NCBI GenBank assembly: GCA_023663725.1
Contig: JAMPGX010000004.1
Location: forward strand, 178,476-242,475
Source of the DNA: a bacterium
GTDB taxonomy: Bacteria > Bacillota > Clostridia > Lachnospirales > Lachnospiraceae
Length of the DNA: 64,000 bases
Reading direction: 5' to 3'
The position numbers were made by a program, and so were the translations under genes. This document shows positions 1 through 64,000 of this stretch, in pieces. The notes under the pieces are model-generated. The model was not told the origin of the DNA, did not search any database, and saw only the letters and a list, made by a program, of their open reading frames with translations. Each line of letters starts with the position of its first letter. The stretch's first letter is position 1.

Positions 1-2
1 GA

Positions 3-56
3 GGGATAGAAGACATTGAGGAAATGGAACAACTGCTGGTCAGCATGAAACAATGA
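3..56 (+). CDS. C-terminal end of a BlaI-type regulator (partial)
   Basis: The last 17 codons of a gene that begins left of the window. The peptide ends IEEMEQLLVSMKQ and matches in position and character the end of the complete BlaI-like regulator at 1728-2117 (IKELEQLLADMKKKK). In both cases an M56 peptidase gene starts about 15 bases after the stop. I therefore infer that this is the regulator of the first of two tandem regulator/peptidase modules. Only the tail is visible. Confidence 0.6.
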   Translation, partial: GIEDIEEMEQLLVSMKQ

Positions 57-72
57 AAAATAGGAGTTGGGG

Positions 73-1236
73 ATGATTCACTTTAGCTTTTCATCAGTTC
101 TTATGACGGTTCTCATGAGCAATGTACTGCTGATTGTTATTACTGTGTGTTTTCGCAACGATAGGTTGCTGATGAATATCGGCTACAAATTGATGGCGGT
201 CTTTTGCCTGGTGACTTCACTGAGGTTGTTGCTTCCGTTCGAATTGCCAATTACGAAGACGTTGCCATTGCCTGAGGCGATAACTAATATAGTAGGCAAC
301 ATCAGGCATTCTTATGGTACTGTGCTGGGAGTCGAAGTATCCTTTTGGACGGGGTTCTGCGTGGTATGGATTGCTGGCATAATTCTACAGATAATAATAT
401 ATGTGAATGAATATTTGTCAGTTAAGAATTATATCCAAAAGTATGGCGTTGATGTCACGGGGAACGAGCCATATGCTTCCACGCTGAAAGAACTGTGTTC
501 CGAAAAACAGCTCAGTCAAGTCAGGGTACTGATGGTTAAAGGAATAAATGCTCCTATGATTTTCGGCCTGCGGCGCGCTAAAATATTGTTGCCAGCGGAA
601 GCGGTTGTATCGGATTCCAATGCGCAGAATGCATTGGAACATGAGATATATCATTATATGCACCATGACCTGTGGGTTAAGATGGCAGTATGTTGTCTGG
701 TAACGGTATATTGGTGGAACCCATGTAGCCATCTGTTGAAGCGTCAGATCGACATATTAATGGAAATGCGGATTGATGATCATATTATGAGCAAGGGACC
801 GGAGGAGGCTCTGGCCTACGTAGCTAGCCTGCATAGTTATGCTGTCAATGTGAGGGACAAGCAGAAGGGGAAGCAGGAGACTGCGCCATTGTTTGGTCTC
901 AGGAACCATTCCATTCACTACCGCCTGTGCGTGATGCGGAGACGCTACAGTAAGGCAAATTATGGGGTTTGCGCCTGTATGCTGATACTTATGCTCGTCC
1001 TGTACATAGGCTCGTACATGTTTATAGGGGAAGCATTGGGATATAAACCGGAAGTTGAAAAATCTTTTGTTACCATGACAGAAGAGAATATATCAGCCAT
1101 ACAAAATAAAGAAGGAACATACGATATTTATTTAGATGGTGGGATTTATCTAGAAACCACGGATACATTGGAGTTTTACCCTGCAGACGTCAAAATTTAT
1201 TTAAGTGAGGATGAATATCATGAAAAAAATAAGTAA
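73..1236 (+). CDS. M56 family (BlaR1-like) membrane metallopeptidase, copy 1
   Basis: A 387-residue integral membrane protein. Hydrophobic segments lie near residues 6-26, 38-56 and 92-112, followed by a cytoplasmic domain with a zinc-protease HExxH motif (HEIYH, residues 190-194), then one more membrane segment near 300-320 and a short outside tail of about 60 residues. M56 proteins such as BlaR1/MecR1 sense a ligand outside and cleave a BlaI-type repressor inside. Here the usual penicillin-binding sensor domain is absent, so beta-lactam sensing is unlikely. The start ATG at 73 follows GGAGTTGGGG; a TTG at 67 is the alternative. It closely resembles the protein at 2130-3308. Its 3' end overlaps the next small gene. 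The ligand is unknown. Confidence 0.85.
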   Translation: MIHFSFSSVLMTVLMSNVLLIVITVCFRNDRLLMNIGYKLMAVFCLVTSLRLLLPFELPITKTLPLPEAITNIVGNIRHSYGTVLGVEVSFWTGFCVVWIAGIILQIIIYVNEYLSVKNYIQKYGVDVTGNEPYASTLKELCSEKQLSQVRVLMVKGINAPMIFGLRRAKILLPAEAVVSDSNAQNALEHEIYHYMHHDLWVKMAVCCLVTVYWWNPCSHLLKRQIDILMEMRIDDHIMSKGPEEALAYVASLHSYAVNVRDKQKGKQETAPLFGLRNHSIHYRLCVMRRRYSKANYGVCACMLILMLVLYIGSYMFIGEALGYKPEVEKSFVTMTEENISAIQNKEGTYDIYLDGGIYLETTDTLEFYPADVKIYLSEDEYHEKNK

Positions 1237-1483
1237 GATTACAATTATGACCCTGTTATGCTCTATGGCGTTGTTTTTTGCGGCACCGGAGTTTGGCATT
1301 TCAGCAAGTGCGGCTACACCGCCTAAGGAGGAAACAGTACAGCCCTGCGCTGACATACTGAGGTGGGTGTATGACTTCAGAAAATCAGACAATAAGCTTT
1401 ATAAGCGCCTGTATAATACATCGACCTTCAACTGGGTTGGTGACTGGATATATGTGCGTGATCTGGATGAGAATGGCCGATAA
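1220..1483 (+). CDS. small secreted protein overlapping the M56 gene
   Basis: An 87-residue protein whose reading frame starts inside the end of the M56 gene (17-base overlap). The N-terminus is a clear signal peptide: MKKISK, a hydrophobic core, then a likely cut near SASA-A. The mature part is about 55 residues, with one Cys and several aromatic residues (WVYDF, WVGDWIYV), and no known domain that I recognise. The ATG at 1220 sits about 9 bases after AAGTGAGG; ATG 1211 is the alternative. The overlap implies translational coupling with the peptidase. A role as ligand, substrate or modulator of the adjacent M56 sensor is inference from position. A terminator-like hairpin follows. Confidence 0.65.
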   Translation: MKKISKITIMTLLCSMALFFAAPEFGISASAATPPKEETVQPCADILRWVYDFRKSDNKLYKRLYNTSTFNWVGDWIYVRDLDENGR

Positions 1484-1493
1484 GATGACTAGC

Positions 1494-1524
1494 GGGGCAG
1501 CGTGTGATAGCGCTGCCTCATTTT
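1494..1524 (+). terminator. rho-independent terminator after the first module
   Basis: Arms 1494-1502 (GGGGCAGCG) and 1511-1519 (CGCTGCCTC) form a 9-bp stem with one G-T pair and an 8-base loop, followed by ATTTT and a further pyrimidine-rich run. It lies 11 bases after the stop of the small secreted protein gene and separates the two tandem modules. Confidence 0.75.
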
Positions 1525-1657
1525 ACTACCCCTTTTTGTGCTGCTCAGATAATTTTATCTCTAACTATTTTCCCAAATTTGTCATATGATTCACAATAGC
1601 AACTCCATTTTATTATATAAACTTTAAAAAAACTTTTAAAAAATTTGTCGTTATATC

Positions 1658-1686
1658 TTGCGAAAAATTGAACAATGGATTATAAT
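1658..1686 (+). promoter_or_regulatory. sigma-A type promoter of the second BlaI/M56 module
   Basis: TTGCGA (1658-1663), 17 bases, TATAAT (1681-1686), within a very AT-rich stretch (about 1540-1690). The regulator gene starts at 1728 behind AAAAGGAG. No clear TACAnnTGTA BlaI operator overlaps it. Confidence 0.7.
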
Positions 1687-1727
1687 GTTCTTGGTACTAA
1701 AAAAACTGTCCAAAAGGAGTGCTAATT

Positions 1728-2117
1728 ATGAAACTGAATCCAAGAGAACTAGAAGTCCTGAAAATCTTACATGAATCCAGTCGGGCGCTGACCTCTACTG
1801 AGATTGTCAATGCTGGCGCAGGGTTGACGCAGAGTACTGTGCAGGCGGTTCTGCGTAAGCTGCTGGCGGCTGAGATGGTTGACGTGCAGGGCGTAACCCA
1901 CAGCGGTAATGTGCTGAGCCGTACCTTTGGCGCTACTGAGAGATCCAAGGAGGTCCTGACGCAGAAATTCCTGAATGATTACAGATGCTTCCGTACCATT
2001 ATCAGCAAGAAAGCGGCAGTTGCCGGTATGTTTGAGATGGATGAGGACGATACCAAGCGTGCCGAGGAGATTAAAGAGCTCGAACAACTGCTGGCGGATA
2101 TGAAGAAAAAGAAGTAA
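1728..2117 (+). CDS. BlaI/MecI-type winged-helix repressor
   Basis: A 129-residue DNA-binding protein. The N-terminal 70 residues form a winged helix (LNPRELEVLKIL, LTSTEIV, STVQAVLRKLLAAEMV) and the acidic C-terminal half would be the dimerisation part, as in BlaI/MecI/CopY proteins. Those repressors are cleaved or released when their M56 partner is activated; the adjacent M56 gene at 2130 fits this. The ATG at 1728 has a good ribosome site (AAAAGGAG, 8 bases away); a GTG at 1719 is less likely. It probably represses its own operon from the promoter at 1658-1686. The target genes are not shown by the sequence. Confidence 0.85.
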   Translation: MKLNPRELEVLKILHESSRALTSTEIVNAGAGLTQSTVQAVLRKLLAAEMVDVQGVTHSGNVLSRTFGATERSKEVLTQKFLNDYRCFRTIISKKAAVAGMFEMDEDDTKRAEEIKELEQLLADMKKKK

Positions 2118-2129
2118 CTGGAGTCAGTG

Positions 2130-3308
2130 ATGATTCACTTTGGCTTTTCATCAGTGCTTATGACGGTCCTCATGAGTAATATACTGTTGGTTGTCATCAC
2201 TATGTGCTTCCGCAGTGATAGTCTACTGATGAATATCGGCTACAAATTGATGGCGGTCTTTTGTCTGGTAACGCTGTTGAGACTGTTGCTTCCGTTTGAG
2301 TTGCCAATTACGAAGACGTTGCCATTTCCTGAGGCGATAACTTACGTAATTGGTAACTTCAGACATTCCTATGGAACTGTGCTGGGAATCGACATATCTC
2401 TCTGGACAGGCTTCTGTGCGGTATGGATAGTCGGCATAATCCTACAGGTGGTGCTGTATATTAGAGAATACCTGTTGGTAAAGAATTATGTGCGGATATA
2501 TGGCGTTGATATTACGAAGGACGAGCCGTATGCTTCCATGCTGAAGGAGCTGTGTACAGAAAAGCAGTTGCGCCATGTCAGGATCATGCTGCTCCAGGAG
2601 ATCGAAGCTCCTATGGTTTTCGGCCTGTGGCGCTCCAAGATATTGCTACCGGCGGGAGCCAATGTATCAGATTCTAATGCCCGTTATGCCATTGAGCATG
2701 AGATATACCATTACATACACCATGATCTGTGGATTAAGGTGGCGGTAAGCTTGCTGGTAACCGTCTATTGGTGGAACCCCTGCAGTCATGTGCTGAAACG
2801 CCAGATTGACATGCTGATAGAGATGCGAATTGACGATCATATCATGGGAAAGGGGCCGGAGGAGGCCCTGGCCTATGTAAGCAGTATACATCGCTATGCC
2901 GTCAGCGCGAAGGACAAGCAGAAGGATAAGCAGGAGACCGCGCCCTTGTTTGGCGCTGGAGATAGTGCTATGCACTATCGCATGTGTGTGATGAAGGGGC
3001 GATATAACAGGGCAAATTATATTATATGTTTTGTCATGTTATTGCTTATGCTGGCCCTGTATGCAGGTTCGTATTTGTTTATTGGGGAGGCTTCAGGATA
3101 TTATAAGCTGGAGGAGTCAGATGCCCTTGTTACGATAACAGAGGAGAATGTATCAGCCATACAGAATCAAGATGGAACGTATGATATTTACTTGGAGGGT
3201 GGGATTTATCTAGAAACCACCGATTCCTTGGAGTATTATCCTGAAGACATGAAAATCTACTCAAGTGAGGAAGAATATCTCGAGCAGAATCCGCAGGGCG
3301 GCTTTTAA
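2130..3308 (+). CDS. M56 family (BlaR1-like) membrane metallopeptidase, copy 2
   Basis: A 392-residue paralog of the protein at 73-1236, similar along its whole length, with the same membrane layout and HEIYH zinc motif at residues 190-194. It also lacks a penicillin-binding domain and ends in a short outside tail (ITEENVSAIQNQDGTYDIY). It follows the BlaI-like gene by 12 bases, so the two are co-transcribed. The similarity to copy 1 continues to about 3285 and then breaks, exactly where copy 1 begins the secreted-protein gene; this module therefore has no such partner. ATG 2130 is chosen to match copy 1; GTG 2127 is possible. Confidence 0.85.
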   Translation: MIHFGFSSVLMTVLMSNILLVVITMCFRSDSLLMNIGYKLMAVFCLVTLLRLLLPFELPITKTLPFPEAITYVIGNFRHSYGTVLGIDISLWTGFCAVWIVGIILQVVLYIREYLLVKNYVRIYGVDITKDEPYASMLKELCTEKQLRHVRIMLLQEIEAPMVFGLWRSKILLPAGANVSDSNARYAIEHEIYHYIHHDLWIKVAVSLLVTVYWWNPCSHVLKRQIDMLIEMRIDDHIMGKGPEEALAYVSSIHRYAVSAKDKQKDKQETAPLFGAGDSAMHYRMCVMKGRYNRANYIICFVMLLLMLALYAGSYLFIGEASGYYKLEESDALVTITEENVSAIQNQDGTYDIYLEGGIYLETTDSLEYYPEDMKIYSSEEEYLEQNPQGGF

Positions 3309-3431
3309 TGTGGAATCCGGTTTTAAGGTTCGCATAATTTTGAAGCTGAGGGTAAGGTAAAACGGGGTTGCCCCATGGCATATCCCGACAGAAAGATTTA
3401 ATTTTGATAAGAAAGATTTATAATACAGGAG

Positions 3432-3466
3432 ACGGCGTAACTCTGTGATGGAGCTACGTCGTTTTC
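3432..3466 (+). terminator. probable terminator in the 3309-3783 spacer
   Basis: Arms 3432-3443 and 3451-3462 pair over 12 positions with one mismatch and one G-T pair, loop TGTGATG, followed by TTTTCCTGTGTTT. It would end the regulator/peptidase transcript. The rest of the 475-base spacer holds the palindrome at 3553-3567 and the promoter at 3716-3744. I see no gene in it. Confidence 0.5.
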
Positions 3467-3552
3467 CTGTGTTTAATAGGGAGTTGCGCTGTAATACATA
3501 AAAAATTAAGGATGCTGAGACTTGTTGACGACAGACTTCTGTGCTAAGATAT

Positions 3553-3567
3553 CCATACAGTGTATGG
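3553..3567. promoter_or_regulatory. perfect 15-bp palindrome, candidate operator
   Basis: CCATACA-G-TGTATGG is an exact inverted repeat with one central base. The half-site TACA/TGTA resembles BlaI/CopY-type operators, although those usually have two central bases. It lies 160 bases upstream of the glycan-locus promoter and downstream of the BlaI/M56 modules. Function is inferred only. Confidence 0.35.
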
Positions 3568-3715
3568 AAGATTCAGGAAGTGGAAAACATAGAAAATAGT
3601 ATTTCTGCCAGGTGGCGTCGGAAAGAGGCTTTGGATGGAATCCAGACGGGGCGGGGGAGCGCAGGGGGGCCAAGATAAAGTGGCAACTGTGACAAAACTG
3701 TCATCATGAAAAAAG

Positions 3716-3744
3716 TTGACAGCCCTTGGAGGGTATGGGATAAT
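3716..3744 (+). promoter_or_regulatory. strong sigma-A promoter of the glycan locus
   Basis: TTGACA (3716-3721), 17 bases, GATAAT (3739-3744). Transcription would start near 3751, giving a leader of about 33 bases before the pseB start. This is the best promoter match in the window and marks the left edge of the glycan genes. Confidence 0.8.
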
Positions 3745-3783
3745 TAGGGTCAAGGACTATATAGGACGGAAAGGAAATCGACC

Positions 3784-4779
3784 ATGTTGAATGATAAGGC
3801 AATATTGATTACCGGTGGAACCGGAAGCTTTGGCAAAGCATTTACCCGATATGTGTTGGAGCATTACAATCCTAAAAAGATTATTATCTATTCCAGAGAT
3901 GAATTCAAACAGTTCCTGATGCAAAATGAATTTCGGGAATACGCATCGAAATTGCGGTTCTTTATCGGGGATGTGAGAGACAGGGAGCGGTTGACCAGGG
4001 CCTTTGAGGGAGTGGATTACTGTATTCATGCGGCGGCGCTCAAGCAGGTGCCGGCCTGCGAGTACAATCCCGCGGAGGCCATTAAGACCAATATCGGCGG
4101 GGCCCAGAATGTGATTGACGCCGCGCTGGATGCCGGTGTGAAAAAGGTGGTGGCGCTGTCCACCGACAAGGCGGTCAATCCGGTGAATCTGTACGGCGGC
4201 ACCAAGCTGGTGTCGGACAAGCTGTTCGTCGCCGCCAACGCATACGCGGGGGGGAAGGATATATGCTTTGCGGTCGTGCGCTATGGCAATGTGGCGGGGA
4301 GCAGGGGGTCGGTGATCCCATTCTTCCATAATATATTGAAAAATGGCGGCACCGAGCTGCCGATTACTGATTATCGCATGACCCGTTTCTGGATCAGTCT
4401 TCGCGAGGGCGTGGAGCTGGTGATTAAGGCTCTGGAGGAGGCCAGAGGCGGCGAGACATTTATCTCCAAGCTGCCCTCCTTCAAGATCACGGATTTGGCA
4501 CAGGCCATGCTGCCAGGCTGTGAGATGCCTCAGGTGGGCATCAGGGAGGGAGAAAAGCTCCATGAAATCATGGTGACTGTGGAGGATTCCCCGCATACCT
4601 ATGAGTACGACAAACACTTCATCGTCTATCCGCAGATGGTGTGGAGCGAGAGACAGAAGGTACAGCCCACGGGTAAGAAAGTGGCGGAGGGCTTCTCCTA
4701 CAGCTCAGGCAACAATACGCAGTGGCTGAGCGTGGAGGAGATACGGGAGCTGCTTAAGGGAGTAGAGCTGGAAAAATAG
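3784..4779 (+). CDS. pseB: UDP-N-acetylglucosamine 4,6-dehydratase (inverting)
   Basis: A 331-residue short-chain dehydrogenase/reductase of the PseB/FlaA1 type. It would convert UDP-GlcNAc to UDP-2-acetamido-2,6-dideoxy-beta-L-arabino-hexos-4-ulose, the first step to pseudaminic acid. Visible motifs are the nucleotide-binding TGGTGSFG near residue 10, the STDK segment and YGGTK (the YxxxK pair) near 120-140, and HAAALKQVP. The length equals known soluble PseB enzymes, unlike the long membrane-bound CapD type. The ATG at 3784 follows AAAGGAAAT. It is the first gene after the promoter at 3716 and lies about 16 kb from the next pathway gene (pseC). The family also feeds other UDP-sugars, but the pse genes further on support this reading. 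Confidence 0.9.
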   Translation: MLNDKAILITGGTGSFGKAFTRYVLEHYNPKKIIIYSRDEFKQFLMQNEFREYASKLRFFIGDVRDRERLTRAFEGVDYCIHAAALKQVPACEYNPAEAIKTNIGGAQNVIDAALDAGVKKVVALSTDKAVNPVNLYGGTKLVSDKLFVAANAYAGGKDICFAVVRYGNVAGSRGSVIPFFHNILKNGGTELPITDYRMTRFWISLREGVELVIKALEEARGGETFISKLPSFKITDLAQAMLPGCEMPQVGIREGEKLHEIMVTVEDSPHTYEYDKHFIVYPQMVWSERQKVQPTGKKVAEGFSYSSGNNTQWLSVEEIRELLKGVELEK

Positions 4780-4846
4780 ACGGAGGCAAGGGCTGTTTCA
4801 CTGTGGATGGCGAGGCGGCCCTTTTTGCAGTTATAAGGGTTGTGAC

Positions 4847-6694
4847 GTGGAAAAGATAAAAGCAAATTACAGGAAATATCTATACTGGCTCTATCCGGCG
4901 GTGCTGCTGCTCTATCCGCTGCGGCATATTCGGGTGGGGGCCGAGTGGTCGGATACAGGCTACAATTACGGCAACTTTACTTATATGGAGAACATGGACC
5001 CGATGTGGCTTCTGAGCACCTATCTGGGCAATGCGCTGGGCCGTCTGTTCACTTTCCTGCCCGGCGGGGATACCATGCTGGGACTCAATGTCTATACCGG
5101 TCTGTTGGTGAGTCTGCTGGCGCTGGGAGGCTACTGGTTCTTCACCCACAGGATGGGGATGCCTCGCACGCTGGCCTTCTGGGGCGAGATGATCGCCGTC
5201 AGCTTCTGCTGGTGCCCCACGGCGCTGCTGTACAATTATCTGACCTATGTGCTGCTGGGGGCGGGGACGATCCTGCTCTATCATGCGCTGTCGGGGGATA
5301 CTGCCAAGACAGGCAGATACTTTGTGGCCGCAGGCGTGTGCCTGGGGCTGAATGTGTTGGTGCGCTTTCCCAATCTGGCTCAGATGGCTCTGATCCTGGC
5401 GGTGTGGGCCATGGCGGTGATCCGCCGGCAGAAATTTGCCCAGACGGTGAAGCAGACGCTCCAATGTCTGACGGGCTACCTGCTGGGCCTTCTGGGAGGA
5501 CTGGCGGCAATTGTGCTTCGCTATGGCATCGAGACATATGTGCGGAGCATCAGCCGGCTGCTCTCCATGCCTGCAGAGGCCTCGCAGTATACGCTCTATT
5601 CGATGGTGGAGCAGCAGTTGCGCAATTATCTGCAGAACGGTATCTGGCTGGGATATCTGGTTTTCTTTATGGCGCTGGGGACTGTCGTATATACGCTGCT
5701 GCCGGAAAGAATAAAATGGGTCAAAAATGTGGGGTATGTCGCCTGCGTGTTATGCGCCTTTTATTATCTCATGCTGAAAAATATGTACAATTTCAAATAC
5801 AGTACCAAGCACAGCGCCTTTCAGTGGGGGGCGATGCTGCTCACGGCAACTCTGGCGGCAGGCTTGATCACGATCTTCAGGAAGAAGAGCGCGGAGCGGG
5901 AAAAGCTGATCTGCGGATTGGGGATACTGGTGATGCTGATCACTCCGCTGGGAAGCAACAATCACTTGTATTCCGCGGTGAATAATCTGTTTCTGGTGGC
6001 GCCCTTCACATTGTGGTTACTGGTCCGTTTTCTGAAGTGGCTGCCGGCATATATCGGCCGTTCCAGTGGTGCTTCTCAGAGCTACGGGCGGCTGCGTGTC
6101 AGTCTGTGGCCGCTCAAGGCTATGCTGGTGTGCATCCTGGTCATGATTACCGTGCAGGGAACCTTGTTTGGCATCGGCTATGTATTTTCCGAGAGCGATG
6201 GCGGGGAGAACCTGCATACCCCCATTGAGAACAATGAAGTGCTCAGGGGTATGCTGACCTCGCCCGACCGCGCGGAGGCCATCGGCACCCTGTCCGAGTA
6301 TGTCCGCAGGGAGGGGCTGGCCGGACAGGAGATCATCCTGTACGGGAAGATTCCCTCCATGTCCTACTATCTGCAGATGCCGTTTGCCATCACCGCCTGG
6401 CCCGATCTGCCCTCCTACAACTATCCTGTCATGGAGGAGGATCTGCGGCGTCTGGGCGGTGAGATAGAACGCGGCCAGAGGTCAAAGCCGGTGCTGCTTC
6501 TCGAGAGAAGACAGGGCAGCTATCTTGAGGGAGGCGTCGAGGCGCTGCAGGTCCTGGGTCTGGATGAGAAGAATACCGCGCAGATCGCGGAGGACCGGAA
6601 GCTGCAGCTTCTGGCACAGTGGATAGAACAGTATGACTATGAACTTTGCTTTGAGAATGATAAATTTATGTTATGGCGTGCAACTGATACATGA
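4847..6694 (+). CDS. polytopic GT-C-like membrane glycosyltransferase
   Basis: A 615-residue protein with about 11-13 membrane segments and a soluble C-terminal part (about 470-615). Just after the first membrane segment is an acidic motif, EWSDTGYNYGNF, in the place where GT-C enzymes carry their catalytic Asp. GT-C enzymes use polyprenyl-phosphate sugars on the outer face of the membrane. I infer that role here; the sugar and acceptor are unknown. Translation starts at GTG 4847, 8 bases after AAGGG. The 67-base gap after pseB has a weak hairpin before CCCTTTTTG, which may attenuate transcription. Confidence 0.6.
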   Translation: MEKIKANYRKYLYWLYPAVLLLYPLRHIRVGAEWSDTGYNYGNFTYMENMDPMWLLSTYLGNALGRLFTFLPGGDTMLGLNVYTGLLVSLLALGGYWFFTHRMGMPRTLAFWGEMIAVSFCWCPTALLYNYLTYVLLGAGTILLYHALSGDTAKTGRYFVAAGVCLGLNVLVRFPNLAQMALILAVWAMAVIRRQKFAQTVKQTLQCLTGYLLGLLGGLAAIVLRYGIETYVRSISRLLSMPAEASQYTLYSMVEQQLRNYLQNGIWLGYLVFFMALGTVVYTLLPERIKWVKNVGYVACVLCAFYYLMLKNMYNFKYSTKHSAFQWGAMLLTATLAAGLITIFRKKSAEREKLICGLGILVMLITPLGSNNHLYSAVNNLFLVAPFTLWLLVRFLKWLPAYIGRSSGASQSYGRLRVSLWPLKAMLVCILVMITVQGTLFGIGYVFSESDGGENLHTPIENNEVLRGMLTSPDRAEAIGTLSEYVRREGLAGQEIILYGKIPSMSYYLQMPFAITAWPDLPSYNYPVMEEDLRRLGGEIERGQRSKPVLLLERRQGSYLEGGVEALQVLGLDEKNTAQIAEDRKLQLLAQWIEQYDYELCFENDKFMLWRATDT

Positions 6695-6724
6695 TTGTAA
6701 ACAGGGTTTGCGGTATGCGGGGGC

Positions 6725-8437
6725 ATGGGAATGAAGAATGAGAAGAATGGTTTGGGAAAGAGAGAGCGTTCCGGTGAGCTTTTTGCCTGGGGGGTATTGG
6801 CAGCAGCGTTCACACTGCTGCTCGCGATGAATATACTCTGGGGAGATCACTGGATCGACTCGGATATGGCGGCGGAGATGATTTTCTCCCGACTGCTTGC
6901 CGACGAGGGAAAATGGATTGCCACGGAGAATTGGTATTACTCCACGGAGTTTCGGGTATTGTACACACAGCTGATCATGACGCCGCTGTTTCATCTGCTG
7001 CGGGACTGGCATGTGATCAGGGTGCTTACGAATGTGATCACATATCTGCTGATGCTGGGGGCCTATTTCTACTGTGTGAAGCCCTTCCGGTTTCGCAGAA
7101 GCGCGGTGGTGCTCAGCTCGGCGCTGCTGTTGCTCCCCTTTTCGGAGACCCTGCTGACGCATATGCAGCTGGGCAACACCTATATGTGGCATGTGATCCT
7201 GATCCTGCTGGCGTTTGGGATGTTCCTGCGGCTGTCTCTGCCTGGGGAGAGCCGCAGGGTTGGACGGCTGGTCACAGGCGTTCTCTACCTGGGGCTGAGC
7301 GTGGTCTGCGGTCTGTCGGGAGTGCGGTATATGTTGGCCCTGCAGGTGCCGCTGTGTATCACGGCGGTGATCTATCTGCTCAAGAGCGAAGCGTTTGCGC
7401 GCCTGCGGAGGGAATTTTCTCTGAGGCATCCATGGGCGGAGGTCTTACGGGCGCTCTCCGAGGAGAGACTTTCCTATCTGCTATACAGTCTGCTGGGCCT
7501 GGTGGGGGCCGGAATCGGCTACCTACTCAATGTAGCCGTTCTGGGGCGCAGATATCAGTTCCAGATGTATGACGCCACCAATTTTATCAGGGTGTTTCAG
7601 GGGGTGCTGCTGGAGCGCACGCAGAACACAGTGGGAAATCTCCTGCAGCTGTTTGGATATATCGAGGAAAAAGGATTCCTGTCCGTTCGGGGCCTGATCT
7701 CCCTGCTGGCATTTGGCTTTCTGGCAGGTATTGTGTTCCTGGCTGTGCGCTGCGCGAGGCTCCTGGCTGCGGAGCGTCGGGAGAGCGCTGCGGCCGGGCG
7801 GGAGCAGCGTGTGCGGCTGGCCCACAGCCGATTCCTGCTGTACTTTTTTGTGTCGGCATTTGTCCTGAATACCTTTGTGTTTCTGTTCACCACCAGCACC
7901 ATCGTGGCGAGGTACTATATCACGGTATTTCTGTTTGTGCTGCCGCTGCTGTGCGTCTACTATCAGTATGAGAGATTGCCGCTGGACAGGCTGCTGTTGG
8001 CGGTGCTGCTGTGCGGCGCATTGGCGCTGACCACTGCCAAGTGCGTCTATTCCTTTGCGGACAAGGATAAGAATGCGGACAGAAGGCCGGCGGCTGCCTA
8101 CCTGGTCGAGCAGGGTTATACCTTCGGCTATGCCAGCTATTGGAACGGCAATGTGATGACGGAGCTGACGAACGGGGCTGTGGAGGTCGCCAATATTCAC
8201 GAGATAGACAGGATGGATATGTTCACCTGGTCGAGTCCGGTGAAATATTATCAGGATGGATATCACAGCGGCAAGACCTTTATCCTGCTGACGGCGCAGG
8301 AGGCGGCGGAATATGCCGACGTGCCGGCGATTGCGGCGGGAGAGATTGTCTATGAGCGGCAGGGCTATGTGGTGCTGCACTATGATTCGGCGGAGGAACT
8401 GTGGCGTGAGGTGGAAGGAAAAACTCAAAAAGAATAG
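6725..8437 (+). CDS. polytopic GT-C-like membrane glycosyltransferase
   Basis: A 570-residue membrane protein. The first membrane segment (about 20-40) is followed by WIDSDMAAEM, an acidic motif typical of the first outer loop of GT-C enzymes. About ten further segments follow, then a soluble C-terminal stretch of about 110 residues (PAAAYLVEQGYTFGYASYW and on), as in many bacterial homologs. The start at ATG 6725 or 6731 cannot be decided. The next gene starts inside its last 32 bases, so the two are translationally coupled. Donor and acceptor are unknown. Confidence 0.6.
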   Translation: MGMKNEKNGLGKRERSGELFAWGVLAAAFTLLLAMNILWGDHWIDSDMAAEMIFSRLLADEGKWIATENWYYSTEFRVLYTQLIMTPLFHLLRDWHVIRVLTNVITYLLMLGAYFYCVKPFRFRRSAVVLSSALLLLPFSETLLTHMQLGNTYMWHVILILLAFGMFLRLSLPGESRRVGRLVTGVLYLGLSVVCGLSGVRYMLALQVPLCITAVIYLLKSEAFARLRREFSLRHPWAEVLRALSEERLSYLLYSLLGLVGAGIGYLLNVAVLGRRYQFQMYDATNFIRVFQGVLLERTQNTVGNLLQLFGYIEEKGFLSVRGLISLLAFGFLAGIVFLAVRCARLLAAERRESAAAGREQRVRLAHSRFLLYFFVSAFVLNTFVFLFTTSTIVARYYITVFLFVLPLLCVYYQYERLPLDRLLLAVLLCGALALTTAKCVYSFADKDKNADRRPAAAYLVEQGYTFGYASYWNGNVMTELTNGAVEVANIHEIDRMDMFTWSSPVKYYQDGYHSGKTFILLTAQEAAEYADVPAIAAGEIVYERQGYVVLHYDSAEELWREVEGKTQKE

Positions 8438-10211
8438 ATGGCAGTTGGCAGTGCTGGTGTTGGTGCTATTGGTGCAATGCTTCAATATCAGTCAGAAGGA
8501 CGGCTACCATATGGATGAGCTGTTGACCTTTGAGCTGGCCAACGCGGAGTATAATCCCTGGATCGTGCCCACCCAGCCGGTGGGACGTCTGGCAAAGTTC
8601 ATGCAGCAGGAGATCTACGAGGACAGTCTGGGAGCGACTCTGGGCAATCTGTGGGACACCGTGGTCGATGTGCTGCAAAACGGCAGGAGCAGCAAGCTGC
8701 TCAGCTATCGGGCGGATGTCTATGAGCAGCCGGTGTGGATCAGTCGGGAACAGTTCCACGACTATATCACGGTGGGGAAGCGGGATGGATTTAACTATCT
8801 TTCCGTCTATTTCAATGTAAAGGATGACAATCATCCGCCGTTGTACTTTATGCTGGTGCATACCATGTCTTCTATCTTTCGGGGCAGGATATCCCCCTGG
8901 ATGGGATGTGTCTTCAATCTGGCGGCGGTGCTGGGGTGCTGTGTTCTGATGTTTGCCATGGGACGTCTGCTGGCGGCCTGCCGCTGTGTGGAGGAGCGGA
9001 TGGGGGAGCGCTGGGGGCTGTGCAGCGCTCTGCTGTACGGCTGCTCTGCCGGAGCTATCGCCACCTCGCTGTTTATCCGCATGTATGGCCTCATGACCCT
9101 GCTGTGTATGCTCACACTGTACCTGCATCTGCAGAAGTGGCTGGGCACGCAAAAGGACTTTACTCATAAAAATAAGCTTCTGATCCTGGTGACAGCTCTG
9201 GGCTTCTGGACACAATATTTCTTCCTGTTCTACTGTCTGCTGCTGGCGCTGGTGACGGTGATCGCCCTGTTGCGCGGCGGCAGGAAAAAGGAGGCGCTGT
9301 GCTATATCCGCAGTATGGGCATCGCCGCCGTCATCGGCGTCGGGGTCTATCCCTTTGGCGTGAAGCATATTCTTGCCAGCGGTCGGGGCGTGGAGGCGAT
9401 TGACAATCTGCTCAGCGGACTGTCGGGATACGGGGAGAGGGTGCTTTCCTTTGGACGTATCCTGCTGCAGCGCACATTGGGGATGCATCCGCTGGGAGCG
9501 GTTGCCGTGGCGATTTTGATTGGAATCGGAGTGCTGCTGCGGATAGTGGACAGGCGCGGCAGCGCCTCTCGCACGGCGGGCTTAGACGGCAGGGAACGGA
9601 GAGGCCTGCGGTGGCTGCTGGCCCTGCCTCCCGCCGGATATTTCCTGCTGGCGGCCAGGATGTCTCCCTATATGGTGGACCGCTATATCATGCCGGTCTT
9701 CCCCTTTGCGGCCATGGCTGTGGCAGCGCTGCTGCTGTATCTGTGGAATCGCTCTGGCCGACGGGGAGCTGGATGTGTGATGGCAGTCCTGCTGGCATTG
9801 GCCTGCTTTAGCGGTATTACCTATGCCAGATACGACGGAGAATATCTGTACAGCGGTTATGATTCTGACGTCAGCGGTCAACTGGGCATAGGAGAGCAAT
9901 ATGCCGATCTGCCCTGCATCTGTATCTATGAGGGATATAGCTTCTATGACAATCTGCTGGAATTTCAGATGTATGAGCGCACCCTGCTGGTCAAGCCCTC
10001 CGAGCTGGCGGGCAGACAGGATATCGCTGAGCTGTCGGAGGCGATCATACTGCGCAAGGGCAATGTGGACTCTGAGGCGTGGAGAGAGGTGCAGGAGCTT
10101 CTGGCTGATTACGGTCTGGAACGGAAATTCTGGCTGGTGCGTGGCAGCGTCTACGGGGACGAGGTGGCTTATTATGGAAGCGCTGACGCAAGGGTTGACA
10201 GAAATCGCTAG
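8406..10211 (+). CDS. GT39/PMT-like membrane glycosyltransferase
   Basis: A 601-residue protein with a short basic N-terminus, a membrane segment (about 12-28) and then GYHMDELLTFEL, the acidic first-loop motif seen in ArnT/PMT-type GT-C enzymes. Many membrane segments follow, then a soluble tail. The frame is open further upstream, but GTG 8406 is chosen because GGAGG (8392-8396) lies 9 bases before it; this start overlaps the previous gene by 32 bases. Predicted to transfer a sugar from polyprenyl phosphate outside the membrane. Substrate unknown. Confidence 0.65.
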   Translation: MRWKEKLKKNRWQLAVLVLVLLVQCFNISQKDGYHMDELLTFELANAEYNPWIVPTQPVGRLAKFMQQEIYEDSLGATLGNLWDTVVDVLQNGRSSKLLSYRADVYEQPVWISREQFHDYITVGKRDGFNYLSVYFNVKDDNHPPLYFMLVHTMSSIFRGRISPWMGCVFNLAAVLGCCVLMFAMGRLLAACRCVEERMGERWGLCSALLYGCSAGAIATSLFIRMYGLMTLLCMLTLYLHLQKWLGTQKDFTHKNKLLILVTALGFWTQYFFLFYCLLLALVTVIALLRGGRKKEALCYIRSMGIAAVIGVGVYPFGVKHILASGRGVEAIDNLLSGLSGYGERVLSFGRILLQRTLGMHPLGAVAVAILIGIGVLLRIVDRRGSASRTAGLDGRERRGLRWLLALPPAGYFLLAARMSPYMVDRYIMPVFPFAAMAVAALLLYLWNRSGRRGAGCVMAVLLALACFSGITYARYDGEYLYSGYDSDVSGQLGIGEQYADLPCICIYEGYSFYDNLLEFQMYERTLLVKPSELAGRQDIAELSEAIILRKGNVDSEAWREVQELLADYGLERKFWLVRGSVYGDEVAYYGSADARVDRNR

Positions 10212-10260
10212 TTGGGGGATAATGAAAGAGGAATGCAACATAAAAGGAACGGTGAAATCT

Positions 10261-11241
10261 ATGGATAGTATTGCGGTGCTGATCCCGTGCTATAATGAGG
10301 AAAAAACCATCGGCAAGGTGGTCGCGGATGTGCGCAGCGCCTTGCCGGAGGCGACGGTATATGTCTATGACAATAATTGTACTGACCGTACCGCGGAGCT
10401 CGCATGGGAGGCGGGCGCCGTCGTCCGCCAGGAATACGCTCAGGGCAAGGGCAATGTGATCCGGCGTATGTTTCGGGAGATTGACGCGCAGTGCTATCTG
10501 ATGATTGACGGCGACGATACCTATCCGCTGGAATGCGCCAGAGAGATGGTGAACCAGGTGCTGAATCGGCATGCGGATATGGTGGTGGGCGACCGCCTCT
10601 CCTCCACGTATTTTACGGAGAATAAACGCCCCTTTCACAATTTTGGCAACAGTCTGATGCGCACCTGCATCAACAGCCTGTTTCGCGCGGACATCAAGGA
10701 TATAATGACTGGCTACAGGGCCTTTTCCTATGAGTTTGTCAAGACGTTTCCAGTGTTTTCCAAGGGCTTTGAGATCGAGACGGAGATGACGATTCACGCT
10801 GTCAACTACAATATGCAGGTGGAAAATGTGATCGTGGAATACAGGGACCGTCCGGAGGGCAGCGTGTCCAAGCTCAACACCTTTCGGGACGGCGTAAAGG
10901 TGATCCGAAAGATGGTGCAGCTGTACAAGAACTATAAGCCGCTGAAGTGCTTTTCCCTGATCACGGTGGCGTTCACCCTGGTGGCGATAGTTCTGTTTGC
11001 GCCGATTGTTGTGGAATATCTGGAGACGGGGCTGGTGCCCAGATTCCCTACGCTGATCGTGTGCGGCTTTCTGGTTCTGGCGGCGATCCAGGCTTTCTTC
11101 TCCGGTATGGTGCTGGACGTGCAGGTGGCTAAGGACCGCAGGGATTTTGAGTATCATCTGAACAAGATCTACTCGGAAAAGCAGTTGAAATTGGAGATGC
11201 TCACTGCAAACAGGGAAAAGTGTGAATCCGGCGACGAGTAA
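10261..11241 (+). CDS. GT2 polyprenyl-phosphate sugar synthase (GtrB/DPM1-like)
   Basis: A 326-residue protein. The N-terminal GT-A domain starts SIAVLIPCYNEEKTIGKVV and has DGDDTYP as its DxD-type metal site near residue 82-88. Two membrane segments lie near 236-258 and 262-290, then a basic tail. This layout is typical of dolichol/undecaprenyl-phosphate glycosyltransferases, which load a sugar on the lipid for use by GT-C enzymes, and it sits between four such candidates. The ATG at 10261 matches the family start; ATG 10222 in the same frame is an alternative. A palindromic mobile element lies directly after it. Confidence 0.75.
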   Translation: MDSIAVLIPCYNEEKTIGKVVADVRSALPEATVYVYDNNCTDRTAELAWEAGAVVRQEYAQGKGNVIRRMFREIDAQCYLMIDGDDTYPLECAREMVNQVLNRHADMVVGDRLSSTYFTENKRPFHNFGNSLMRTCINSLFRADIKDIMTGYRAFSYEFVKTFPVFSKGFEIETEMTIHAVNYNMQVENVIVEYRDRPEGSVSKLNTFRDGVKVIRKMVQLYKNYKPLKCFSLITVAFTLVAIVLFAPIVVEYLETGLVPRFPTLIVCGFLVLAAIQAFFSGMVLDVQVAKDRRDFEYHLNKIYSEKQLKLEMLTANREKCESGDE

Positions 11242-11247
11242 AGAGAT

Positions 11248-11399
11248 TAGACAATTGCAAAACCCTTTTTTGACAGTACCGAATTGTGTATATTGTATAT
11301 TCCATAAGCAATGCCTTTTTGATCCGAAAGCGTGCTTGCGTTGGAATGTACAATGTGCACAATGACACTAGCATAGTAACTGGCTTTCGCGAATGCCTA
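11248..11399 (+). mobile_element. MITE-like palindromic element, copy 1 (deleted core)
   Basis: A 152-bp non-coding element between two genes. Its ends are imperfect inverted repeats (TAGACAATTGCAAAAC on the left; the right end reads TTTCGCGAATGCCTA). Inside, the stem ATTGTGTATATTGTATATTCC pairs with GGAATGTACAATGTGCACAAT. The central branched part found in copies 2-4 is missing. Flanking 11-mers AGTAAAGAGAT (11237-11247) and AGTATAGAGAT (11400-11410) match at 10 of 11 positions, as a decayed target-site duplication would. Confidence 0.75.
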
Positions 11400-11423
11400 A
11401 GTATAGAGATAGCCAACAGGAAA

Positions 11424-12668
11424 ATGAACGATCATATGAATGGAGAAAAGCAAAAAGAGAATAGAGAGACAGGCGGCAAGCTCCTGGACGTGGGAATATT
11501 TCTGGTATGTCTGCTGGTCTATGGAGGGCTGATGTTTCTGAATTTCCGCCAACAGGCCATAGGGCTGGTGGAATCGGACATGGAGGCATATATCCAGGAG
11601 ATGCTGGGCACGAACACAAAGTATGCCTTTCCCTATCCGGTGTATTTCAGACTGGGAGCGTTGATTCATATGGTAGTCTCCAGCCCCCGCTACAGCATGG
11701 CCATAGCTGCCGTGTTACTGTGTCTGGGCAGCGCCGTAGCGCTGAAATATTATGTGGACCGAGAGATCAGGGCAGCCCGGAGAGAGGCGGGGCAGCAGGC
11801 GAGCTGGTGGCAAGGACTTCTGGGCACAGCGGCGGCTTTCTCGCTGCTGCTGGTTTCCATGCTGTATGTGCCCTCGGGATACCGTTTTCAGGGAATCCCT
11901 TTCGCCTATGTGGGGGTGTTTTCCCCCAATCCGTTTCACAATGCCACCTACAATGCGGCCAGGCCCTTTGCCATTGTGAGCTTTTTTCTCTTCGGGGCCA
12001 TATTGTCGGAGTACGAGACGAGAGCAGACTGGAAGAAATATATCGGTTTTTCCCTCTCTCTGCTGCTCGCAACCCTGACCAAACCCAGCTTTACCCTTGT
12101 GCTGGTGTCGGCGGCAGGGCTTGTCATGCTATGGCGGCTGATTCGCAGCAAGGGCAGAGGGTTTACAGCCGCCCTGAAGCTGGGCCTGACCTTCATCCCC
12201 ACCTTTGCCGTACTGCTCTATCAGTTCGTGGGCGTGTTTGGTCCGGCGGAGCAGGAGGGGGGAATCGGCTTTGGATTCCTGACGGTGTGGAGACACTACT
12301 GCGACAATGTCCCTCTTGCCCTGCTGTTGGCGGCGGCCTTTCCGCTGACCGTGCTGCTCTGTCATCTGAGGGAGCTGGGCGGCCGGGGGCTTCTGCGTTT
12401 TTCCTGGCAGTTCTATCTGGCGGGTCTGGCGGAGTTCATCTTCCTGTATGAAAAGGGCTTTCGGCTGGTGGACGCCAACTTCAGCTGGGGATATATGTAT
12501 GGGCTTTTCTTTGTGTTTGCCTGCTCGCTGCTCGTGCTGATCAGAGATAGCCTGCAGCGCAGAGGCCGCCTGTGGGCAAGGCTGCTGCAATGGGGAATGT
12601 ACGGGTTGCATCTGCTGCTCGGAGTCTATTACCTCTATGGAATATTGTCGGGCGCGAGCTATTATTGA
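11424..12668 (+). CDS. polytopic membrane protein, GT-C-like
   Basis: A 414-residue protein with about ten membrane segments. After the first segment comes GLVESDMEAYIQ, an acidic first-loop motif like those of the neighbouring GT-C candidates; the soluble tail of the neighbours is missing. The frame stays open leftwards through the repeat element, but that part is not conserved protein, so ATG 11424 (after AACAGGAAA) is taken; ATG 11436 is possible. Probable outer-face glycosyltransferase of unknown specificity. Confidence 0.55.
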   Translation: MNDHMNGEKQKENRETGGKLLDVGIFLVCLLVYGGLMFLNFRQQAIGLVESDMEAYIQEMLGTNTKYAFPYPVYFRLGALIHMVVSSPRYSMAIAAVLLCLGSAVALKYYVDREIRAARREAGQQASWWQGLLGTAAAFSLLLVSMLYVPSGYRFQGIPFAYVGVFSPNPFHNATYNAARPFAIVSFFLFGAILSEYETRADWKKYIGFSLSLLLATLTKPSFTLVLVSAAGLVMLWRLIRSKGRGFTAALKLGLTFIPTFAVLLYQFVGVFGPAEQEGGIGFGFLTVWRHYCDNVPLALLLAAAFPLTVLLCHLRELGGRGLLRFSWQFYLAGLAEFIFLYEKGFRLVDANFSWGYMYGLFFVFACSLLVLIRDSLQRRGRLWARLLQWGMYGLHLLLGVYYLYGILSGASYY

Positions 12669-12709
12669 CGGGTAAAACAGAGGCAGCGCCGCAGAAAGGG
12701 AGAGAGCAA

Positions 12710-14287
12710 TTGAAGGATAGAGTGCTGGATTGGTTGAAAGCCAGATGGACTAAGGAAAATAAAAGCTTACTGTGCAAGGCGGGGCTGATGGCGCTGCTTC
12801 CCCTGCTGTGCTGCGTCATTACCTGCACCGTGGACGGAGGGAGTATCGGACAGGTGTATCTGCCCCTGTCTGAGTGGAATGATGAGCTTTTCTATTTCAA
12901 GCAGGTGGAGGGTATTCTCTCACACGGATATCCCCAGGGGTATTTTGGCTTTAACGAGAGCCATGCGCTGAAGCTGTCGTTCGCCGCCTGGAGTCCGGTG
13001 CTGGTATGGCCCTGGGTGCTGTACGGGCTGATCTTTGGCTGGAACCTGATGACTCCTATCTACAGCAATATCTTATTTCTCACGTTGACTATCGTGATTT
13101 TCGTGCTGCTGGTCAAGCCGGACTGGAAGCAGCTGGGACTGTTATCCATATTATTCTGTGTATTTGCTCCCTTTGTGCGCTATATGCTGTGCGGTATGCC
13201 GGAGATCATCTGCTTTAGCATGTTGATCGTGTATGTGGCGCTGCTCATCAGCTATCTGGATAAACCGGGGAATGGCAGACTGGTGCTCATGTTTATTCTG
13301 GCAGGATTAATGACTCTCATGCGCCCCTATCTGATTCTCTTTCTGCTGATGCCGTCGTGGTTGTGGATTCGCAGGAAAAGAGCGGTGGGGATTGTGGGAT
13401 CGCTGGGGATACTGGGAGCTGTGGGCGGCGTGTATCTGGCGGTCAACCATTATCTCGGCGCCGCATATTTTACTCCACTGTTCAAGACTGGCTGGCTGGA
13501 GCCCTTCCTGCAGGGACATCTCCTTAAGGGAATCAGGGGCATATTGGCTACGCTGTATTATGAGGGGCGAACGTTTTTCGCCATTATGCGCCAGGGACTT
13601 GCGAGCGGTCTGGCGGAGGGAGCGTTTTTTGCTGGATTTCTGGCGATGCTGGTGATACTGCTCTGGCAGACCGTGTCGGATCTGCGGCATAAGCGCAAAA
13701 ACAAGGCGCTGCTGCACGGGTATCTCGCGTTCTGTTTTATCAGCATGTGGGCCGCGCTGCTGCTGATGTACAAGATGAAGGAGGGCAGCAAGCATCTGCT
13801 GACTTTTATGGCGGCGGGGCTCTTTGTGATCGCGCTGATGGAGACCAGGTATTTTAAAAAGGCTATGCTGCTCGGCGCGCTGTGCGTCTATCTGTTCTGG
13901 GTCAAGGGCGATCAGCCCTATGATTACGCGATTCCCTATCAGACGCAGGAGCAGGCGGACCGGCTGGTATATTGGGAGGATGTATTTGAGAGCCGTCTGA
14001 CATTGTCCGAGGAGGAGGTCCCGAACTATGACAATGTCGTCATATGGACCTTCAACGATCTGGTGGGGGAGGACATGGTATTGACGGACTGGCAGATTCT
14101 ATATGCCTTACCGGAGGGCTGGGGGATTAGCTGCTGTTATAACGAGTATGTGTTGGAGCATCTGGAGGAGCTGCAAAGCCTGTATCTGCTGATTCCTGAC
14201 GGCGGGCGGATACAGGGGGCCTGCGAGGAAGCGGGCATGGAGCGGATAGGCGGCGACGGCAGAGCCTGTGTATATCGCACCAGATAA
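12710..14287 (+). CDS. polytopic GT-C-like membrane glycosyltransferase
   Basis: A 525-residue membrane protein. A first membrane segment (about 22-40) is followed by LSEWNDELFYFKQ, an acidic first-loop motif, then about ten segments and a soluble tail of about 110 residues ending near VYRTR. TTG 12710 is chosen because GGGAGAGAG precedes it by 7 bases and the peptide then begins KDRVLDWLKARW; the open frame further upstream overlaps the previous gene and has no good ribosome site. Predicted outer-face transferase; substrates unknown. Confidence 0.6.
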   Translation: MKDRVLDWLKARWTKENKSLLCKAGLMALLPLLCCVITCTVDGGSIGQVYLPLSEWNDELFYFKQVEGILSHGYPQGYFGFNESHALKLSFAAWSPVLVWPWVLYGLIFGWNLMTPIYSNILFLTLTIVIFVLLVKPDWKQLGLLSILFCVFAPFVRYMLCGMPEIICFSMLIVYVALLISYLDKPGNGRLVLMFILAGLMTLMRPYLILFLLMPSWLWIRRKRAVGIVGSLGILGAVGGVYLAVNHYLGAAYFTPLFKTGWLEPFLQGHLLKGIRGILATLYYEGRTFFAIMRQGLASGLAEGAFFAGFLAMLVILLWQTVSDLRHKRKNKALLHGYLAFCFISMWAALLLMYKMKEGSKHLLTFMAAGLFVIALMETRYFKKAMLLGALCVYLFWVKGDQPYDYAIPYQTQEQADRLVYWEDVFESRLTLSEEEVPNYDNVVIWTFNDLVGEDMVLTDWQILYALPEGWGISCCYNEYVLEHLEELQSLYLLIPDGGRIQGACEEAGMERIGGDGRACVYRTR

Positions 14288-14339
14288 CGAGGCGGACGGG
14301 CTATCAGCGATACGAAGGTATATCCATTGGAGCGGGGGG

Positions 14340-15896
14340 ATGGACAGACGGATGAAGCAGATACCAGAGGTAGTCGAAAAAATATGCGTGAAGGCGGTGC
14401 AGGCGATCATTCTGATCATCAGCCTGGGGCTGAGCTATGAGGCGGTTCGGTATACTCACGGTTATCCTCTGTCCCTCGGGGAGGATATGATTCTGATTGA
14501 GCCGGACTCGGCGGTGAGGAATCTTCTGATCTTCTGTCTTGTGCTGGCGGCGGCATGGCTGTTGCAGAGAGTGGTGCTGCGGGGGACACAGGCCGCGATC
14601 AAAAAGCGTGTGCGCGCGATTGCGATAGTAGTCACTCTGCTGACAGGAGTATTGCTTGCCGTCTGGGTGTCCATCTGTCATATTGCGCCGACCTGGGACC
14701 AGCTACAGGTCTATCTGGACGCTCTGGACTTCAAGGCGGGGAATTTTCATGATATGACGGGTTATCTGCAGATGTGGCCGCAGCAGTACGGACTGACTTT
14801 TCTGTATGAGATATTTCTGGCTTTTGGCGGAGGATACCGGTTGCTGCAATATATCAATGTGCTGATGGTCATGTGCATCATATGGTCCTCCTATCTGCTG
14901 GTGGAGGAGCTCTGTGGGGATGCCAGAGCCTCTCTGTATGTCGTTATCGGGGATGCGCTCTTTTTCCCGATGTGGCTCTATGTCAATTATGTGTATGGCG
15001 AGTTGCTGTCCATAGGTTTTTGTATGCTGGGAATCTGGCTGCTGATACGCTGGTGTCATGTGCAGAAAAGGAGGTACGCCGTCTGGTCGCTGTGCGCTCT
15101 GAGCGTGGGAACGCTGGCCCGAATCAATGTGCTGATCGTTCTGATCGCGGCCTGCATCGCCATGCTGATACATAGCCTGCAAAAGCGCAGCCTGGGGAGA
15201 CTGTTGATGGCTGTGCTCGTCATATTGGTGCCGCTGGGAGCCGTCGGCGCCGTGCGTCTGGGCTATGAGCTGCGATCGGGGATAGCGATCAGGGGAGGTA
15301 TCCCCGCCAGCGCGTATGTCGCCATGGGGATGCAGCGCTCGGATGGAGGTCCGGGGGTATATAATGGGTATAATAATTCGATGTACAGGGGCGAGGCTGA
15401 CAGCGACAGGGACAAGGCCAATGAGATCGCCATGGACTATATCCGGCAGCGGGTACAGGAATTTTCGGCTGACCTTAATATGACGAAGGACTATTACAAG
15501 GAGAAGGTGCAGGTGCAGTGGAACGAGCCGACTTTCGGCAGCCTGGTGATGACATCGACCTTTGAGAGAGAGCCAGAGGGTATCGTGCAGAAGCTCTACT
15601 ACGGCAACTGGCAGCAGCGTTATCGAGACTATATGAACCGATATGTGACGATACTGTATCTGGGAGTACTCCTGTACTGTGTGTTGGGCCTGCTGCGCAG
15701 GACGGATATCCTGCAATGCCTGATGCTGATCGGGGTGATCGGCGGATTCCTGTTCAGTATTCTGTGGGAGGCCAAGTCGAGATATGTGTTGCCTTACGCC
15801 CTTCTGCTGATTCCCTATATGGCGTGGGGGATCGCCGCTGCACAGGCCTATGCCGGAGGACTGCTCCGCAGCTTCAGGCAGGGCAGGAAAAACTGA
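14340..15896 (+). CDS. polytopic GT-C-like membrane glycosyltransferase
   Basis: A 518-residue membrane protein with about 12 segments. The loop after the third segment carries PTWDQLQVYLDALDF, followed by GYLQMWPQQYGLTFLYE, a pattern seen in membrane mannosyltransferase-like proteins of the GT-C class. A large outer loop near 330-440 (from the SDGGPGVYNGYNNSMYRGEA region) precedes the last segments. ATG 14340 follows TTGGAGCGGGGGG; an upstream ATG at 14268 overlaps the preceding gene and is not favoured. Function is inferred from topology and context only. Confidence 0.55.
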   Translation: MDRRMKQIPEVVEKICVKAVQAIILIISLGLSYEAVRYTHGYPLSLGEDMILIEPDSAVRNLLIFCLVLAAAWLLQRVVLRGTQAAIKKRVRAIAIVVTLLTGVLLAVWVSICHIAPTWDQLQVYLDALDFKAGNFHDMTGYLQMWPQQYGLTFLYEIFLAFGGGYRLLQYINVLMVMCIIWSSYLLVEELCGDARASLYVVIGDALFFPMWLYVNYVYGELLSIGFCMLGIWLLIRWCHVQKRRYAVWSLCALSVGTLARINVLIVLIAACIAMLIHSLQKRSLGRLLMAVLVILVPLGAVGAVRLGYELRSGIAIRGGIPASAYVAMGMQRSDGGPGVYNGYNNSMYRGEADSDRDKANEIAMDYIRQRVQEFSADLNMTKDYYKEKVQVQWNEPTFGSLVMTSTFEREPEGIVQKLYYGNWQQRYRDYMNRYVTILYLGVLLYCVLGLLRRTDILQCLMLIGVIGGFLFSILWEAKSRYVLPYALLLIPYMAWGIAAAQAYAGGLLRSFRQGRKN

Positions 15897-15914
15897 GAAC
15901 GGGAGAGTGTTGGC

Positions 15915-16454
15915 ATGTGTGTGTACGGAGAGCCGGGGGCGGCGATATATCTGCGCCCGATGACATATGAGGATACGGATCTGATCGTGTCCTGGCGCAA
16001 CCAGGAGGCGGTGCGCAGGAACTTCATCTATCAGGAGCTGTTCACCAGAGAGAGCCATGAGCAGTGGATTCACACCATGGTGGAAACCGGCAAGGTGGTG
16101 CAGATGGTCATCTGTGAGACGGAGGGAGGACGGCCCGTTGGCTCGGTGTATCTGCGGGATATCGACAGGCGGCATAACAAGGCGGAGTACGGTATCTTCA
16201 TCGGCGGAGAGGGAGCCAGAGGCAAGGGCTATGGGACGGTGGCAGCGCGATTGATGATCCGCTACGCGTTCGAGGAGCTGGGGCTGCACAGGCTGTTTCT
16301 GCGGGCCTTCGCGGACAATGAACAGGCGATCCGCAGCTATGAGAAAGCGGGATTTGAGCGGGAGGCCTATCTGCGGGAGGATGTCTGTATTGAAGAGCGC
16401 TACCGGGACATCGTACTCATGGGGGTGCTCAATCGGGAACATAGGTTGCTATAG
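15915..16454 (+). CDS. GNAT family N-acetyltransferase
   Basis: A 179-residue acetyltransferase of the RimJ/RimL-like GNAT group: IYLRPMTYEDTDLIVSWRN at the N-terminus, the acetyl-CoA loop motif GEGARGKGYGTVA near 98-110, and NEQAIRSYEKAGFE near 135. Two roles fit the locus. It could acetylate the 4-amino group of UDP-4-amino-4,6-dideoxy-L-AltNAc (PseH step of pseudaminic acid), or the 4-amino group of dTDP-Fuc4N made by the WecE homolog at 36239. Sequence alone does not decide. It lies between a GT-C candidate and a GT2, away from both sets of pathway genes. Confidence 0.75.
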   Translation: MCVYGEPGAAIYLRPMTYEDTDLIVSWRNQEAVRRNFIYQELFTRESHEQWIHTMVETGKVVQMVICETEGGRPVGSVYLRDIDRRHNKAEYGIFIGGEGARGKGYGTVAARLMIRYAFEELGLHRLFLRAFADNEQAIRSYEKAGFEREAYLREDVCIEERYRDIVLMGVLNREHRLL

Positions 16455-16485
16455 ACATGCAAAACTTTCAATAAAGGAATAGGAT

Positions 16486-17439
16486 ATGATGGAAGGAAAG
16501 ACAGTTAGCTTTGTGATTCCCTGCTATCGCTCGGAGCATACGATTGGCAAAGTGGTGGCGGAGATTCATGCGACAATGGCAGAGATCGGGCAATATACCT
16601 ATGAGATCATCTTGGTGAACGACTGCTCGCCCGACGGGACATGGGCGGCGATCCGTGGGCTTTGCCAGGAGGATGAGCGCATCAGAGGGATTAATTTTGC
16701 CCGGAATTTTGGACAGCATGCGGCTTTGATGGCAGGGCTGAGGCAGTCTGTCGGAGCGTATGTGGTCTGTCTGGACGATGACGGGCAGACACCGGCGGAC
16801 GAGGTGGGAAAGCTCCTCGCCGCGCTGGAGGATGGCTATGATGCGGTCTATGCCAGCTATGCCCATAAGCGGCATTCCCTGTTTCGCAATCTGGGCAGCA
16901 GGGTGAACGAGCTGATGACCCGCATCATGCTGGAAAAGCCCAGGGAATTGTTTGTGTCCAGCTATTTCGCAGTGTGCCGGTTTGTGGTGGAGGATATGAT
17001 CCGCTATGAGAATTCTTATCCCTATGTGATCGGCCTGGTGCTGCGCGCCACGAAGAATATTACCAATGTGGAAGTGAATCACAGAGAGCGGCAGGAGGGG
17101 AGCTCCGGATATACGCTCAAGAAATTGTTTTCTCTGTGGTTCAACGGCTTCACGGCATTTTCTGTGAAGCCGCTGCGGATTGCCACGGCTGTCGGCTGTA
17201 TCAGCGCCGCTGCGGGCTTTATCTATGGATTGTATACCATCGTCAAGCGCCTGTTGAATCCTCAGGTGCCAGTGGGCTTCAGTTCCACGATGGCGGCCAT
17301 TGTCTTTTTCGGAGGGATGATCATGATCATGCTGGGCATGATCGGGGAGTATATTGGCCGGATCTATATCAGTATGAATAACTCTCCTCAGTATGTGATT
17401 CGCGAGCGAATCAACGCGCGAAAAGAGGGCGCGGAATGA
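16486..17439 (+). CDS. GT2 polyprenyl-phosphate sugar synthase (ArnC/GtrB-like)
   Basis: A 317-residue protein: a GT-A domain starting VSFVIPCYRSEHTIGKV, with VNDCSPDGTW and the metal site LDDDGQTP near 96-103, then two membrane segments near 232-256 and 266-290. This is the layout of ArnC, GtrB and DPM1-type enzymes, which attach a sugar to undecaprenyl phosphate on the cytoplasmic side. It is the second such enzyme in this operon and may supply donors to the GT-C candidates upstream. The next gene starts within its stop (ATGA overlap at 17436-17439). Confidence 0.8.
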   Translation: MMEGKTVSFVIPCYRSEHTIGKVVAEIHATMAEIGQYTYEIILVNDCSPDGTWAAIRGLCQEDERIRGINFARNFGQHAALMAGLRQSVGAYVVCLDDDGQTPADEVGKLLAALEDGYDAVYASYAHKRHSLFRNLGSRVNELMTRIMLEKPRELFVSSYFAVCRFVVEDMIRYENSYPYVIGLVLRATKNITNVEVNHRERQEGSSGYTLKKLFSLWFNGFTAFSVKPLRIATAVGCISAAAGFIYGLYTIVKRLLNPQVPVGFSSTMAAIVFFGGMIMIMLGMIGEYIGRIYISMNNSPQYVIRERINARKEGAE

Positions 17440-18953
17440 GGAGCTGGAGAAGGTGGGCGGCCGCAGCGGTCATCATGCTGATCAGCATTGCAATGCTCGC
17501 GCTGCTGTTCGTGAGGCCGCAGATCATGAGTACCTCGGCTGCGGTGTATGATGGGCGCAATGTCAAGCTGATATGGGAGGACTTGCATTATGACCGAAGG
17601 ATAAAGCTGATACAGGCCGATCTGGATGCCCTGCGAGGTAAGCAGTATTCGGCCCTGTTTCTGTCCATGTATCCAATCGAGACCTATGACGAAGGTTTGA
17701 TCTCTCACTGGAGGGGGCTGGAAATATTCAAGGCGAAAACGACTGTGGAGAACGGTCGGGAGCTGGCGGGAACTTTGGCATATCTGCTGGAACAGGGGAC
17801 CTTGCCAGACCTGGTGCTGCTGGGGCTGGACCCCGAGTGCTTGGAGGATAACTATCCGCTGAAGGATTCGCTGCTCAAGGCGCTCGGTCAGACTCCCGAC
17901 ACGATGTGGGAGATATTACTTGCGAGTCCCTCCATGTCGTATTGGCGCGGCAAGGAGGACGGTGAATGGCAGGCGGCGCTTGACCGCTACGAGAAAGCGG
18001 TAAGGCTGCTGGTGAGGGAGGACAATGTCAAGCTTTTCTATGCCTGTGACAGGGAATGGCTGGTTTGCAATGACAGCAACTATGCGCGTGAGAAGATACT
18101 GGCCGAGAATGCGGCGCGGGCGCTGCTGGGCTACTATACCAGCAACCAATATCTGCTGACGGAGGAGAATATGGAGCGGAGCATGGCCGCTGCCAGAGAT
18201 TTGGTTGCCACATGGCGTACTGGCGACAGGCATGTGGATGGGTTACAGGGCAAGACGCTGGTGTTCATGGGAGACAGCACGTTTGGCCACTATACGGATT
18301 CTCTTGCCATCACAGGCGTGGTGGAGGAATTTACCGACGCAAGGGTGGTGAATTGCGGATATGGGGGGATGACGGGTACATATGGCGAGTTTTCGGGAGT
18401 CACTCTGGGCGATCTGCTGGATGCGATAGAGGTGCCTGACGGCTTTTTGAGCGGCGAAGGAGTAGGCGGACAGCCGGCTCTGGACGCGCTGCCAGAGCTT
18501 CATCAGCTGGCGGGCGCAGGGGAGAATGTGGTATTTTTTCTGGATTACGGTATCAATGACTATATTGGCGCCCTCCCTCTGCGCGGGGAGGACGATCATG
18601 ATGCTCACACTTATGTCGGCGCCATGAGGACGGCGATAGAGAGACTGCAGGAGATGTTTGAGGGCAGCAGGATCGTCCTGGTGACGCCCCATTTTATCCG
18701 GTACAACAATAACGGCAACAATCCGGTGGGCGAGGCGGGAAATGTGTACGCGGATTATGTGGAGGCCGTCAGGGAGCTGGCGCGGGAGTACGCTCTGCCA
18801 ATACTGGATTTTTATGGAGAGCTGGGCATCAGCGAGGACAATTGGCAGGAGCGCCTGGGGGATGAGGTTCACCCCAATGAGGCGAGTCGTTTTGACATGG
18901 GCATGGCGGTGCTGGAGCTGCTCAAGGAAATGTTTCCGCAGGCGGGCCCATAA
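17436..18953 (+). CDS. membrane-anchored SGNH/GDSL-type protein 1
   Basis: A 505-residue protein with one N-terminal membrane anchor (about 7-27) and an outer part of two regions: an N-terminal domain of about 240 residues of unknown type, and a C-terminal SGNH hydrolase domain. The catalytic blocks are complete: FMGDST near 278, NCGYGG near 306, DYGIND near 369, and DEVHPN (the Asp-His pair) near 475. SGNH enzymes in surface glycan loci remove or transfer O-acyl groups. It overlaps the preceding GT2 by four bases, so it belongs to the same operon. A paralog of the same design follows. Confidence 0.75.
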   Translation: MRSWRRWAAAAVIMLISIAMLALLFVRPQIMSTSAAVYDGRNVKLIWEDLHYDRRIKLIQADLDALRGKQYSALFLSMYPIETYDEGLISHWRGLEIFKAKTTVENGRELAGTLAYLLEQGTLPDLVLLGLDPECLEDNYPLKDSLLKALGQTPDTMWEILLASPSMSYWRGKEDGEWQAALDRYEKAVRLLVREDNVKLFYACDREWLVCNDSNYAREKILAENAARALLGYYTSNQYLLTEENMERSMAAARDLVATWRTGDRHVDGLQGKTLVFMGDSTFGHYTDSLAITGVVEEFTDARVVNCGYGGMTGTYGEFSGVTLGDLLDAIEVPDGFLSGEGVGGQPALDALPELHQLAGAGENVVFFLDYGINDYIGALPLRGEDDHDAHTYVGAMRTAIERLQEMFEGSRIVLVTPHFIRYNNNGNNPVGEAGNVYADYVEAVRELAREYALPILDFYGELGISEDNWQERLGDEVHPNEASRFDMGMAVLELLKEMFPQAGP

Positions 18954-18969
18954 AAAGGTGTGGAGAGCA

Positions 18970-20478
18970 ATGAGACGGAGAACGGTTTATTTTTGGATAT
19001 TGGCTCTGGCTGCGGCTGTAGCGGTGGCGCTGTTAATATTGCTTCCGCCGGCGGAGAGGGTGATGGCGGAGGCATATACAGTAGCGGGGACCCACTGGCC
19101 AGCGGAGGCGGGACGCCATCAAAGATACGTGGCCAAGGCAGAGAGCTGCGCGCCGTATCTGGAGAGAATGGAGACGGGAGAGCATGAGATGATCTTCCTG
19201 TCCATGTATTCTCTGGAGTCCTTTGCGGAAGAAGACTTTCTCTTCTATCGAGGGATATCCATCGTGAAGATGGAGCCGGTTCTGGACAATTCGCTGGAGC
19301 TGCTCAGTGTATTGGAGCTATTGCTCTCTGGCGGAACGCTTCCAGAGCGGGTTTGTCTGGGAATTGATCCTGTGAAGCTGGGGAGCCATTTTTCCTGGGA
19401 GGAGGAACCTGACTGGCGGCAAGCTGTGGCGGCGCTGATTGAACGGCATGAGGAGATACAGTGGGAAGTGCTTCTCTCCTACCCTTCTCTCACAGAGTGG
19501 CAACAGATGACGGATGATGAGAGGGAGCGGGGGATAACCGCCTATGGTCAGGCTATGCGGTCCTTATCCGCGCTGGACAATGTGACTCTTTTCTATATTG
19601 GCGGGTTGGAATGGCTGATTTGTAATCAGGACAATTACGCGGGGGAGAGTGTGCTCAATGCCAGCGTCACCAAGACAATGATGCTGCGCATGTTCTGCGA
19701 CGGGAACCATGTCGTGACACAGGATATGTGTGCTGAAGCGCTGGAGGAGTTGAGGAGGACGCTGGATACCTGGGGAAGCGAGCCGGCCTGTGCCCAAACT
19801 TCGTCCGACGACACGCTGGTATTTCTGGGAGACAGTGTGTTTGGCAACTATACGGACAGTGCCTCCATTCCTGGCGTGGTGGAGAATTTTACCGGAGCAA
19901 AATGCATCAACTGCGGATATGGCGGGATTACTCTCACCAAGGTCGGCAATATGAGCGGTGTGGATGTGGTGGAGAATCTCTGCAACGGACAGACGGGGGA
20001 TATAGCGGAGACGGTGACAGCCTACAGCGGTATACGGGAGTTTGTCAGGGAAGGGACAGGTGACGGCCGCCTGATCTTCCTGCTCAACTATGGGATCAAC
20101 GATTATATGGTAGGACATCCGATAGCGGCGGAGGATAGATATGCGGCGGACACCTATGCCGGCGCTCTGAGAACGGTCATAGAGCGGTTGCAGTCCTCCT
20201 ATCCGGAGGCGGAGATCTTGATCGTGACGCCGGGATACATCACTTTCTATGACTGTGGCACTTATCTTGCCGGCGAGACGAGCCGCCCCCTTAGGGAGTA
20301 CGCGGATGAAGCGGTGCGGGTCGCGCAGGAGTATGGACTGCCTTATATGGATATCTATGATGCTCTGGAGAGGTATGCGAGGGAGGAGGAGGTGCTTCTG
20401 GCGGACGGTGTGCATCCCAGCGAGAGGGGGCGCTTTCTGCTGGGGCGGCTGATCTGTGAGAAGATAGGCGAACTGTGA
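18970..20478 (+). CDS. membrane-anchored SGNH/GDSL-type protein 2
   Basis: A 502-residue paralog of the protein at 17436, with the same order: N-terminal anchor (about 6-26), a region with EHEMIFLSMYSLESF and LLSGGTLPERVCLGIDP that matches the first protein, and a C-terminal SGNH domain with FLGDSVFGNYTD near 286, NCGYGGIT, LNYGIND near 374 and DGVHPSERG near 478. All catalytic positions are kept. The two genes are 16 bases apart and probably arose by tandem duplication. ATG 18970 follows GTGGAGAGCA; the frame extends further left inside the previous gene without a good start. Confidence 0.75.
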   Translation: MRRRTVYFWILALAAAVAVALLILLPPAERVMAEAYTVAGTHWPAEAGRHQRYVAKAESCAPYLERMETGEHEMIFLSMYSLESFAEEDFLFYRGISIVKMEPVLDNSLELLSVLELLLSGGTLPERVCLGIDPVKLGSHFSWEEEPDWRQAVAALIERHEEIQWEVLLSYPSLTEWQQMTDDERERGITAYGQAMRSLSALDNVTLFYIGGLEWLICNQDNYAGESVLNASVTKTMMLRMFCDGNHVVTQDMCAEALEELRRTLDTWGSEPACAQTSSDDTLVFLGDSVFGNYTDSASIPGVVENFTGAKCINCGYGGITLTKVGNMSGVDVVENLCNGQTGDIAETVTAYSGIREFVREGTGDGRLIFLLNYGINDYMVGHPIAAEDRYAADTYAGALRTVIERLQSSYPEAEILIVTPGYITFYDCGTYLAGETSRPLREYADEAVRVAQEYGLPYMDIYDALERYAREEEVLLADGVHPSERGRFLLGRLICEKIGEL

Positions 20479-20507
20479 AGAGGGATGCCGGTTAAGGGCA
20501 TCCCTCT
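20479..20507. terminator. shared hairpin between convergent genes
   Basis: AGAGGGATGCC (20479-20489) and GGCATCCCTCT (20497-20507) form a perfect 11-bp stem with a 7-base loop. It starts one base after the stop of the + gene and ends 12 bases before the stop of the minus-strand pseC, so it can serve both directions. Neither side has a long T run. Confidence 0.6.
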
Positions 20508-20519
20508 CGCATAGTGGAG

Positions 20520-21713
20520 TCATCTTGCATAGTAGGTCACAAGCTTTTGAACGATATGGATAACGTCGTCTACGTCCTGGTCGGTCAGGGAGTAGTAGAG
20601 GGGCAGACTCATGACTTCCTCGTAGTAGCGTTCCGCCTCGGGGCACAGCCCTCTCTCATATCCCAGCTTCTCATAGTAGGAATGCCAGTACACCGGCAGA
20701 TAGTGTACCTGGGACTGAATTCCCTCCGCTGCCAGCGCGTCAAAGAATTGCCTGCGTGTGCAGCTCAGCATATTGCTGCGGAGCCGCAGGATATACAGAT
20801 GGCGGGTCGTGTCGGATTCGGGAATCTCCCGCTGTACCTGCAGTTGGGGAAGCTGGGAGAAGGCGGCGTCATATCTGGCCGTGATCTCCTTGCGGCGCGC
20901 GGAGAACGCACCGAGCTTGTCCAGCTGGCTGATCAGCAGCGCCGCCTGAAGCTCCGTCATGCGGTAGTTGTAGCCATACCCCACCTGTTCGTTGTACCAG
21001 GGAGCGTCCGTGGGATGCGCCATCTGGCCGCGGTCACGGGTGATGCCGTGGGAGCGGAGCAATACCAGCCTGTCATATAGCTCCCGATTGTCGGTCGTCA
21101 CGGCTCCGCCCTCTCCGGCGGTCACAGTCTTGACAGGGTGGAAGCTGAAGGTGGTCATGTCCGCGATGCTGCCCACGGGACGTCCCTTATAGCGGGTACC
21201 GATGGAGTGGGCGGCGTCCTCGATCAGCGTCAGATGATGCTCCTGACAGATGGCTCTGATCTCGTCATGCTCCACCGCCTGGCCGGTAAAGTCCACCGCT
21301 ACCACCGCCCTGGTGTGCGGAGTAATATGGGCGCGGATGGAGGCGGGGTCGATATTGTAGGTGTCAGGATTGATGTCCGCGAATATGGGCCTTGCGCCGC
21401 AGTACAGCGCACAGTTGGCGCTGGCGGCAAAGGTGATGGGGGTCGTGATCACCTCATCCTCCGGTCCGATGCCGGCGGCCAGAGCCGCGATATGCAGCGC
21501 CGCAGTGCCGTTGCTGACAGCCACGCAGTATTTGGCTCCGGTGACAGCGCAGAGCTTTTTCTCCAGCTCCACGATGCGGGGGCCGCAGGTCAGATAGTCG
21601 CTGCGCAGCGTCTCGGTCACGGCCTGGATATCCGCGTCGTCAATATATTGTCTCCCATAGCTCAGCGCTGTGGTGCGGACGGGTATGCCGCCGCAAATTG
21701 CCGGTTTTTCCAT
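20520..21713 (-). CDS. pseC: UDP-4-amino-4,6-dideoxy-N-acetyl-L-altrosamine transaminase
   Basis: A 397-residue PLP-dependent aminotransferase of the DegT/DnrJ/EryC1 family, PseC type. It would aminate the 4-keto product of PseB. Visible features: YGRQYIDDADI near 19-29 and LRSDYLTCGP near 36-45, both typical of PseC; the PLP region SNGTAALH near 67; EDAAHS near 165; and the Schiff-base lysine in FHPVKTVTAGEGG (Lys195). The start ATG (21713) has AGAGGG 7 bases upstream; an in-frame start 24 bases earlier lacks support. It is the only pathway gene on the minus strand and has its own divergent promoter. The terminator-like hairpin at 20479 lies beyond its stop. Confidence 0.9.
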   Translation of the reverse strand: MEKPAICGGIPVRTTALSYGRQYIDDADIQAVTETLRSDYLTCGPRIVELEKKLCAVTGAKYCVAVSNGTAALHIAALAAGIGPEDEVITTPITFAASANCALYCGARPIFADINPDTYNIDPASIRAHITPHTRAVVAVDFTGQAVEHDEIRAICQEHHLTLIEDAAHSIGTRYKGRPVGSIADMTTFSFHPVKTVTAGEGGAVTTDNRELYDRLVLLRSHGITRDRGQMAHPTDAPWYNEQVGYGYNYRMTELQAALLISQLDKLGAFSARRKEITARYDAAFSQLPQLQVQREIPESDTTRHLYILRLRSNMLSCTRRQFFDALAAEGIQSQVHYLPVYWHSYYEKLGYERGLCPEAERYYEEVMSLPLYYSLTDQDVDDVIHIVQKLVTYYAR

Positions 21714-21757
21714 GATAATCCCTCTTTTCTGTGTCAACGGTCGTTTATTCTGCGTCT

Positions 21758-21786
21758 ATTATATACCCATCCCCCCAAATAGAAAA
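21758..21786 (-). promoter_or_regulatory. promoter of pseC (minus strand)
   Basis: Read on the minus strand: TTTTCT (21786-21781), 17 bases, TATAAT (21763-21758). The -10 box is perfect and the -35 box weak. The leader before the pseC start is about 40 bases. Confidence 0.6.
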
Positions 21787-21814
21787 GGGAAATCTGCCGT
21801 TTGGAAAAACAAAC

Positions 21815-21843
21815 TTGCTTTTCACACAGCGATATGCTATAAC
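21815..21843 (+). promoter_or_regulatory. divergent promoter of the ligase/pseI operon
   Basis: TTGCTT (21815-21820), 17 bases, TATAAC (21838-21843). It lies back to back with the pseC promoter, 28 bases away, so one regulator could act on both. Confidence 0.6.
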
Positions 21844-21908
21844 TAAACCTATATATGGGATAGCTGCGGAAGCTTATGCATTGCCGCGGCGCAGAGGAGA
21901 ATCCGCAG

Positions 21909-23558
21909 ATGCGTTTGATGAAAACTATCACAGGCAAAATAAATATTCAGACTTGCATTGTATCGCTCTGCATTCTTGCGGTCTGTGTGGCGACGCAGCG
22001 GATACAGACGGTTGCCTGGAATTCGGGCATTGCGGAGCTGGCGCGGGACTCCCTCGGCGTGCTGATGGCAGTGATCATCTGTACGCATTATCGGTGGAGC
22101 GACTTTGTCCAGCACAGGATTCCCTATCTCATATGGAGCGTCCTGGGGATAATTGCGGGCGCGGTTTTGATTCCCGCCGCTTTTGAGAGAAGAGAGGTTT
22201 ACCTGAAAGCGGATACGGTGATTATTGCCCTGGGTATATTTCTCATGGGATATTGCGTCATTCATACGTTCATCAGCTTCTTTGTGGAGAAATGCCGCCC
22301 CAGGCATTATCGGCCGTTATTTATCCTGTGGATTGTGATGCTGCTGTTGATGATTTTTTCCAAGACGGATTATCTGTGGCCGGAGTGCTATTTCATCCTG
22401 TTTCTGTGTTATTATATGACCGAGCGCACGCCCATCCAGCGCGCCAATGTGGTCACTGGGATTGTAAATGGCATCATTCTGGGCTTTGTAGCCATCCAGA
22501 CGCATGCGCTTCTGTGCAGGCCCTATGACATACCCCGATATCGGGGGGATTTCTGTAATTCCAACAATAATTGTCTGTTTTTATGTCTGTGTCTGGCGGC
22601 GATATTGGCTAAGCTATTGTTGCTCACGAAGGAAAATAAGAACAGATGGGTGTGGATTTTCTTTCTGCTGCTCGCGGAAGCCTGCTATGCGTTTATCTTT
22701 ATGACAGGCGGGCGCTCCGGATATATCGCTGCCGTCGTCGTCACGGCGTTCTTCCTGATATTCTATTGCCGGATCAGGGAAAAACGGGTCTTTTTCCGAA
22801 TGGGAGCGCTGTTAGTCTCTCTGTTTGTGGTGTCCGTGCCGGTGACTTATCTGGCGGTCCGCTATGTTCCCACCATCCATCCGCACGTGGTCTTCTATTA
22901 TCAGGAGGGATATTCGGAGTCTCTGGTCCATTCCTGGGACAGCCGCGATTCGGACAAGTATGTCACGTTTCAGGAGATGCTGGAAACGGTATGGGGGAGA
23001 TTCTCCAGTATCGGGAAGCTGTTTGGCGAAGCGTGTGAGGAGGAGGGCGGTGCGCAGGACGCTCAGGTGCTGGCGACCGCGTCGGGCATCGGCTCCCGTC
23101 CCATTGTCGCATTGGCCCGCGCCAGGGCGGAGCTCTCGGAAGCGGAGATAGATCCCGATACGCTGCCGGCTCTGTCAGAGGAGGAATTCGGGAATTCCCT
23201 ACTGGTGAGGTATACGATATACAAATGGTTCTTTACGCATCTGTCGCTGAGGGGTATGCCCTATGAGGAGCAGGGCTTCCAGTTGACGGCGGGATACTGG
23301 GTCCAGCATGCGCACAATATCTATCTGGATTACGGCATCAACTTCGGATATCCGGTTATGATTTTGTTCACGGTCTTTTCCTGGTGGGGGATTGGAAGGC
23401 TCTTCAAGCAGGGGCTGAAAAAGGGCTGGGAGCAGTCGGCGTGTCTGCTGATCGCGATGGTTCCCCTCGTCTTTGGGATGCTTGAATATGCCTGGGGAGC
23501 GGGGACGCTTGCCACGGTGTCCCTGTATCTGGCTTTCCGAGAGATGTGCGAGGCCTGA
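21909..23558 (+). CDS. O-antigen ligase/polymerase family membrane protein
   Basis: A 549-residue polytopic protein with about ten membrane segments. The family signature is visible: MTGGRSGYIAA at the start of a segment near 270, a large outer loop (about 330-465), and HAHNIYLDYGINFG just after that loop, the conserved His/Asn motif of WaaL/Wzy-type proteins. Such enzymes join lipid-linked glycans to an acceptor or polymerise repeat units on the outer face. Ligase and polymerase cannot be told apart by eye. ATG 21909 follows AGAGGAG by 9 bases. It heads the + strand part of the pseudaminic acid cluster. Confidence 0.8.
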   Translation: MRLMKTITGKINIQTCIVSLCILAVCVATQRIQTVAWNSGIAELARDSLGVLMAVIICTHYRWSDFVQHRIPYLIWSVLGIIAGAVLIPAAFERREVYLKADTVIIALGIFLMGYCVIHTFISFFVEKCRPRHYRPLFILWIVMLLLMIFSKTDYLWPECYFILFLCYYMTERTPIQRANVVTGIVNGIILGFVAIQTHALLCRPYDIPRYRGDFCNSNNNCLFLCLCLAAILAKLLLLTKENKNRWVWIFFLLLAEACYAFIFMTGGRSGYIAAVVVTAFFLIFYCRIREKRVFFRMGALLVSLFVVSVPVTYLAVRYVPTIHPHVVFYYQEGYSESLVHSWDSRDSDKYVTFQEMLETVWGRFSSIGKLFGEACEEEGGAQDAQVLATASGIGSRPIVALARARAELSEAEIDPDTLPALSEEEFGNSLLVRYTIYKWFFTHLSLRGMPYEEQGFQLTAGYWVQHAHNIYLDYGINFGYPVMILFTVFSWWGIGRLFKQGLKKGWEQSACLLIAMVPLVFGMLEYAWGAGTLATVSLYLAFREMCEA

Positions 23559-23589
23559 GAATAGCTGGTGTACCTGGTGTGGAAGGAGA

Positions 23590-24630
23590 GTGGACGAGAT
23601 ATTTCATTTGTTTGAGAAGCTTGACCGAGACGAAGTGTATGTGATTGCCGAGATGAGCGCGAACCATGGCGGAAGCCTGGAGAACGCTCTGGAGATCGTC
23701 CGGCAGGTGGCCATGGCGGGGGCGGATTGCCTGAAAATACAGACCTACACGGCGGATTCCCTGACGATAGACTGCGACAATGAGTATTTCCTGATCAAAG
23801 GGGGGCTGTGGGACGGATACAAGCTGTATGACCTCTACACCGATGCCGCGACTCCCTATGAGTGGCAGAGAAGGATAAAGGAAGAGTGCGAGGCGAATGG
23901 CCTGGACTTTCTGTCCACACCGTTCGATCGGGGCGCCGTCGATTTTCTGGATGGGCTTGGAGCCGAGGCATATAAGATTGCCAGCTTTGAGCTGGTGGAC
24001 ATACCGCTTATCGAGTACGCGGCGTCGAAGGGCAAGCCCATGATCATCTCCTGCGGGATGGGGAGCCTGCAGGAAATCCAGGACGCAGTTGACGCCTGCC
24101 ACAGAGTCGGGAATGATCAGATCGTGCTGCTGAAGTGCTGCAGCGAGTATCCGGCCAAGTGGGAGGATATGTATCTGGGTAATATTCCTGATATGAAAAA
24201 GCGGTTTGGCGTGCGAATCGGCCTGTCCGACCACAGCCAGGGAAGCCTGGCCGCCGTCGCCGGGGTAGCGCTCGGCGCATGTGTGGTGGAAAAGCATGTC
24301 AGGCTGGACGGGGTAGACAGCGCGGACAGCGCATTCAGCATGAGTATGCCGGACTTTGCCCAGATGGTCAGCGATGTGCGCAGCGCCAGAAAAATAGTGA
24401 GAGGCCCTGTATATGAGCTGACGGACAGCGAAAAGGCATCCACGGTATTTCGGAGGAGCATTTTTGCGGTCAGGGACATACGGGCGGGCGAGCCGTTTAC
24501 GGAGGACAACATTCGGGTGATTCGCCCCGGCTACGGCATTGCCCCCAAATACTATAAGGGGCTGATCGGACGAGCGTGCGGGAGAGACATCAGAAGAGGA
24601 GAGCCGCTTGTGGAAGACGATCTGCAATGA
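23590..24630 (+). CDS. pseI: pseudaminic acid synthase
   Basis: A 346-residue enzyme of the NeuB/PseI family. It would condense 2,4-diacylamido-2,4,6-trideoxy-L-altrose with phosphoenolpyruvate to make pseudaminic acid. It shows VIAEMSANHGG near 16, KIQTYTADS, GGLWDGYKLYDLY (a PseI-type segment, unlike NeuB), FLSTPFDRGAVDFL, SDHSQGSLAAVAGVALGA, and a C-terminal SAF (antifreeze-like) domain from about 280 (RRSIFAVRDIRAGEPF). The start is uncertain: GTG 23590 is the only usual codon at the right length, but it touches the ribosome site GGAAGGAGA. An ATA codon at 23599 would be better spaced. Confidence 0.9.
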   Translation: MDEIFHLFEKLDRDEVYVIAEMSANHGGSLENALEIVRQVAMAGADCLKIQTYTADSLTIDCDNEYFLIKGGLWDGYKLYDLYTDAATPYEWQRRIKEECEANGLDFLSTPFDRGAVDFLDGLGAEAYKIASFELVDIPLIEYAASKGKPMIISCGMGSLQEIQDAVDACHRVGNDQIVLLKCCSEYPAKWEDMYLGNIPDMKKRFGVRIGLSDHSQGSLAAVAGVALGACVVEKHVRLDGVDSADSAFSMSMPDFAQMVSDVRSARKIVRGPVYELTDSEKASTVFRRSIFAVRDIRAGEPFTEDNIRVIRPGYGIAPKYYKGLIGRACGRDIRRGEPLVEDDLQ

Positions 24631-24649
24631 GGGCGGAAGGGGAAGTGTA

Positions 24650-25243
24650 ATGGAAAGAGTTCTGTTGTTGAGCAACAATGACAACGCGAGGCCGCTCTAT
24701 GAATGGCTGGTTCAAAAGGGCTATGATGTGAAGCTCTGTGCCGATCCCGTCACTGTGGACATGATAGATTCGTTTGCCCCTGAGCTGGCGATCAGCTATA
24801 ATTACCGGCACATCATCAGAGGGGACGTCATTGAGCGCATGGGAGGTCGGATGATCAATATGCATACGTCCTATCTTCCCTGGAATAAGGGGAGTTCCCC
24901 CAATATCTGGAGCTTTATCGACGACACTCCCAAGGGTGTCACGATCCAGAGACTGGAGAGAGGGCTGGATACCGGTGGGATTATCCTGCAAAAAGAGCTG
25001 GAGTTCGACGAGGACACGGAGACGCTGGCCTCCACATATGAGAAGCTGAATACCGAGATTGTCCGTCTGCTGACAGACAACTGGGAGATGATAGAAACAG
25101 GGGATTATGTGCCCACGCCTCAGAGAGGGGCGGGAAGCTATCATCGGCTCTCCGACCTGGAAGCGTTGCTTAAGGGAAGAACTCTTGACTATCATATGAC
25201 TATAGCGGAATTCAGGAGATTTATAGCGGGCATAGGAGTGTAA
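24650..25243 (+). CDS. sugar N-formyltransferase (PseJ-like candidate)
   Basis: A 197-residue protein with the core of the methionyl-tRNA formyltransferase fold, far shorter than Fmt (about 310 residues). The catalytic pattern is visible: NMHTSYLPWNKGSSPNIW near 72-89 (Asn and His of the active site) and RGLDTGGII near 104-112 (catalytic Asp). Sugar N-formyltransferases use N10-formyltetrahydrofolate to formylate amino sugars. It lies 19 bases after pseI and 2 bases before pseG, so the likely substrate is the 4-amino intermediate made by PseC, which would give a 7-formamido pseudaminic acid. Substrate is inference from position. Confidence 0.75.
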   Translation: MERVLLLSNNDNARPLYEWLVQKGYDVKLCADPVTVDMIDSFAPELAISYNYRHIIRGDVIERMGGRMINMHTSYLPWNKGSSPNIWSFIDDTPKGVTIQRLERGLDTGGIILQKELEFDEDTETLASTYEKLNTEIVRLLTDNWEMIETGDYVPTPQRGAGSYHRLSDLEALLKGRTLDYHMTIAEFRRFIAGIGV

Positions 25244-25245
25244 AT

Positions 25246-26292
25246 ATGGTTATTTTTCGTGCGGATGGAAATGCTGAGGTGGGTTCAGGTCATGTGATGC
25301 GGTGTCTGTCGATTGCGGATGCTGCCCGTCAGGTGGGGGAAGAATGTATCTTTGTCACGGCCTCCGATGACTTTGCGGATATCATCGCGGCCAGGGGGCA
25401 TGGGAATCATATTTTGCATACGGATTATCGCGATATGGAGTCGGAAGAGTTTCTTCCGGCTCTTAGTCCATATAGACTGTCCACACTGTTTGTCGATTCC
25501 TACTTTGTCTCTGTAGGCTATCTGAGCAAATTGGCGGAGCGCTGCCGGGAGCGGGGAATCCGGCTTGTCTATATCGATGATGTGCTGGCGATGCCCTATC
25601 CCTGTGACGTGCTGGTGAACTATAACATCTATGCGAAGGCGAATGTCTATGAGAATCTGTACGCCGGCCGTCGGATGCCGGAGCTCCTGCTGGGGACGGC
25701 CTACGCGCCTCTGAGGGCGGAGTTTGGCAAGTTGCCCTGCCGCGCTGTGCGGGACAGGGCCGAAAGTATCCTCATCTCCACCGGAGGCGCGGACCCGAAG
25801 CATATGGCGGTGGAGCTTGTCAGAGCTGCAAGAGGGCAGGACTACCTGTTCCATGTCGTCGTGGGCTCGATGAACAGAGACAGGGAGGCCATCCGCAGTC
25901 TGGCCGCCGGATGCGGCAACATTATCCTGCATGAAAATGTGACGGCTATGTCAGCCCTGATGCAGACCTGCGATCTGGCCATATCAGCGGCCGGATCGAC
26001 GCTCTATGAGCTGTGCGCGACGCAGACGCCGACCGTCACCTATGTGCTCGCCGACAATCAGATGCCGGGGGCGGAGGGTTTTGCCTCCCGCGGTATCATG
26101 AGAAGCTGCGGCGATGTGAGGGATATGGGCAGCAGGGAGCTGGCGGAGAGTCTGATCTGTAAGGCGCTGGAGCTTGCTGGCGACACAGCGGAGAGACGCC
26201 GTATGGCCCAGGCGATGCGCACTGTCGTGGACGGCCAGGGGGCGGGGAGAATCATCGGCAGGGTGCCCTGCGAATGCCGCGGGGGGATTTGA
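25246..26292 (+). CDS. pseG: UDP-2,4-diacylamido-trideoxy-L-altrose hydrolase
   Basis: A 348-residue GT-B fold hydrolase of the PseG family, which removes UDP before the PseI step. The N-terminal signature FRADGNAEVGSGHVMRCL contains the catalytic His (His16 here, matching the His17 known in Campylobacter PseG). Further features are YIDDVL near 110, LISTGGADPKH near 178, and ISAAGSTLYELCATQTPTV near 246, the UDP-binding region. The start lies 2 bases after the formyltransferase stop and behind TAGGAGTG, so the two are tightly coupled. The next gene has its own promoter overlapping the end of this one. Confidence 0.9.
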   Translation: MVIFRADGNAEVGSGHVMRCLSIADAARQVGEECIFVTASDDFADIIAARGHGNHILHTDYRDMESEEFLPALSPYRLSTLFVDSYFVSVGYLSKLAERCRERGIRLVYIDDVLAMPYPCDVLVNYNIYAKANVYENLYAGRRMPELLLGTAYAPLRAEFGKLPCRAVRDRAESILISTGGADPKHMAVELVRAARGQDYLFHVVVGSMNRDREAIRSLAAGCGNIILHENVTAMSALMQTCDLAISAAGSTLYELCATQTPTVTYVLADNQMPGAEGFASRGIMRSCGDVRDMGSRELAESLICKALELAGDTAERRRMAQAMRTVVDGQGAGRIIGRVPCECRGGI

Positions 26293-26317
26293 CTTGGGCG
26301 GGGGGAGATGCTATACT
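26289..26317 (+). promoter_or_regulatory. internal promoter before the GT52-like gene
   Basis: TTGACT (26289-26294), 17 bases, TATACT (26312-26317). It overlaps the pseG stop and would give a separate transcript for the transferase, transporter and GT2 genes that follow. Confidence 0.7.
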
Positions 26318-26379
26318 ATCTGTGAAGTATGAGCGATATGACATGCGCGGCGACAGCGGCGCGAAAGGCAGGTTTCTCC

Positions 26380-27450
26380 ATGAAGGAGCGCATCTATATC
26401 TGTCACACCTACTATCATGTATATGTGACATTTCTGAAGGAATTGAATCGTCCCAGAGAGCAGAGGGGACAGGCCACTCTGATACTCAGCCGTCTGTCCA
26501 CCCAGTTCGAGAACCTGAAGAGTCGGGTGGAGGCCACCGGACTGTTTGCCGAGGTGCTGGAGTTCGATGAGAAGAGGGATACCGCTTTTCCAGAGCTGGC
26601 CAGATATCGGGAGAATACGGGGAATCTGATCAGGAATCTGGTCAACAGGGTGAAGTTTACCAGAAGGTTCGCCCGCCTGGTGGCGCCCTCGGTTCCGGTG
26701 GACCTACGGACTTATGGCGATATCTATGTGTACTGTGATTCCGATCCGATTGGCTACTATCTGAATATGTATAAGATACCCTATCACGCGCTGGAGGACG
26801 GGCTCAACTGTCTGAAGAATTATGATGCGGCCAGGTATGACAACAGGGGGCATTTTGGCCTCAAGGCCTTCCTGTCCGAGAGGTGCAATCTGATCTTTAT
26901 CCAGAATGGATATGGGAAATACTGTATCGATATGGAGGTCAATGATATCTCCGCGCTCAAGTATTCCTATCGAAAATATATCGAGCAGCCCCGCCAGGAG
27001 TTGGTCAAGCGGCTGACTCAGGAGGACAAGGATATCATCCTTCGCGCCTTCGTGCGGGATATGGAGAGCCTGAAGGCTCAGCTCTCCACGGTGGAGGGCG
27101 GGCCCGACAAGATATTGATCCTGACAGATCCCCTGTGCAGCCTGGAGGTCAGGGAACAGATCTTCCGCGATATTATCGCCATGTTTGAGCCGGAGGGAAA
27201 GATATTTATCAAGCCTCATCCGCGGGATACGCTGGATTATCGGACCCTGTTTGCAGAGTATCCGCAGTTTGATCCCACAGTGCCGATGGAGATGCTCAAT
27301 TTCTTTCCAGGAGTCAGGTTCAAGAAGGTGGTGGGAGTGCTCACAGAGGTGGGCGCGATTGAGTATGCGGACGAGACGGTGCGTCTGGGAGCGGATTTCA
27401 TGGACAAGTATGAGGCTCCGTCAGTACACAGGCAGAATGAGCAGATCTGA
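26380..27450 (+). CDS. GT52-like glycosyltransferase, candidate pseudaminyltransferase
   Basis: A 356-residue soluble protein. It opens ERIYICHTYYHVYVTFLKEL, a pattern like the start of GT52 sialyltransferases, and has KIFIKPHPRDTLDY near 285, the HP-type motif of GT-B sialyl/polysialyltransferase groups. The link to GT52 is by pattern and moderate. Its place between pseG and a flippase-like transporter, in an operon making a CMP-nonulosonate, suggests that it transfers pseudaminic acid. ATG 26380 has AAAGGCAGG 7 bases upstream; an earlier in-frame ATG at 26341 is less likely. It has its own promoter at 26289. Confidence 0.55.
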   Translation: MKERIYICHTYYHVYVTFLKELNRPREQRGQATLILSRLSTQFENLKSRVEATGLFAEVLEFDEKRDTAFPELARYRENTGNLIRNLVNRVKFTRRFARLVAPSVPVDLRTYGDIYVYCDSDPIGYYLNMYKIPYHALEDGLNCLKNYDAARYDNRGHFGLKAFLSERCNLIFIQNGYGKYCIDMEVNDISALKYSYRKYIEQPRQELVKRLTQEDKDIILRAFVRDMESLKAQLSTVEGGPDKILILTDPLCSLEVREQIFRDIIAMFEPEGKIFIKPHPRDTLDYRTLFAEYPQFDPTVPMEMLNFFPGVRFKKVVGVLTEVGAIEYADETVRLGADFMDKYEAPSVHRQNEQI

Positions 27451-27483
27451 GAGATGTGCGCGGGATGCGGAGAGTGAGGATAA

Positions 27484-29238
27484 ATGGGACGAATCATTAA
27501 AAAGCTGAACATCCTTCTGGATAAATCCCAGAAGCGGGCCATGGGCGGGCTGATCGTGCTGATGATCATCAGCGCGGGGCTGCAGACTCTGGGCGTGGGG
27601 ATGATTATGCCGGTGGTGCAGATTGTCATGGACAGTCAGGCCATGGAGAGGCCCGGACTGCTGAACAAGGCTTATCTGCTGCTTGGCGGCGGTTCCCCGA
27701 TGCGCTTCACGGTGCTGGTGATGCTGGGGCTGGTGCTGGCCTACGTGCTGAAAAATGTGTTTCTCTTCTTTGAGCAGCGGGCTACGCTGGCGTTTGTCTA
27801 CTCCAACCAGTTCCGCACCTCGGAGCGGATGATGCGCAGCTATCTGCGCCGCGGCTACGAATTCTACCTGAATGTGGACACCGCTGTGATACAGCGGAAC
27901 ATCACGGCCAATGTCAACAATATGTACGCTCTGATCCTGGCGCTGTTGCAGTTGGTCTCGGACGGGATCGTGTTTGTGTTTCTGGTGACTTTTCTGCTGG
28001 CGGCGGACCCGGGGATGACGATTCTGCTGGCGGTGGTGATGATATTGCTGCTGGCGGCGATCAAGGGAGTGCTCAAGCCGGTGCTGCACAGGGCTGCCGC
28101 CCAGCACCAGGACTGCTACAGCGGCCTGCTGAAATGGATATCCCAGACGGTGCAGGGGGTCAAGGAGATCAAAATCGCCTGCAAGGAGCAGTATTTTGTG
28201 GACGAGTACCTGAAATACGGCAAGGGCTATGTGACGGCTGCCCGCAAGAGCGACCTGTACAGCCAGACGCCCAAGCTGTTGATCGAGACGGTGTGTGTGG
28301 CCTGTATGATCTCCTATATTATCTATATGATTGGCAGCGGCGTGAACAATGAGGATATGATCACGACGTTGACCGCCTTTGCGGGGGCGGCGGTTGCGCT
28401 GCTTCCCTGTGTCAACCGCATCAACAATCAGATGAATAAGATCGCCTTCTGCGAGCCCTTTCTGATGGCGGTCAGCGACGACCTGCAGACGGAGATCAGC
28501 AATGACAATGTAGATATGAGCTATGCCACCGATACGGATGAGAAGCTTCCGGTGAGGGATCGGATCGAGCTTAAGGATATCGTCTATGCCTATCCGAACA
28601 CGGACAAGCGCATCTTCGACCATGCCAGCCTGACTGTCCCGGTGGGCAAAAGTGTGGGAATCGTGGGAACCTCCGGCGCGGGCAAGAGCACGGTGGTGGA
28701 TATACTGCTGGGACTTCTGGAGGCGCAGGAGGGACAGATCACGGCGGACGGCGTGGACGTAACGGCGCATTATCGGGCCTGGCTGAAAAATGTGGGTTAT
28801 ATTCCGCAGATGATCTTCATGCTGGATGATACCATCCGTAAGAATGTCTGTTTTGGCGTGCCAGACGAGAAGATTGACGAGGAGAGGCTGTGGGAGGCTC
28901 TGCGGGAGGCTCAGCTGGACGAGTTTGTGAGGGCGCTCCCCCAGGGGCTGGATACCGGCATCGGGGAGAGAGGTATCCGCATATCCGGCGGACAGCGTCA
29001 GCGGATTGGCATCGCCAGAGCGCTGTATCATGATCCCGAGGTGCTGATTCTCGATGAGGCTACCTCCGCTTTGGACAATGACACCGAGGCGGCGATCATG
29101 GAATCCATCAACCGCTTGCAGGGCAGGAAGACGTTGATCATCATCGCTCACCGCCTTCAGACCATTGAGAAGTGTGATCTGGTATACCGGGTGCAGGAGG
29201 GGCAGGCTGTGATCGAGAGGGGGGCCGATCTCTTATGA
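27484..29238 (+). CDS. MsbA/PglK-type ABC transporter (lipid-linked glycan flippase)
   Basis: A 584-residue half-transporter with six membrane segments in the first 330 residues and an ATPase domain after about 355. Walker A GTSGAGKST is near 395, signature ISGGQRQRIG near 500, Walker B VLILDEA near 520, and the H-loop in IIIAHR near 560. The fused membrane-ATPase layout fits flippases of lipid-linked oligosaccharides such as PglK. It sits between the nonulosonate transferase candidate and a GT2, so the cargo is probably the pseudaminic-acid-bearing lipid-linked glycan. The following gene starts at its stop (ATGA overlap). Confidence 0.8.
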   Translation: MGRIIKKLNILLDKSQKRAMGGLIVLMIISAGLQTLGVGMIMPVVQIVMDSQAMERPGLLNKAYLLLGGGSPMRFTVLVMLGLVLAYVLKNVFLFFEQRATLAFVYSNQFRTSERMMRSYLRRGYEFYLNVDTAVIQRNITANVNNMYALILALLQLVSDGIVFVFLVTFLLAADPGMTILLAVVMILLLAAIKGVLKPVLHRAAAQHQDCYSGLLKWISQTVQGVKEIKIACKEQYFVDEYLKYGKGYVTAARKSDLYSQTPKLLIETVCVACMISYIIYMIGSGVNNEDMITTLTAFAGAAVALLPCVNRINNQMNKIAFCEPFLMAVSDDLQTEISNDNVDMSYATDTDEKLPVRDRIELKDIVYAYPNTDKRIFDHASLTVPVGKSVGIVGTSGAGKSTVVDILLGLLEAQEGQITADGVDVTAHYRAWLKNVGYIPQMIFMLDDTIRKNVCFGVPDEKIDEERLWEALREAQLDEFVRALPQGLDTGIGERGIRISGGQRQRIGIARALYHDPEVLILDEATSALDNDTEAAIMESINRLQGRKTLIIIAHRLQTIEKCDLVYRVQEGQAVIERGADLL

Positions 29239-30266
29239 AGCTGAGTGTGATCGTGCCGGTGTACAATATGGCGGCGGACGGCAAATTGCAGTACTGCCTG
29301 GACAGCCTGGTGAACCAGACTATATCAGACTATGAGATCCTCGCCGTGGATGACGCCTCCACGGACGATTCTCTGGAGATCCTGCGGGAATATGCCGGGA
29401 GATATCCGGAGAAAATAAAAGTGCTGACCCATGCGGTGAACAAGCGCCAGGGCGGTGCCAAGAACACAGGGCTTGCGGCGGCGTGCGGAGAGTGGGTGGG
29501 CTTTATCGACAGCGATGACTGGGTGACGCCCGACTACTATGAGAAGCTGCTTGAGCGGGCCAGAGAGACCGGAGCGGACATGGTGGGCTGCGACTACAAT
29601 CTGGTCGATTCTCACACCTTTGAGGTGGGACGCGTGGTGCAGAACAACTCGGCGGAGCAGGTGGGAGAGCTGGACAGGGAGAGACATGGGAAGCTGGTCA
29701 TGCGTCCTGGCAGCATGGTGATCAAGATTTATAAGCGGCGGATTATCGAGGAGAATCACCTTGATTTCCCAGAGGGGATATTCTATGAGGACAACTGCGC
29801 AGGGCCGGTATGGTCTCTGTACTTTACCCATTTTGAGCGGGTGGAGGAGCCGCTGTACTACTATTATCAACACCAGGCCTCCACGGTCCATCATGTGTCG
29901 GAGGAGAGGTGCCGCGACCGGATGAAGGCGGCTCAGAGTATGCTTGAGCAGTGCAGGGAGAGGGGCTTTCTGGAGGAATATTATCCGGAGCTCCAATACC
30001 GGTTCACAGAGCTGTACTATGCGGTCACGCTGTTTTCCTATATGCTGGGATGTCCGCGCCGGAGGCTCTCCTTTGTGAAGGAGCTGGGGCGGGGCATCAG
30101 GGAGGCGTTTCCAGACTTTCAGGAGAATGCATACTATCAGCGATACACGGACCCGGAGGAAAAACAGATGATTGCCCTGCACATGCAATCAGACATCAGA
30201 TTCTTCTGCTATTATGGATTAAAGGTGTTGGTGCGCGCACTAAAGAAGCGCAGGTCCTCCCAGTGA
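29235..30266 (+). CDS. GT2 family glycosyltransferase
   Basis: A 343-residue enzyme with a GT-A domain at the N-terminus: KLSVIVPVYNMA, VDDASTDDSLEIL, and the metal site FIDSDDWVTPDYY near 93. No membrane segments are clear, so it acts in the cytoplasm on an activated sugar nucleotide. It overlaps the transporter gene by four bases. Tyr-rich segments in the C-terminal half (EPLYYYYQH) are common in this group. Specificity unknown. A palindromic mobile element starts four bases after its stop. Confidence 0.85.
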   Translation: MKLSVIVPVYNMAADGKLQYCLDSLVNQTISDYEILAVDDASTDDSLEILREYAGRYPEKIKVLTHAVNKRQGGAKNTGLAAACGEWVGFIDSDDWVTPDYYEKLLERARETGADMVGCDYNLVDSHTFEVGRVVQNNSAEQVGELDRERHGKLVMRPGSMVIKIYKRRIIEENHLDFPEGIFYEDNCAGPVWSLYFTHFERVEEPLYYYYQHQASTVHHVSEERCRDRMKAAQSMLEQCRERGFLEEYYPELQYRFTELYYAVTLFSYMLGCPRRRLSFVKELGRGIREAFPDFQENAYYQRYTDPEEKQMIALHMQSDIRFFCYYGLKVLVRALKKRRSSQ

Positions 30267-30269
30267 AAA

Positions 30270-30489
30270 TAGGCAAAAGTAAAACTGTTTTTTGCCAGTA
30301 CCGAATTGTGTATATTGTATACTCCAAAAGCGGGTTCTTTCGAACTGTCGGTACTTAGCGAGGTCTGCCGAATTTATTCGGCACGAGCTTAGTACCGCTA
30401 CAGTGAGAACGAAGCGAGAGCGTGCCCGCGTTGGAGCATACAATGTACACAATGACACTAGCCAAGCAACTAGCTTTCACAAACGCCCA
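30270..30489 (+). mobile_element. MITE-like palindromic element, copy 2
   Basis: A 220-bp non-coding element of the same family as copies 3 and 4. Outer ends are degenerate (TAGGCAAAAGTAAAACTG against TTTCACAAACGCC). The middle stem is ATTGTGTATATTGTATACTCC with GGAGCATACAATGTACACAAT. The inner stems are ACTGT/ACAGT, GGTACTTAGC/GCTTAGTACC and the hairpin TGCCGAAT-TT-ATTCGGCA. Flanks CAGTGAAAA (left) and CAGTGCAAAAA (right) look like a decayed target-site duplication. It separates the GT2 gene from pseF. Confidence 0.8.
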
Positions 30490-30521
30490 CAGTGCAAAAA
30501 GAGGAAAGGAAATCACAGAGA

Positions 30522-31223
30522 ATGCGTAGAATTGCGATTATCACAGCCAGGGGTGGCAGCAAGCGGATTCCCCGCAAGAATATCAAGGAATTCTGCGGCA
30601 AGCCCATATTGGCTTACTCCATAGAGGCGGCCAGAGCGTCGGGATTGTTTGACACGGTGATGGTGTCCACAGATGACGGGGAGATTGCCGATATCGCTAG
30701 GAAATATGGGGCGGAGGTTCCCTTTGCCCGAAGTGAGAGTACGGCCGGCGACTTCGCCACCACCAATGATGTGCTGCTGGAGGTGTTGGCCGAGTATGAG
30801 AAGCGGGGAGAGTGCTATGATATAGGCTGCTGCATCTATCCCACCGCTCCCTTTGTGACGGCCCAGAAGCTGAGAGCGGCCGCTGAGCTGCTGGAGGCAG
30901 GGGGCGCGGACACGCTGATTCCGGTGGTGGCGTTTTCCTATCCGCCCCAGCGGGCCATGATTATGAGGGGGGAGCGCCTGGTCTTTGAATCCCCTCAGTA
31001 TCTGGACAGCAGGTCTCAGGACCTGGAGCCTCACTATCATGACGTAGGGCAGTTCTATCTGTTCCGCACCGAGGCTTTTGCGCGAAACAGGAAGCTGATG
31101 GTCGGCGACATCCTGCCCTATGTGGTCTCCGAGCTGGAGGTGCAGGATATCGACAATCAGACGGACTGGGAGATTGCGGAGATGAAATACCGTCTGATGA
31201 AGGAGCGGCATGAGCGGGGATAA
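30522..31223 (+). CDS. pseF: CMP-pseudaminic acid cytidylyltransferase
   Basis: A 233-residue nucleotidyltransferase of the CMP-NeuAc synthetase family. It activates the nonulosonate with CTP. The CTP-binding signature ARGGSKRIPRKNI is at 8-20, with STDDGEI near 51, SRSQDLEPHYHDVGQFYLF near 160 and LEVQDIDNQTDWEIAE near 206. These match PseF more than NeuA in order and spacing, and all other pse genes are present. ATG 30522 is chosen at the conserved start; the ribosome site AAAGGA is 11 bases away, and a GTG at 30492 is possible. The mobile element copy 2 sits just upstream. Confidence 0.88.
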   Translation: MRRIAIITARGGSKRIPRKNIKEFCGKPILAYSIEAARASGLFDTVMVSTDDGEIADIARKYGAEVPFARSESTAGDFATTNDVLLEVLAEYEKRGECYDIGCCIYPTAPFVTAQKLRAAAELLEAGGADTLIPVVAFSYPPQRAMIMRGERLVFESPQYLDSRSQDLEPHYHDVGQFYLFRTEAFARNRKLMVGDILPYVVSELEVQDIDNQTDWEIAEMKYRLMKERHERG

Positions 31224-32094
31224 TTTGACAGGGGAAAAGCGAATACACCCAATGAGGGACAAAATCATATATGGACTCAGCGGTTTGCTGATGATATTGG
31301 CGGCGCTTCCCATATTGCTATGCCCCACACAGCGCAGGGATCTGCAGGCAGAGCTGCTGTTTCTGGGGGACAGCATCGTGGGGCAGTATCGGGATGAAAC
31401 CGGTATCCCTGTGCTCACTGCTGTGGAATTGGGGATCCCTGTGATCAATGGGGCTTTTGGTGGCTCTACGATGAGTCTGAGGAATCTGGATGGCAGGGAT
31501 GCCTATTATCATGACAGCCTGTCTTTTTCCCGATTGGCGCGGGCGGTTGCCACCGAGGATTTCGGCTCGCAGCAGACGATTCGCACCAAGAATTATGTTA
31601 CCATGCATTTTAAAAACATCATCGATCAATTGGATGTCGTGGATTTCTCCTCCATAAAGGCGGTTTTTATCAGCTATGGCATGAATGACTACACCACCGG
31701 CAGCGCTGTCGTCAATCCGCTCGACCCCAGGGACCCGTATACGGTGGAGGGCGCTATGCGCACAGGGATCTATTTTCTGCAGAAGGCCTACCCTGATCTG
31801 CGGATCATTTTCGTGAGTCCGACCTACTGTTGGTTTCTGAATGCCGGAGAGGAAGCGGCGGAGACCTGCGAGACCAACGATTACGGCGGGGGATACCTGG
31901 AGGAGTATGTGGAGGCGATGCGCCGCGTGGCGGATGAGTGCGGTGTGGAGTTTTTGGATCTGTATCATGACTATTATCCGCATGAACAGTATCAGGACTG
32001 GCAGCTCTACACGGAGGATGGCATACATCCCAATGAGGCCGGCAGACAGAAGATCGCGCAGACGCTCGCGGCGTATCTGCGGGATAGTGAATAA
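31210..32094 (+). CDS. membrane-anchored SGNH/GDSL-type protein 3
   Basis: A 294-residue protein with a membrane anchor near 18-38 and an SGNH domain filling the rest: LFLGDSIVGQY near 49, NGAFGGSTM near 80, ISYGMNDYTTG near 155, and EDGIHPNEAG near 267. It lacks the 240-residue extra domain of the proteins at 17436 and 18970. The gene overlaps the end of pseF by 14 bases and has AAGGAG just before its ATG, so expression is coupled to pseF. A role in O-deacylation or O-acyl transfer on the surface glycan is inferred from family and context. Confidence 0.75.
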   Translation: MSGDNLTGEKRIHPMRDKIIYGLSGLLMILAALPILLCPTQRRDLQAELLFLGDSIVGQYRDETGIPVLTAVELGIPVINGAFGGSTMSLRNLDGRDAYYHDSLSFSRLARAVATEDFGSQQTIRTKNYVTMHFKNIIDQLDVVDFSSIKAVFISYGMNDYTTGSAVVNPLDPRDPYTVEGAMRTGIYFLQKAYPDLRIIFVSPTYCWFLNAGEEAAETCETNDYGGGYLEEYVEAMRRVADECGVEFLDLYHDYYPHEQYQDWQLYTEDGIHPNEAGRQKIAQTLAAYLRDSE

Positions 32095-32114
32095 CGATAT
32101 GGAGGCATTACAAG

Positions 32115-33656
32115 GTGAAAACACCCACAGAGACGTGGAACTGCATAAAGAAATGTTACAGGAGGGAATGGAAATACGCCTTTCTCAGCACCTTCCTGAC
32201 GGGCGTGATGGTACATATGCCGGCAATGCTGAGGGATATTCCCAATCATGACGGATTGGCCAGCATGTATTTTGACCAGAATATGATCACCTCCGGCAGA
32301 TGGTTCCTGACGGTGGCCTGCGGGCTGTCCTCCTACTACACGTTGCCCTGGCTGATCGGGCTGCTGGCCATGCTGTACCTGGGCATAACCAATGTGCTGC
32401 TGACCGAGCTGCTGGAGGTCAGGCAGACATGGGCCGTGGTCGTGATCGGCGGACTGATGGCTGTGTTTCCCTCCCTTGCGTCCACATTTGCCTATGTGTT
32501 TACCATGGATGGATACATGCTCGCGGTGCTGTTTGCGGTGCTTGCGGTGCTGCTGACCAAAAAGTATCGGCTGGGCCTTTTGCCGGGAGCGCTGTGCCTG
32601 GCTGTGAGCCTGGGTATCTACCAGTCCTATCTGCCCTTCGCGGTGCTGCTCTGTCTGTACGGAGTCTGTCAGATTGGAGCCTCTGAGGGAAGCCTTCGGG
32701 AGAAGAGCAAAAAGATTCTCCGCTATGTGTGGATGGGAGCGGTCGGTATTACCGCATACTATATCATCCTGCGGGTTCTGCTGTGGGTGCAGGGCAAGGA
32801 GCTGGCCTCCTACCAGGGGATTAACGGCATGGGCGGCGTTTCCCTCGCCGGACTCGGCAGCATACTGCCGCGCATGTACAGAGATTTTATCGCTTTTACC
32901 CTGAGAGGGGGGGCGCTGACAAACAATATTTATGCCCGGGGAGCCCTGCTGCTATTGGGGATTGCCGCCGCATGGACGCTGGTTTGTCTTTGCAGGCAAA
33001 AAAAATGGTGGAAGAGCGTCTGGTTTTTCGCTATAATAGCAGTGACTGCCGCGGTGCTGCCCCTCGCCATGAATCTGATCATGATCATCTCGCCGGATGT
33101 GAATTACCATCTGCTGATGCGGTATCAGTGGGTGCTGCTGCCCATCTGCCTGGTGGCGACAGTCAGCCGTCACAGCCAGAGCAGGCCATGGACGGCGTGG
33201 CTGGGCCTGGTATGCGGCCTGGTGCTGGTGTTCAATTACGCGGTGACAGATCAGATCGCCTACGCCAATCTGGAGAAAAAGTATGAGAAGACATACGCCT
33301 ATTGTATTCGCCTCCTGGACCGCATCGAGCAGACGCCGGGGTACTATCAGGGAATTCCCATCGCCATGATCGGCGTGATCGGGGACGAGTCCTACCCGAC
33401 GACGGACCTGACGACTCAGGTGACAGAGGGCATGATTGGCATCGGCGGTGATTACCTGCTGTATACGGGCGGGAACTACCAGACATTTATCAGCAATTAC
33501 CTGGGGGCCACGCTGAATATTTTGCCGCCGGAAGCGATGGAGGAGATGTATTATGACGAAGCCTATCGGGAGATGGAGAGCTTTCCCGGGGCGGATTCCA
33601 TACGGATTATCGACGGCGTCATGTATATTAAGACGGAAAACCAGACGCGGGAGTGA
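32115..33656 (+). CDS. GtrII-like membrane glucosyltransferase
   Basis: A 513-residue polytopic protein. After the first membrane segment it has DIPNHDGLASMYFDQNMITSGR-type sequence with Asp residues in the first outer loop, then WFLTVACGLSSYYTLPWLIG. This pattern fits the GtrII family (serotype-converting O-antigen glucosyltransferases), which take sugar from undecaprenyl phosphate outside the cell. The matching lipid-loading enzyme is the GtrB-like gene at 33879. GTG 32115 follows GGAGG at 10 bases. Actual sugar unknown. Confidence 0.7.
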   Translation: MKTPTETWNCIKKCYRREWKYAFLSTFLTGVMVHMPAMLRDIPNHDGLASMYFDQNMITSGRWFLTVACGLSSYYTLPWLIGLLAMLYLGITNVLLTELLEVRQTWAVVVIGGLMAVFPSLASTFAYVFTMDGYMLAVLFAVLAVLLTKKYRLGLLPGALCLAVSLGIYQSYLPFAVLLCLYGVCQIGASEGSLREKSKKILRYVWMGAVGITAYYIILRVLLWVQGKELASYQGINGMGGVSLAGLGSILPRMYRDFIAFTLRGGALTNNIYARGALLLLGIAAAWTLVCLCRQKKWWKSVWFFAIIAVTAAVLPLAMNLIMIISPDVNYHLLMRYQWVLLPICLVATVSRHSQSRPWTAWLGLVCGLVLVFNYAVTDQIAYANLEKKYEKTYAYCIRLLDRIEQTPGYYQGIPIAMIGVIGDESYPTTDLTTQVTEGMIGIGGDYLLYTGGNYQTFISNYLGATLNILPPEAMEEMYYDEAYREMESFPGADSIRIIDGVMYIKTENQTRE

Positions 33657-33704
33657 CCTGGCAGTGCAGTATCGCAGGCAAGCCTGCGGTATGCGGTGAT
33701 ATAA

Positions 33705-33847
33705 TAGGTAATTGCGAAACAACTCTTTTCTGGAACAGGGAATGGGCAATATATATAAAATAAGGGCGACTTGCCACTGCATCGGAGCCCGTTTTTGTAT
33801 ATATTGACCAGTCCCGTCACTTGCGGAGAGAGTTTCGCAATTGACTA
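33705..33847. mobile_element. MITE-like palindromic element, copy 5 (short type)
   Basis: A 143-bp non-coding palindrome with the same ends as copies 1-4 (TAGGTAATTGCGAAAC and GTTTCGCAATTGACTA) but a different core. The core is one long hairpin: CAATATATATAAAA plus GGGC on the left pairs with GCCC plus TTTTTGTATATATTG on the right. Perfect 10-bp direct repeats GGTGATATAA flank it (33695-33704 and 33848-33857), so it looks like a recent insertion between the GtrII-like and GtrB-like genes. Confidence 0.85.
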
Positions 33848-33878
33848 GGTGATATAAAGATGAAAGGTGGGACAAGGC

Positions 33879-34823
33879 ATGGCTACTTTATCCATTGTGC
33901 TTCCCTCATATAATGAAGAACAGAATATTGCCCATACAGCCCAGACTCTGACTGAGCTGCTGCGGCAGGAGCGGATCGACTACGAGCTGATCTTTGTCAG
34001 CGACGGCTCCAGGGACGGCACCTACCAGGAGATACAGAAGGCGGCGGAGCAGGACTCACATATCAGAGGATTGGAGTTCTCGCGCAATTTCGGCAAGGAG
34101 GCCAGCATCTTCGCGGGCCTGCAGCTATCTACAGGAGACGCGGTCATCGTCATGGACTGTGACCTTCAACACCCGCCCCAGATGATTCCCCGCATGTGGG
34201 AGCTGTGGAACGCGGGCTACGAGGTGGTCGAGGGAATCAAGAGCCGGAGAGGAAAGGAGAGCTTCCTGCACAAATGCTTTGCGGGAGCCTTCTACAAGAT
34301 CATGAGCGGCCTCATCAAGATGGACATGAATGCCTCCTCGGACTATAAGCTGCTGGACCGCAAGGTGGTGGAGGTGCTGCTGGAGCTGCCGGAGAAGAAT
34401 ACATTTTTCCGCGCACTGACCTTCTGGGCCGGCTTCAAGACCGTCAGCGTGGAGTACGAGGTGCAGGAGAGAATCTACGGCGAGAGCAAATGGTCATTTT
34501 TCAGCCTGATGCGCTACGCCATCGCCAACGTCACCTCCTTCAGCACACTGCCCCTGCAGCTGGTGACAGTCCTGGGCGTGATATCCATCCTGTTCAGCCT
34601 GGCGCTGGCCATACAGACCCTGGTAAAATACCTGACAGGCACCGCAGTGGAAGGCTTTACCACCGTCATCCTGCTGATTCTGATCATCGGCGGCTTCATC
34701 ATGCTGAGCCTGGGAATCATCGGACACTACATCGCCCGTATTTACGAGGAGGTCAAAGGACGTCCCCGATATATCATCAGCCGTATGACAGATCGTAACC
34801 ATGAGACCACACCAGATGACTGA
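33879..34823 (+). CDS. GtrB-like polyprenyl-phosphate glycosyltransferase
   Basis: A 314-residue protein with a GT-A domain (LSIVLPSYNEEQNI, VSDGSRDGTY, MDCDLQHPPQ as metal site near 93-102) and two C-terminal membrane segments near 226-252 and 262-288, then KGRPRYIISRM. This is the layout of GtrB/YkcC-type bactoprenol glycosyltransferases, which make undecaprenyl-phosphate glucose or a related donor. The adjacent GtrII-like protein is its likely user. The ATG at 33879 has AAAGGTGG upstream. Codon choice looks richer in C-ending codons than its neighbours. Confidence 0.82.
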   Translation: MATLSIVLPSYNEEQNIAHTAQTLTELLRQERIDYELIFVSDGSRDGTYQEIQKAAEQDSHIRGLEFSRNFGKEASIFAGLQLSTGDAVIVMDCDLQHPPQMIPRMWELWNAGYEVVEGIKSRRGKESFLHKCFAGAFYKIMSGLIKMDMNASSDYKLLDRKVVEVLLELPEKNTFFRALTFWAGFKTVSVEYEVQERIYGESKWSFFSLMRYAIANVTSFSTLPLQLVTVLGVISILFSLALAIQTLVKYLTGTAVEGFTTVILLILIIGGFIMLSLGIIGHYIARIYEEVKGRPRYIISRMTDRNHETTPDD

Positions 34824-34874
34824 GCAGTATACCATTTAGCACATAATCTATATTATGCAAACGACTAAGTAGTC

Positions 34875-35090
34875 GGGGCAAATGCGAAACTGTCTTATGC
34901 CAGTACCGAATTGTGTAGCTTGTATATTCCATAAGCAGGCTCTTGAAAAACGTCAGTGCTTAGCGAGGTTTGCCGAATTTATTCGGCGCGAGCTTAGTAC
35001 TGTTACGTTTTTCACGAAGCGAGAGCGTGTCTGCGTTGGAATATACAAGCTACACAATGACACTCGCAAAGTTACCTTCACAATTACCAA
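34875..35090 (+). mobile_element. MITE-like palindromic element, copy 3
   Basis: A 216-bp non-coding element. The middle stem is perfect over 22 bp: 34910-34931 with 35037-35058, containing TAGCTTG / CAAGCTA where copy 4 has CATGTTG / CAACATA. The next inner stem is also perfect: GAAAAACGT (34945-34953) with ACGTTTTTC (35005-35013), replaced in copy 4 by ACCGT / ACGGT. The flanks CTAAGTAGTC (34865-34874) and CTAAGTGGAC (35092-35101) match at 8 of 10 positions, a decayed target-site duplication. Confidence 0.82.
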
Positions 35091-35124
35091 CCTAAGTGGA
35101 CGCATGAAAGGAGGCGCACGGCCG

Positions 35125-36213
35125 ATGAAAAAGAGAATCGCGAGTATCGAACTGCTGCGCATTCTTGCCATGATGATGGTAGTGATGCTGCACTATCTCT
35201 ATAAGGGCGGCCTTTTGACCTCCCTGACCGAAGAATTCAGCCCAACAGATTATACCGCCTGGCTTCTGGAAGCCTTTTCCATCGTGGCGGTGAACGTATA
35301 TATGCTGATCAGCGGATACTTTCTGGTGGAATCCAACTTTAAGCTGGGGCGGCTGGCAGAGCTGATCTGTCAGGTGCTGTTCTACAGCCTCCTGATTCCA
35401 CCAGTGCTGATGGCGCTGGGCCTGCTTGAGCCGGCCCAACTGACTATATACCAGCTGCTGCAATACCTGTTTCCTGGTCAGATGGTGCACTACTGGTTTA
35501 TCACCGCCTACCTGATCATGTATCTGTTTGTGCCGGTGATGGCGGCGGGAGTCAAACAGCTGAGCCGCAGACAGCTGGAGGTGATGATCGGACTGCTGCT
35601 GCTCTTTTTCTCCATCAGCAAATCCGTGTTGCCCGTGCATCTCGAGGTGGACAATCGCGGCTATGACGGGCTGTGGTTTCTGTGCGTATTTTTGGTGGCG
35701 GCGTATATGCGCCTGTATGGATTTCCCTTTCTGCAGAAGGGAAAACGGGCGCTGTTGTGCTATGTCGGAAGTTGTCTGCTGATCTATGGACTGACGATGG
35801 GATTGCACATAATATATCTGAGAACAGGGCGTTTGGGATATTTTATTCAGGCTGCCTATGACTATAATCATATCCTGAATCTGTTTGCAGCAATTTCCCT
35901 GTTCTATGCATTTTCTAATTGGAAGCTGTCCGGTGAAGGGGTGGTGGGCAAGACCATCCTGCGCGTTGCGCCCTACACTCTGGGAGTATACTTGCTGCAC
36001 GAGCATGTGGAGCTGCGCACCCGCTGGCCGCTCTGGTTGGGAGCGACGCCGCAGTGTAGTCCGCCGATCCTTGTGTTTCGGGCGATTATCAGCGTGTTGG
36101 CGGTATTTATAGTAGGCGTTTTGGTAGACATGGTGCGGGGCGCTCTGTTTAAGCTGGCAAAAGGGGTGTATCGGAAGCTGTCGAATAAGCATGCGGATAA
36201 AACATGCAAATAA
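35125..36213 (+). CDS. AT3-family (OafA-like) membrane acyltransferase
   Basis: A 362-residue protein of about ten membrane segments of the acyltransferase-3 family: IASIELLRILAMMMVVMLHY at the start, VYMLISGYFLV in the third segment, HYWFITAYLIMYL near 130, and a terminal helix. These enzymes move acyl groups, usually acetyl, across the membrane to cell-surface sugars. There is no fused SGNH domain, but separate SGNH proteins are encoded in this locus. ATG 35125 is 10 bases after AAAGGAGG. The frame is open through mobile element copy 3, and that extension is not real protein. Confidence 0.8.
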   Translation: MKKRIASIELLRILAMMMVVMLHYLYKGGLLTSLTEEFSPTDYTAWLLEAFSIVAVNVYMLISGYFLVESNFKLGRLAELICQVLFYSLLIPPVLMALGLLEPAQLTIYQLLQYLFPGQMVHYWFITAYLIMYLFVPVMAAGVKQLSRRQLEVMIGLLLLFFSISKSVLPVHLEVDNRGYDGLWFLCVFLVAAYMRLYGFPFLQKGKRALLCYVGSCLLIYGLTMGLHIIYLRTGRLGYFIQAAYDYNHILNLFAAISLFYAFSNWKLSGEGVVGKTILRVAPYTLGVYLLHEHVELRTRWPLWLGATPQCSPPILVFRAIISVLAVFIVGVLVDMVRGALFKLAKGVYRKLSNKHADKTCK

Positions 36214-36238
36214 AACGTGTAGATAGAGGAGAAAAAAG

Positions 36239-37369
36239 ATGATTACGTTTAATGTGCCGCCCTATGTGGGCAAGGAAATGGAGTATATCAAGGAGTGTGT
36301 GGAACAGCAGAAGATATGCGGAGACGGTCCGTATACCAAAAAGTGCAACGAGTGGATAGAGAGACAGACAGGGACCACAAAGTGTCTGCTGACCACCTCC
36401 TGCACCCATGCCACGGAGATGGCGGCCCTGCTGACTGGAATCAGGGAGGGGGATGAGGTGATCATGCCCGCCTATACGTTTGTATCCACGGCGGACGCCT
36501 TTGTGCTGAGGGGCGCGAAGCCGGTGTTTGTGGATATCCGGCCGGATACGATGAACCTTGATGAGAACCTGATTGAAGCCGCTGTCACGGAGCGGACCAG
36601 GGCGATTGTGCCGGTGCATTATGCGGGCGTGGCGTGCGAGATGGACAAGATCATGGAGCTCGCCCGCAAATATCAGCTTGCAGTCATCGAGGATGCCGCT
36701 CAGGGCATCATGTCCACTTACAAGGGCAAGGCGCTGGGAACCTTTGGCGACTATGGGTGCTTCAGCTTCCACGAGACCAAGAACTTCAGCATGGGCGAGG
36801 GCGGCGCGCTGCTGATTCGCGATGCGGAAAATATAGAGAGCGCGGAGATCATCAGGGAGAAGGGCACGAACCGCAGCAAATTTTATCGGGGACAGATTGA
36901 CAAATATACCTGGATTGATTACGGCTCGTCCTATCTTCCCAGCGATATGAATGCCGCATACCTGTATGCCCAGCTGGAGATGGCCCAGGAGATCACGGCG
37001 GCCCGCATGGACTGCTGGAGGCGGTATGAGGAAAATCTCCGTCCGTTGGCAGAGGCGGGTAAGCTTGAGCTGCCGGTGGTGCCGGAGGGATGTACGCACA
37101 ATGCCCATATGTTCTATATCAAGACAAAGGATATAGAGGAGAGAACGGCGCTGATTGATTATCTGAAGGAGCGGCAGGTGCACAGCGTATTCCACTATAT
37201 CCCGCTGCACACGGCTCCCGCCGGACTGAAGTATGGCCGGTTCCACGGGGAGGATAAGTATACCACGAGGGAGAGCGAGCGTCTTCTGCGGCTCCCCATG
37301 TTCTACCGGCTGACTTTGGAACAGGTGGATTATATCTGCGAGCAGGTGAAGAGCTTCTATGAAGGTTAG
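36239..37369 (+). CDS. wecE: dTDP-4-amino-4,6-dideoxygalactose transaminase
   Basis: A 376-residue PLP-dependent aminotransferase that resembles Escherichia coli WecE along its whole length: GDGPYTKKCNEWIE, DEVIMPAYTFVSTADAFVLR near 72, VPVHYAGVACEMDKIM near 124, EDAAQGIMSTYKGKALGTFG near 151, the PLP lysine in HETKNFSMGEGG (Lys181), and FHGEDKYTTRESERLLRLP. It would turn dTDP-4-keto-6-deoxyglucose into dTDP-Fuc4N with glutamate as amino donor. Its substrate can be made by rmlA and rmlB of this window. The next gene overlaps its end by 11 bases. Confidence 0.88.
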   Translation: MITFNVPPYVGKEMEYIKECVEQQKICGDGPYTKKCNEWIERQTGTTKCLLTTSCTHATEMAALLTGIREGDEVIMPAYTFVSTADAFVLRGAKPVFVDIRPDTMNLDENLIEAAVTERTRAIVPVHYAGVACEMDKIMELARKYQLAVIEDAAQGIMSTYKGKALGTFGDYGCFSFHETKNFSMGEGGALLIRDAENIESAEIIREKGTNRSKFYRGQIDKYTWIDYGSSYLPSDMNAAYLYAQLEMAQEITAARMDCWRRYEENLRPLAEAGKLELPVVPEGCTHNAHMFYIKTKDIEERTALIDYLKERQVHSVFHYIPLHTAPAGLKYGRFHGEDKYTTRESERLLRLPMFYRLTLEQVDYICEQVKSFYEG

Positions 37370-38732
37370 AGAGATGCGGAGGGCGGGAAGACATATACAG
37401 GGAGTGCTGCGGGCGGCTCTCGCCTGCGGCATGGGCGTTCAGATCTCGATGGGCCTGGTCTGGCTGGTCTACAATATCGGTGGGATGCAGAGCTTCCAGG
37501 AGAGTATGGCGCTTCTTGCGGGCAGGGCCTCTGGGACAGGGATGTACAGCGGCGTACTGTACCAGACTCTGGCGGCCGCCTTCTCCTCCCATCTGTGGAT
37601 TTTGTACGGGCTGCAGTTGGCGGTGGCGTGCCTGGCAGCTTACGGGCTGACAGCCTGTTTTGTGGCGAAGGAAAAAAGGGTATTTCGGCTGTTTTGCACG
37701 CTGGCGCTGATCACAATCCCCCAGGCCATGCAGTGTCACCTGGCAGTGCTGCCTTGGTCTCTGGGAACCTCGATCTTACTTTGGGAGATTGTGCTGTGGC
37801 GAAGCATCTGGCGGGATACGCTTGATGGATGCGGGGAAAAGCCGCCACAGGGGACCCAGAAGCGGCGGCTTGCAGGTATGCTGTCAGGCTGGCTGCTGCT
37901 CCTGTTGATCCTGCCCGCATATGCCTGGTTTATTTTGCCGATTGTCTTCGCCGCTCTGTGGAGACTTACCAGGAGAAGATGGATTTGCGGGTTGGCGCTG
38001 CTGGCTCTGTGTCTGTGCAATGTGACGGTAAGCTTTGGCTGGAACCCTGCCGATTGGAATCGCAGGCTGGCGATAAGCGCGTTGAGTCGCACCGGATGGC
38101 CCAGCTTCGAGAGCGACTATGAGACATTTCCACAACAGTTGCATGAGGATATCGGTCCGGTGATAGCCAGAGATGTGACCGCCTATGCGGACGGGGTGGA
38201 GAGAGTGCTGATTCCCAGGCTTGAGGAGCTGTATGGGGAGGAAAAAACCACCACTGTCCTGTGGGAACTGACCGGAATCTGTCTGCGGGATAACCTGAGG
38301 ACGGACTTGAAAAATATCGTCTGGGATATGGCGGCCTACCATGCCACGCCGCCCGTTTTGACTATGCAGCTGCGGGGGCGCGCTTATGAGGCCTACAGCG
38401 GAAACAATTATGAGCAGATGAAGTCCGAAGCGCCCCTGCTTACGCAGTACTATATAACCTATACAGGCAGATGGTGGTGGATGATGTTGGCGCTGGCGGC
38501 GGGAATCTGGCTGTGCGGGCTGCCGCGGCGCGGCAATGGCGGGGGACAGGCCCCTAGGCTGCGCTCTTTTGTCCGCTACTGGCTTCCAGTACTGGCCGGC
38601 ATGGAGTGGATGATTCTCAGCCAGGTGCTCCGCGGAAGCGGCATTATGGATTACAAGAAGACTATGTGGGTGACGGTACTCTGGTATTGGATCGCGCTCT
38701 GTCAGCTCGCAGGCAGAGATGCCCGTAGATAA
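37359..38732 (+). CDS. polytopic membrane protein of unknown function
   Basis: A 457-residue protein with about eight to nine membrane segments and one large outer region (about 240-355, VSFGWNPADWNRRLA through KSEAPLLTQYY). I do not recognise a family. The size, topology and location suggest another GT-C-like or glycan-acting membrane protein, but the clear Asp motif of the other candidates is not present in the first outer loop (GGMQSFQESMALL). It overlaps wecE by 11 bases and precedes the next gene by 17, so it is operonic. ATG 37374 is an alternative start. Confidence 0.6.
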   Translation: MKVREMRRAGRHIQGVLRAALACGMGVQISMGLVWLVYNIGGMQSFQESMALLAGRASGTGMYSGVLYQTLAAAFSSHLWILYGLQLAVACLAAYGLTACFVAKEKRVFRLFCTLALITIPQAMQCHLAVLPWSLGTSILLWEIVLWRSIWRDTLDGCGEKPPQGTQKRRLAGMLSGWLLLLLILPAYAWFILPIVFAALWRLTRRRWICGLALLALCLCNVTVSFGWNPADWNRRLAISALSRTGWPSFESDYETFPQQLHEDIGPVIARDVTAYADGVERVLIPRLEELYGEEKTTTVLWELTGICLRDNLRTDLKNIVWDMAAYHATPPVLTMQLRGRAYEAYSGNNYEQMKSEAPLLTQYYITYTGRWWWMMLALAAGIWLCGLPRRGNGGGQAPRLRSFVRYWLPVLAGMEWMILSQVLRGSGIMDYKKTMWVTVLWYWIALCQLAGRDARR

Positions 38733-38749
38733 CAGGAAGGAAGGAACGT

Positions 38750-39826
38750 ATGGCAATCGCGGCAGGATGCATAATATTATTCATATGGCTTGTGGGAATA
38801 CCGGTGTTGATCGGAGCGATTCCCGCGTTTTTCGCGGCTGGCCGGAAATATTCTCTGGCGTTTATGTGGACCAGCGGCTATATGATTGCCTGGGCGTTGT
38901 TTCAACTGTTGACAGTGCCGTTTGTGCTCGCGCATATCTCACAGGGCTTCCTGGCGGTGGTGAGACTGTATGCCTGCTGTACGCTGGCGTTGGCGGCTCT
39001 GGGGCTGTTCATGCTGATCCTTTCCCGCAGAAGAAGAGGAGCGCTGGCAGTGGTTGAGGGAATAGAACACAGTGACGCTAAGCCACGCAGGATTTACTGG
39101 GGAATATTTGTCGCGCTGATAGCCCTTCAGATGATTTTGGCGGTGGCGATGACCTATGGGGATGGAGATGACGCCTACTATGTGGCAGTCTCCACCCTGA
39201 CGGAGAACAGCAAGACGATGTATGAGCTGATGCCCTATTCCATGGGGAACACAGGCCTTGATCTGCGCCATGGCCTGGCACCATTTCCGGTATGGATTGC
39301 TTTTCTGGCCAATATATCGGGTATCCGCACTGTCAGCGTGGCTCATGTGGCTGTGCCATTGGCCCTGATTCCCACCACCTACCTGATTTATTACCAGATT
39401 GGCAACCAGCTTTTGGACAGGAATAGAGAGAAGCTGCCATTGTTTCTGTGCTTTACGGCCATTCTGACTATTTTTGGCAACTGCTCCATCTATACGATGG
39501 AGAACTTTATGTTGGCCCGCAGTCGTCAGGGGAAAGCGGCATTGGGCAGTATCGTGATCCCCATGATTATTCTCCTGTTTTTGCTGATTCTGGGCCGATT
39601 GGAAAAGGGGCGGAAGGACCAGTGGACGCTCTGGCTGCTGTTGGCGGCGACGGTGACGGCGGCCTGCCTGTGTACCACGCTGGGCACGATGCTTACCTGC
39701 CTGTTGTTAGGTGTAACCAGTGTATGCAGCGCACTGGTATACAGGAGACCAGGGCTGCTGATCAAGACCGGATTGTGTTGCATTCCGGCAGTGGCATACG
39801 CGGTGCTGTATTTTCTGGTGCTGTAG
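38750..39826 (+). CDS. polytopic membrane protein (GT-C-like, acidic loop)
   Basis: A 358-residue protein with about nine membrane segments. After the fourth it carries TYGDGDDAYYVAVSTL near 135-150, an acidic loop motif like those of GT-C transferases. It ends inside a hydrophobic segment (VLYFLVL) without the soluble tail seen in related proteins. The next gene encodes a smaller membrane protein that may work with it. The stop TAG lies before the target duplication of mobile element copy 4, so the element did not cause the stop. ATG 38750 has a near-perfect GGAAGGAAGGA ribosome site. Confidence 0.6.
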   Translation: MAIAAGCIILFIWLVGIPVLIGAIPAFFAAGRKYSLAFMWTSGYMIAWALFQLLTVPFVLAHISQGFLAVVRLYACCTLALAALGLFMLILSRRRRGALAVVEGIEHSDAKPRRIYWGIFVALIALQMILAVAMTYGDGDDAYYVAVSTLTENSKTMYELMPYSMGNTGLDLRHGLAPFPVWIAFLANISGIRTVSVAHVAVPLALIPTTYLIYYQIGNQLLDRNREKLPLFLCFTAILTIFGNCSIYTMENFMLARSRQGKAALGSIVIPMIILLFLLILGRLEKGRKDQWTLWLLLAATVTAACLCTTLGTMLTCLLLGVTSVCSALVYRRPGLLIKTGLCCIPAVAYAVLYFLVL

Positions 39827-39844
39827 AGCGACATCAAAGAGTGA

Positions 39845-40065
39845 TAGGCAATTGCGAAACTGTTTATTGCCAGTACCGAATTGTGCATGTTGTATATTCC
39901 ATAAGCAATGCCCTTTCGAACCGTCGGTACTTAGCGAGGTCTGCCGAATTCATTCGGCACGAGCTTAGTACCACTACGGTGAGAACGGAGCGAGAGCGTG
40001 CTTGCGTTGGAATATACAACATACACAATGACACTTGCATAGTAACCAAGTTTCGCAATCGTCTA
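39845..40065 (+). mobile_element. MITE-like palindromic element, copy 4 (best preserved)
   Basis: A 221-bp non-coding element with 17-bp terminal inverted repeats (39845-39861 and 40049-40065, 15 of 17 matching) and exact 11-bp flanking direct repeats TCAAAGAGTGA (39834-39844 and 40066-40076). Inside, 39880-39901 pairs with 40008-40029 (21 of 22), ACCGT with ACGGT, GGTACTTAGC with GCTTAGTACC (one mismatch), and TGCCGAAT-TC-ATTCGGCA closes the centre. It has no coding capacity, which fits a MITE moved by a transposase encoded elsewhere. Confidence 0.9.
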
Positions 40066-40099
40066 TCAAAGAGTGAGTATAAAAGGAGGGGAAGAGGCC

Positions 40100-40861
40100 A
40101 TGTGGCAGATGATCGCCAGATTGTTTCAGAACTATATGGGGGTGGGCCTGATCATGGGATGGTATCTGCTTGCTCTGGTATATCTGTGGTTCACGGAGAA
40201 GGATCGGCGCAGGCGGATCATGCTTCTCTATGTGCCTCTGACGGTGCTGGTCCTGTATTTTAATCCTCTGTTTGCCCGTCTGATGTATGAGGTGCTGGGC
40301 GATGAGATCTACTACCGGATTCTGTGGCTTCTGCCTGTGACAGTGGTGATCGCCTACGCGGTGGTGAACCTGTATGGACAGCTAATCGGCAGAAAAAGGT
40401 ATCTTTTTGCGATGCTTTCCACCGTGCTGGCGATAGTCAGCGGAAGCTGCGTCTATGCCAGTCCCCATTTTTCGGTTGCGCAGAATCTCTATCACATGCC
40501 TCAGGCTGTGGTGGATATCTGCGATGCCATCGGGGTGGAGGGGCGTGAGGTCATGGCTGTCTTTCCCCGTGAGATGCTCTCCTATGTGCGGCAGTATAGT
40601 CCCCTGGTATGCATGCCGTATGGCAGAGAGATATTGGTGGAGGGCTGGAAGGCATCGTCCCCTCTGTTTGACGCGATGGAGGAGGTGGTACTGGATATGG
40701 ATGTGATCCTTCCGCTGGCCAAAGGCTATTCCAGCCATTATGTCATCGTGCCGGCAGATAAGGTGGTCATTGGAAATGTGGAGGATTATGACTTCGTGCT
40801 GGTGAATCAGATTGATGGGTACGATATCTATCAGGACATGACTGTGTATATAGGACTGTGA
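40100..40861 (+). CDS. small membrane protein with soluble C-terminal domain
   Basis: A 253-residue protein with four membrane segments in the first 130 residues and a soluble C-terminal half (SPHFSVAQNLYHMPQAVVDICDAIG onward). The tail resembles the C-terminal soluble parts of the longer GT-C-like proteins in this window. With the preceding protein, which lacks such a tail, it could form a split two-gene version of one such enzyme. I do not recognise a family. ATG 40100 follows AAAAGGAGGGG; mobile element copy 4 lies just upstream. Confidence 0.6.
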   Translation: MWQMIARLFQNYMGVGLIMGWYLLALVYLWFTEKDRRRRIMLLYVPLTVLVLYFNPLFARLMYEVLGDEIYYRILWLLPVTVVIAYAVVNLYGQLIGRKRYLFAMLSTVLAIVSGSCVYASPHFSVAQNLYHMPQAVVDICDAIGVEGREVMAVFPREMLSYVRQYSPLVCMPYGREILVEGWKASSPLFDAMEEVVLDMDVILPLAKGYSSHYVIVPADKVVIGNVEDYDFVLVNQIDGYDIYQDMTVYIGL

Positions 40862-40918
40862 CGGGGAACCGCAGGACAGACGGCGGCAGGCGGTATTGTG
40901 ACAGAGGGAGGAGCGGAT

Positions 40919-42211
40919 ATGAGAGTCTTGTGGGTGTGCAATATCATGTTGCCGGCGATCGCGGCATCCCTGCAGCGGGAAAGCAGCAATAAGGAAGGCT
41001 GGTTGACCGGTTTGTTTGAAACGCTCTGTAAGGGCGTACCCGGACTTGAGCTGGGGGTTGCGTTCCCCGTCTCCCCTGTGGAGGAAAAGTTAAAAGGCAG
41101 TCTGGAAGCGGTTAAATTTTTTGGCTTTCGTGAAAAAACGAGTAAACCCGATCAATTTGATCCGATGCTGGAGCAGGAAATGCAAGAAATCCTGCAAGAT
41201 TTTCAACCGGATTTGCTGCACTGCTTTGGCGCAGAATATCCTCATACGCTGGCGGCTGTGCGAGCCTATGGCAGACCGGACAGGAGCCTGATCTCTATGC
41301 AGGGATTATGTACGCTGTGCGCGGAGGCGTATATGGCTAATCTGCCGGAGAGGGTGAAGACCTCTGTAACCTTTCGCGACTGGCTGAAAAGGGACAGCTT
41401 GCTTCAGCAGCAGGACAAGTTCCGGCTCCGCGGGCGGCATGAGCAGGAGGCGGTGAGCTTGGCGCGGCATGTGGCGGGACGAACTGCCTGGGACAGACAG
41501 TGGACCGCGGTATGGAATCCCAAGGTCGAGTACCATCTGCTGAATGAAACCCTGCGTCCCTGTTTTTATCAGGGAAAGTGGCAATATCAGAGCTGTGACA
41601 GGCACACACTGTTTATGAGCCAGGGAGATTATCCGCTCAAGGGTCTGCACTATATGCTGGATGCCATGCCGGTGATCCTGGAGCGATATCCGGACACGCA
41701 GCTGTGTGTGGCGGGCAACAGCCTGCTGCGCGGCGGTCTTCTCGCGCCGCTGAAAATCTCCGGCTATGGCAGATACCTGGAGAAGCGGATCAAGGGTCTG
41801 GAACTGTCAGGGCATGTGACCTTTCTGGGATCGCTTGGAGCGGAACAGATGAAGCGGCAATATCTGCGCTGTAATGCCTATGTGTGCGCCTCCTCCTGTG
41901 AGAATTCACCCAATTCGCTGGGGGAGGCGATGCTTCTGGGCGTCCCTGTGGTGGCCGGCGTCGCCGGCGGCATCGGCTCGATGATCACACAGCAGGAGGG
42001 CTGGCTGTTCCCCGGCTACGGCGGGGAGGGCGAAGGACAGGGAGAGCGTATCAGCAAAGCTCTGGCGGAATGTGTGTTGGAGGTGTTTGATCTGGGGGAG
42101 CAGGTGGGCGAGAGGACAGAGAGGGCGGCGGCCCATGCGCGCGGAACCCATGATGGGGCGGAGAACACGAGGCAGCTCATTGCGCTGTATGAGGAGCTGA
42201 CAGAGGTATAG
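40919..42211 (+). CDS. GT4 family glycosyltransferase
   Basis: A 430-residue GT-B fold enzyme. The N-terminal half begins MRVLWVCNIMLPAIAASLQ; the C-terminal half has the GT4 nucleotide-sugar site CENSPNSLGEAMLLGVPVV near 330 (E-x7-E) and GYPDTQ-like helices before it. It is soluble and cytoplasmic and would use a nucleotide sugar with retention of configuration. Specificity cannot be read. ATG 40919 is 6 bases after GGGAGGAG; a GTG 21 bases earlier is possible. It is the first of three glycosyltransferase genes in a row. Confidence 0.85.
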   Translation: MRVLWVCNIMLPAIAASLQRESSNKEGWLTGLFETLCKGVPGLELGVAFPVSPVEEKLKGSLEAVKFFGFREKTSKPDQFDPMLEQEMQEILQDFQPDLLHCFGAEYPHTLAAVRAYGRPDRSLISMQGLCTLCAEAYMANLPERVKTSVTFRDWLKRDSLLQQQDKFRLRGRHEQEAVSLARHVAGRTAWDRQWTAVWNPKVEYHLLNETLRPCFYQGKWQYQSCDRHTLFMSQGDYPLKGLHYMLDAMPVILERYPDTQLCVAGNSLLRGGLLAPLKISGYGRYLEKRIKGLELSGHVTFLGSLGAEQMKRQYLRCNAYVCASSCENSPNSLGEAMLLGVPVVAGVAGGIGSMITQQEGWLFPGYGGEGEGQGERISKALAECVLEVFDLGEQVGERTERAAAHARGTHDGAENTRQLIALYEELTEV

Positions 42212-42260
42212 CGCCGTGGTGGAGTCCGCCATAGGGCGATCAGAGGAACCGGAGGAAGGT

Positions 42261-43424
42261 ATGAGGCTTGTTTTTGTATCCAATTATATCAATCATCATC
42301 AGATGCCTCTGAGCCGGGAGCTGCAGCGGCTGTGTCAGGCGGACGGGGGGAGCTATACCTTCGTGCAGACGGAGCCGATGGAGCAGGAGCGAATCCGCAT
42401 GGGCTGGGGGGAGGCTCTGGGGCAGGCTGATTTCGTTCGCAGCTACCAGGAGGCAGGCGGGGATTGTATGCGGCTGATCGATGAGGCGGACGCGGTCATT
42501 TTTGGCGGCTGCGAGGATGAGACATTCATTGAGCGCAGGCTGGAGGAGGGAAAACCCGTCTGGCGCTACAGTGAACCGCTGTACAAGACTGGAAGATACA
42601 AGTGGATCAGTCCCAGAGGCTTGAAAAAGAAGTATCACGACCATACCCGCCATCGGGATAAGAGGGTGTATCTGTTGTGTGCGGGGGCCTATGTAGCGGG
42701 TGACTTCCGCCTGGTGGGGGCATACGGCGGGAAGAGGTTCCGGTATGGGTATTTTCCAGAATTCCGGCAGCAGGACATGAAGAGTCTGTTGGATGGGAAG
42801 GATCAGGCTTCCCAGGGATGTCTGAGGCTGCTCTGGGCGGCCCGCATGATCGATTGGAAGCATCCGGAGACGGCATTGCAGGTGGCGGCGGGATTGCGGG
42901 AGCAGGGGATCCGTTTTCAACTGGATATGATAGGCGATGGAGATCTGTTTCAAGAGACGCGGGAGCGGGCGAAGGGGATGGGCCTGGAGGGGCAGATCAG
43001 CTTTCGGGGATACTGCAATCCCGAATTGACGCGGGATTATATGGAGAAGGCCCATATCTTTCTGGCGACCAGCGATCGGCAGGAAGGCTGGGGAGCTGTG
43101 GTCAACGAGGCCATGAACAGCGGCTGCGCCGTAATCGCCGGAGAGGGTATGGGTTCGGCGCCCTATCTGATTGAGCATGGGAGGAACGGCTATCTGTATG
43201 ACCACAGAAAGAGCGATCAGGCCGTAGAGCTGGCGCTGGAGCTGGCGAAGAGCGGTCAGATGATGAGGCGGCTGGGGGAGGCGGCTTATGAGACGATACG
43301 GGAGCTGTGGAATCCACAGATCGCGGCGCGGCGCCTGTATGCCTGCATCGCCGCAGAGTTGGCCGGACAGAAGCTGCCGGAATACGAACAGGGTCCCATG
43401 AGCAGGGATGAGGTGTGTCTATAG
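42261..43424 (+). CDS. GT4 family glycosyltransferase
   Basis: A 387-residue GT-B enzyme: MRLVFVSNYINHHQMPLSREL at the start, LLWAARMIDWKHPE near 193 opening the second domain, and RQEGWGAVVNEAMNSGCAVI near 278 with the two Glu of the E-x7-E motif. No membrane segments. ATG 42261 is preceded by GGAGGAAGG. It probably adds one sugar to the growing lipid-linked or nascent chain in the cytoplasm; donor and acceptor are unknown. Confidence 0.85.
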   Translation: MRLVFVSNYINHHQMPLSRELQRLCQADGGSYTFVQTEPMEQERIRMGWGEALGQADFVRSYQEAGGDCMRLIDEADAVIFGGCEDETFIERRLEEGKPVWRYSEPLYKTGRYKWISPRGLKKKYHDHTRHRDKRVYLLCAGAYVAGDFRLVGAYGGKRFRYGYFPEFRQQDMKSLLDGKDQASQGCLRLLWAARMIDWKHPETALQVAAGLREQGIRFQLDMIGDGDLFQETRERAKGMGLEGQISFRGYCNPELTRDYMEKAHIFLATSDRQEGWGAVVNEAMNSGCAVIAGEGMGSAPYLIEHGRNGYLYDHRKSDQAVELALELAKSGQMMRRLGEAAYETIRELWNPQIAARRLYACIAAELAGQKLPEYEQGPMSRDEVCL

Positions 43425-43481
43425 AGCAGGCCATACATGCGGCAGATAATGGCCGGATGGCAGGGCATGACAGGAGCGAAT

Positions 43482-44510
43482 ATGGGAAACGGAGAATTTC
43501 AGAAAACAACAGAGATGCCGCTGATCAGTGTGATCGTGCCGGTATACAATGCCATGGACTGTCTGGAAAGGTGCGTGGAGTCACTCTGCCGGCAGACTTA
43601 TCCCAGACTGGAGATCCTGCTGGTGGATGACGGTTCCACGGATGGCACGGATAAGCTGTGTGACAGTCTGGCGGAGCGGGATGAGCGCATCCGCGTGCTG
43701 CACAAGGCCAACGGTGGCACCTCCACAGCCCGCAATATGGGCATAGAGGAGGCGCGGGGCGAGTATCTGGGCTTTGTGGACAGCGATGATACCGTCGAGC
43801 CGGATATGTATATGCGGCTGCATTGGGCGGCATCCGGGAATGCGGGGTGGCTGGCGCAGCTGGGCAGGGACGAGGTGGACGATCAGGGGCGGCGGCTGCC
43901 GGATATCTGTGAGCTTCCACAGAGCGAGGTTCGGATAGGGTCTGAGGATTTTTTGCGGGAGCTGTTGATGCATAGGGGGGATTGCTCTCTGTGTACGAAG
44001 CTGGTATCCAGAAAACTGCTCGGCGATGAGCGGTTTCCGGAAAAGAAATTGAACGAGGACTTCCATCTGATGATCCGGCTGTTGCAGCGCGCGGAGGGCG
44101 TGGTGTCCCTCCCTGCGTACGGCTATCACGTGTTCTATCGGCTGGGCAGCAACACCCGCAAAAAAGAACGAAATCATTTTTCACGGGTGTACGCGGACTG
44201 TGTGGACAATGCGGATCTGGTTCTGGGGCTGGTGGAGGAGAAATATCCCAGGCTGCGTCCTGTAGCGGTCCGTTTTGGACTCTATCAGAGACTGGAGTAT
44301 CTGCTTCATATTCCCATAGAGCAGATGCGGGGCGGCAATGAACCGTACAGAGCGATTGTGCGGTTCCTGCGAGGCCATGTGAGGGATATGGTCAGCTCCC
44401 CCTATTTGACCGGGAAAAATAAGCTGTATCTGCTGGCGCTGACAATCGCTCCCAAGACTGTGCGGAGACTGCATCGCGTGTGGATGACGCTCCGCGGGAA
44501 AGGCGTCTGA
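43482..44510 (+). CDS. GT2 family glycosyltransferase
   Basis: A 342-residue enzyme with a classic GT2 domain: PLISVIVPVYNAMDCLERCVES, VDDGSTDGTDKL near 55, NGGTSTARNMG and FVDSDDTVEPDMY near 97 (DxD site). The C-terminal 120 residues are helical and basic and carry no clear membrane segment. ATG 43482 lies 6 bases after AGGAG; several earlier in-frame ATGs have no ribosome site. It ends 6 bases from the convergent gene at 44517, with no room for a terminator between them. Confidence 0.85.
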   Translation: MGNGEFQKTTEMPLISVIVPVYNAMDCLERCVESLCRQTYPRLEILLVDDGSTDGTDKLCDSLAERDERIRVLHKANGGTSTARNMGIEEARGEYLGFVDSDDTVEPDMYMRLHWAASGNAGWLAQLGRDEVDDQGRRLPDICELPQSEVRIGSEDFLRELLMHRGDCSLCTKLVSRKLLGDERFPEKKLNEDFHLMIRLLQRAEGVVSLPAYGYHVFYRLGSNTRKKERNHFSRVYADCVDNADLVLGLVEEKYPRLRPVAVRFGLYQRLEYLLHIPIEQMRGGNEPYRAIVRFLRGHVRDMVSSPYLTGKNKLYLLALTIAPKTVRRLHRVWMTLRGKGV

Positions 44511-44516
44511 CGGCAC

Positions 44517-45575
44517 CTAGTCGAAATACTCCAGCGCGTAGACAAACCGCTCCGCCAATCTCTGGCGTCCCGCCGCGTTCAGATGCAGATGGTCTTGCAG
44601 ATATTCTGGAGCATTTTGCTCGTTGACTGTGCCGTAGATATTGTCCAGGTAAGACACTGCATAGGGATAGATCACGCGCTCGGTGTAACCCGCATAGGTG
44701 GCTAGTGAAAATCCGGTGGATTTGTGGATGTCACTGCTGATGTATTCCCCATTTTCATCCACATAGTAGGCATAGGTGGGGGACATGACGATAATCCGCA
44801 TATGGGGTAAAAACTTGCAGAGCAGCTCCAGGCTGGCATTCATGTTGCCGGAAAAGGTCTGGATATCGGTGGCGTTGTCCGGATTGTACAGGGGCCGCTC
44901 CTCCAGATAGTCGGTGGCATCGTACATGATGGCCAGTACGTCCACTTCCTGGAAATCCAGGGAGGACAGGGTCTCAAAGGCATAGCGGGCATCGGCGGGC
45001 ATGTCGTCCCCCATGGCCTCGAAAGCTTTCTCATATATGGTAGTGTTCTGAAGGGTTATCAGCTGAGTCAGCCAATACAGGTTGAAGGCATCCATAGGGT
45101 CTTCATCGGCTCGGAAGTTTTGTCCTGAGGCCGCCAGGTGGGAATTCGCTACAGAGCAATTGTAGATGGTGGCGTCCGTCATCTGGCTGACCAGATTGAT
45201 GACACCGTCCTGCGCGTCCCGCTCGTCCGCAAACGGGAAGTTACCCAGCGCCACAACGGTGCGTTTTCCGTCCGTGTCCCTGCGATATTCCGAAGGGACG
45301 TCAATCATATTGTCCAATACTTCGATAAAATCCCCGTCGTCATAATCCGCGTCAGGGTCAAAAAGAGACGGCACATGAGTGCCCCAGTTGGAGAGACGGA
45401 AGATTATCAGGCCTATGCCCAGCGCCAACGCCAGCACAAATACAATATGCCAGTTGATGCGGCTCAGAAAGCCCTTAGCGCGTTGGGAATCAGTGCCGCG
45501 GCGCGCCTTTTCCTCCTCCTTCAGAGGGAAGGACGCATCCCTATCAGATTGATCCTGTGTTCTGTGTTGTCTCAT
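44517..45575 (-). CDS. membrane-anchored SGNH-like protein with degenerate active site
   Basis: A 352-residue protein with a charged cytoplasmic N-terminus (about 40 residues), one membrane segment (about 43-60) and an outer SGNH-like domain. The order of blocks resembles the SGNH proteins elsewhere in the locus: VVALGNFPFADE near 108 at the nucleophile position, NCSVANSH near 138, MYDATDY near 212, and DHLHLNAAGRQRLAE near 332 (Asp-His block). The nucleophile Ser is missing: GNF replaces GDS. It may be a non-catalytic glycan-binding partner or use another chemistry. It is alone on the minus strand, and GAGAGG precedes its ATG. Confidence 0.65.
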   Translation of the reverse strand: MRQHRTQDQSDRDASFPLKEEEKARRGTDSQRAKGFLSRINWHIVFVLALALGIGLIIFRLSNWGTHVPSLFDPDADYDDGDFIEVLDNMIDVPSEYRRDTDGKRTVVALGNFPFADERDAQDGVINLVSQMTDATIYNCSVANSHLAASGQNFRADEDPMDAFNLYWLTQLITLQNTTIYEKAFEAMGDDMPADARYAFETLSSLDFQEVDVLAIMYDATDYLEERPLYNPDNATDIQTFSGNMNASLELLCKFLPHMRIIVMSPTYAYYVDENGEYISSDIHKSTGFSLATYAGYTERVIYPYAVSYLDNIYGTVNEQNAPEYLQDHLHLNAAGRQRLAERFVYALEYFD

Positions 45576-45611
45576 GATACACCTCTCTTTCTGGCCTTTA
45601 TTTTACTATCA

Positions 45612-45667
45612 ATCGGAAAAGTTGTCTATATTTTTTGACAGGGGGACATCGGAAAAGGTTATCTATA
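45612..45667. repeat. two direct repeats in the divergent spacer
   Basis: ATCGGAAAAGTTGTCTATA (45612-45630) and ATCGGAAAAGGTTATCTATA (45648-45667) are near-identical, 36 bases apart, with TTGACA between them. They lie in the 231-base region between the minus-strand SGNH-like gene and the GH25 gene and may be binding sites for a regulator. Function is inferred. Confidence 0.5.
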
Positions 45668-45709
45668 GTTTGTCGATAATTTAAGAATTTATGAATATTC
45701 CTTTTTTTC

Positions 45710-45739
45710 TTGTGCAAACAGAGATTTCAATGCTATACT
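45710..45739 (+). promoter_or_regulatory. promoter of the acidic-tail GH25 gene
   Basis: TTGTGC (45710-45715), 18 bases, TATACT (45734-45739), preceded by a T-rich stretch. The leader to ATG 45807 is about 60 bases. Confidence 0.6.
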
Positions 45740-45806
45740 GTTGTGCAGGAACAAGCATATTTGCCCCGACTGGAGCGTTTGTCGAAGCAGTCGGATGGAG
45801 GTAAGG

Positions 45807-48800
45807 ATGAGGAGATTGACAGGACGAACCGGCAGGAGAACAAGGCTGCCGCAAAAGCACACACTGCAGTTTGACAACGAATGGGATGAGCTGGAGGAGC
45901 AGGAAGAATATGCGGATGAGACTTATGACGGAGAGCCAATAGAGGATTATGGGGAGGATGCTTTTGAGGAATACGAGGATATTGATTCCGCGGAAGATAA
46001 CCTGACAGAAGAATACCACGAACAGATGCCGGAGTGCGAAGTGATATATTGGGAAAGTGAGGAGGCTGAGGAGGAAGAGCCTGAGTATGAGGAAGAGTGC
46101 GAGTATGAGGAGGAGCCTGAGTATGAGGAGGAATCTGAGTATGAGGAGGAACTAGAATACGAAGAGGAGTCTGAGTATGAGGAGGAACTAGAATACGAAG
46201 AGGAGTCTGAATACGAAGAGGAGCCTGAGTACGAGGAGGGGTCTGAATACGAAGAGGAGTCTGAGTATGAGGAGGAGTCTGAATACGAAGAAGAGTCTGA
46301 ATATGGAGAAGAGTTAGAGTACACGGAAGAGCCTGAGTATGAGGAGGAGCCAGGATACGCGGAAGAGCCTCAGTATCAGGAGGAGATAGAGTACGCGGAA
46401 GAGCCCGAATATGAGGAAGGCTTGGCAGCGTCTTCGCGATGGCACAGGGATAAGGACGAGGAAAAGGAAAATGGCATTCTGGACAAATTTATTCTGATTG
46501 CCGGCGCTGCGGTGTTATTGATGGCTGTGATTACCGGAGTGGTATTGATCGGTTCTCGGCTTCGCGGCGCGGATACGGGGAACTATCGGGAGGTCGGAGC
46601 GCAACTGGCGGGAATGGAGCTGGTGGGAGGACAGGGGCTTGAGGCAATCACCAATGCCCAACAGACATATGCCTCTCAACTGATGGCGATGGCGACGCCT
46701 GAGCCGACGCCGATGCCCACTCAGGCGCCGGACAACTATGATGAGCAGGAGTATTCTCCCGATATCATTGTTCAGATGAATTTCAGCTCTATTGAGAAGG
46801 ACCTGAAGATTAAGTTTGTCAACAGGGACACAGAAAAATTGATAGGCAATGTGCCATTCAGTGTCACAGTCAAGGCACCGGACGGGACATCAGTGATGTG
46901 GTCGGATGATGATATGGATGGCATCATCTACAAAAAGAACCTCAAGCCCGGACAGTACAGACTTGTGATGAATGAGCTGAGCGGTGAGAAATATAGAAGC
47001 TACGGACTGGTGACCACAGAGCAGAAAACGCAGGTTAAGAGCGAGATCGAATATAAAAAGGTAGATGTCTCGAATGAAGTCAAGACAGAATCGCAGATTA
47101 ATGTGTCCAAGGAGGACACCAAGAAGAATGAGACAGTGGTTGAATCTTATCTGCAGGATACGGTTGCCTGGGTGGACAGCACCAGTACCATGATTACCTA
47201 TGCCGAGGTAGCAAAGAGCAATATTCCTGATCCGATGACTTTGGCCGTGAGCGGTTATTTTATGAGGCTGGCTCAGGAGAATTCCGAACAGCTTACGCCG
47301 TCGTCTGAAGTAGACCCTACCACAACGCAGGACCCAACGGTTACACAGCCGCCAGAGTCGACTCTGGCTCCCACGCCTGGTCCGACGCCAGAGCCCACGC
47401 CTGGTCCAACGCCAGAGCCCACGCCTGGCCCAACGCCGGACCCCACGCCTGGTCCGACACCGGACCCCACGCCTGGTCCGACACCAGGCCCTACGCCTAC
47501 GCCAATCGTCTATATAGGTAAGATAGATCCGACCAGCAAAAGCATGGAAGTGGGGGAGAGCTTTAATGCCAGTGCCTCCTGCGAGGGGCTGAGAATTGAG
47601 AGTATTATCTGGAGTAGCAGCAACCCTGCGGCGGTCACAGTGGACGGCAGCGGTAAGATCATAGCTGTGGCGGCTACACAGCAGCCGGTGATAATCTCCT
47701 ATGTGGCAACCGGCGTGGATGGGGCGGGGAATGTGATAGGCGGTCTGACGGCAGCCTGCAGCGTCACCGTGACAGCGAGCACAAAAGTCCTGAGACTCGA
47801 CAAGGCAACAGAGGTGGTCTTCATTGGAACGCCGGTGTTTCTCAATGCCACACTGGAAAATGCGCCGGAAACGGCGGTATTGACAGTGGAATCCTCGGAT
47901 ATCAATGTGGCGAGGGCGGAGATATCGGGTAGAATGATCACGATCACCGGCCTGGCAGTTGGAAGCGCGAATATTACAGTGAAATACACGGAGAACAACT
48001 ATACCATTCCAGCTGTCTGCACGGTGACGGTGAAGCAGAATCCCCGTGAGAACAGAACCGCGCTTCTGAAGGACAAGGAGGGCAATGAGCTCTATGTGCA
48101 GGAAAATGGCGACTACCGCCAGGCATATTATGCGGACTATTATACCTATGATAAGTTCTTTAAAAAAGGGGAAGCTAAGTATACCGGATGGCAGACCATC
48201 AACGGAGTCGTAAAGTATTTTGACATCAATGGCAATGCCGTGGTTGGGGAGCAGGTGATTCAGGGAGTCAAATATAATTTTGCCAGCGACGGCGCTCTGA
48301 TAACGGGTTCAGGGAGCATGGGCATCGATGTGTCGAGATGGAATGGCAATATCGACTGGAATGCAGTGAAAAATTCCGGCGTCTCCTATGTGATTATTCG
48401 ATGTGGGTATCGAGGCTCCACACAGGGAAGTCTGATCGTTGATCCCAAGTTCCAGAGCAATATTAAGGGAGCGACGGAGGCGGGACTGAAGGTCGGCGTG
48501 TATTTCTTCACTCAGGCCATAGATCGCGTGGAGGCTGTGGAGGAGGCGTCCATGGTGCTCGATCTGATCAGGAATTACCGGATATCCTATCCCGTGTTCC
48601 TGGATGTGGAGGCCAGCGGCGGCCGCGCAGACGGCATCAGCAAGGAAACTCGCACCGAGGTGTGCAAGGCGTTCTGTCAGACTATACAGAATGCGAACTA
48701 TACGGCTGGCATATATGCCAATAAGACCTGGCTTACCGACAAGATTGATGTCAGTCAGTTAAGCGCCTATAAAATATGGCTTGCCCAGTATGCTTCCACA

Positions 48801-48905
48801 CCAACCTACACCGGAAGATATGATCTGTGGCAGTACAAGTCCACAGGCAGGGTCAGCGGCATCAGTGGAGACGTGGACCTTAACCTCAGTTATCTGGGGT
48901 ATTGA
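45807..48905 (+). CDS. membrane-anchored GH25 lysozyme with acidic cytoplasmic tail
   Basis: A 1032-residue modular protein. Residues 1-20 are basic. About 25-215 is a very acidic tail with many EYEEE-type repeats. A membrane segment lies near 226-250. Outside follow a spacer, a Prot-rich fold with repeat-poor sequence (about 310-500), a PTPGPTPE linker (about 520-565), Ig-like domains (about 570-750), two cell-wall-binding-like repeats (YTGWQTINGVVKYFDINGN near 790), and a C-terminal GH25 muramidase: GIDVSRWNGNIDW near 840 and the catalytic FLDVEA near 930. It should cut peptidoglycan while anchored in the membrane. ATG 45807 follows GGAGGTAAGG. It is transcribed from 45710. Confidence 0.85.
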   Translation: MRRLTGRTGRRTRLPQKHTLQFDNEWDELEEQEEYADETYDGEPIEDYGEDAFEEYEDIDSAEDNLTEEYHEQMPECEVIYWESEEAEEEEPEYEEECEYEEEPEYEEESEYEEELEYEEESEYEEELEYEEESEYEEEPEYEEGSEYEEESEYEEESEYEEESEYGEELEYTEEPEYEEEPGYAEEPQYQEEIEYAEEPEYEEGLAASSRWHRDKDEEKENGILDKFILIAGAAVLLMAVITGVVLIGSRLRGADTGNYREVGAQLAGMELVGGQGLEAITNAQQTYASQLMAMATPEPTPMPTQAPDNYDEQEYSPDIIVQMNFSSIEKDLKIKFVNRDTEKLIGNVPFSVTVKAPDGTSVMWSDDDMDGIIYKKNLKPGQYRLVMNELSGEKYRSYGLVTTEQKTQVKSEIEYKKVDVSNEVKTESQINVSKEDTKKNETVVESYLQDTVAWVDSTSTMITYAEVAKSNIPDPMTLAVSGYFMRLAQENSEQLTPSSEVDPTTTQDPTVTQPPESTLAPTPGPTPEPTPGPTPEPTPGPTPDPTPGPTPDPTPGPTPGPTPTPIVYIGKIDPTSKSMEVGESFNASASCEGLRIESIIWSSSNPAAVTVDGSGKIIAVAATQQPVIISYVATGVDGAGNVIGGLTAACSVTVTASTKVLRLDKATEVVFIGTPVFLNATLENAPETAVLTVESSDINVARAEISGRMITITGLAVGSANITVKYTENNYTIPAVCTVTVKQNPRENRTALLKDKEGNELYVQENGDYRQAYYADYYTYDKFFKKGEAKYTGWQTINGVVKYFDINGNAVVGEQVIQGVKYNFASDGALITGSGSMGIDVSRWNGNIDWNAVKNSGVSYVIIRCGYRGSTQGSLIVDPKFQSNIKGATEAGLKVGVYFFTQAIDRVEAVEEASMVLDLIRNYRISYPVFLDVEASGGRADGISKETRTEVCKAFCQTIQNANYTAGIYANKTWLTDKIDVSQLSAYKIWLAQYASTPTYTGRYDLWQYKSTGRVSGISGDVDLNLSYLGY
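46084..46420 (+). repeat. in-frame 18-bp repeats coding for (S/P/L)EYEEE
   Basis: Tandem imperfect 18-base units such as GAGTATGAGGAGGAATCT and GAATACGAAGAGGAGTCT encode the acidic tail of the GH25 protein. Two codon versions alternate in blocks, which suggests that the array grew by duplication of pairs. Unit loss or gain keeps the frame. Confidence 0.85.
47368..47506 (+). repeat. in-frame repeats coding for PTPGPTPE/D
   Basis: About five imperfect 24-base units encode a Pro-Thr linker that spans cell wall between the membrane-near part and the Ig-like domains. This type of linker is common in wall-spanning proteins. Confidence 0.85.
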
Positions 48906-48924
48906 TGCGGCATTGACGCAGTTG

Positions 48925-48953
48925 TTGTATAATTTGGTAATATGTGCTATAAT
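48925..48953 (+). promoter_or_regulatory. promoter of the rml operon
   Basis: TTGTAT (48925-48930), 17 bases, TATAAT (48948-48953). It lies in the 147-base spacer after the GH25 gene. The leader before ATG 49053 is about 90 bases. Confidence 0.65.
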
Positions 48954-49052
48954 CATGAAAGCATTAAAAAGTAAATCCTGATTTGAGTACCTGCTAAGGC
49001 GGGCAGATAAATACCTGGAAGCCAGAGCGAATTGGGAGAAGGAGAAAGAGCC

Positions 49053-50135
49053 ATGAGAACTTATCTGGTAACGGGAGGCGCCGGTTTTATCGGCTCCAAT
49101 TACATTCATTACATGTTCAGAAAGTATGATAATGAGATTCGTATCATCAATGTGGATGCCCTGACCTATGCGGGTAATCTGGAGAATTTAAAGGAGATTG
49201 AGAATCGGGAGAATTACACCTTTGTGAAGGCGGACATCTGTGACAAGGAGGCGATTCGCAGGGTCTTTGCGGAGAATGATATCGACAGGGTCGTGCACTT
49301 TGCGGCGGAGAGCCATGTGGATCGCAGTATTCGCAATCCAGAAATTTTTGTCCAGACCAATGTGCTGGGCACAGCAGTGATGCTGAATTGCGCCAAGGAA
49401 GCCTGGGAGTTGCCGGACGGCACTTTCAGGGAGGGCAAGAGGTTTCTGCATGTGTCGACGGACGAGGTGTACGGTTCTCTGCCAGACGACGACAACGCCT
49501 TTTTCTACGAGACGACGTCCTATGATCCGCACAGTCCCTACTCGGCAAGCAAGGCCAGCTCGGACATGCTGGTAAAGTCCTATATGGACACCTATCATTT
49601 TCCAGCCAATATAACCAACTGCTCCAATAATTATGGACCTTATCAGTTCCCGGAAAAGCTGATTCCACTGATCATCAACAACGCTCTGCGGGGCAAAAAG
49701 CTCCCTGTGTACGGGGATGGCAAGAATGTGCGCGACTGGCTCTATGTGGAGGATCATGCCAAGGCGATAGATATGGTGCAGGAGCAGGGCAGGCTTTTTG
49801 AAACCTATAATATCGGCGGTCACAATGAGAAGCAGAATATCGAGATCATCCATATCATCATTGAGACGCTTCAGGAGATGCTGCCGGAAGGTGATCCCCG
49901 CAAGAGCCTGGTGAATACGGGTTTGATCACCTATGTGGAGGATCGGAAGGGACATGACAGGAGGTACGCCATCGCCCCTGACAAGATCAGGGCTGAGATT
50001 GGCTGGTATCCGGAGACGATGTTCAGGGAGGGGATCAGGAAAACAATCGCCTGGTTCTTTGAGCATGAGGATTGGATGAAGAATGTGACCAGCGGTGATT
50101 ATCAGAGCTATTATAAGGAAATGTATGAGAAATAG
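49053..50135 (+). CDS. rmlB: dTDP-glucose 4,6-dehydratase
   Basis: A 360-residue extended SDR enzyme. It converts dTDP-glucose to dTDP-4-keto-6-deoxyglucose in the cytoplasm. Visible motifs: VTGGAGFIGSNYI at 5-17 (NAD site), HFAAESHVDRSI near 85, the catalytic STDEVYG near 135 with YSASKA (YxxxK) near 170, NCSNNYGPYQFPEKLIPL near 190, and GDGKNVRDWLYVEDH near 225. Its product can go to RmlC (rhamnose branch) or to the WecE homolog at 36239 (Fuc4N branch). ATG 49053 has GGAGAAAGAG upstream. Confidence 0.95.
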   Translation: MRTYLVTGGAGFIGSNYIHYMFRKYDNEIRIINVDALTYAGNLENLKEIENRENYTFVKADICDKEAIRRVFAENDIDRVVHFAAESHVDRSIRNPEIFVQTNVLGTAVMLNCAKEAWELPDGTFREGKRFLHVSTDEVYGSLPDDDNAFFYETTSYDPHSPYSASKASSDMLVKSYMDTYHFPANITNCSNNYGPYQFPEKLIPLIINNALRGKKLPVYGDGKNVRDWLYVEDHAKAIDMVQEQGRLFETYNIGGHNEKQNIEIIHIIIETLQEMLPEGDPRKSLVNTGLITYVEDRKGHDRRYAIAPDKIRAEIGWYPETMFREGIRKTIAWFFEHEDWMKNVTSGDYQSYYKEMYEK

Positions 50136-50193
50136 GCGGTCAGGATCAGAGTACAATGAAAGAGCTCAGTCCCAATATTGAGGAGAACATATT

Positions 50194-51063
50194 ATGAAAG
50201 GTATAATTTTAGCCGGAGGCTCCGGCACAAGGCTCTATCCGCTGACCAAGGCAATCAGCAAGCAGATCATGCCGGTGTATGATAAGCCCATGATCTATTA
50301 TCCTTTGTCCATCCTGATGCTGGCTGGTATCAGGGAGGTGCTGATCATCTCCACGCCCAGAGATCTTCCTGTTTTTCAGGAGTTGCTTGGGGATGGACAG
50401 CAGCTTGGCATGGAGTTCAGCTACGCGGTGCAGGAGACTCCCAGAGGGCTGGCGGATGCTTTTATCATTGGAGACCAATTCATTGGCAGGGACAGGGTGG
50501 CTCTGGTGCTGGGCGACAATATTTTCTATGGTCAGAGCTTTTCGAGAGTGCTGCGTGAGGTCGCGGCCAGGGAGACAGGAGCTACGATCTTTGGCTATTA
50601 TGTGCGCGATCCCAGAGAGTACGGCGTGGTGGAGTTCGACGAGTCGGGGCGGGCGCTGTCCATCGAGGAGAAGCCCGAGCACCCTAAGAGCAATTATGCG
50701 GTGCCAGGGCTGTATTTTTATGACAATGATGTGGTGGAGATCGCCAGGAACGTTAAACCCTCCGCCCGTGGAGAGATCGAGATTACCAGCGTCAATAATG
50801 AGTATTTGAGAAGAGGGATGCTGATGGTGGAGACTCTGGGCAGGGGATTTGCCTGGCTGGACACAGGCAATCATGACGCGCTGCTGGACGCGGCGGATTT
50901 TGTGGCCGCTTTTCAGAAACGTCAGGGGCTTTACATCTCCTGCATAGAAGAGATTGCGTACAAGAGGGGGTTTATCAGTAGGGAGCAGCTGCTCCGGCTG
51001 GCCGAACCCCTGATGAAGACGGATTACGGCAGATATTTGACAGAGGTAGCCAATGGACTCTAA
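50194..51063 (+). CDS. rmlA: glucose-1-phosphate thymidylyltransferase
   Basis: A 289-residue nucleotidyltransferase that makes dTDP-glucose from glucose-1-phosphate and dTTP. The signature [17 protein letters not shown] is at 2-18, with [16 protein letters not shown] near 30, LGDNIFYG near 107, [20 protein letters not shown] near 160, and [15 protein letters not shown] near 217. The length is that of the usual short RmlA. A good ribosome site (TTGAGGAGAAC) precedes ATG 50194. The next gene starts 11 bases before its stop. Confidence 0.95.
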
Positions 51064-52327
51064 GTTGAAGCGATATTGCATCCTGGGTTCTATGGGGGTG
51101 ATTCTGCTGGCGGCTCTGCTGGTGCTCCTGGCCAATCAGGGCGTCCAGGGGCCGACTGGAGATCAGAACAACAATCAGGCAACGGCAGCGCCAGATTCCC
51201 ATGGACAGGAGGTATTTTATGACGAATATGGGCAGCGGATTGGCAATGACCTGTCCGCTTTTCTGGATGATGCCACTTTTTTTAACCCTGAGGAAAATAC
51301 CTGGCTGGAGGAGAGGCTTGAGGAACAGAACAGATTGTCACTGCTGGTGACCTCTGTGGAACGGGATCTGCGCATACAGGTGGTGGATTATGAAGGAAAG
51401 CCTGTCACGGGGCAGAGCTTTCTGGTGGAGCTGGAGGGACAGGGCGAGTATAAGGACTTGGATCAGGATGGTATTCTATACATCGGCGGGATCAGCTCAG
51501 GAGAATACTATGTGAGTCTGCATGAGGTCGAGGGCTACAGAGTGCCAGTCAATCCCACCAGAGTGCAGGTCAAGGACAAGGTGGAATATGTGTTTATCGA
51601 CGATATCTCTCTGCTGATTAAGACGGAGGAGGATATCGACGCGGAGGCTGAGGATACAGGCGTTCAGGAAGCGGATGTGGACAGCGATAAGACGGAGATC
51701 AAGAAGTTGCAGAGCGCGACCGCCAATGCAGCAGTGGGAATAGACGTATCCAAGTGGAATCGAGAGATTGACTGGGAGAAGGTCAGGGCGGCCGGCGTGA
51801 GCTTTGTCATCATTCGTGCGGGATACCGCGGCTCCAGCACGGGAAGTCTTGTGGTAGATCCGTATTTTGAGGCCAATATCAAGGGAGCTTCCATGGCGGG
51901 ACTGAATGTGGGCGTTTATTTTTTTACACAGGCCGTCAATGAGGTTGAGGCGGTGGAGGAGGCCTCGATGGTGCTGGAGCTGGTACAGGATTACAGTCTT
52001 GATTATCCGATTTTCATTGATACGGAGGGAGCAGGTGGGAACGGCCGCGCGGACAATCTGACCGTGGAGGAGCGGACACTGGTGTGTGACGCGTTCTGCC
52101 GCACGGTGGAGAACGCGGGAATCGAGGCCGGCGTATATGCCAGCAGGAATTGGTATCATAATAGGGTAGAAGTGAGCCGTCTGGAGAGATACTATATCTG
52201 GCTGGCGGAGTACAGAAGCGTCCCCCTGTATGATGGCTATTACCATATGTGGCAGTACACGTCCAAGGGAAACATAGACGGGATAGAGGGTAATGTCGAT
52301 ATGAATGTCAGTTATATGGGCAGGTAA
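51053..52327 (+). CDS. membrane-anchored GH25 lysozyme, short form
   Basis: A 424-residue protein. A membrane anchor (about 7-27) is followed by an outer domain near 75-190 ([26 protein letters not shown] on) that resembles the matching part of the large GH25 protein at 45807. A short acidic linker leads to a C-terminal GH25 domain: [13 protein letters not shown] near 228, [18 protein letters not shown] near 287 and the catalytic pair in FIDTEG near 321. It has no acidic cytoplasmic tail, no Pro-Thr linker and no wall-binding repeats. Its start overlaps rmlA by 11 bases, so it is made with the rml enzymes. Confidence 0.88.
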
Positions 52328-52383
52328 TCGTGGGGATAGTTCATAAGGGTTCAAAAAGGACAGCGCTGGAAAGGATAAATATC

Positions 52384-52947
52384 ATGGGAAAGATTACGGT
52401 GGAAAAATGTGAAATTGAAGGGCTGAAGGTGATCACACCCACGGTGCATGGGGACGCGAGAGGATATTTCGTGGAGACGTACAACTACAATGATTATAAG
52501 GCTGCTGGCATCGATGTGGAGTTTGTTCAGGACAATCAGTCGGCCTCCAGGAGAGGAGTGCTCCGCGGATTGCATTTCCAGATTCAGCATCCGCAGGACA
52601 AGCTGGTTCGCGTGATCAAGGGAGAGGTGTTTGACGTTGCCGTGGATCTGCGCAAGGGTTCCCCCACTTTTGGCAAGTGGCATGGGGTACTGCTCAGCGA
52701 GGAGAACATGAAGCAATTCTTTGTGCCCAAGGGATTTGCGCATGGCTATCTGGTCCTGTCCGAATATGCGGAATTCTGCTATAAATGCTCTGATTTCTAT
52801 CATCCGGGTGATGACGGCGGACTGAGATACAATGATCCGGAGATCGGAGTACAGTGGCCTGTCCCCGAAGGTATGGAGTTGATTCTGGTGGAAAGGGATG
52901 CCAATTGGGGTGGACTTTCCGCCTATGTGGAAGAATACGGAAGGTAA
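52384..52947 (+). CDS. rmlC: dTDP-4-dehydrorhamnose 3,5-epimerase
   Basis: A 187-residue cupin-type epimerase acting on dTDP-4-keto-6-deoxyglucose, the step that commits to dTDP-L-rhamnose. The conserved segments are GDARGYFVETYN, QDNQSASRRGVLRGLHFQ near 56 with the catalytic His, KLVRVIKGEVFDVAVDLRKGSPTFG near 78, PKGFAHGYLVLSEYAEFCYKCSDFY near 117, and NDPEIGVQWP. The final reductase RmlD is not in this window and must be elsewhere if rhamnose is made. ATG 52384 is 9 bases after AAAGGA. Confidence 0.93.
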   Translation: MGKITVEKCEIEGLKVITPTVHGDARGYFVETYNYNDYKAAGIDVEFVQDNQSASRRGVLRGLHFQIQHPQDKLVRVIKGEVFDVAVDLRKGSPTFGKWHGVLLSEENMKQFFVPKGFAHGYLVLSEYAEFCYKCSDFYHPGDDGGLRYNDPEIGVQWPVPEGMELILVERDANWGGLSAYVEEYGR

Positions 52948-52959
52948 CAGGAACATGTT

Positions 52960-53799
52960 ATGGAAAAAAAGAATTCATTCGCCGCACGGCTCGTACAGCT
53001 GCCCGTGGAATTATGGCAGAACAGGCGCCTGATCTGGAAGCTGTCCAAGAATGATTTTAAAAAGCGGTACGCTGGCTCCTATATGGGGGCGGTGTGGGGA
53101 TTTGCCCAGCCGCTGGTGACGGTACTCATGTACTATCTGGTGTTTGATAAGATATTTGGCAATAGGGCGGTAGAGCTGCGAAGCGGTGTGGAGGTTCCTT
53201 TTGTATTGTTTATTACCGCAGGTCTGGTGCCCTGGTTCTTTTTCAGCGAGGCTATCAGTCAGGGCACGATGTCGCTGATTGAGTACGGCTATCTGGTGAA
53301 AAAAGTGGTGTTCAAGATCAGCATATTGCCAATGATCAAAGTGATTGCCGCCACCTTCAGCCATACATTCTTTTTGATTCTGGCTGTGCTGCTGGCCTGT
53401 GTATATGGTTATTACCCCAGTGTTCATCTGGTGCAGCTTCTGTACTATGGCGCTTGTCTGTTCCTGCTGGTACTGGCCATGACTTATACCACCTGCGCCG
53501 TGGTGGTATTTTTCCGTGATCTGTCTCAGATCATCTCTATTGTTATTCAGATTGGCATGTGGGCGACTCCTATTCTGTGGAGCCTGGACGCGATCCATAA
53601 CCCGATAGTGGCGACGTTGCTCAGGCTCAATCCTCTGGTGTATATTGTAAACGGGTACAGGGATACTCTGTATGGGCGTCGATGGTTCTTCGAGGATATA
53701 TATGGAACCCTATATTTCTGGGCGGTAACCCTGGCGCTGTTCCTGATGGGAACAGTGATCTTTAAAAAGCTGAAGGTGCACTTTGCGGATGTAATCTGA
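52960..53799 (+). CDS. ABC-2 type polysaccharide exporter permease (Wzm-like)
   Basis: A 279-residue membrane protein with six segments and the family start LSKNDFKKRYAGSYMGAVWGFAQPL near 28. It also shows LVPWFFFSEAISQGTMSLIEYGYLVKKV near 92 and the C-terminal NPLVYIVNGYRD near 227. It pairs with the ATPase gene 51 bases downstream to export a completed polysaccharide across the membrane. Wzm/TagG-like permeases serve O-antigens, rhamnans and teichoic acids. Which one applies depends on the glycan built by this locus. Confidence 0.9.
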   Translation: MEKKNSFAARLVQLPVELWQNRRLIWKLSKNDFKKRYAGSYMGAVWGFAQPLVTVLMYYLVFDKIFGNRAVELRSGVEVPFVLFITAGLVPWFFFSEAISQGTMSLIEYGYLVKKVVFKISILPMIKVIAATFSHTFFLILAVLLACVYGYYPSVHLVQLLYYGACLFLLVLAMTYTTCAVVVFFRDLSQIISIVIQIGMWATPILWSLDAIHNPIVATLLRLNPLVYIVNGYRDTLYGRRWFFEDIYGTLYFWAVTLALFLMGTVIFKKLKVHFADVI

Positions 53800-53850
53800 T
53801 GACATTCGATGCTTCGGGCGCGGCCCGCGGTATTTGTGAAGAGGGAAAAG

Positions 53851-55134
53851 ATGGACGAAAAAGATAGCAGAGAGGTGGCCATTGAGGTCAAAAATCTGAA
53901 TAAAGTATACACACTGTATGACAAACCCTCAGACCGCTTCAGAGAGGCGTTGCGGCTGACCAGGAAGAAGTATAAACAGCATTATGCGCTGCGGGACGTG
54001 GACATGTCCATAGCCAAGGGAGAGACGGTGGGGATAATCGGCACCAATGGCTCGGGTAAGTCTACGATTTTGAAAATCATAACGGGTGTTTTGCATCCGA
54101 CCTCCGGCCAGGTGCGGGTAAATGGACGGATATCTGCCCTGTTAGAGTTAGGGGCGGGCTTTGACATGGAGTATAACGGTATAGAGAACGTGTATCTCAA
54201 CGGTACGATGCTCGGCTTTTCTGAGGAGGAGATCGAGGAAAAGCTTCCGGAGATATTGGAGTTCGCGGATATCGGGGACTATGTGCATCAGCCGGTCAAG
54301 ACTTATTCCAGCGGTATGTTTGTGCGGCTTGCATTTGCGGTAGCCATCAACATTGACCCAGAGATACTGATTGTGGATGAGGCTCTGTCCGTCGGGGATG
54401 TCTTCTTCCAGGCAAAATGTTACCGGAAGTTTGAGGAGTTTAAGAAGAAAGGTAAGACGATTCTGTTTGTCAGCCATGACCTTGGCAGCATCAGCAGGTA
54501 TTGTGACAGGGTTTATCTGCTGAATCAGGGCGTGCTTCTGGGGGAGGGGAAACCCAAGAAGATGATAGATGCCTACAAGCAGGTCCTGGTGGGACAATAC
54601 GAGGAGGAGAACGGGACAGAGCACGGGTCCGGCGACGAACTGGGGCGCAATCCTGAGCCGCTGGAGTATGGCACACATCAGGCGGAGATACAGGAGGCGT
54701 ATATCACGGACGAACGGGGAATCCGTGCCAACGCCATTCTGAAGGGCTCCCTGTTTGCCATCCATATGAAGGTGGCTTTCTATGAGCATATACCGGCTCC
54801 GATTTTTGCCTACACGGTGAAAAATGTTATTGGCGTGGAGATTACCGGCACCAATACCATGGTAGAAAAGGCTTATCTCGAAAGCGCGGAGCCAGGACAG
54901 ATCAAGGAGATTGTCTTTACTCAGGAGATGAATCTTCAGGGAGGCGAATATCTGCTTTCTCTGGGGCTCACCGGCTATGAGGGGGACAGCTTTCAGGTCT
55001 ATCACCGATTGTATGACGCATTGAATATCACTGTGGTGTCAGATAAGAACACGGTGGGATACTATGACATGAACTCCCGGATTACAGTGAAGGATGTGAC
55101 GCCCGACCCGCCGTGCGGCGAAAGGGATGCCTGA
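53851..55134 (+). CDS. polysaccharide exporter ATPase with C-terminal glycan-binding domain (Wzt-like)
   Basis: A 427-residue protein. The ATPase half (1-245) has Walker A GTNGSGKST near 64, ISALLELGAGFDMEYNGIENVYLNG near 94 (typical of Wzt/TagH), signature YSSGM near 152, and Walker B ILIVDEALSVGD near 173. After about 275 comes a beta-rich domain (EIQEAYITDERGIRANAI, FAIHMKVAFYEHI, EYLLSLGLTGY) like the Wzt C-terminal carbohydrate-binding domain, which recognises the chain-end cap before export. That fits the WbdD-like capping enzyme encoded next. ATG 53851 is chosen for GAGGGAAAAG; its stop overlaps a possible upstream start of the next gene. Confidence 0.9.
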   Translation: MDEKDSREVAIEVKNLNKVYTLYDKPSDRFREALRLTRKKYKQHYALRDVDMSIAKGETVGIIGTNGSGKSTILKIITGVLHPTSGQVRVNGRISALLELGAGFDMEYNGIENVYLNGTMLGFSEEEIEEKLPEILEFADIGDYVHQPVKTYSSGMFVRLAFAVAINIDPEILIVDEALSVGDVFFQAKCYRKFEEFKKKGKTILFVSHDLGSISRYCDRVYLLNQGVLLGEGKPKKMIDAYKQVLVGQYEEENGTEHGSGDELGRNPEPLEYGTHQAEIQEAYITDERGIRANAILKGSLFAIHMKVAFYEHIPAPIFAYTVKNVIGVEITGTNTMVEKAYLESAEPGQIKEIVFTQEMNLQGGEYLLSLGLTGYEGDSFQVYHRLYDALNITVVSDKNTVGYYDMNSRITVKDVTPDPPCGERDA

Positions 55135-55168
55135 GCGAGCAGATCAGTCTATGAGGAAGGTAGCGGAT

Positions 55169-57247
55169 ATGACAGAACAGATCGGCAAGGTAATATTGGA
55201 CCTCAGCAAATACGCGGGGGAAGACCTCTACTGTGACGGCGCGGTGGAGGATGAACTGCTTGATATCGTGCAGAAGCATGCCCCCGAGGATTATCAGCGA
55301 TTGATAGAACAGAGGGGCAGTTGGCCGATACTGTATCATCTGTCAGCTCTGCGGGAGAATATTGTGGATTTTGTGCCCATGACGGAGCAGGACAGAGTGC
55401 TTGAGGTGGGCAGCGGCTGCGGCGCCATCACGGGTGCGCTCGCCAGAAAAGCTGGGAGTGTGACCTGCGTTGAGCTATCTAAAAAGCGCAGTCTGATCAA
55501 TGCGCATCGCCATAGTGAATGTGGTAATGTGACGATCCATGTGGGGAATTTTCAGGATATCGAGACACAGCTCCCACAGGATTATGACTATATCTGTCTG
55601 ATCGGTGTATTTGAATATGGCAGGGCATATATTGGCGGAGATCATCCCTATGAGGAATTCCTTCGCATCCTGATGAGGCATCTGGCCCCGGGAGGTCACA
55701 TCCTGATTGCCATCGAGAATAAATACGGCTTGAAATACTTCGCGGGGTGCACGGAGGATCATCTGGGAACGTATTTCAGCGGGATTGAGAATTATCGAGG
55801 GGAAGGCTCTGCCCGCACTTTTTCCCGTCAGGGCCTGGAAAAAATCTTTTCCGCCTGCGACATACGGGAATGCAGCTTCTATTATCCCTATCCGGATTAC
55901 AAGTTTATGACTTCAGTATACTCGGACAGCCATCAACCTCGTCGAGGAGAGCTGTCCAATAATCTGCGGAATTATGACAGGGATCGCATGGTGCTCTTTG
56001 ACGAGGAGTCGGCTTTTGACGGTATTGTGGAGGACGGCTTATTTTCGGTATTTGCCAACTCTTATCTGGCGGTAATCGGTCCTCCATTCGCGACACAATA
56101 TGTAAAATACTCCAATGATCGGGCAAAGGAATTCCGAATCAGGACGGAATTCTGCCAGAATGAGGAGGGGCTTAGGGTGGTGCGCAAATATCCTCTGACC
56201 CAGGAGGCCCGAGAGCATGTGCGCAGGATGGCATGGGCCTGTGAGCGTCTGTCAGAGCGGTATCAGGGCAGTGGATTAGCGATCAACAGGTGCAGGTTGA
56301 CAGATAATGACAACGAATGTTATGCAGAATTTGAATATCTGTCCGGCAGGCCGCTCTCCGAGCTTTTGGACGAATGTTTGGAGAGGGGGGACCAGGAAGG
56401 GTTCTGGCAATACTTTGACCGCTATATACAGCTGACAGGTTACCATGAAGACTTCCCAGTAACAGATTTCGACTTAATTTTTTCCAATATCATTGTGCAT
56501 GGCAGTGAGTGGACGCTGATTGATTACGAGTGGACCTTTGACGGGGCGGTAGCTTCCCGCGAGCTGGCTTATCGGGCGGTATACTGTTATCTGCTGGAAA
56601 GCGGTAAGCGTCACAGCCTGGACATGAGCATGTTCCTGGAAAAGCTGGGTTTGAGCGAGACGCGGGCTCAGGAGCTTCGGGACAGGGAACGGCAGTTTCA
56701 ACAGTATGTGGAGGGTAAGACTGTATCAATGGCAGTGTTGCGGGAGATTATTAACCGTAAGCTGATAGAGCCGCAGAGATGGCTCGAGAAGCTGGAAACC
56801 AACGCAGCCATATCGAGAGTACAGATCTATGAGGATACTGGAGCGGGGTACACGGAGGAGAATTCTTATTTCCTGAAACAGGCGTATGTGGATGACACAC
56901 GGATTGAAGTGGAGCTGTCCGTTGGCGGTAATGTGCGGATGCTGAGGGTGGATCCGGCGATGGACTGTGGGATATGTAATATCTTGGAGCTGTGCTTTAA
57001 CGGGGAGACAGTGCCGCTCAATGCCTCCAAGGTATTGGTTGTCAACGGTAGTCTGCTAAAATGCAGGGCTATGGATGGGAGTATGCACCAGACGGCAGTC
57101 TTTTCTACTAAGGACCCCAATATCAATATCAATATTGCCAGACTGAAGCCCCGTGCGGAGAATACGCTGTTCATGCGTCTGGAGATGGTGAGAATGCCGA
57201 TGCAGATGGTGGAGGATGTGGAGAGAGCGCTGAGGAGGCTAATTTGA
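55169..57247 (+). CDS. SAM methyltransferase with kinase-like domain (WbdD-like)
   Basis: A 692-residue cytoplasmic protein. Residues about 55-230 are a class I methyltransferase: RVLEVGSGCGAITGALA at 76-92, VELSKKRS near 103 and IAIENKYGLKYFAG near 185. Residues about 300-470 look like a degenerate protein-kinase fold: EYLSGRPLSELL near 391, DFDLIFSNIIVHG near 432 (catalytic-loop-like) and LIDYEWTFDG near 448 (metal-site-like). A helical and then beta-rich region follows. Size and order resemble WbdD of Escherichia coli O8/O9a, which caps O-antigen with methyl and phosphate groups to stop growth. The match is by pattern, not alignment. ATG 55169 follows GAGGAAGG. Confidence 0.7.
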   Translation: MTEQIGKVILDLSKYAGEDLYCDGAVEDELLDIVQKHAPEDYQRLIEQRGSWPILYHLSALRENIVDFVPMTEQDRVLEVGSGCGAITGALARKAGSVTCVELSKKRSLINAHRHSECGNVTIHVGNFQDIETQLPQDYDYICLIGVFEYGRAYIGGDHPYEEFLRILMRHLAPGGHILIAIENKYGLKYFAGCTEDHLGTYFSGIENYRGEGSARTFSRQGLEKIFSACDIRECSFYYPYPDYKFMTSVYSDSHQPRRGELSNNLRNYDRDRMVLFDEESAFDGIVEDGLFSVFANSYLAVIGPPFATQYVKYSNDRAKEFRIRTEFCQNEEGLRVVRKYPLTQEAREHVRRMAWACERLSERYQGSGLAINRCRLTDNDNECYAEFEYLSGRPLSELLDECLERGDQEGFWQYFDRYIQLTGYHEDFPVTDFDLIFSNIIVHGSEWTLIDYEWTFDGAVASRELAYRAVYCYLLESGKRHSLDMSMFLEKLGLSETRAQELRDRERQFQQYVEGKTVSMAVLREIINRKLIEPQRWLEKLETNAAISRVQIYEDTGAGYTEENSYFLKQAYVDDTRIEVELSVGGNVRMLRVDPAMDCGICNILELCFNGETVPLNASKVLVVNGSLLKCRAMDGSMHQTAVFSTKDPNININIARLKPRAENTLFMRLEMVRMPMQMVEDVERALRRLI

Positions 57248-57279
57248 ACATAATTTGAACAGGATGCGGAGAGAGTCTA

Positions 57280-59400
57280 ATGCAACTTGGAATTAAGGCA
57301 AAGCTGAGAAACCTTAGGGAAAAACAATTGAACAGGCAGTATGTGGGCAGGCTGGCGCGGGCAAAGCGCCAGATATCCTATGAGGACTGGCTGCGCCTGG
57401 TGGCTTGCCAGCAACCGCAGATAGGGCTTTCGTACCGCACAGGAATCATAACAGATGTTTTGAATGTGGCGAATCGGAATGAGACTCAGCAGGGCTTTGC
57501 CATGCTGAAGGAACAGGGGATATCGCTGATCCTGCAAAGCGGCGGTTATGTGGATCCGATGGCTTTTGCCTGGATTGCGGACTACTTCAGGGAGCACCCG
57601 CAGGCGCAGCTTCTTTATGGAGACGAGGACGTGTTGAGCCTGACGGGGAAGCACAGAAATAGTCCCTGCTTTAAGCCGGATTGGTCTCCGGATACCTGGC
57701 TGTCCTGCTTTTATCTGGGGAGCGTGATCGCCCTGCGCCGAGAGCTTGCGGCACCCTTTCAGGAGCTCTGGACACAGAGCGATGAGGATGTGCTATGCTT
57801 TGAGCGTCCCGAGCAGGTGCGTCTGTTGGTTCATCAGCTGCTCAGGCGGGCGGGCGGGTTTGAGAGGGACTGCGATACAGTCGCTCATCTGCGCGGCATG
57901 CTGTTCCATATGAGCTATGACGCCGCTCAAAATGGCAGGCAGAAGGCCTATTGGCAGGAGGATGGATTTGGCAGGTCAGGGGAGCTGTTGCGGAATGCGG
58001 TATCCGGAGATAGCCGACCGGTTACCATATCCGTTGTTATCCCATCCAGGGATAATCCCGATGTGCTGGAGCAGTGTTTGAACTCTCTGCGCAAATGTCA
58101 GGAAAATATTGGCAGTACCGAAAACGCAGTGGGGAATATGGAAGAGGAGAGCCCCAAGCAGCGTTACCAAATGGAGTTTCTGGTGATTGATAACGGGAGT
58201 ACTCCTGAAAACAGACAGAAAATCCAAAAAATAACATGCGGAATGAAATATATATATGAGCAAATGCCGTTTAATTTCTCCAGAATGTGCAATCGGGGAG
58301 CACAGGAAGCCAGTGGGGAGATATTGCTGTTTTTAAATGACGATATCACAGTCTGCGCGGACGGTTGGCTGGAGGCCATGGCGGACCGCGCGCTGCGCCC
58401 CTATGTGGGGGCGGTGGGGTTGAAGCTCTATTATCCGGATTGCACGACGATTCAACATGCAGGCATTGCGAATCTGCCGGGAGGACCGGTTCACAAGCTA
58501 CAGTTTACGGTGGATGGTCAGGAGGAGGACTGTGGTTATGGCAGTCTGGACCGCAATGTGATCGCTGTGACCGGCGCATGTCTGATGGTGCTGCGCGATC
58601 GGTTCCTGCAGGCAGGAGGGTTCCCAGAGGATTTGCAGGTGGCATATAACGATGTGGAGCTATGCCTCCGACTGCGGGAGGCAGGCTGGCACAATATGGT
58701 GGTCAACAGCTTTCACGCATATCATCATGAGTCCTTAAGTCGCGGCAGTGATCTGACGAGGGAGAAAATGATGCGTCTGCGCCAGGAGAGGGAAACGCTC
58801 TACCGTCGACATCCTCAATATGTGGGCTTTGACCCCTATTATTGGGACCCCCTGTGTACCGAGCTGGGGAATACGCATGTTTTTGCACAATATCTGGATA
58901 TTCGGACTGAGCTGCAGAGTGCGCTCCCGCGTCGGAGGCGGCTGGCCAGATATCCGGAGCGGGAGCCAGAGAAGCTTGTCTTCACGATGAAGCTGTATCC
59001 AGAGCTGGAACATAGGCCCCCCTCGGGATATGATATGGGAGACAGATGGTACTGTCTGCGGGGTTACCTGGTGGTAAAATGGGAGAATAACGCATGTTAT
59101 AAAAGATATCTGCTTCTGAGGGCTCAGAAGCAGGCGAATGAGGTATACATTATTCACCTGCGCGCCGGGTACAGCAGAGAAGCTGAGTATGGAGCGCAGG
59201 AGCAGCCCAATGTAGCGATGTGTGGCTTTGTGCTGACACTGCCACATGGCTGTCTGCCGGACGGCCTCTACCAAATCGGTATACAGGCTCGCAGCCGAGT
59301 TGGTCGACGCAGCTTGACCGCGTGGACGGAGCATTGGCTGCAGATCAGGAATGGGATGCCGGTTCCAGGAGATAATAAACTGATACAGGAATCCGTATAG
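57280..59400 (+). CDS. large GT2 family glycosyltransferase
   Basis: A 706-residue protein. The N-terminal region (1-240) looks like an incomplete GT2-like domain (LLYGDEDVL near 107 and FKPDWSPDTWLSC near 127). A full GT2 domain runs about 247-500: TISVVIPSRDNPDVLEQCLNSL, IDNGSTPENR, FNFSRMCNRGAQEASGEILLFLNDDI near 328-355, and YNDVELCLRLREAGW near 450. A C-terminal domain of about 150 residues follows. Such double-domain enzymes build rhamnan or O-antigen backbones next to Wzm/Wzt. The linkage and sugar are not readable. Confidence 0.82.
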   Translation: MQLGIKAKLRNLREKQLNRQYVGRLARAKRQISYEDWLRLVACQQPQIGLSYRTGIITDVLNVANRNETQQGFAMLKEQGISLILQSGGYVDPMAFAWIADYFREHPQAQLLYGDEDVLSLTGKHRNSPCFKPDWSPDTWLSCFYLGSVIALRRELAAPFQELWTQSDEDVLCFERPEQVRLLVHQLLRRAGGFERDCDTVAHLRGMLFHMSYDAAQNGRQKAYWQEDGFGRSGELLRNAVSGDSRPVTISVVIPSRDNPDVLEQCLNSLRKCQENIGSTENAVGNMEEESPKQRYQMEFLVIDNGSTPENRQKIQKITCGMKYIYEQMPFNFSRMCNRGAQEASGEILLFLNDDITVCADGWLEAMADRALRPYVGAVGLKLYYPDCTTIQHAGIANLPGGPVHKLQFTVDGQEEDCGYGSLDRNVIAVTGACLMVLRDRFLQAGGFPEDLQVAYNDVELCLRLREAGWHNMVVNSFHAYHHESLSRGSDLTREKMMRLRQERETLYRRHPQYVGFDPYYWDPLCTELGNTHVFAQYLDIRTELQSALPRRRRLARYPEREPEKLVFTMKLYPELEHRPPSGYDMGDRWYCLRGYLVVKWENNACYKRYLLLRAQKQANEVYIIHLRAGYSREAEYGAQEQPNVAMCGFVLTLPHGCLPDGLYQIGIQARSRVGRRSLTAWTEHWLQIRNGMPVPGDNKLIQESV

Positions 59401-59474
59401 GATGAAGCTGTATAAGAGTTGAGACAGTAGATGTGCGCGGTGGGATACATTGCGCCGTGCGAGGAAGGGAAGAC

Positions 59475-61550
59475 ATGGCAGATATAGATTATCAAGAGGC
59501 ATATGAGAGGGAAAAGGAGCGCTGCGCCCAGCTTGCGGACAAGCTCTCGCAGTTGGAGCTGGAGCGGGATATGCTGCGGGACAATCTCAATTTCATACAT
59601 AACAGTGTTTTCTGGAAGCTGAGCAAGCCTGTACGCAAGGTGATCCATTTTTTTATTCGGCAGTGCGCCCGCATCAGACGTGTACTGCATCCGAGAGACC
59701 TGATCAGAAAGCTGAAATATAAGAGGCGGGAGAGGCTTGCCAGCCGGCAGTTTGGTATGGCCAGCTTCCCTGATCAGGAGACCATTCGTACACAGCGGGA
59801 AGCCGTCTTTTCTAATAGGGTCAAATTCAGTATTCTGGTGCCGCTTTGGAATACGCCGCAGCAATTTCTGACAGATATGATATCGTCTGTTATGAATCAA
59901 ACCTATGCCAATTGGGAGCTATGTCTTGCAGATGGCTCTGATGATGAGCACAGTTATGTGGAAATGCTCTGTCAAAAGTATGTCGAAGAAGCTGGTGGCA
60001 GAATTATTTATCATCGATTGGATAAAAATGAAGGAATAGCAGGGAATACCAACCAGTGTTATGCTTATGCCACAGGGGACTATATCGGTCTGCTGGATCA
60101 TGATGATGTCCTGCATCCCTGCGCTCTGTATGAATATGCCAGGGTCATTAATGAAACAGGAGCGGATTTCATCTATTGCGATGAGGCAACCTTTAAAAAT
60201 GGCAGCATAGACAGATTGGTCAATCTGCATTTTAAGCCGGATTATGCTCCGGATACCCTGTGCGGCAATAACTATATCTGTCACTTTAGCGTCTTCTCCA
60301 GACATCTGTTGGAGGAGGATGCGGAGCTGTTCCGTACCAGTCTGGATGGCAGCCAGGATCACGATATGATCCTGCGCCTGACAGCTCGGGCCCAAAGGGT
60401 GTATCATGTGCCCAAGCTTTTGTATTATTGGCGCAGTCATGAGGGCAGTGTGGCATCCGACATTGAGGCCAAGCCCTATGCGGTGGAGGCGGCCAAACGA
60501 GCCGTGTCGGATCATCTGGAGAGACAGGGCTTCAGCCATTTTCAGATCAGCAGCACCAGAGCGTTTCCGACAATATTCCGGATTCGTTATCAGGTGGAGG
60601 GCAATCCCAGGGTGTCGGTGATCATTCCGAACAACGAGCACCGAGAGGAGCTGAAGCGTTGCGTGGGATCCATTCTGGAGCGTTCCACTTATGACAATTA
60701 TGAGCTTGTCATCGTGGAGAATGGCAGCGCATCGCAGGAAATCAAGGAGTATTACTCGGAGCTTCTGGGATACGATTATGAGCAGGCTCTTCGGGATGGC
60801 AAGGCGGAGAGACGTTCCACAGATTCCAGAGACGGCGGCTGTCTGACAAAGAAGTCCTCCGGCGCAGGGGAAGCGCCGGTGAAAATTGCAATATATAATG
60901 ACGGCTTTAACTATTCCGCGGTCAGCAATCTGGGAGAGAAGTATGCCGATGGAGATTATGTGCTGTTGTTGAACAATGATACACAGGTGATCACCTTCTG
61001 CTGGATCGAGGAGCTGCTGATGTATGCTCAGCGGGAGGATGTGGGTGCGGTGGGAGCTAAGCTATATTATGGAAACCATACGATTCAGCATGCGGGGGTA
61101 GTGATCGGTATGGGCGCCCATGGCACTGCCGGTCATAGTCATTATCAGCTCGGCTATCAGGACCTGGGCTATATGGGCCGTCTGTGCTATGCCCAGAACG
61201 TGTCCGCAGTCACGGGCGCCTGCCTGATGGTCAGAAGGAGTCTGTATGAGCAGGTGGAAGGACTGGATGAAAGCTTTGCCGTATCCCTGAACGATGTGGA
61301 TTTCTGCCTGCGGCTGCGGGAGCTGGGCAAATTAAATATCTTCACTCCCTTTGCGGAGCTGTATCATTATGAGTCCGAGTCGCGGGGAGATGACGTCCAT
61401 GGCGAGAATGCCCTCCGCTATGACGAGGAGGCGGCTCGATTCAGAGAGCGCTGGAAAACATTGCTCGAGCAGGGAGATCCCTATTTTAATCCGAACTTTA
61501 CACTGGAGCGAAGCGATTATCAGCTCAAGCTCCCCGATTCTGATCGATAA
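59475..61550 (+). CDS. large double-domain GT2 glycosyltransferase
   Basis: A 691-residue protein. Residues 5-45 form a coiled coil, then a basic stretch. The first GT2 domain (about 115-360) has KFSILVPLWNTP, LADGSDD, GLLDHDDVLHP near 207-217 and SQDHDMILRL near 293. The second (about 377-640) has RVSVIIPNNEHREELKRCVGSIL, VENGSASQ, LLLNNDTQVI near 499 and LNDVDFCLRLRELG near 603. Both DxD sites are intact, so two different linkages or an alternating backbone are possible. It is the last gene of the Wzm/Wzt operon and resembles the previous gene in its second domain. Confidence 0.85.
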   Translation: MADIDYQEAYEREKERCAQLADKLSQLELERDMLRDNLNFIHNSVFWKLSKPVRKVIHFFIRQCARIRRVLHPRDLIRKLKYKRRERLASRQFGMASFPDQETIRTQREAVFSNRVKFSILVPLWNTPQQFLTDMISSVMNQTYANWELCLADGSDDEHSYVEMLCQKYVEEAGGRIIYHRLDKNEGIAGNTNQCYAYATGDYIGLLDHDDVLHPCALYEYARVINETGADFIYCDEATFKNGSIDRLVNLHFKPDYAPDTLCGNNYICHFSVFSRHLLEEDAELFRTSLDGSQDHDMILRLTARAQRVYHVPKLLYYWRSHEGSVASDIEAKPYAVEAAKRAVSDHLERQGFSHFQISSTRAFPTIFRIRYQVEGNPRVSVIIPNNEHREELKRCVGSILERSTYDNYELVIVENGSASQEIKEYYSELLGYDYEQALRDGKAERRSTDSRDGGCLTKKSSGAGEAPVKIAIYNDGFNYSAVSNLGEKYADGDYVLLLNNDTQVITFCWIEELLMYAQREDVGAVGAKLYYGNHTIQHAGVVIGMGAHGTAGHSHYQLGYQDLGYMGRLCYAQNVSAVTGACLMVRRSLYEQVEGLDESFAVSLNDVDFCLRLRELGKLNIFTPFAELYHYESESRGDDVHGENALRYDEEAARFRERWKTLLEQGDPYFNPNFTLERSDYQLKLPDSDR

Positions 61551-61589
61551 ACCGAAATGTATTATACAATATAAAGAATGGTTTTTAAC

Positions 61590-61640
61590 ATATGGTTAAG
61601 GATGGCGGAAGATATATTTAAAGCTATTGCTTAGCCATAT
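61590..61640 (+). other. hairpin at the end of the exporter operon
   Basis: ATATGGTTAAG (61590-61600) pairs with CTTAGCCATAT (61630-61640) over 11 positions with one G-T pair and a 29-base loop. It could help to end the upstream transcript, but no T run follows directly, and the right arm overlaps the -35 box of the next promoter. Confidence 0.4.
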
Positions 61641-61656
61641 TTCAGTATGCTATATT
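61627..61656 (+). promoter_or_regulatory. promoter of the lipoprotein gene
   Basis: TTGCTT (61627-61632), 18 bases, TATATT (61651-61656), with TGC directly before the -10 box (extended -10). The leader before ATG 61704 is about 40 bases. Confidence 0.55.
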
Positions 61657-61703
61657 TTTCCTGACAGATGCAACTATATTATTATCAGGAGGAGACAAGG
61701 CAT

Positions 61704-63881
61704 ATGAAAAAGCGGTATTTGTTGCTTGCTCTCGTCTGCCTGCTTTTGACCGGATGCAGTATGGGAGAAGGTGCGCAAGCGGGGACAGAGACAGAAGCAG
61801 ACAAGGTAGAAGAGCACAGGGAAAGCGCTTCCCTGGAGCTGCCGGCGGAGGGTAACTCGCAGGGAAACAAGACATATTATGTGGGAAAGGTGGACACGTT
61901 GCAGTTTCAGGAGCCGGAGAAAGGATACACGGAGCATGCCGCGTCCTACAAGGTGATCGGCGACCATATCTATATGATTCGGGTGGAGAGCAAAGCGGGC
62001 GGAAGCGTGTCGAGGGTGTGCGTGCAGTCTTATGATGTGGTTGCGAAGGATATGCGGCAATACCTGATTGAACCTGAGATTTCGGGGCATGAAAACAGCG
62101 GTATCTATTCGGCAGATCTCACGGCAGGCCTGGAGCTGTCGCTAAAGATGTGGGATGCGGGCGACGAGGACGCATTCTATCTGGTCAGGATGAATCTGGA
62201 GGGGGAGGTCCTGAGAGTGGAGGACGCTTTCCCCGAGGGCGCGTATCCCTGGAATCAGGATATGTGGTCCAATGTGAAAGCTTTTGATTTATCCGACGGC
62301 AGGACAGTCATCTGTCGCAATGATTTTGAGACGTTTACCTCCAGTCTGGCCTGGTATCAGGAGGACGCGGGGGAGGATCCTCTGGGGACGCTGAACAATG
62401 AGAGCGTACAGGCTATGACGGTTGACCAGGAGGGAACGCTGTACTATCTGGGCGGGGAAGGTCTGGTTCGCTATGACGCGGAGCATAATGCGCGGGAAGT
62501 ACTGTTCAGGGCGTATGAAAACGGGATTGAGATAGGTTTATCCGAGTGCGGCATAGCGATGAATGACAAGGGGCAGTTCCTGCTGTGTGTGATGAAGGAG
62601 GGAAAGGCCAGCATATATTTGCTGGCAGATGAGGAGACTTCCGACGAGGATAAAATACGGTTATGCAGCCTGCAGGGGCGCGCGGGCATCTACTATTTTC
62701 AGACGCTGGCCGCAAGCTTTCAGCAGAATGGCGGCAATGTCCGCATTGGGTTGGAGCTCGAGGAAAAGGAGGAATATCAGGAGGACTACCGCACCCGAAT
62801 ACTGGCGGAGCTGACAGCCGGAAAAGGACCGGATATCCTGTATGTATCGCAGCAGGATATGATGCTGCTTCAGGATAAGGGGCTGATCTGTGACATCTCG
62901 GAAATGATTCCGTCAGAGGTAAAGAGTGAACTGATTCCGGGAGCGCTGGAGTTGGGAACTGTGAATGGGGAGCTGGTGGGATTGGTTCCGGAGGTATCCT
63001 TCACGACGATGTCCGTCGCCAATCAGGTCTGGGATCAGGACAGTTGGACGATAGATGATTTTGTCGAGCAGTTGGGGGCGAAGGAGGACTGGGAACTTCC
63101 GGTCAACTGGTCAGGCTTTTCGCTGAGCCCTGGAACAATGTTTCGCATCCTCTTTTCCGATTTGGCAGACTCCTTTGTGTTGAATCTGGAGCAGGGGACC
63201 TGTGATTTTGACAATGACAGGCTGATTCATATTTTAGAGTTCTGTAAGAAGTACGGAATCACCGGTGAGAATTCTTCGGATCAACAGCTCAGTCAGGACG
63301 AGCGTATGCGCATGTTCAGAGATGGGGAGATGGCGGCGGAGGTCCAATACCTGTATGGGGATCTGGATATGTTCTCCACGATCATGGCGAGAAATGGCGA
63401 GGACTGCCATATTGTGGGATATCCCACGGAAAAGGGCAGCGGCAACTATGTGGACAGCTATTCTTACGGCTATCTGGTGATCAATGCCCAGAGCAAATAT
63501 AAGGAGGAGATCAAAAAATATTTTGCACTGTTGCTGGACTATGACAATCAGTTTAAAACCAGCGGCTGCAGCGTCAGAATGGATGTGCTGAGAAACTGCG
63601 TGGTATATCATGAATTCGAGAAAACCTACTATAAGATATACTCTTATAATGAGGATCAACCCACATATCAGTCGATAGATTTAAAGCCGGACGGCACGCC
63701 GTATCTGGAGGAGTTTCTGGAGTTTGTGGCCGGCTGTAGGCCGATGCCCTATTGTCCATCTGAGATTGAACAGATTGTATACGGGGAAATCAATCTGTTC
63801 TTTGACGGCAGTAAGAGCGCGGAAGAGACGGTCAAGGTTATTCAGAGCAGAATAAAACTATATCTGGATGAAATGAAATAA
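61704..63881 (+). CDS. solute-binding-type lipoprotein with extra N-terminal domain
   Basis: A 725-residue lipoprotein. The signal peptide ends in the lipobox LLTGC (Cys18). About 45-310 is a repetitive region with turns like ASYKVIGDHIYMIRVES, EDAFYLVRMNLEGEVLRVE and VDQEGTLYYLGGEGLVRYD, which suggests beta-propeller blades. About 325-725 resembles a family 1 extracellular solute-binding protein: LAASFQQNGGNVRIGLELEEK, RTRILAELTAGKGPDILYVSQQDM near 370 and GEMAAEVQYLYGD near 545. Sugar-binding is likely for this family. No permease gene follows in the window. ATG 61704 follows AGGAGGAGACAAGG; it has its own promoter. Confidence 0.78.
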   Translation: MKKRYLLLALVCLLLTGCSMGEGAQAGTETEADKVEEHRESASLELPAEGNSQGNKTYYVGKVDTLQFQEPEKGYTEHAASYKVIGDHIYMIRVESKAGGSVSRVCVQSYDVVAKDMRQYLIEPEISGHENSGIYSADLTAGLELSLKMWDAGDEDAFYLVRMNLEGEVLRVEDAFPEGAYPWNQDMWSNVKAFDLSDGRTVICRNDFETFTSSLAWYQEDAGEDPLGTLNNESVQAMTVDQEGTLYYLGGEGLVRYDAEHNAREVLFRAYENGIEIGLSECGIAMNDKGQFLLCVMKEGKASIYLLADEETSDEDKIRLCSLQGRAGIYYFQTLAASFQQNGGNVRIGLELEEKEEYQEDYRTRILAELTAGKGPDILYVSQQDMMLLQDKGLICDISEMIPSEVKSELIPGALELGTVNGELVGLVPEVSFTTMSVANQVWDQDSWTIDDFVEQLGAKEDWELPVNWSGFSLSPGTMFRILFSDLADSFVLNLEQGTCDFDNDRLIHILEFCKKYGITGENSSDQQLSQDERMRMFRDGEMAAEVQYLYGDLDMFSTIMARNGEDCHIVGYPTEKGSGNYVDSYSYGYLVINAQSKYKEEIKKYFALLLDYDNQFKTSGCSVRMDVLRNCVVYHEFEKTYYKIYSYNEDQPTYQSIDLKPDGTPYLEEFLEFVAGCRPMPYCPSEIEQIVYGEINLFFDGSKSAEETVKVIQSRIKLYLDEMK

Positions 63882-63882
63882 A

Positions 63883-64000
63883 TAGCCGATTGCGAAACTC
63901 TTTCCGCGAGTGACGGAATTGATCAATATAACCAAAATGGGCGCGAAAGGGGCTGTGAAAAAAGTCCCCAACCAAAAAAAGAACACTTTCAGGAATAAAC
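63883..64000. mobile_element. start of a sixth palindromic element (short type, cut by window end)
   Basis: TAGCCGATTGCGAAACTCTTTCCGCGAGTGACGG-type sequence at 63883-63916 and ATCAATATA after it match, in the opposite orientation, the right arm of the short-type element at 33705-33847 for about 55 bases. It begins one base after the stop of the lipoprotein gene. The match ends near 63941. What follows (GGGGCTGTGAAAAAAGTCCCC, 63949-63969) may be a different element inserted in it; the rest is outside the window. Confidence 0.6.

Follow-up and report, generated by a model that had tools for sequence, protein, structure and literature searches.

The window analysed here, a stretch of 64,000 nucleotides that ends where its contig ends, contains short repeated elements that are 143-221 bp in size, lack a transposase gene and have terminal inverted ends of 16-17 bp, with 16-bp forms that are close to TAGGCAATTGCGAAAC on the left and TAGNCGWTTGCGAAAC on the right. 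A first-pass annotation had listed six such elements, and the ends that it described are present at all six places. One copy of the branched kind, type A, is E5 (39845..40065, plus strand, 221 bp), which has a structured core at 39872-40035 and is flanked by exact 11-bp copies of TCAAAGAGTGA at 39834..39844 and 40066..40076. Two more type A elements on the plus strand, E2 (30270..30489, 220 bp, core at 30297-30459) and E4 (34875..35090, 216 bp, core at 34902-35064), have decayed target repeats, with 8 of 9 positions alike at E2, and in E4 the ends have decayed as well. E3 (33705..33847, plus strand, 143 bp) is a single hairpin, type B, with an exact 10-bp repeat, GGTGATATAA, on each side and with further type B copies elsewhere in the genome. 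E1 (11248..11399, plus strand, 152 bp) is not a separate kind of element but a type A element minus the centre of its core; the core remnant at 11275-11369 scores 85 bits against the core model, and the flanks, AGTAAAGAGAT and AGTATAGAGAT, form a decayed direct repeat that is alike at 10 of 11 positions. The annotated direct repeats thus stood as described, exact at E3 and E5 and decayed at E1, E2 and E4. Of E6 (63883..63944, minus strand), only a right half of type B is present, its first ~60 bp matching that half of the 143-bp type in reverse; from about position 63947 it is interrupted by the end of another repeat (63947..64000), of which there are 7 more occurrences in this genome, most of them at the ends of contigs. 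The other half of E6 is out of view because the contig ends with the window, and a complete element or a complete insertion sequence (IS) at this place was ruled out.

This gut bacterium has dozens of copies of the elements. A search of the genome with the end pattern yielded 113 matches as compared to 18 for a reversed control, and 68 end pairs at distances of 70-330 bp were found within the 272 kb that we fetched around matches from the whole genome, confirming the observation of repeated elements with common ends. Their description as spread through one glycan locus was too narrow, and a role confined to the glycan cluster could be rejected because copies are located on many contigs. We scored 70 copies for target repeats and left out 25 with imperfect ends; of the remaining 45 with both ends clean, 24 were flanked by repeats of 10-13 bp, as compared to a mean of 0.05 and a maximum of 1 in a control with re-paired flanks, while 21 had no clear target repeat. 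The duplication of about 11 bp that had been proposed from the window is therefore beyond chance, and a chance origin of the repeats is excluded by the end-pattern control together with the re-paired flanks.

We also compared the window insertions with orthologous junctions in up to 7 relatives, a comparison that is between species. E4 was absent from the orthologous junction in all 7 relatives for which both flanks were found and E5 in all 5 such relatives. There was no element at the orthologous E2 junction in genomes G064 and G021 and no such element at the E3 junction in G130, G021, G136 and G064. None of the junctions without the element contained an end scoring above 5.1, the cut-off used elsewhere being 8-9. 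A different palindrome is located at the orthologous E3 junction in G064.

A full-length IS with matching ends, which the annotation had suggested should be looked for, was found as an element of 1.75 kb that encodes a DDE transposase of 485 amino acids, carries ends like those of the short elements along with target repeats of equal length, and occurs mostly in Lachnospiraceae, including this genome; its ends keep the same form across genera. From 86 transposase loci, 56 were examined and 55 reported, and 45 copies in other genomes with clean, distinct ends were counted. Target repeats of 9-13 bp were present in 35 of these (control 0.06), 33 of them exact and most commonly 11 bp long, while 10 copies had no clear repeat. 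In the genome studied here, the transposase gene is located at C44:70-1524 and the IS ends at the start of contig C33 and near C44:1664. These two contigs are joined only by an overlap of 55 bp and the flanks are not repeats of each other, so the two ends may belong to different copies. The transposase matched DUF772 (4.4e-11), and its best curated match was the NCBIfam IS1182 model at 78 bits, short of the curated cut-off of 270. In an alignment from which 2 of 48 supplied sequences were left out because of stops, with identities of 63-87%, the DDE catalytic triad was conserved as D147 in 46 of 47 sequences and as D288 and E427 in 47 of 47, as were Y420, R423 and K434. The transposase had no match in phage records. 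The short elements are probably moved by the enzyme of this larger element with the same ends; the copies, the target repeats, the absences at orthologous junctions and the IS together support the earlier proposal of non-autonomous elements that have two core types and depend on a single transposase with a target duplication of about 11 bp.

The spacing of neighbouring elements and the nature of the type A core were unexpected findings. In the fetched part of the genome there were 19 back-to-back end pairs less than 72 bp apart, 18 of which were separated by 8-14 bp and one by 2 bp, with none from 15 to 71 bp and nine more at 72-194 bp. Junctions at IS loci had spacings of 11, 11 and 15 bp, and among the matches listed for other genomes, with spacings of 0-30 bp allowed, one set contained 9 places at 9-13 bp and the other 10 at 10-14 bp, as compared to 0 in both sets for the reversed control; there was no match to the junction pattern in viral contigs. 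Outer flanks could be assessed for 26 of 31 junctions, leaving out 5, and the spacer was clearly identical to the outer flank in 11 of them (control mean 0.38, maximum 3), three of which share one locus (L284), while 15 had no clear outer repeat of the spacer. One ladder consisted of four elements and five copies of a single target, the last two slightly altered. Since the spacing approximates the length of the target repeat and the spacer is often repeated outside, new copies appear to be placed flush with ends that are already there, thereby building ladders. Tandem duplication by recombination is an unlikely source of the ladders because adjacent elements frequently differ in type.

The core of type A was examined in an alignment of 49 of 62 type A rows from this genome and 6 copies from genome G017, with 26 copies used in a later step. 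It forms a branched hairpin that is maintained by compensatory changes, with strong covariation that includes the inner helices, and all 61 aligned copies have a GNRA loop, which occurs in six versions (GAGA, GAAA, GCAA, GGGA, GGAA and GCGA). The core was found in 152 of 397 Lachnospiraceae genomes, often without recognisable ends of the MITE kind, for which reason the term MITE does not explain everything. A search of Rfam 15 gave 0 matches at the gathering score in the window and sub-threshold ones only in other loci scanned; a known RNA was thus ruled out at this threshold, the single overlap being sub-threshold and on the opposite strand.

Palindromes of the REP/BIME or ERIC kind, not transposed by this IS and with common ends by chance or descent, would also be short, intergenic and high in copy number. 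Such an origin is very improbable given the exact duplications of 10-13 bp, the full IS with like ends and repeat length, and the absence of elements from orthologous junctions. The ladders might also reflect target preference, in that a favoured 11-mer is simply hit again and the resident end is irrelevant. The clear ladders do have the same 11-mer as spacers, and the targets are AT-rich, with a GC content of 0.23 for 35 IS targets and 0.30 for 25 MITE targets. Against this stand the 18 of 19 close pairs at the characteristic spacing, and base counts per position revealed AT-richness but no strong consensus, so that repeated hits in an identical register are in our judgement unlikely. We consider target preference to be an improbable cause of the ladders.

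For type A, it is rather doubtful that the element serves first of all as a structured RNA, be it gene or regulator, with incidental ends and copies kept by host selection. The strong covariation, the invariable GNRA loop and the wide distribution of the core are in line with such a role, as are an excess of G-U over A-C in helix 1 (78 versus 13 in 55 copies), a plus strand that folds better than the minus strand in 45 of 55 copies, and a bias of the copies between same-direction genes in this genome towards the sense orientation (29 sense, 14 antisense; gene direction unresolved for 7 of 61 copies). Yet many copies with ends have target repeats, the window copies are missing at orthologous junctions, and G-U pairs are scarce for an RNA helix, with 78 of 2839 cells. 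The orientation is reversed outside this genome (6 sense, 15 antisense; 2 of 33 unresolved), which indicates that there is no consistent place in a transcript and does not support a sense-strand regulator of downstream genes, as the copies in this genome would suggest. Covariation in the basal stem might instead be a product of repair, if one arm of a quasi-palindrome is overwritten with the sequence of its partner by template switching, which would give each copy perfect arms of its own. This is how the arms in genomes G431 and G433 could differ among copies of one genome and still be almost perfectly paired next to the core, with pairing that decays outward in G431, and 2641 of 2839 cells in the helices are Watson-Crick pairs. 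However, the inner helices covary too, the GNRA loop is present in all copies, and arm copying does not predict an excess of G-U over A-C; repair is an unlikely explanation of the pattern.

We therefore favour, with considerable confidence, an explanation as a whole in which the short elements are non-autonomous transposons that are moved in trans by the IS, dock at resident ends to form ladders and carry an older structured core as cargo. The IS transposase would bind the shared ends and move the short elements in trans and, as suggested by the spacing, would also recognise an end that is already inserted. To place the next element, the enzyme would cut one strand where the resident element ends and the second strand some 11 bp further out, so that with every event these 11 bp are duplicated once more and the ladder grows. 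The core of type A would be an older structured element carried by the transposon family. A more specific version, which we regard as possible but somewhat short of an even chance, is that resident ends serve as a ruler, by which the target duplication of each new copy starts right at the tip of an older one and ladders of identical 11-bp rungs arise in safe intergenic havens, and that the passenger carried most often is a structured RNA, found across the family, with a conserved branched GNRA core and copy-specific palindromic arms, which may have more than one kind of carrier.

These results suggest which transposase drives a repeat family that has many copies in common gut bacteria and provide a testable landing rule, by which the next copy is placed one target-duplication length from a resident end; if true, this would let a transposon multiply while leaving genes intact. 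For RNA biologists, the structured core, which reached no Rfam threshold in the loci scanned, is a new motif to test and a natural case in which to separate selection on structure from palindrome repair. No published account of the element family was found among the matches listed, as judged by titles and the beginnings of abstracts from a collection with few subscription journals and with ISfinder outside its scope.

Similarities to several known systems are partial. Members of the IS231 group of IS4 have a target repeat of 10-12 bp and the motif Y-(2)-R-(3)-E-(6)-K, both of which resemble the IS described here, whereas their ends and sequence family differ, and there was no IS4 model among the domain and family matches listed for the transposase. 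REP and BIME sequences are likewise high-copy structured palindromes in intergenic positions, but the elements in this study are longer and have DDE-type ends and target repeats. Bacterial MITEs are similarly short, without a transposase gene, with inverted ends, target duplications and a full IS with similar ends; the differences are the ladders and a core that is separately distributed as a structured element. The main text of a review (PMC10969869) is without mention of IS1182, Clostridi-, Lachnospir-, Firmicutes or tandem. The IS1182 family, with IS1272 and relatives, provides the best curated match and also has a DDE enzyme from a single long open reading frame, although the score far below the cut-off makes the relation distant. 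IS1272 is described in one study as replacing a stem-loop, unlike canonical transposition with target duplications (PMC5678879); this mode, which does not apply to all IS1182 members, contrasts with the 9-13 bp duplications in most IS copies examined here. Another source describes that new copies of IS30 and IS911 target the ends of resident copies and that, for IS30, this yields a joined IR-IR junction, with insertion elsewhere duplicating 2 bp (PMC9333248). Compared with that description, insertion at resident ends is shared, here as judged by junction spacing, whereas there is no joined IR-IR in our data, the spacers being 8-14 bp in 18 cases and 2 bp in one, and in many cases the spacer is a target duplication in its own right.

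All six elements claimed by the first-pass annotation were found in the window, at positions 11248-11399 (E1), 30270-30489 (E2), 33705-33847 (E3), 34875-35090 (E4), 39845-40065 (E5) and 63883-63944 (E6). E1 is a copy of type A (about 216-221 bp, with a branched structured core) from which the centre has been deleted, and E6 is half of a copy of type B, the 143-bp single-hairpin form with the same 16-bp inverted ends, and is interrupted by another repeat. The interrupting sequence at 63947-64000 is the terminus (GGGGCTGTGAAAAAAGTCCCC...) of a different multi-copy repeat, which also ends several contigs of the genome. With E5 as the query, more than 40 places were matched in this 3.63-Mb draft genome of 49 contigs, and the end pattern with at most 2 mismatches gave 113 matches versus 18 with the reversed control. 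In 272 kb of sequence from the same genome, picked around matches and hence no random sample, 68 pairs of ends were located 70-330 bp apart, mostly with lengths of 200-228 bp (type A) or 143 bp (type B). Flanking repeats of 10-13 bp were present in 24 of the 45 copies with two clean ends in this genome, as compared to a mean of 0.05 and a maximum of 1 for randomly paired flanks.

The shared ends enclose a different interior at the starts of two other contigs, C33 and C19. C33 overlaps by 55 bp with C44, the contig containing the window, and onward in C44 follow a gene for a 485-aa transposase, the single match to this protein in the genome at E 1e-10, and a second end, GTTTCGCAAACGCCTA. When titled genomes were scanned, 114 relatives came up, and the 79 loci kept were from sources mostly titled Lachnospiraceae, Clostridia or genera such as Roseburia inulinivorans, Blautia massiliensis, Lacrimispora and Lachnoanaerobaculum, with one record titled Bacteroidales; 7 more loci were in viral contigs. 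These insertion sequences (IS) are mostly about 1.75 kb long, with ends close to TAGGCGTTTGCGAAACGCC 5' of the gene and TAGGTAATTGCGAAAC 3' of it. A target repeat was seen in 35 of the 45 IS copies with clean, distinct flanks (control 0.06), and was exact in 33 of these, most commonly 11 or 12 bp long (range 9-13). The transposase matches the DUF772 domain and contains the residues D147, D288 and E427 and the pattern Y-(2)-R-(3)-E-(6)-K. Among curated models, the one that matches it best is IS1182, with a score far short of the cut-off. The kind of element and the target duplication proposed beforehand are both borne out by the flanking repeats and by an IS with the same kind of ends. The elements make up a new set of MITEs, whose IS1182-like partner was recognised by its ends and repeat length.

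In related species, both flanks of E2, E3, E4 and E5 are kept and the element is missing. This applied to all relatives with both flanks (7/7 for E4, 5/5 for E5, 4/4 for E3 and 2/2 for E2), in a comparison between species with about 20% DNA difference, which shows element absence and is too diverged for a single-copy target to be read. No end at these orthologous junctions scored above 5.1, and the longest match to type A or B was 11-12 bases. At the E3 junction in one relative (G064, locus L267) a different palindrome is present. It belongs to the same family as a palindrome of about 100 bp (TATACTGACTAACGTTAAG...) with an apparent TA target, which cuts a type A copy in contig C29 of the own genome (locus L127, 17200-18300, at about 432-536) and presumably resembles MITEs of the IS630/Tc1 type.

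Back-to-back elements tend to form ladders, spaced by one target-repeat length. In the fetched own-genome sequence, 18 right ends were followed by the next left end after 8-14 bp, one after 2 bp and nine after 72-194 bp, with no spacings of 15-71 bp between neighbours. Among 86 IS loci, back-to-back ends no more than 300 bp apart occurred only at 11, 11 and 15 bp. An exact junction pattern permitting any gap of 0-30 bp matched five of 397 genomes of the family (control 0), with gaps of 10, 11, 11, 11, 13, 12, 9, 9 and 11 bp at nine distinct places among the matches listed; G300, a genome of another genus, had seven such places, five of them among the matches listed. A looser pattern identified twelve places, two of them in the own genome, in seven of 138 genomes of the genus, with gaps of 9-14 bp (control 0). 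The spacer was repeated in the outer flank at 11 of the 26 junctions with a readable outer flank (random reassignment: mean 0.38, maximum 3). The best ladder, in contig C44 of G300, is a row of four elements (143, 209, 50 and 143 bp) in which ACAAAATGTCT or its variant ACATAATGCCT occurs five times, once in each gap and once at either outer edge. Ladder neighbours are frequently of different types, and type A contributed 18 left ends and 6 right ends to the 18 own-genome junctions. In the G300 ladder at locus L284, the 50-bp element is little beyond its two ends, and the 143-bp elements of G300 (L284, L281, L286) have the exact length of type B at 67-71% identity. The simplest mechanism for ladders would be docking of the transposase on the end of a resident element, with one strand cut at the resident tip and the second strand about 11 bp further out.

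The type A core has a wider distribution. With a covariance model built on the core and excluding the ends, and with no more than 7 copies per genome scored, matches at E 0.001 came from 152 of the 397 genomes of the family, representing 133 of 334 genera. When genomes were drawn from the whole phylum, 5 of 398 matched at 1e-6; four of these belong to the own family and the fifth to another. Among 61 core copies from 31 genomes (one to seven examined per genome), ends of the IS family were recognisable on both sides in 16 copies from 11 genomes and on at least one side in 23; shuffled flanks gave 0 for both sides. No Rfam family matched at threshold in the window or in the other loci scanned. 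Two-core loci are mostly head to head (7/8: L289, L291, L309, L313, L316, L324 and L325; the exception is L295).

In an alignment of 55 type A copies, 49 from the own genome and 6 from G017, both sides change in some copy at 25 of 44 predicted pairs, with double-sided change in 155 cells (shuffles: 38) and pairing in 98.2% of cells (shuffles: 92.0%). The 22-bp basal helix contains G-U 78 times and A-C 13 times, and by RNA energies the plus strand folds better than the minus strand in 45 of the 55 copies. Across the 61 core matches, in an alignment that was fitted to the covariance model and so favours the structure, both sides change at 44 of 47 pairs and 95.8% of cells are paired, versus 66.1% in shuffles and 27-46% with slid partners. 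The loop of the small hairpin is GNRA in 61 of 61 copies, in six versions. The apical hairpin occurs in several exchangeable versions. In some type A copies (L024, L025), an additional hairpin module (CGTGTTACGGTTTGTAACCGTAACACCAC) or a different apical hairpin, out of a set of several, is present, as if modules were being swapped.

Outside the own genome, the basal stem varies from copy to copy, even inside one genome, yet pairs near-perfectly. The arms extend 45-70 bp further in G431, at 66-85% identity, and the outer arms are weak in G433 and G473. At G431 loci L294 and L318-L322, the core copies lack the shared ends and have long palindromic arms that are specific to each copy. Perfect, copy-specific arms could arise without selection if one arm were copied onto the other during replication, but this would leave the G-U excess, the inner covariation and the GNRA loop unexplained. 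Both the GNRA loop and the surplus of G-U pairs argue for the plus strand taking a single-stranded form, most simply RNA. A fixed regulatory role is disfavoured, because type A copies are oriented 29 sense to 14 antisense to neighbouring genes in the own genome but 6 to 15 in other genomes. In both sets, convergent gene pairs around the copies (0 in the own genome, 2 elsewhere) are rarer than divergent pairs (11 and 8), which is the pattern that insertion into AT-rich promoter regions would give.

The two parts worth following are the rule for ladder spacing and the structured passenger with its independent distribution. For the former, IS30 provides a precedent in that it targets its own ends; it produces joined ends (PMC9333248), unlike the spaced ends of the ladders. 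As for the IS itself, IS1272 of the IS1182 family is described as replacing a stem-loop with no canonical duplication (PMC5678879). Since the IS identified here instead duplicates a target of 9-13 bp, we have not filed it under IS1182.
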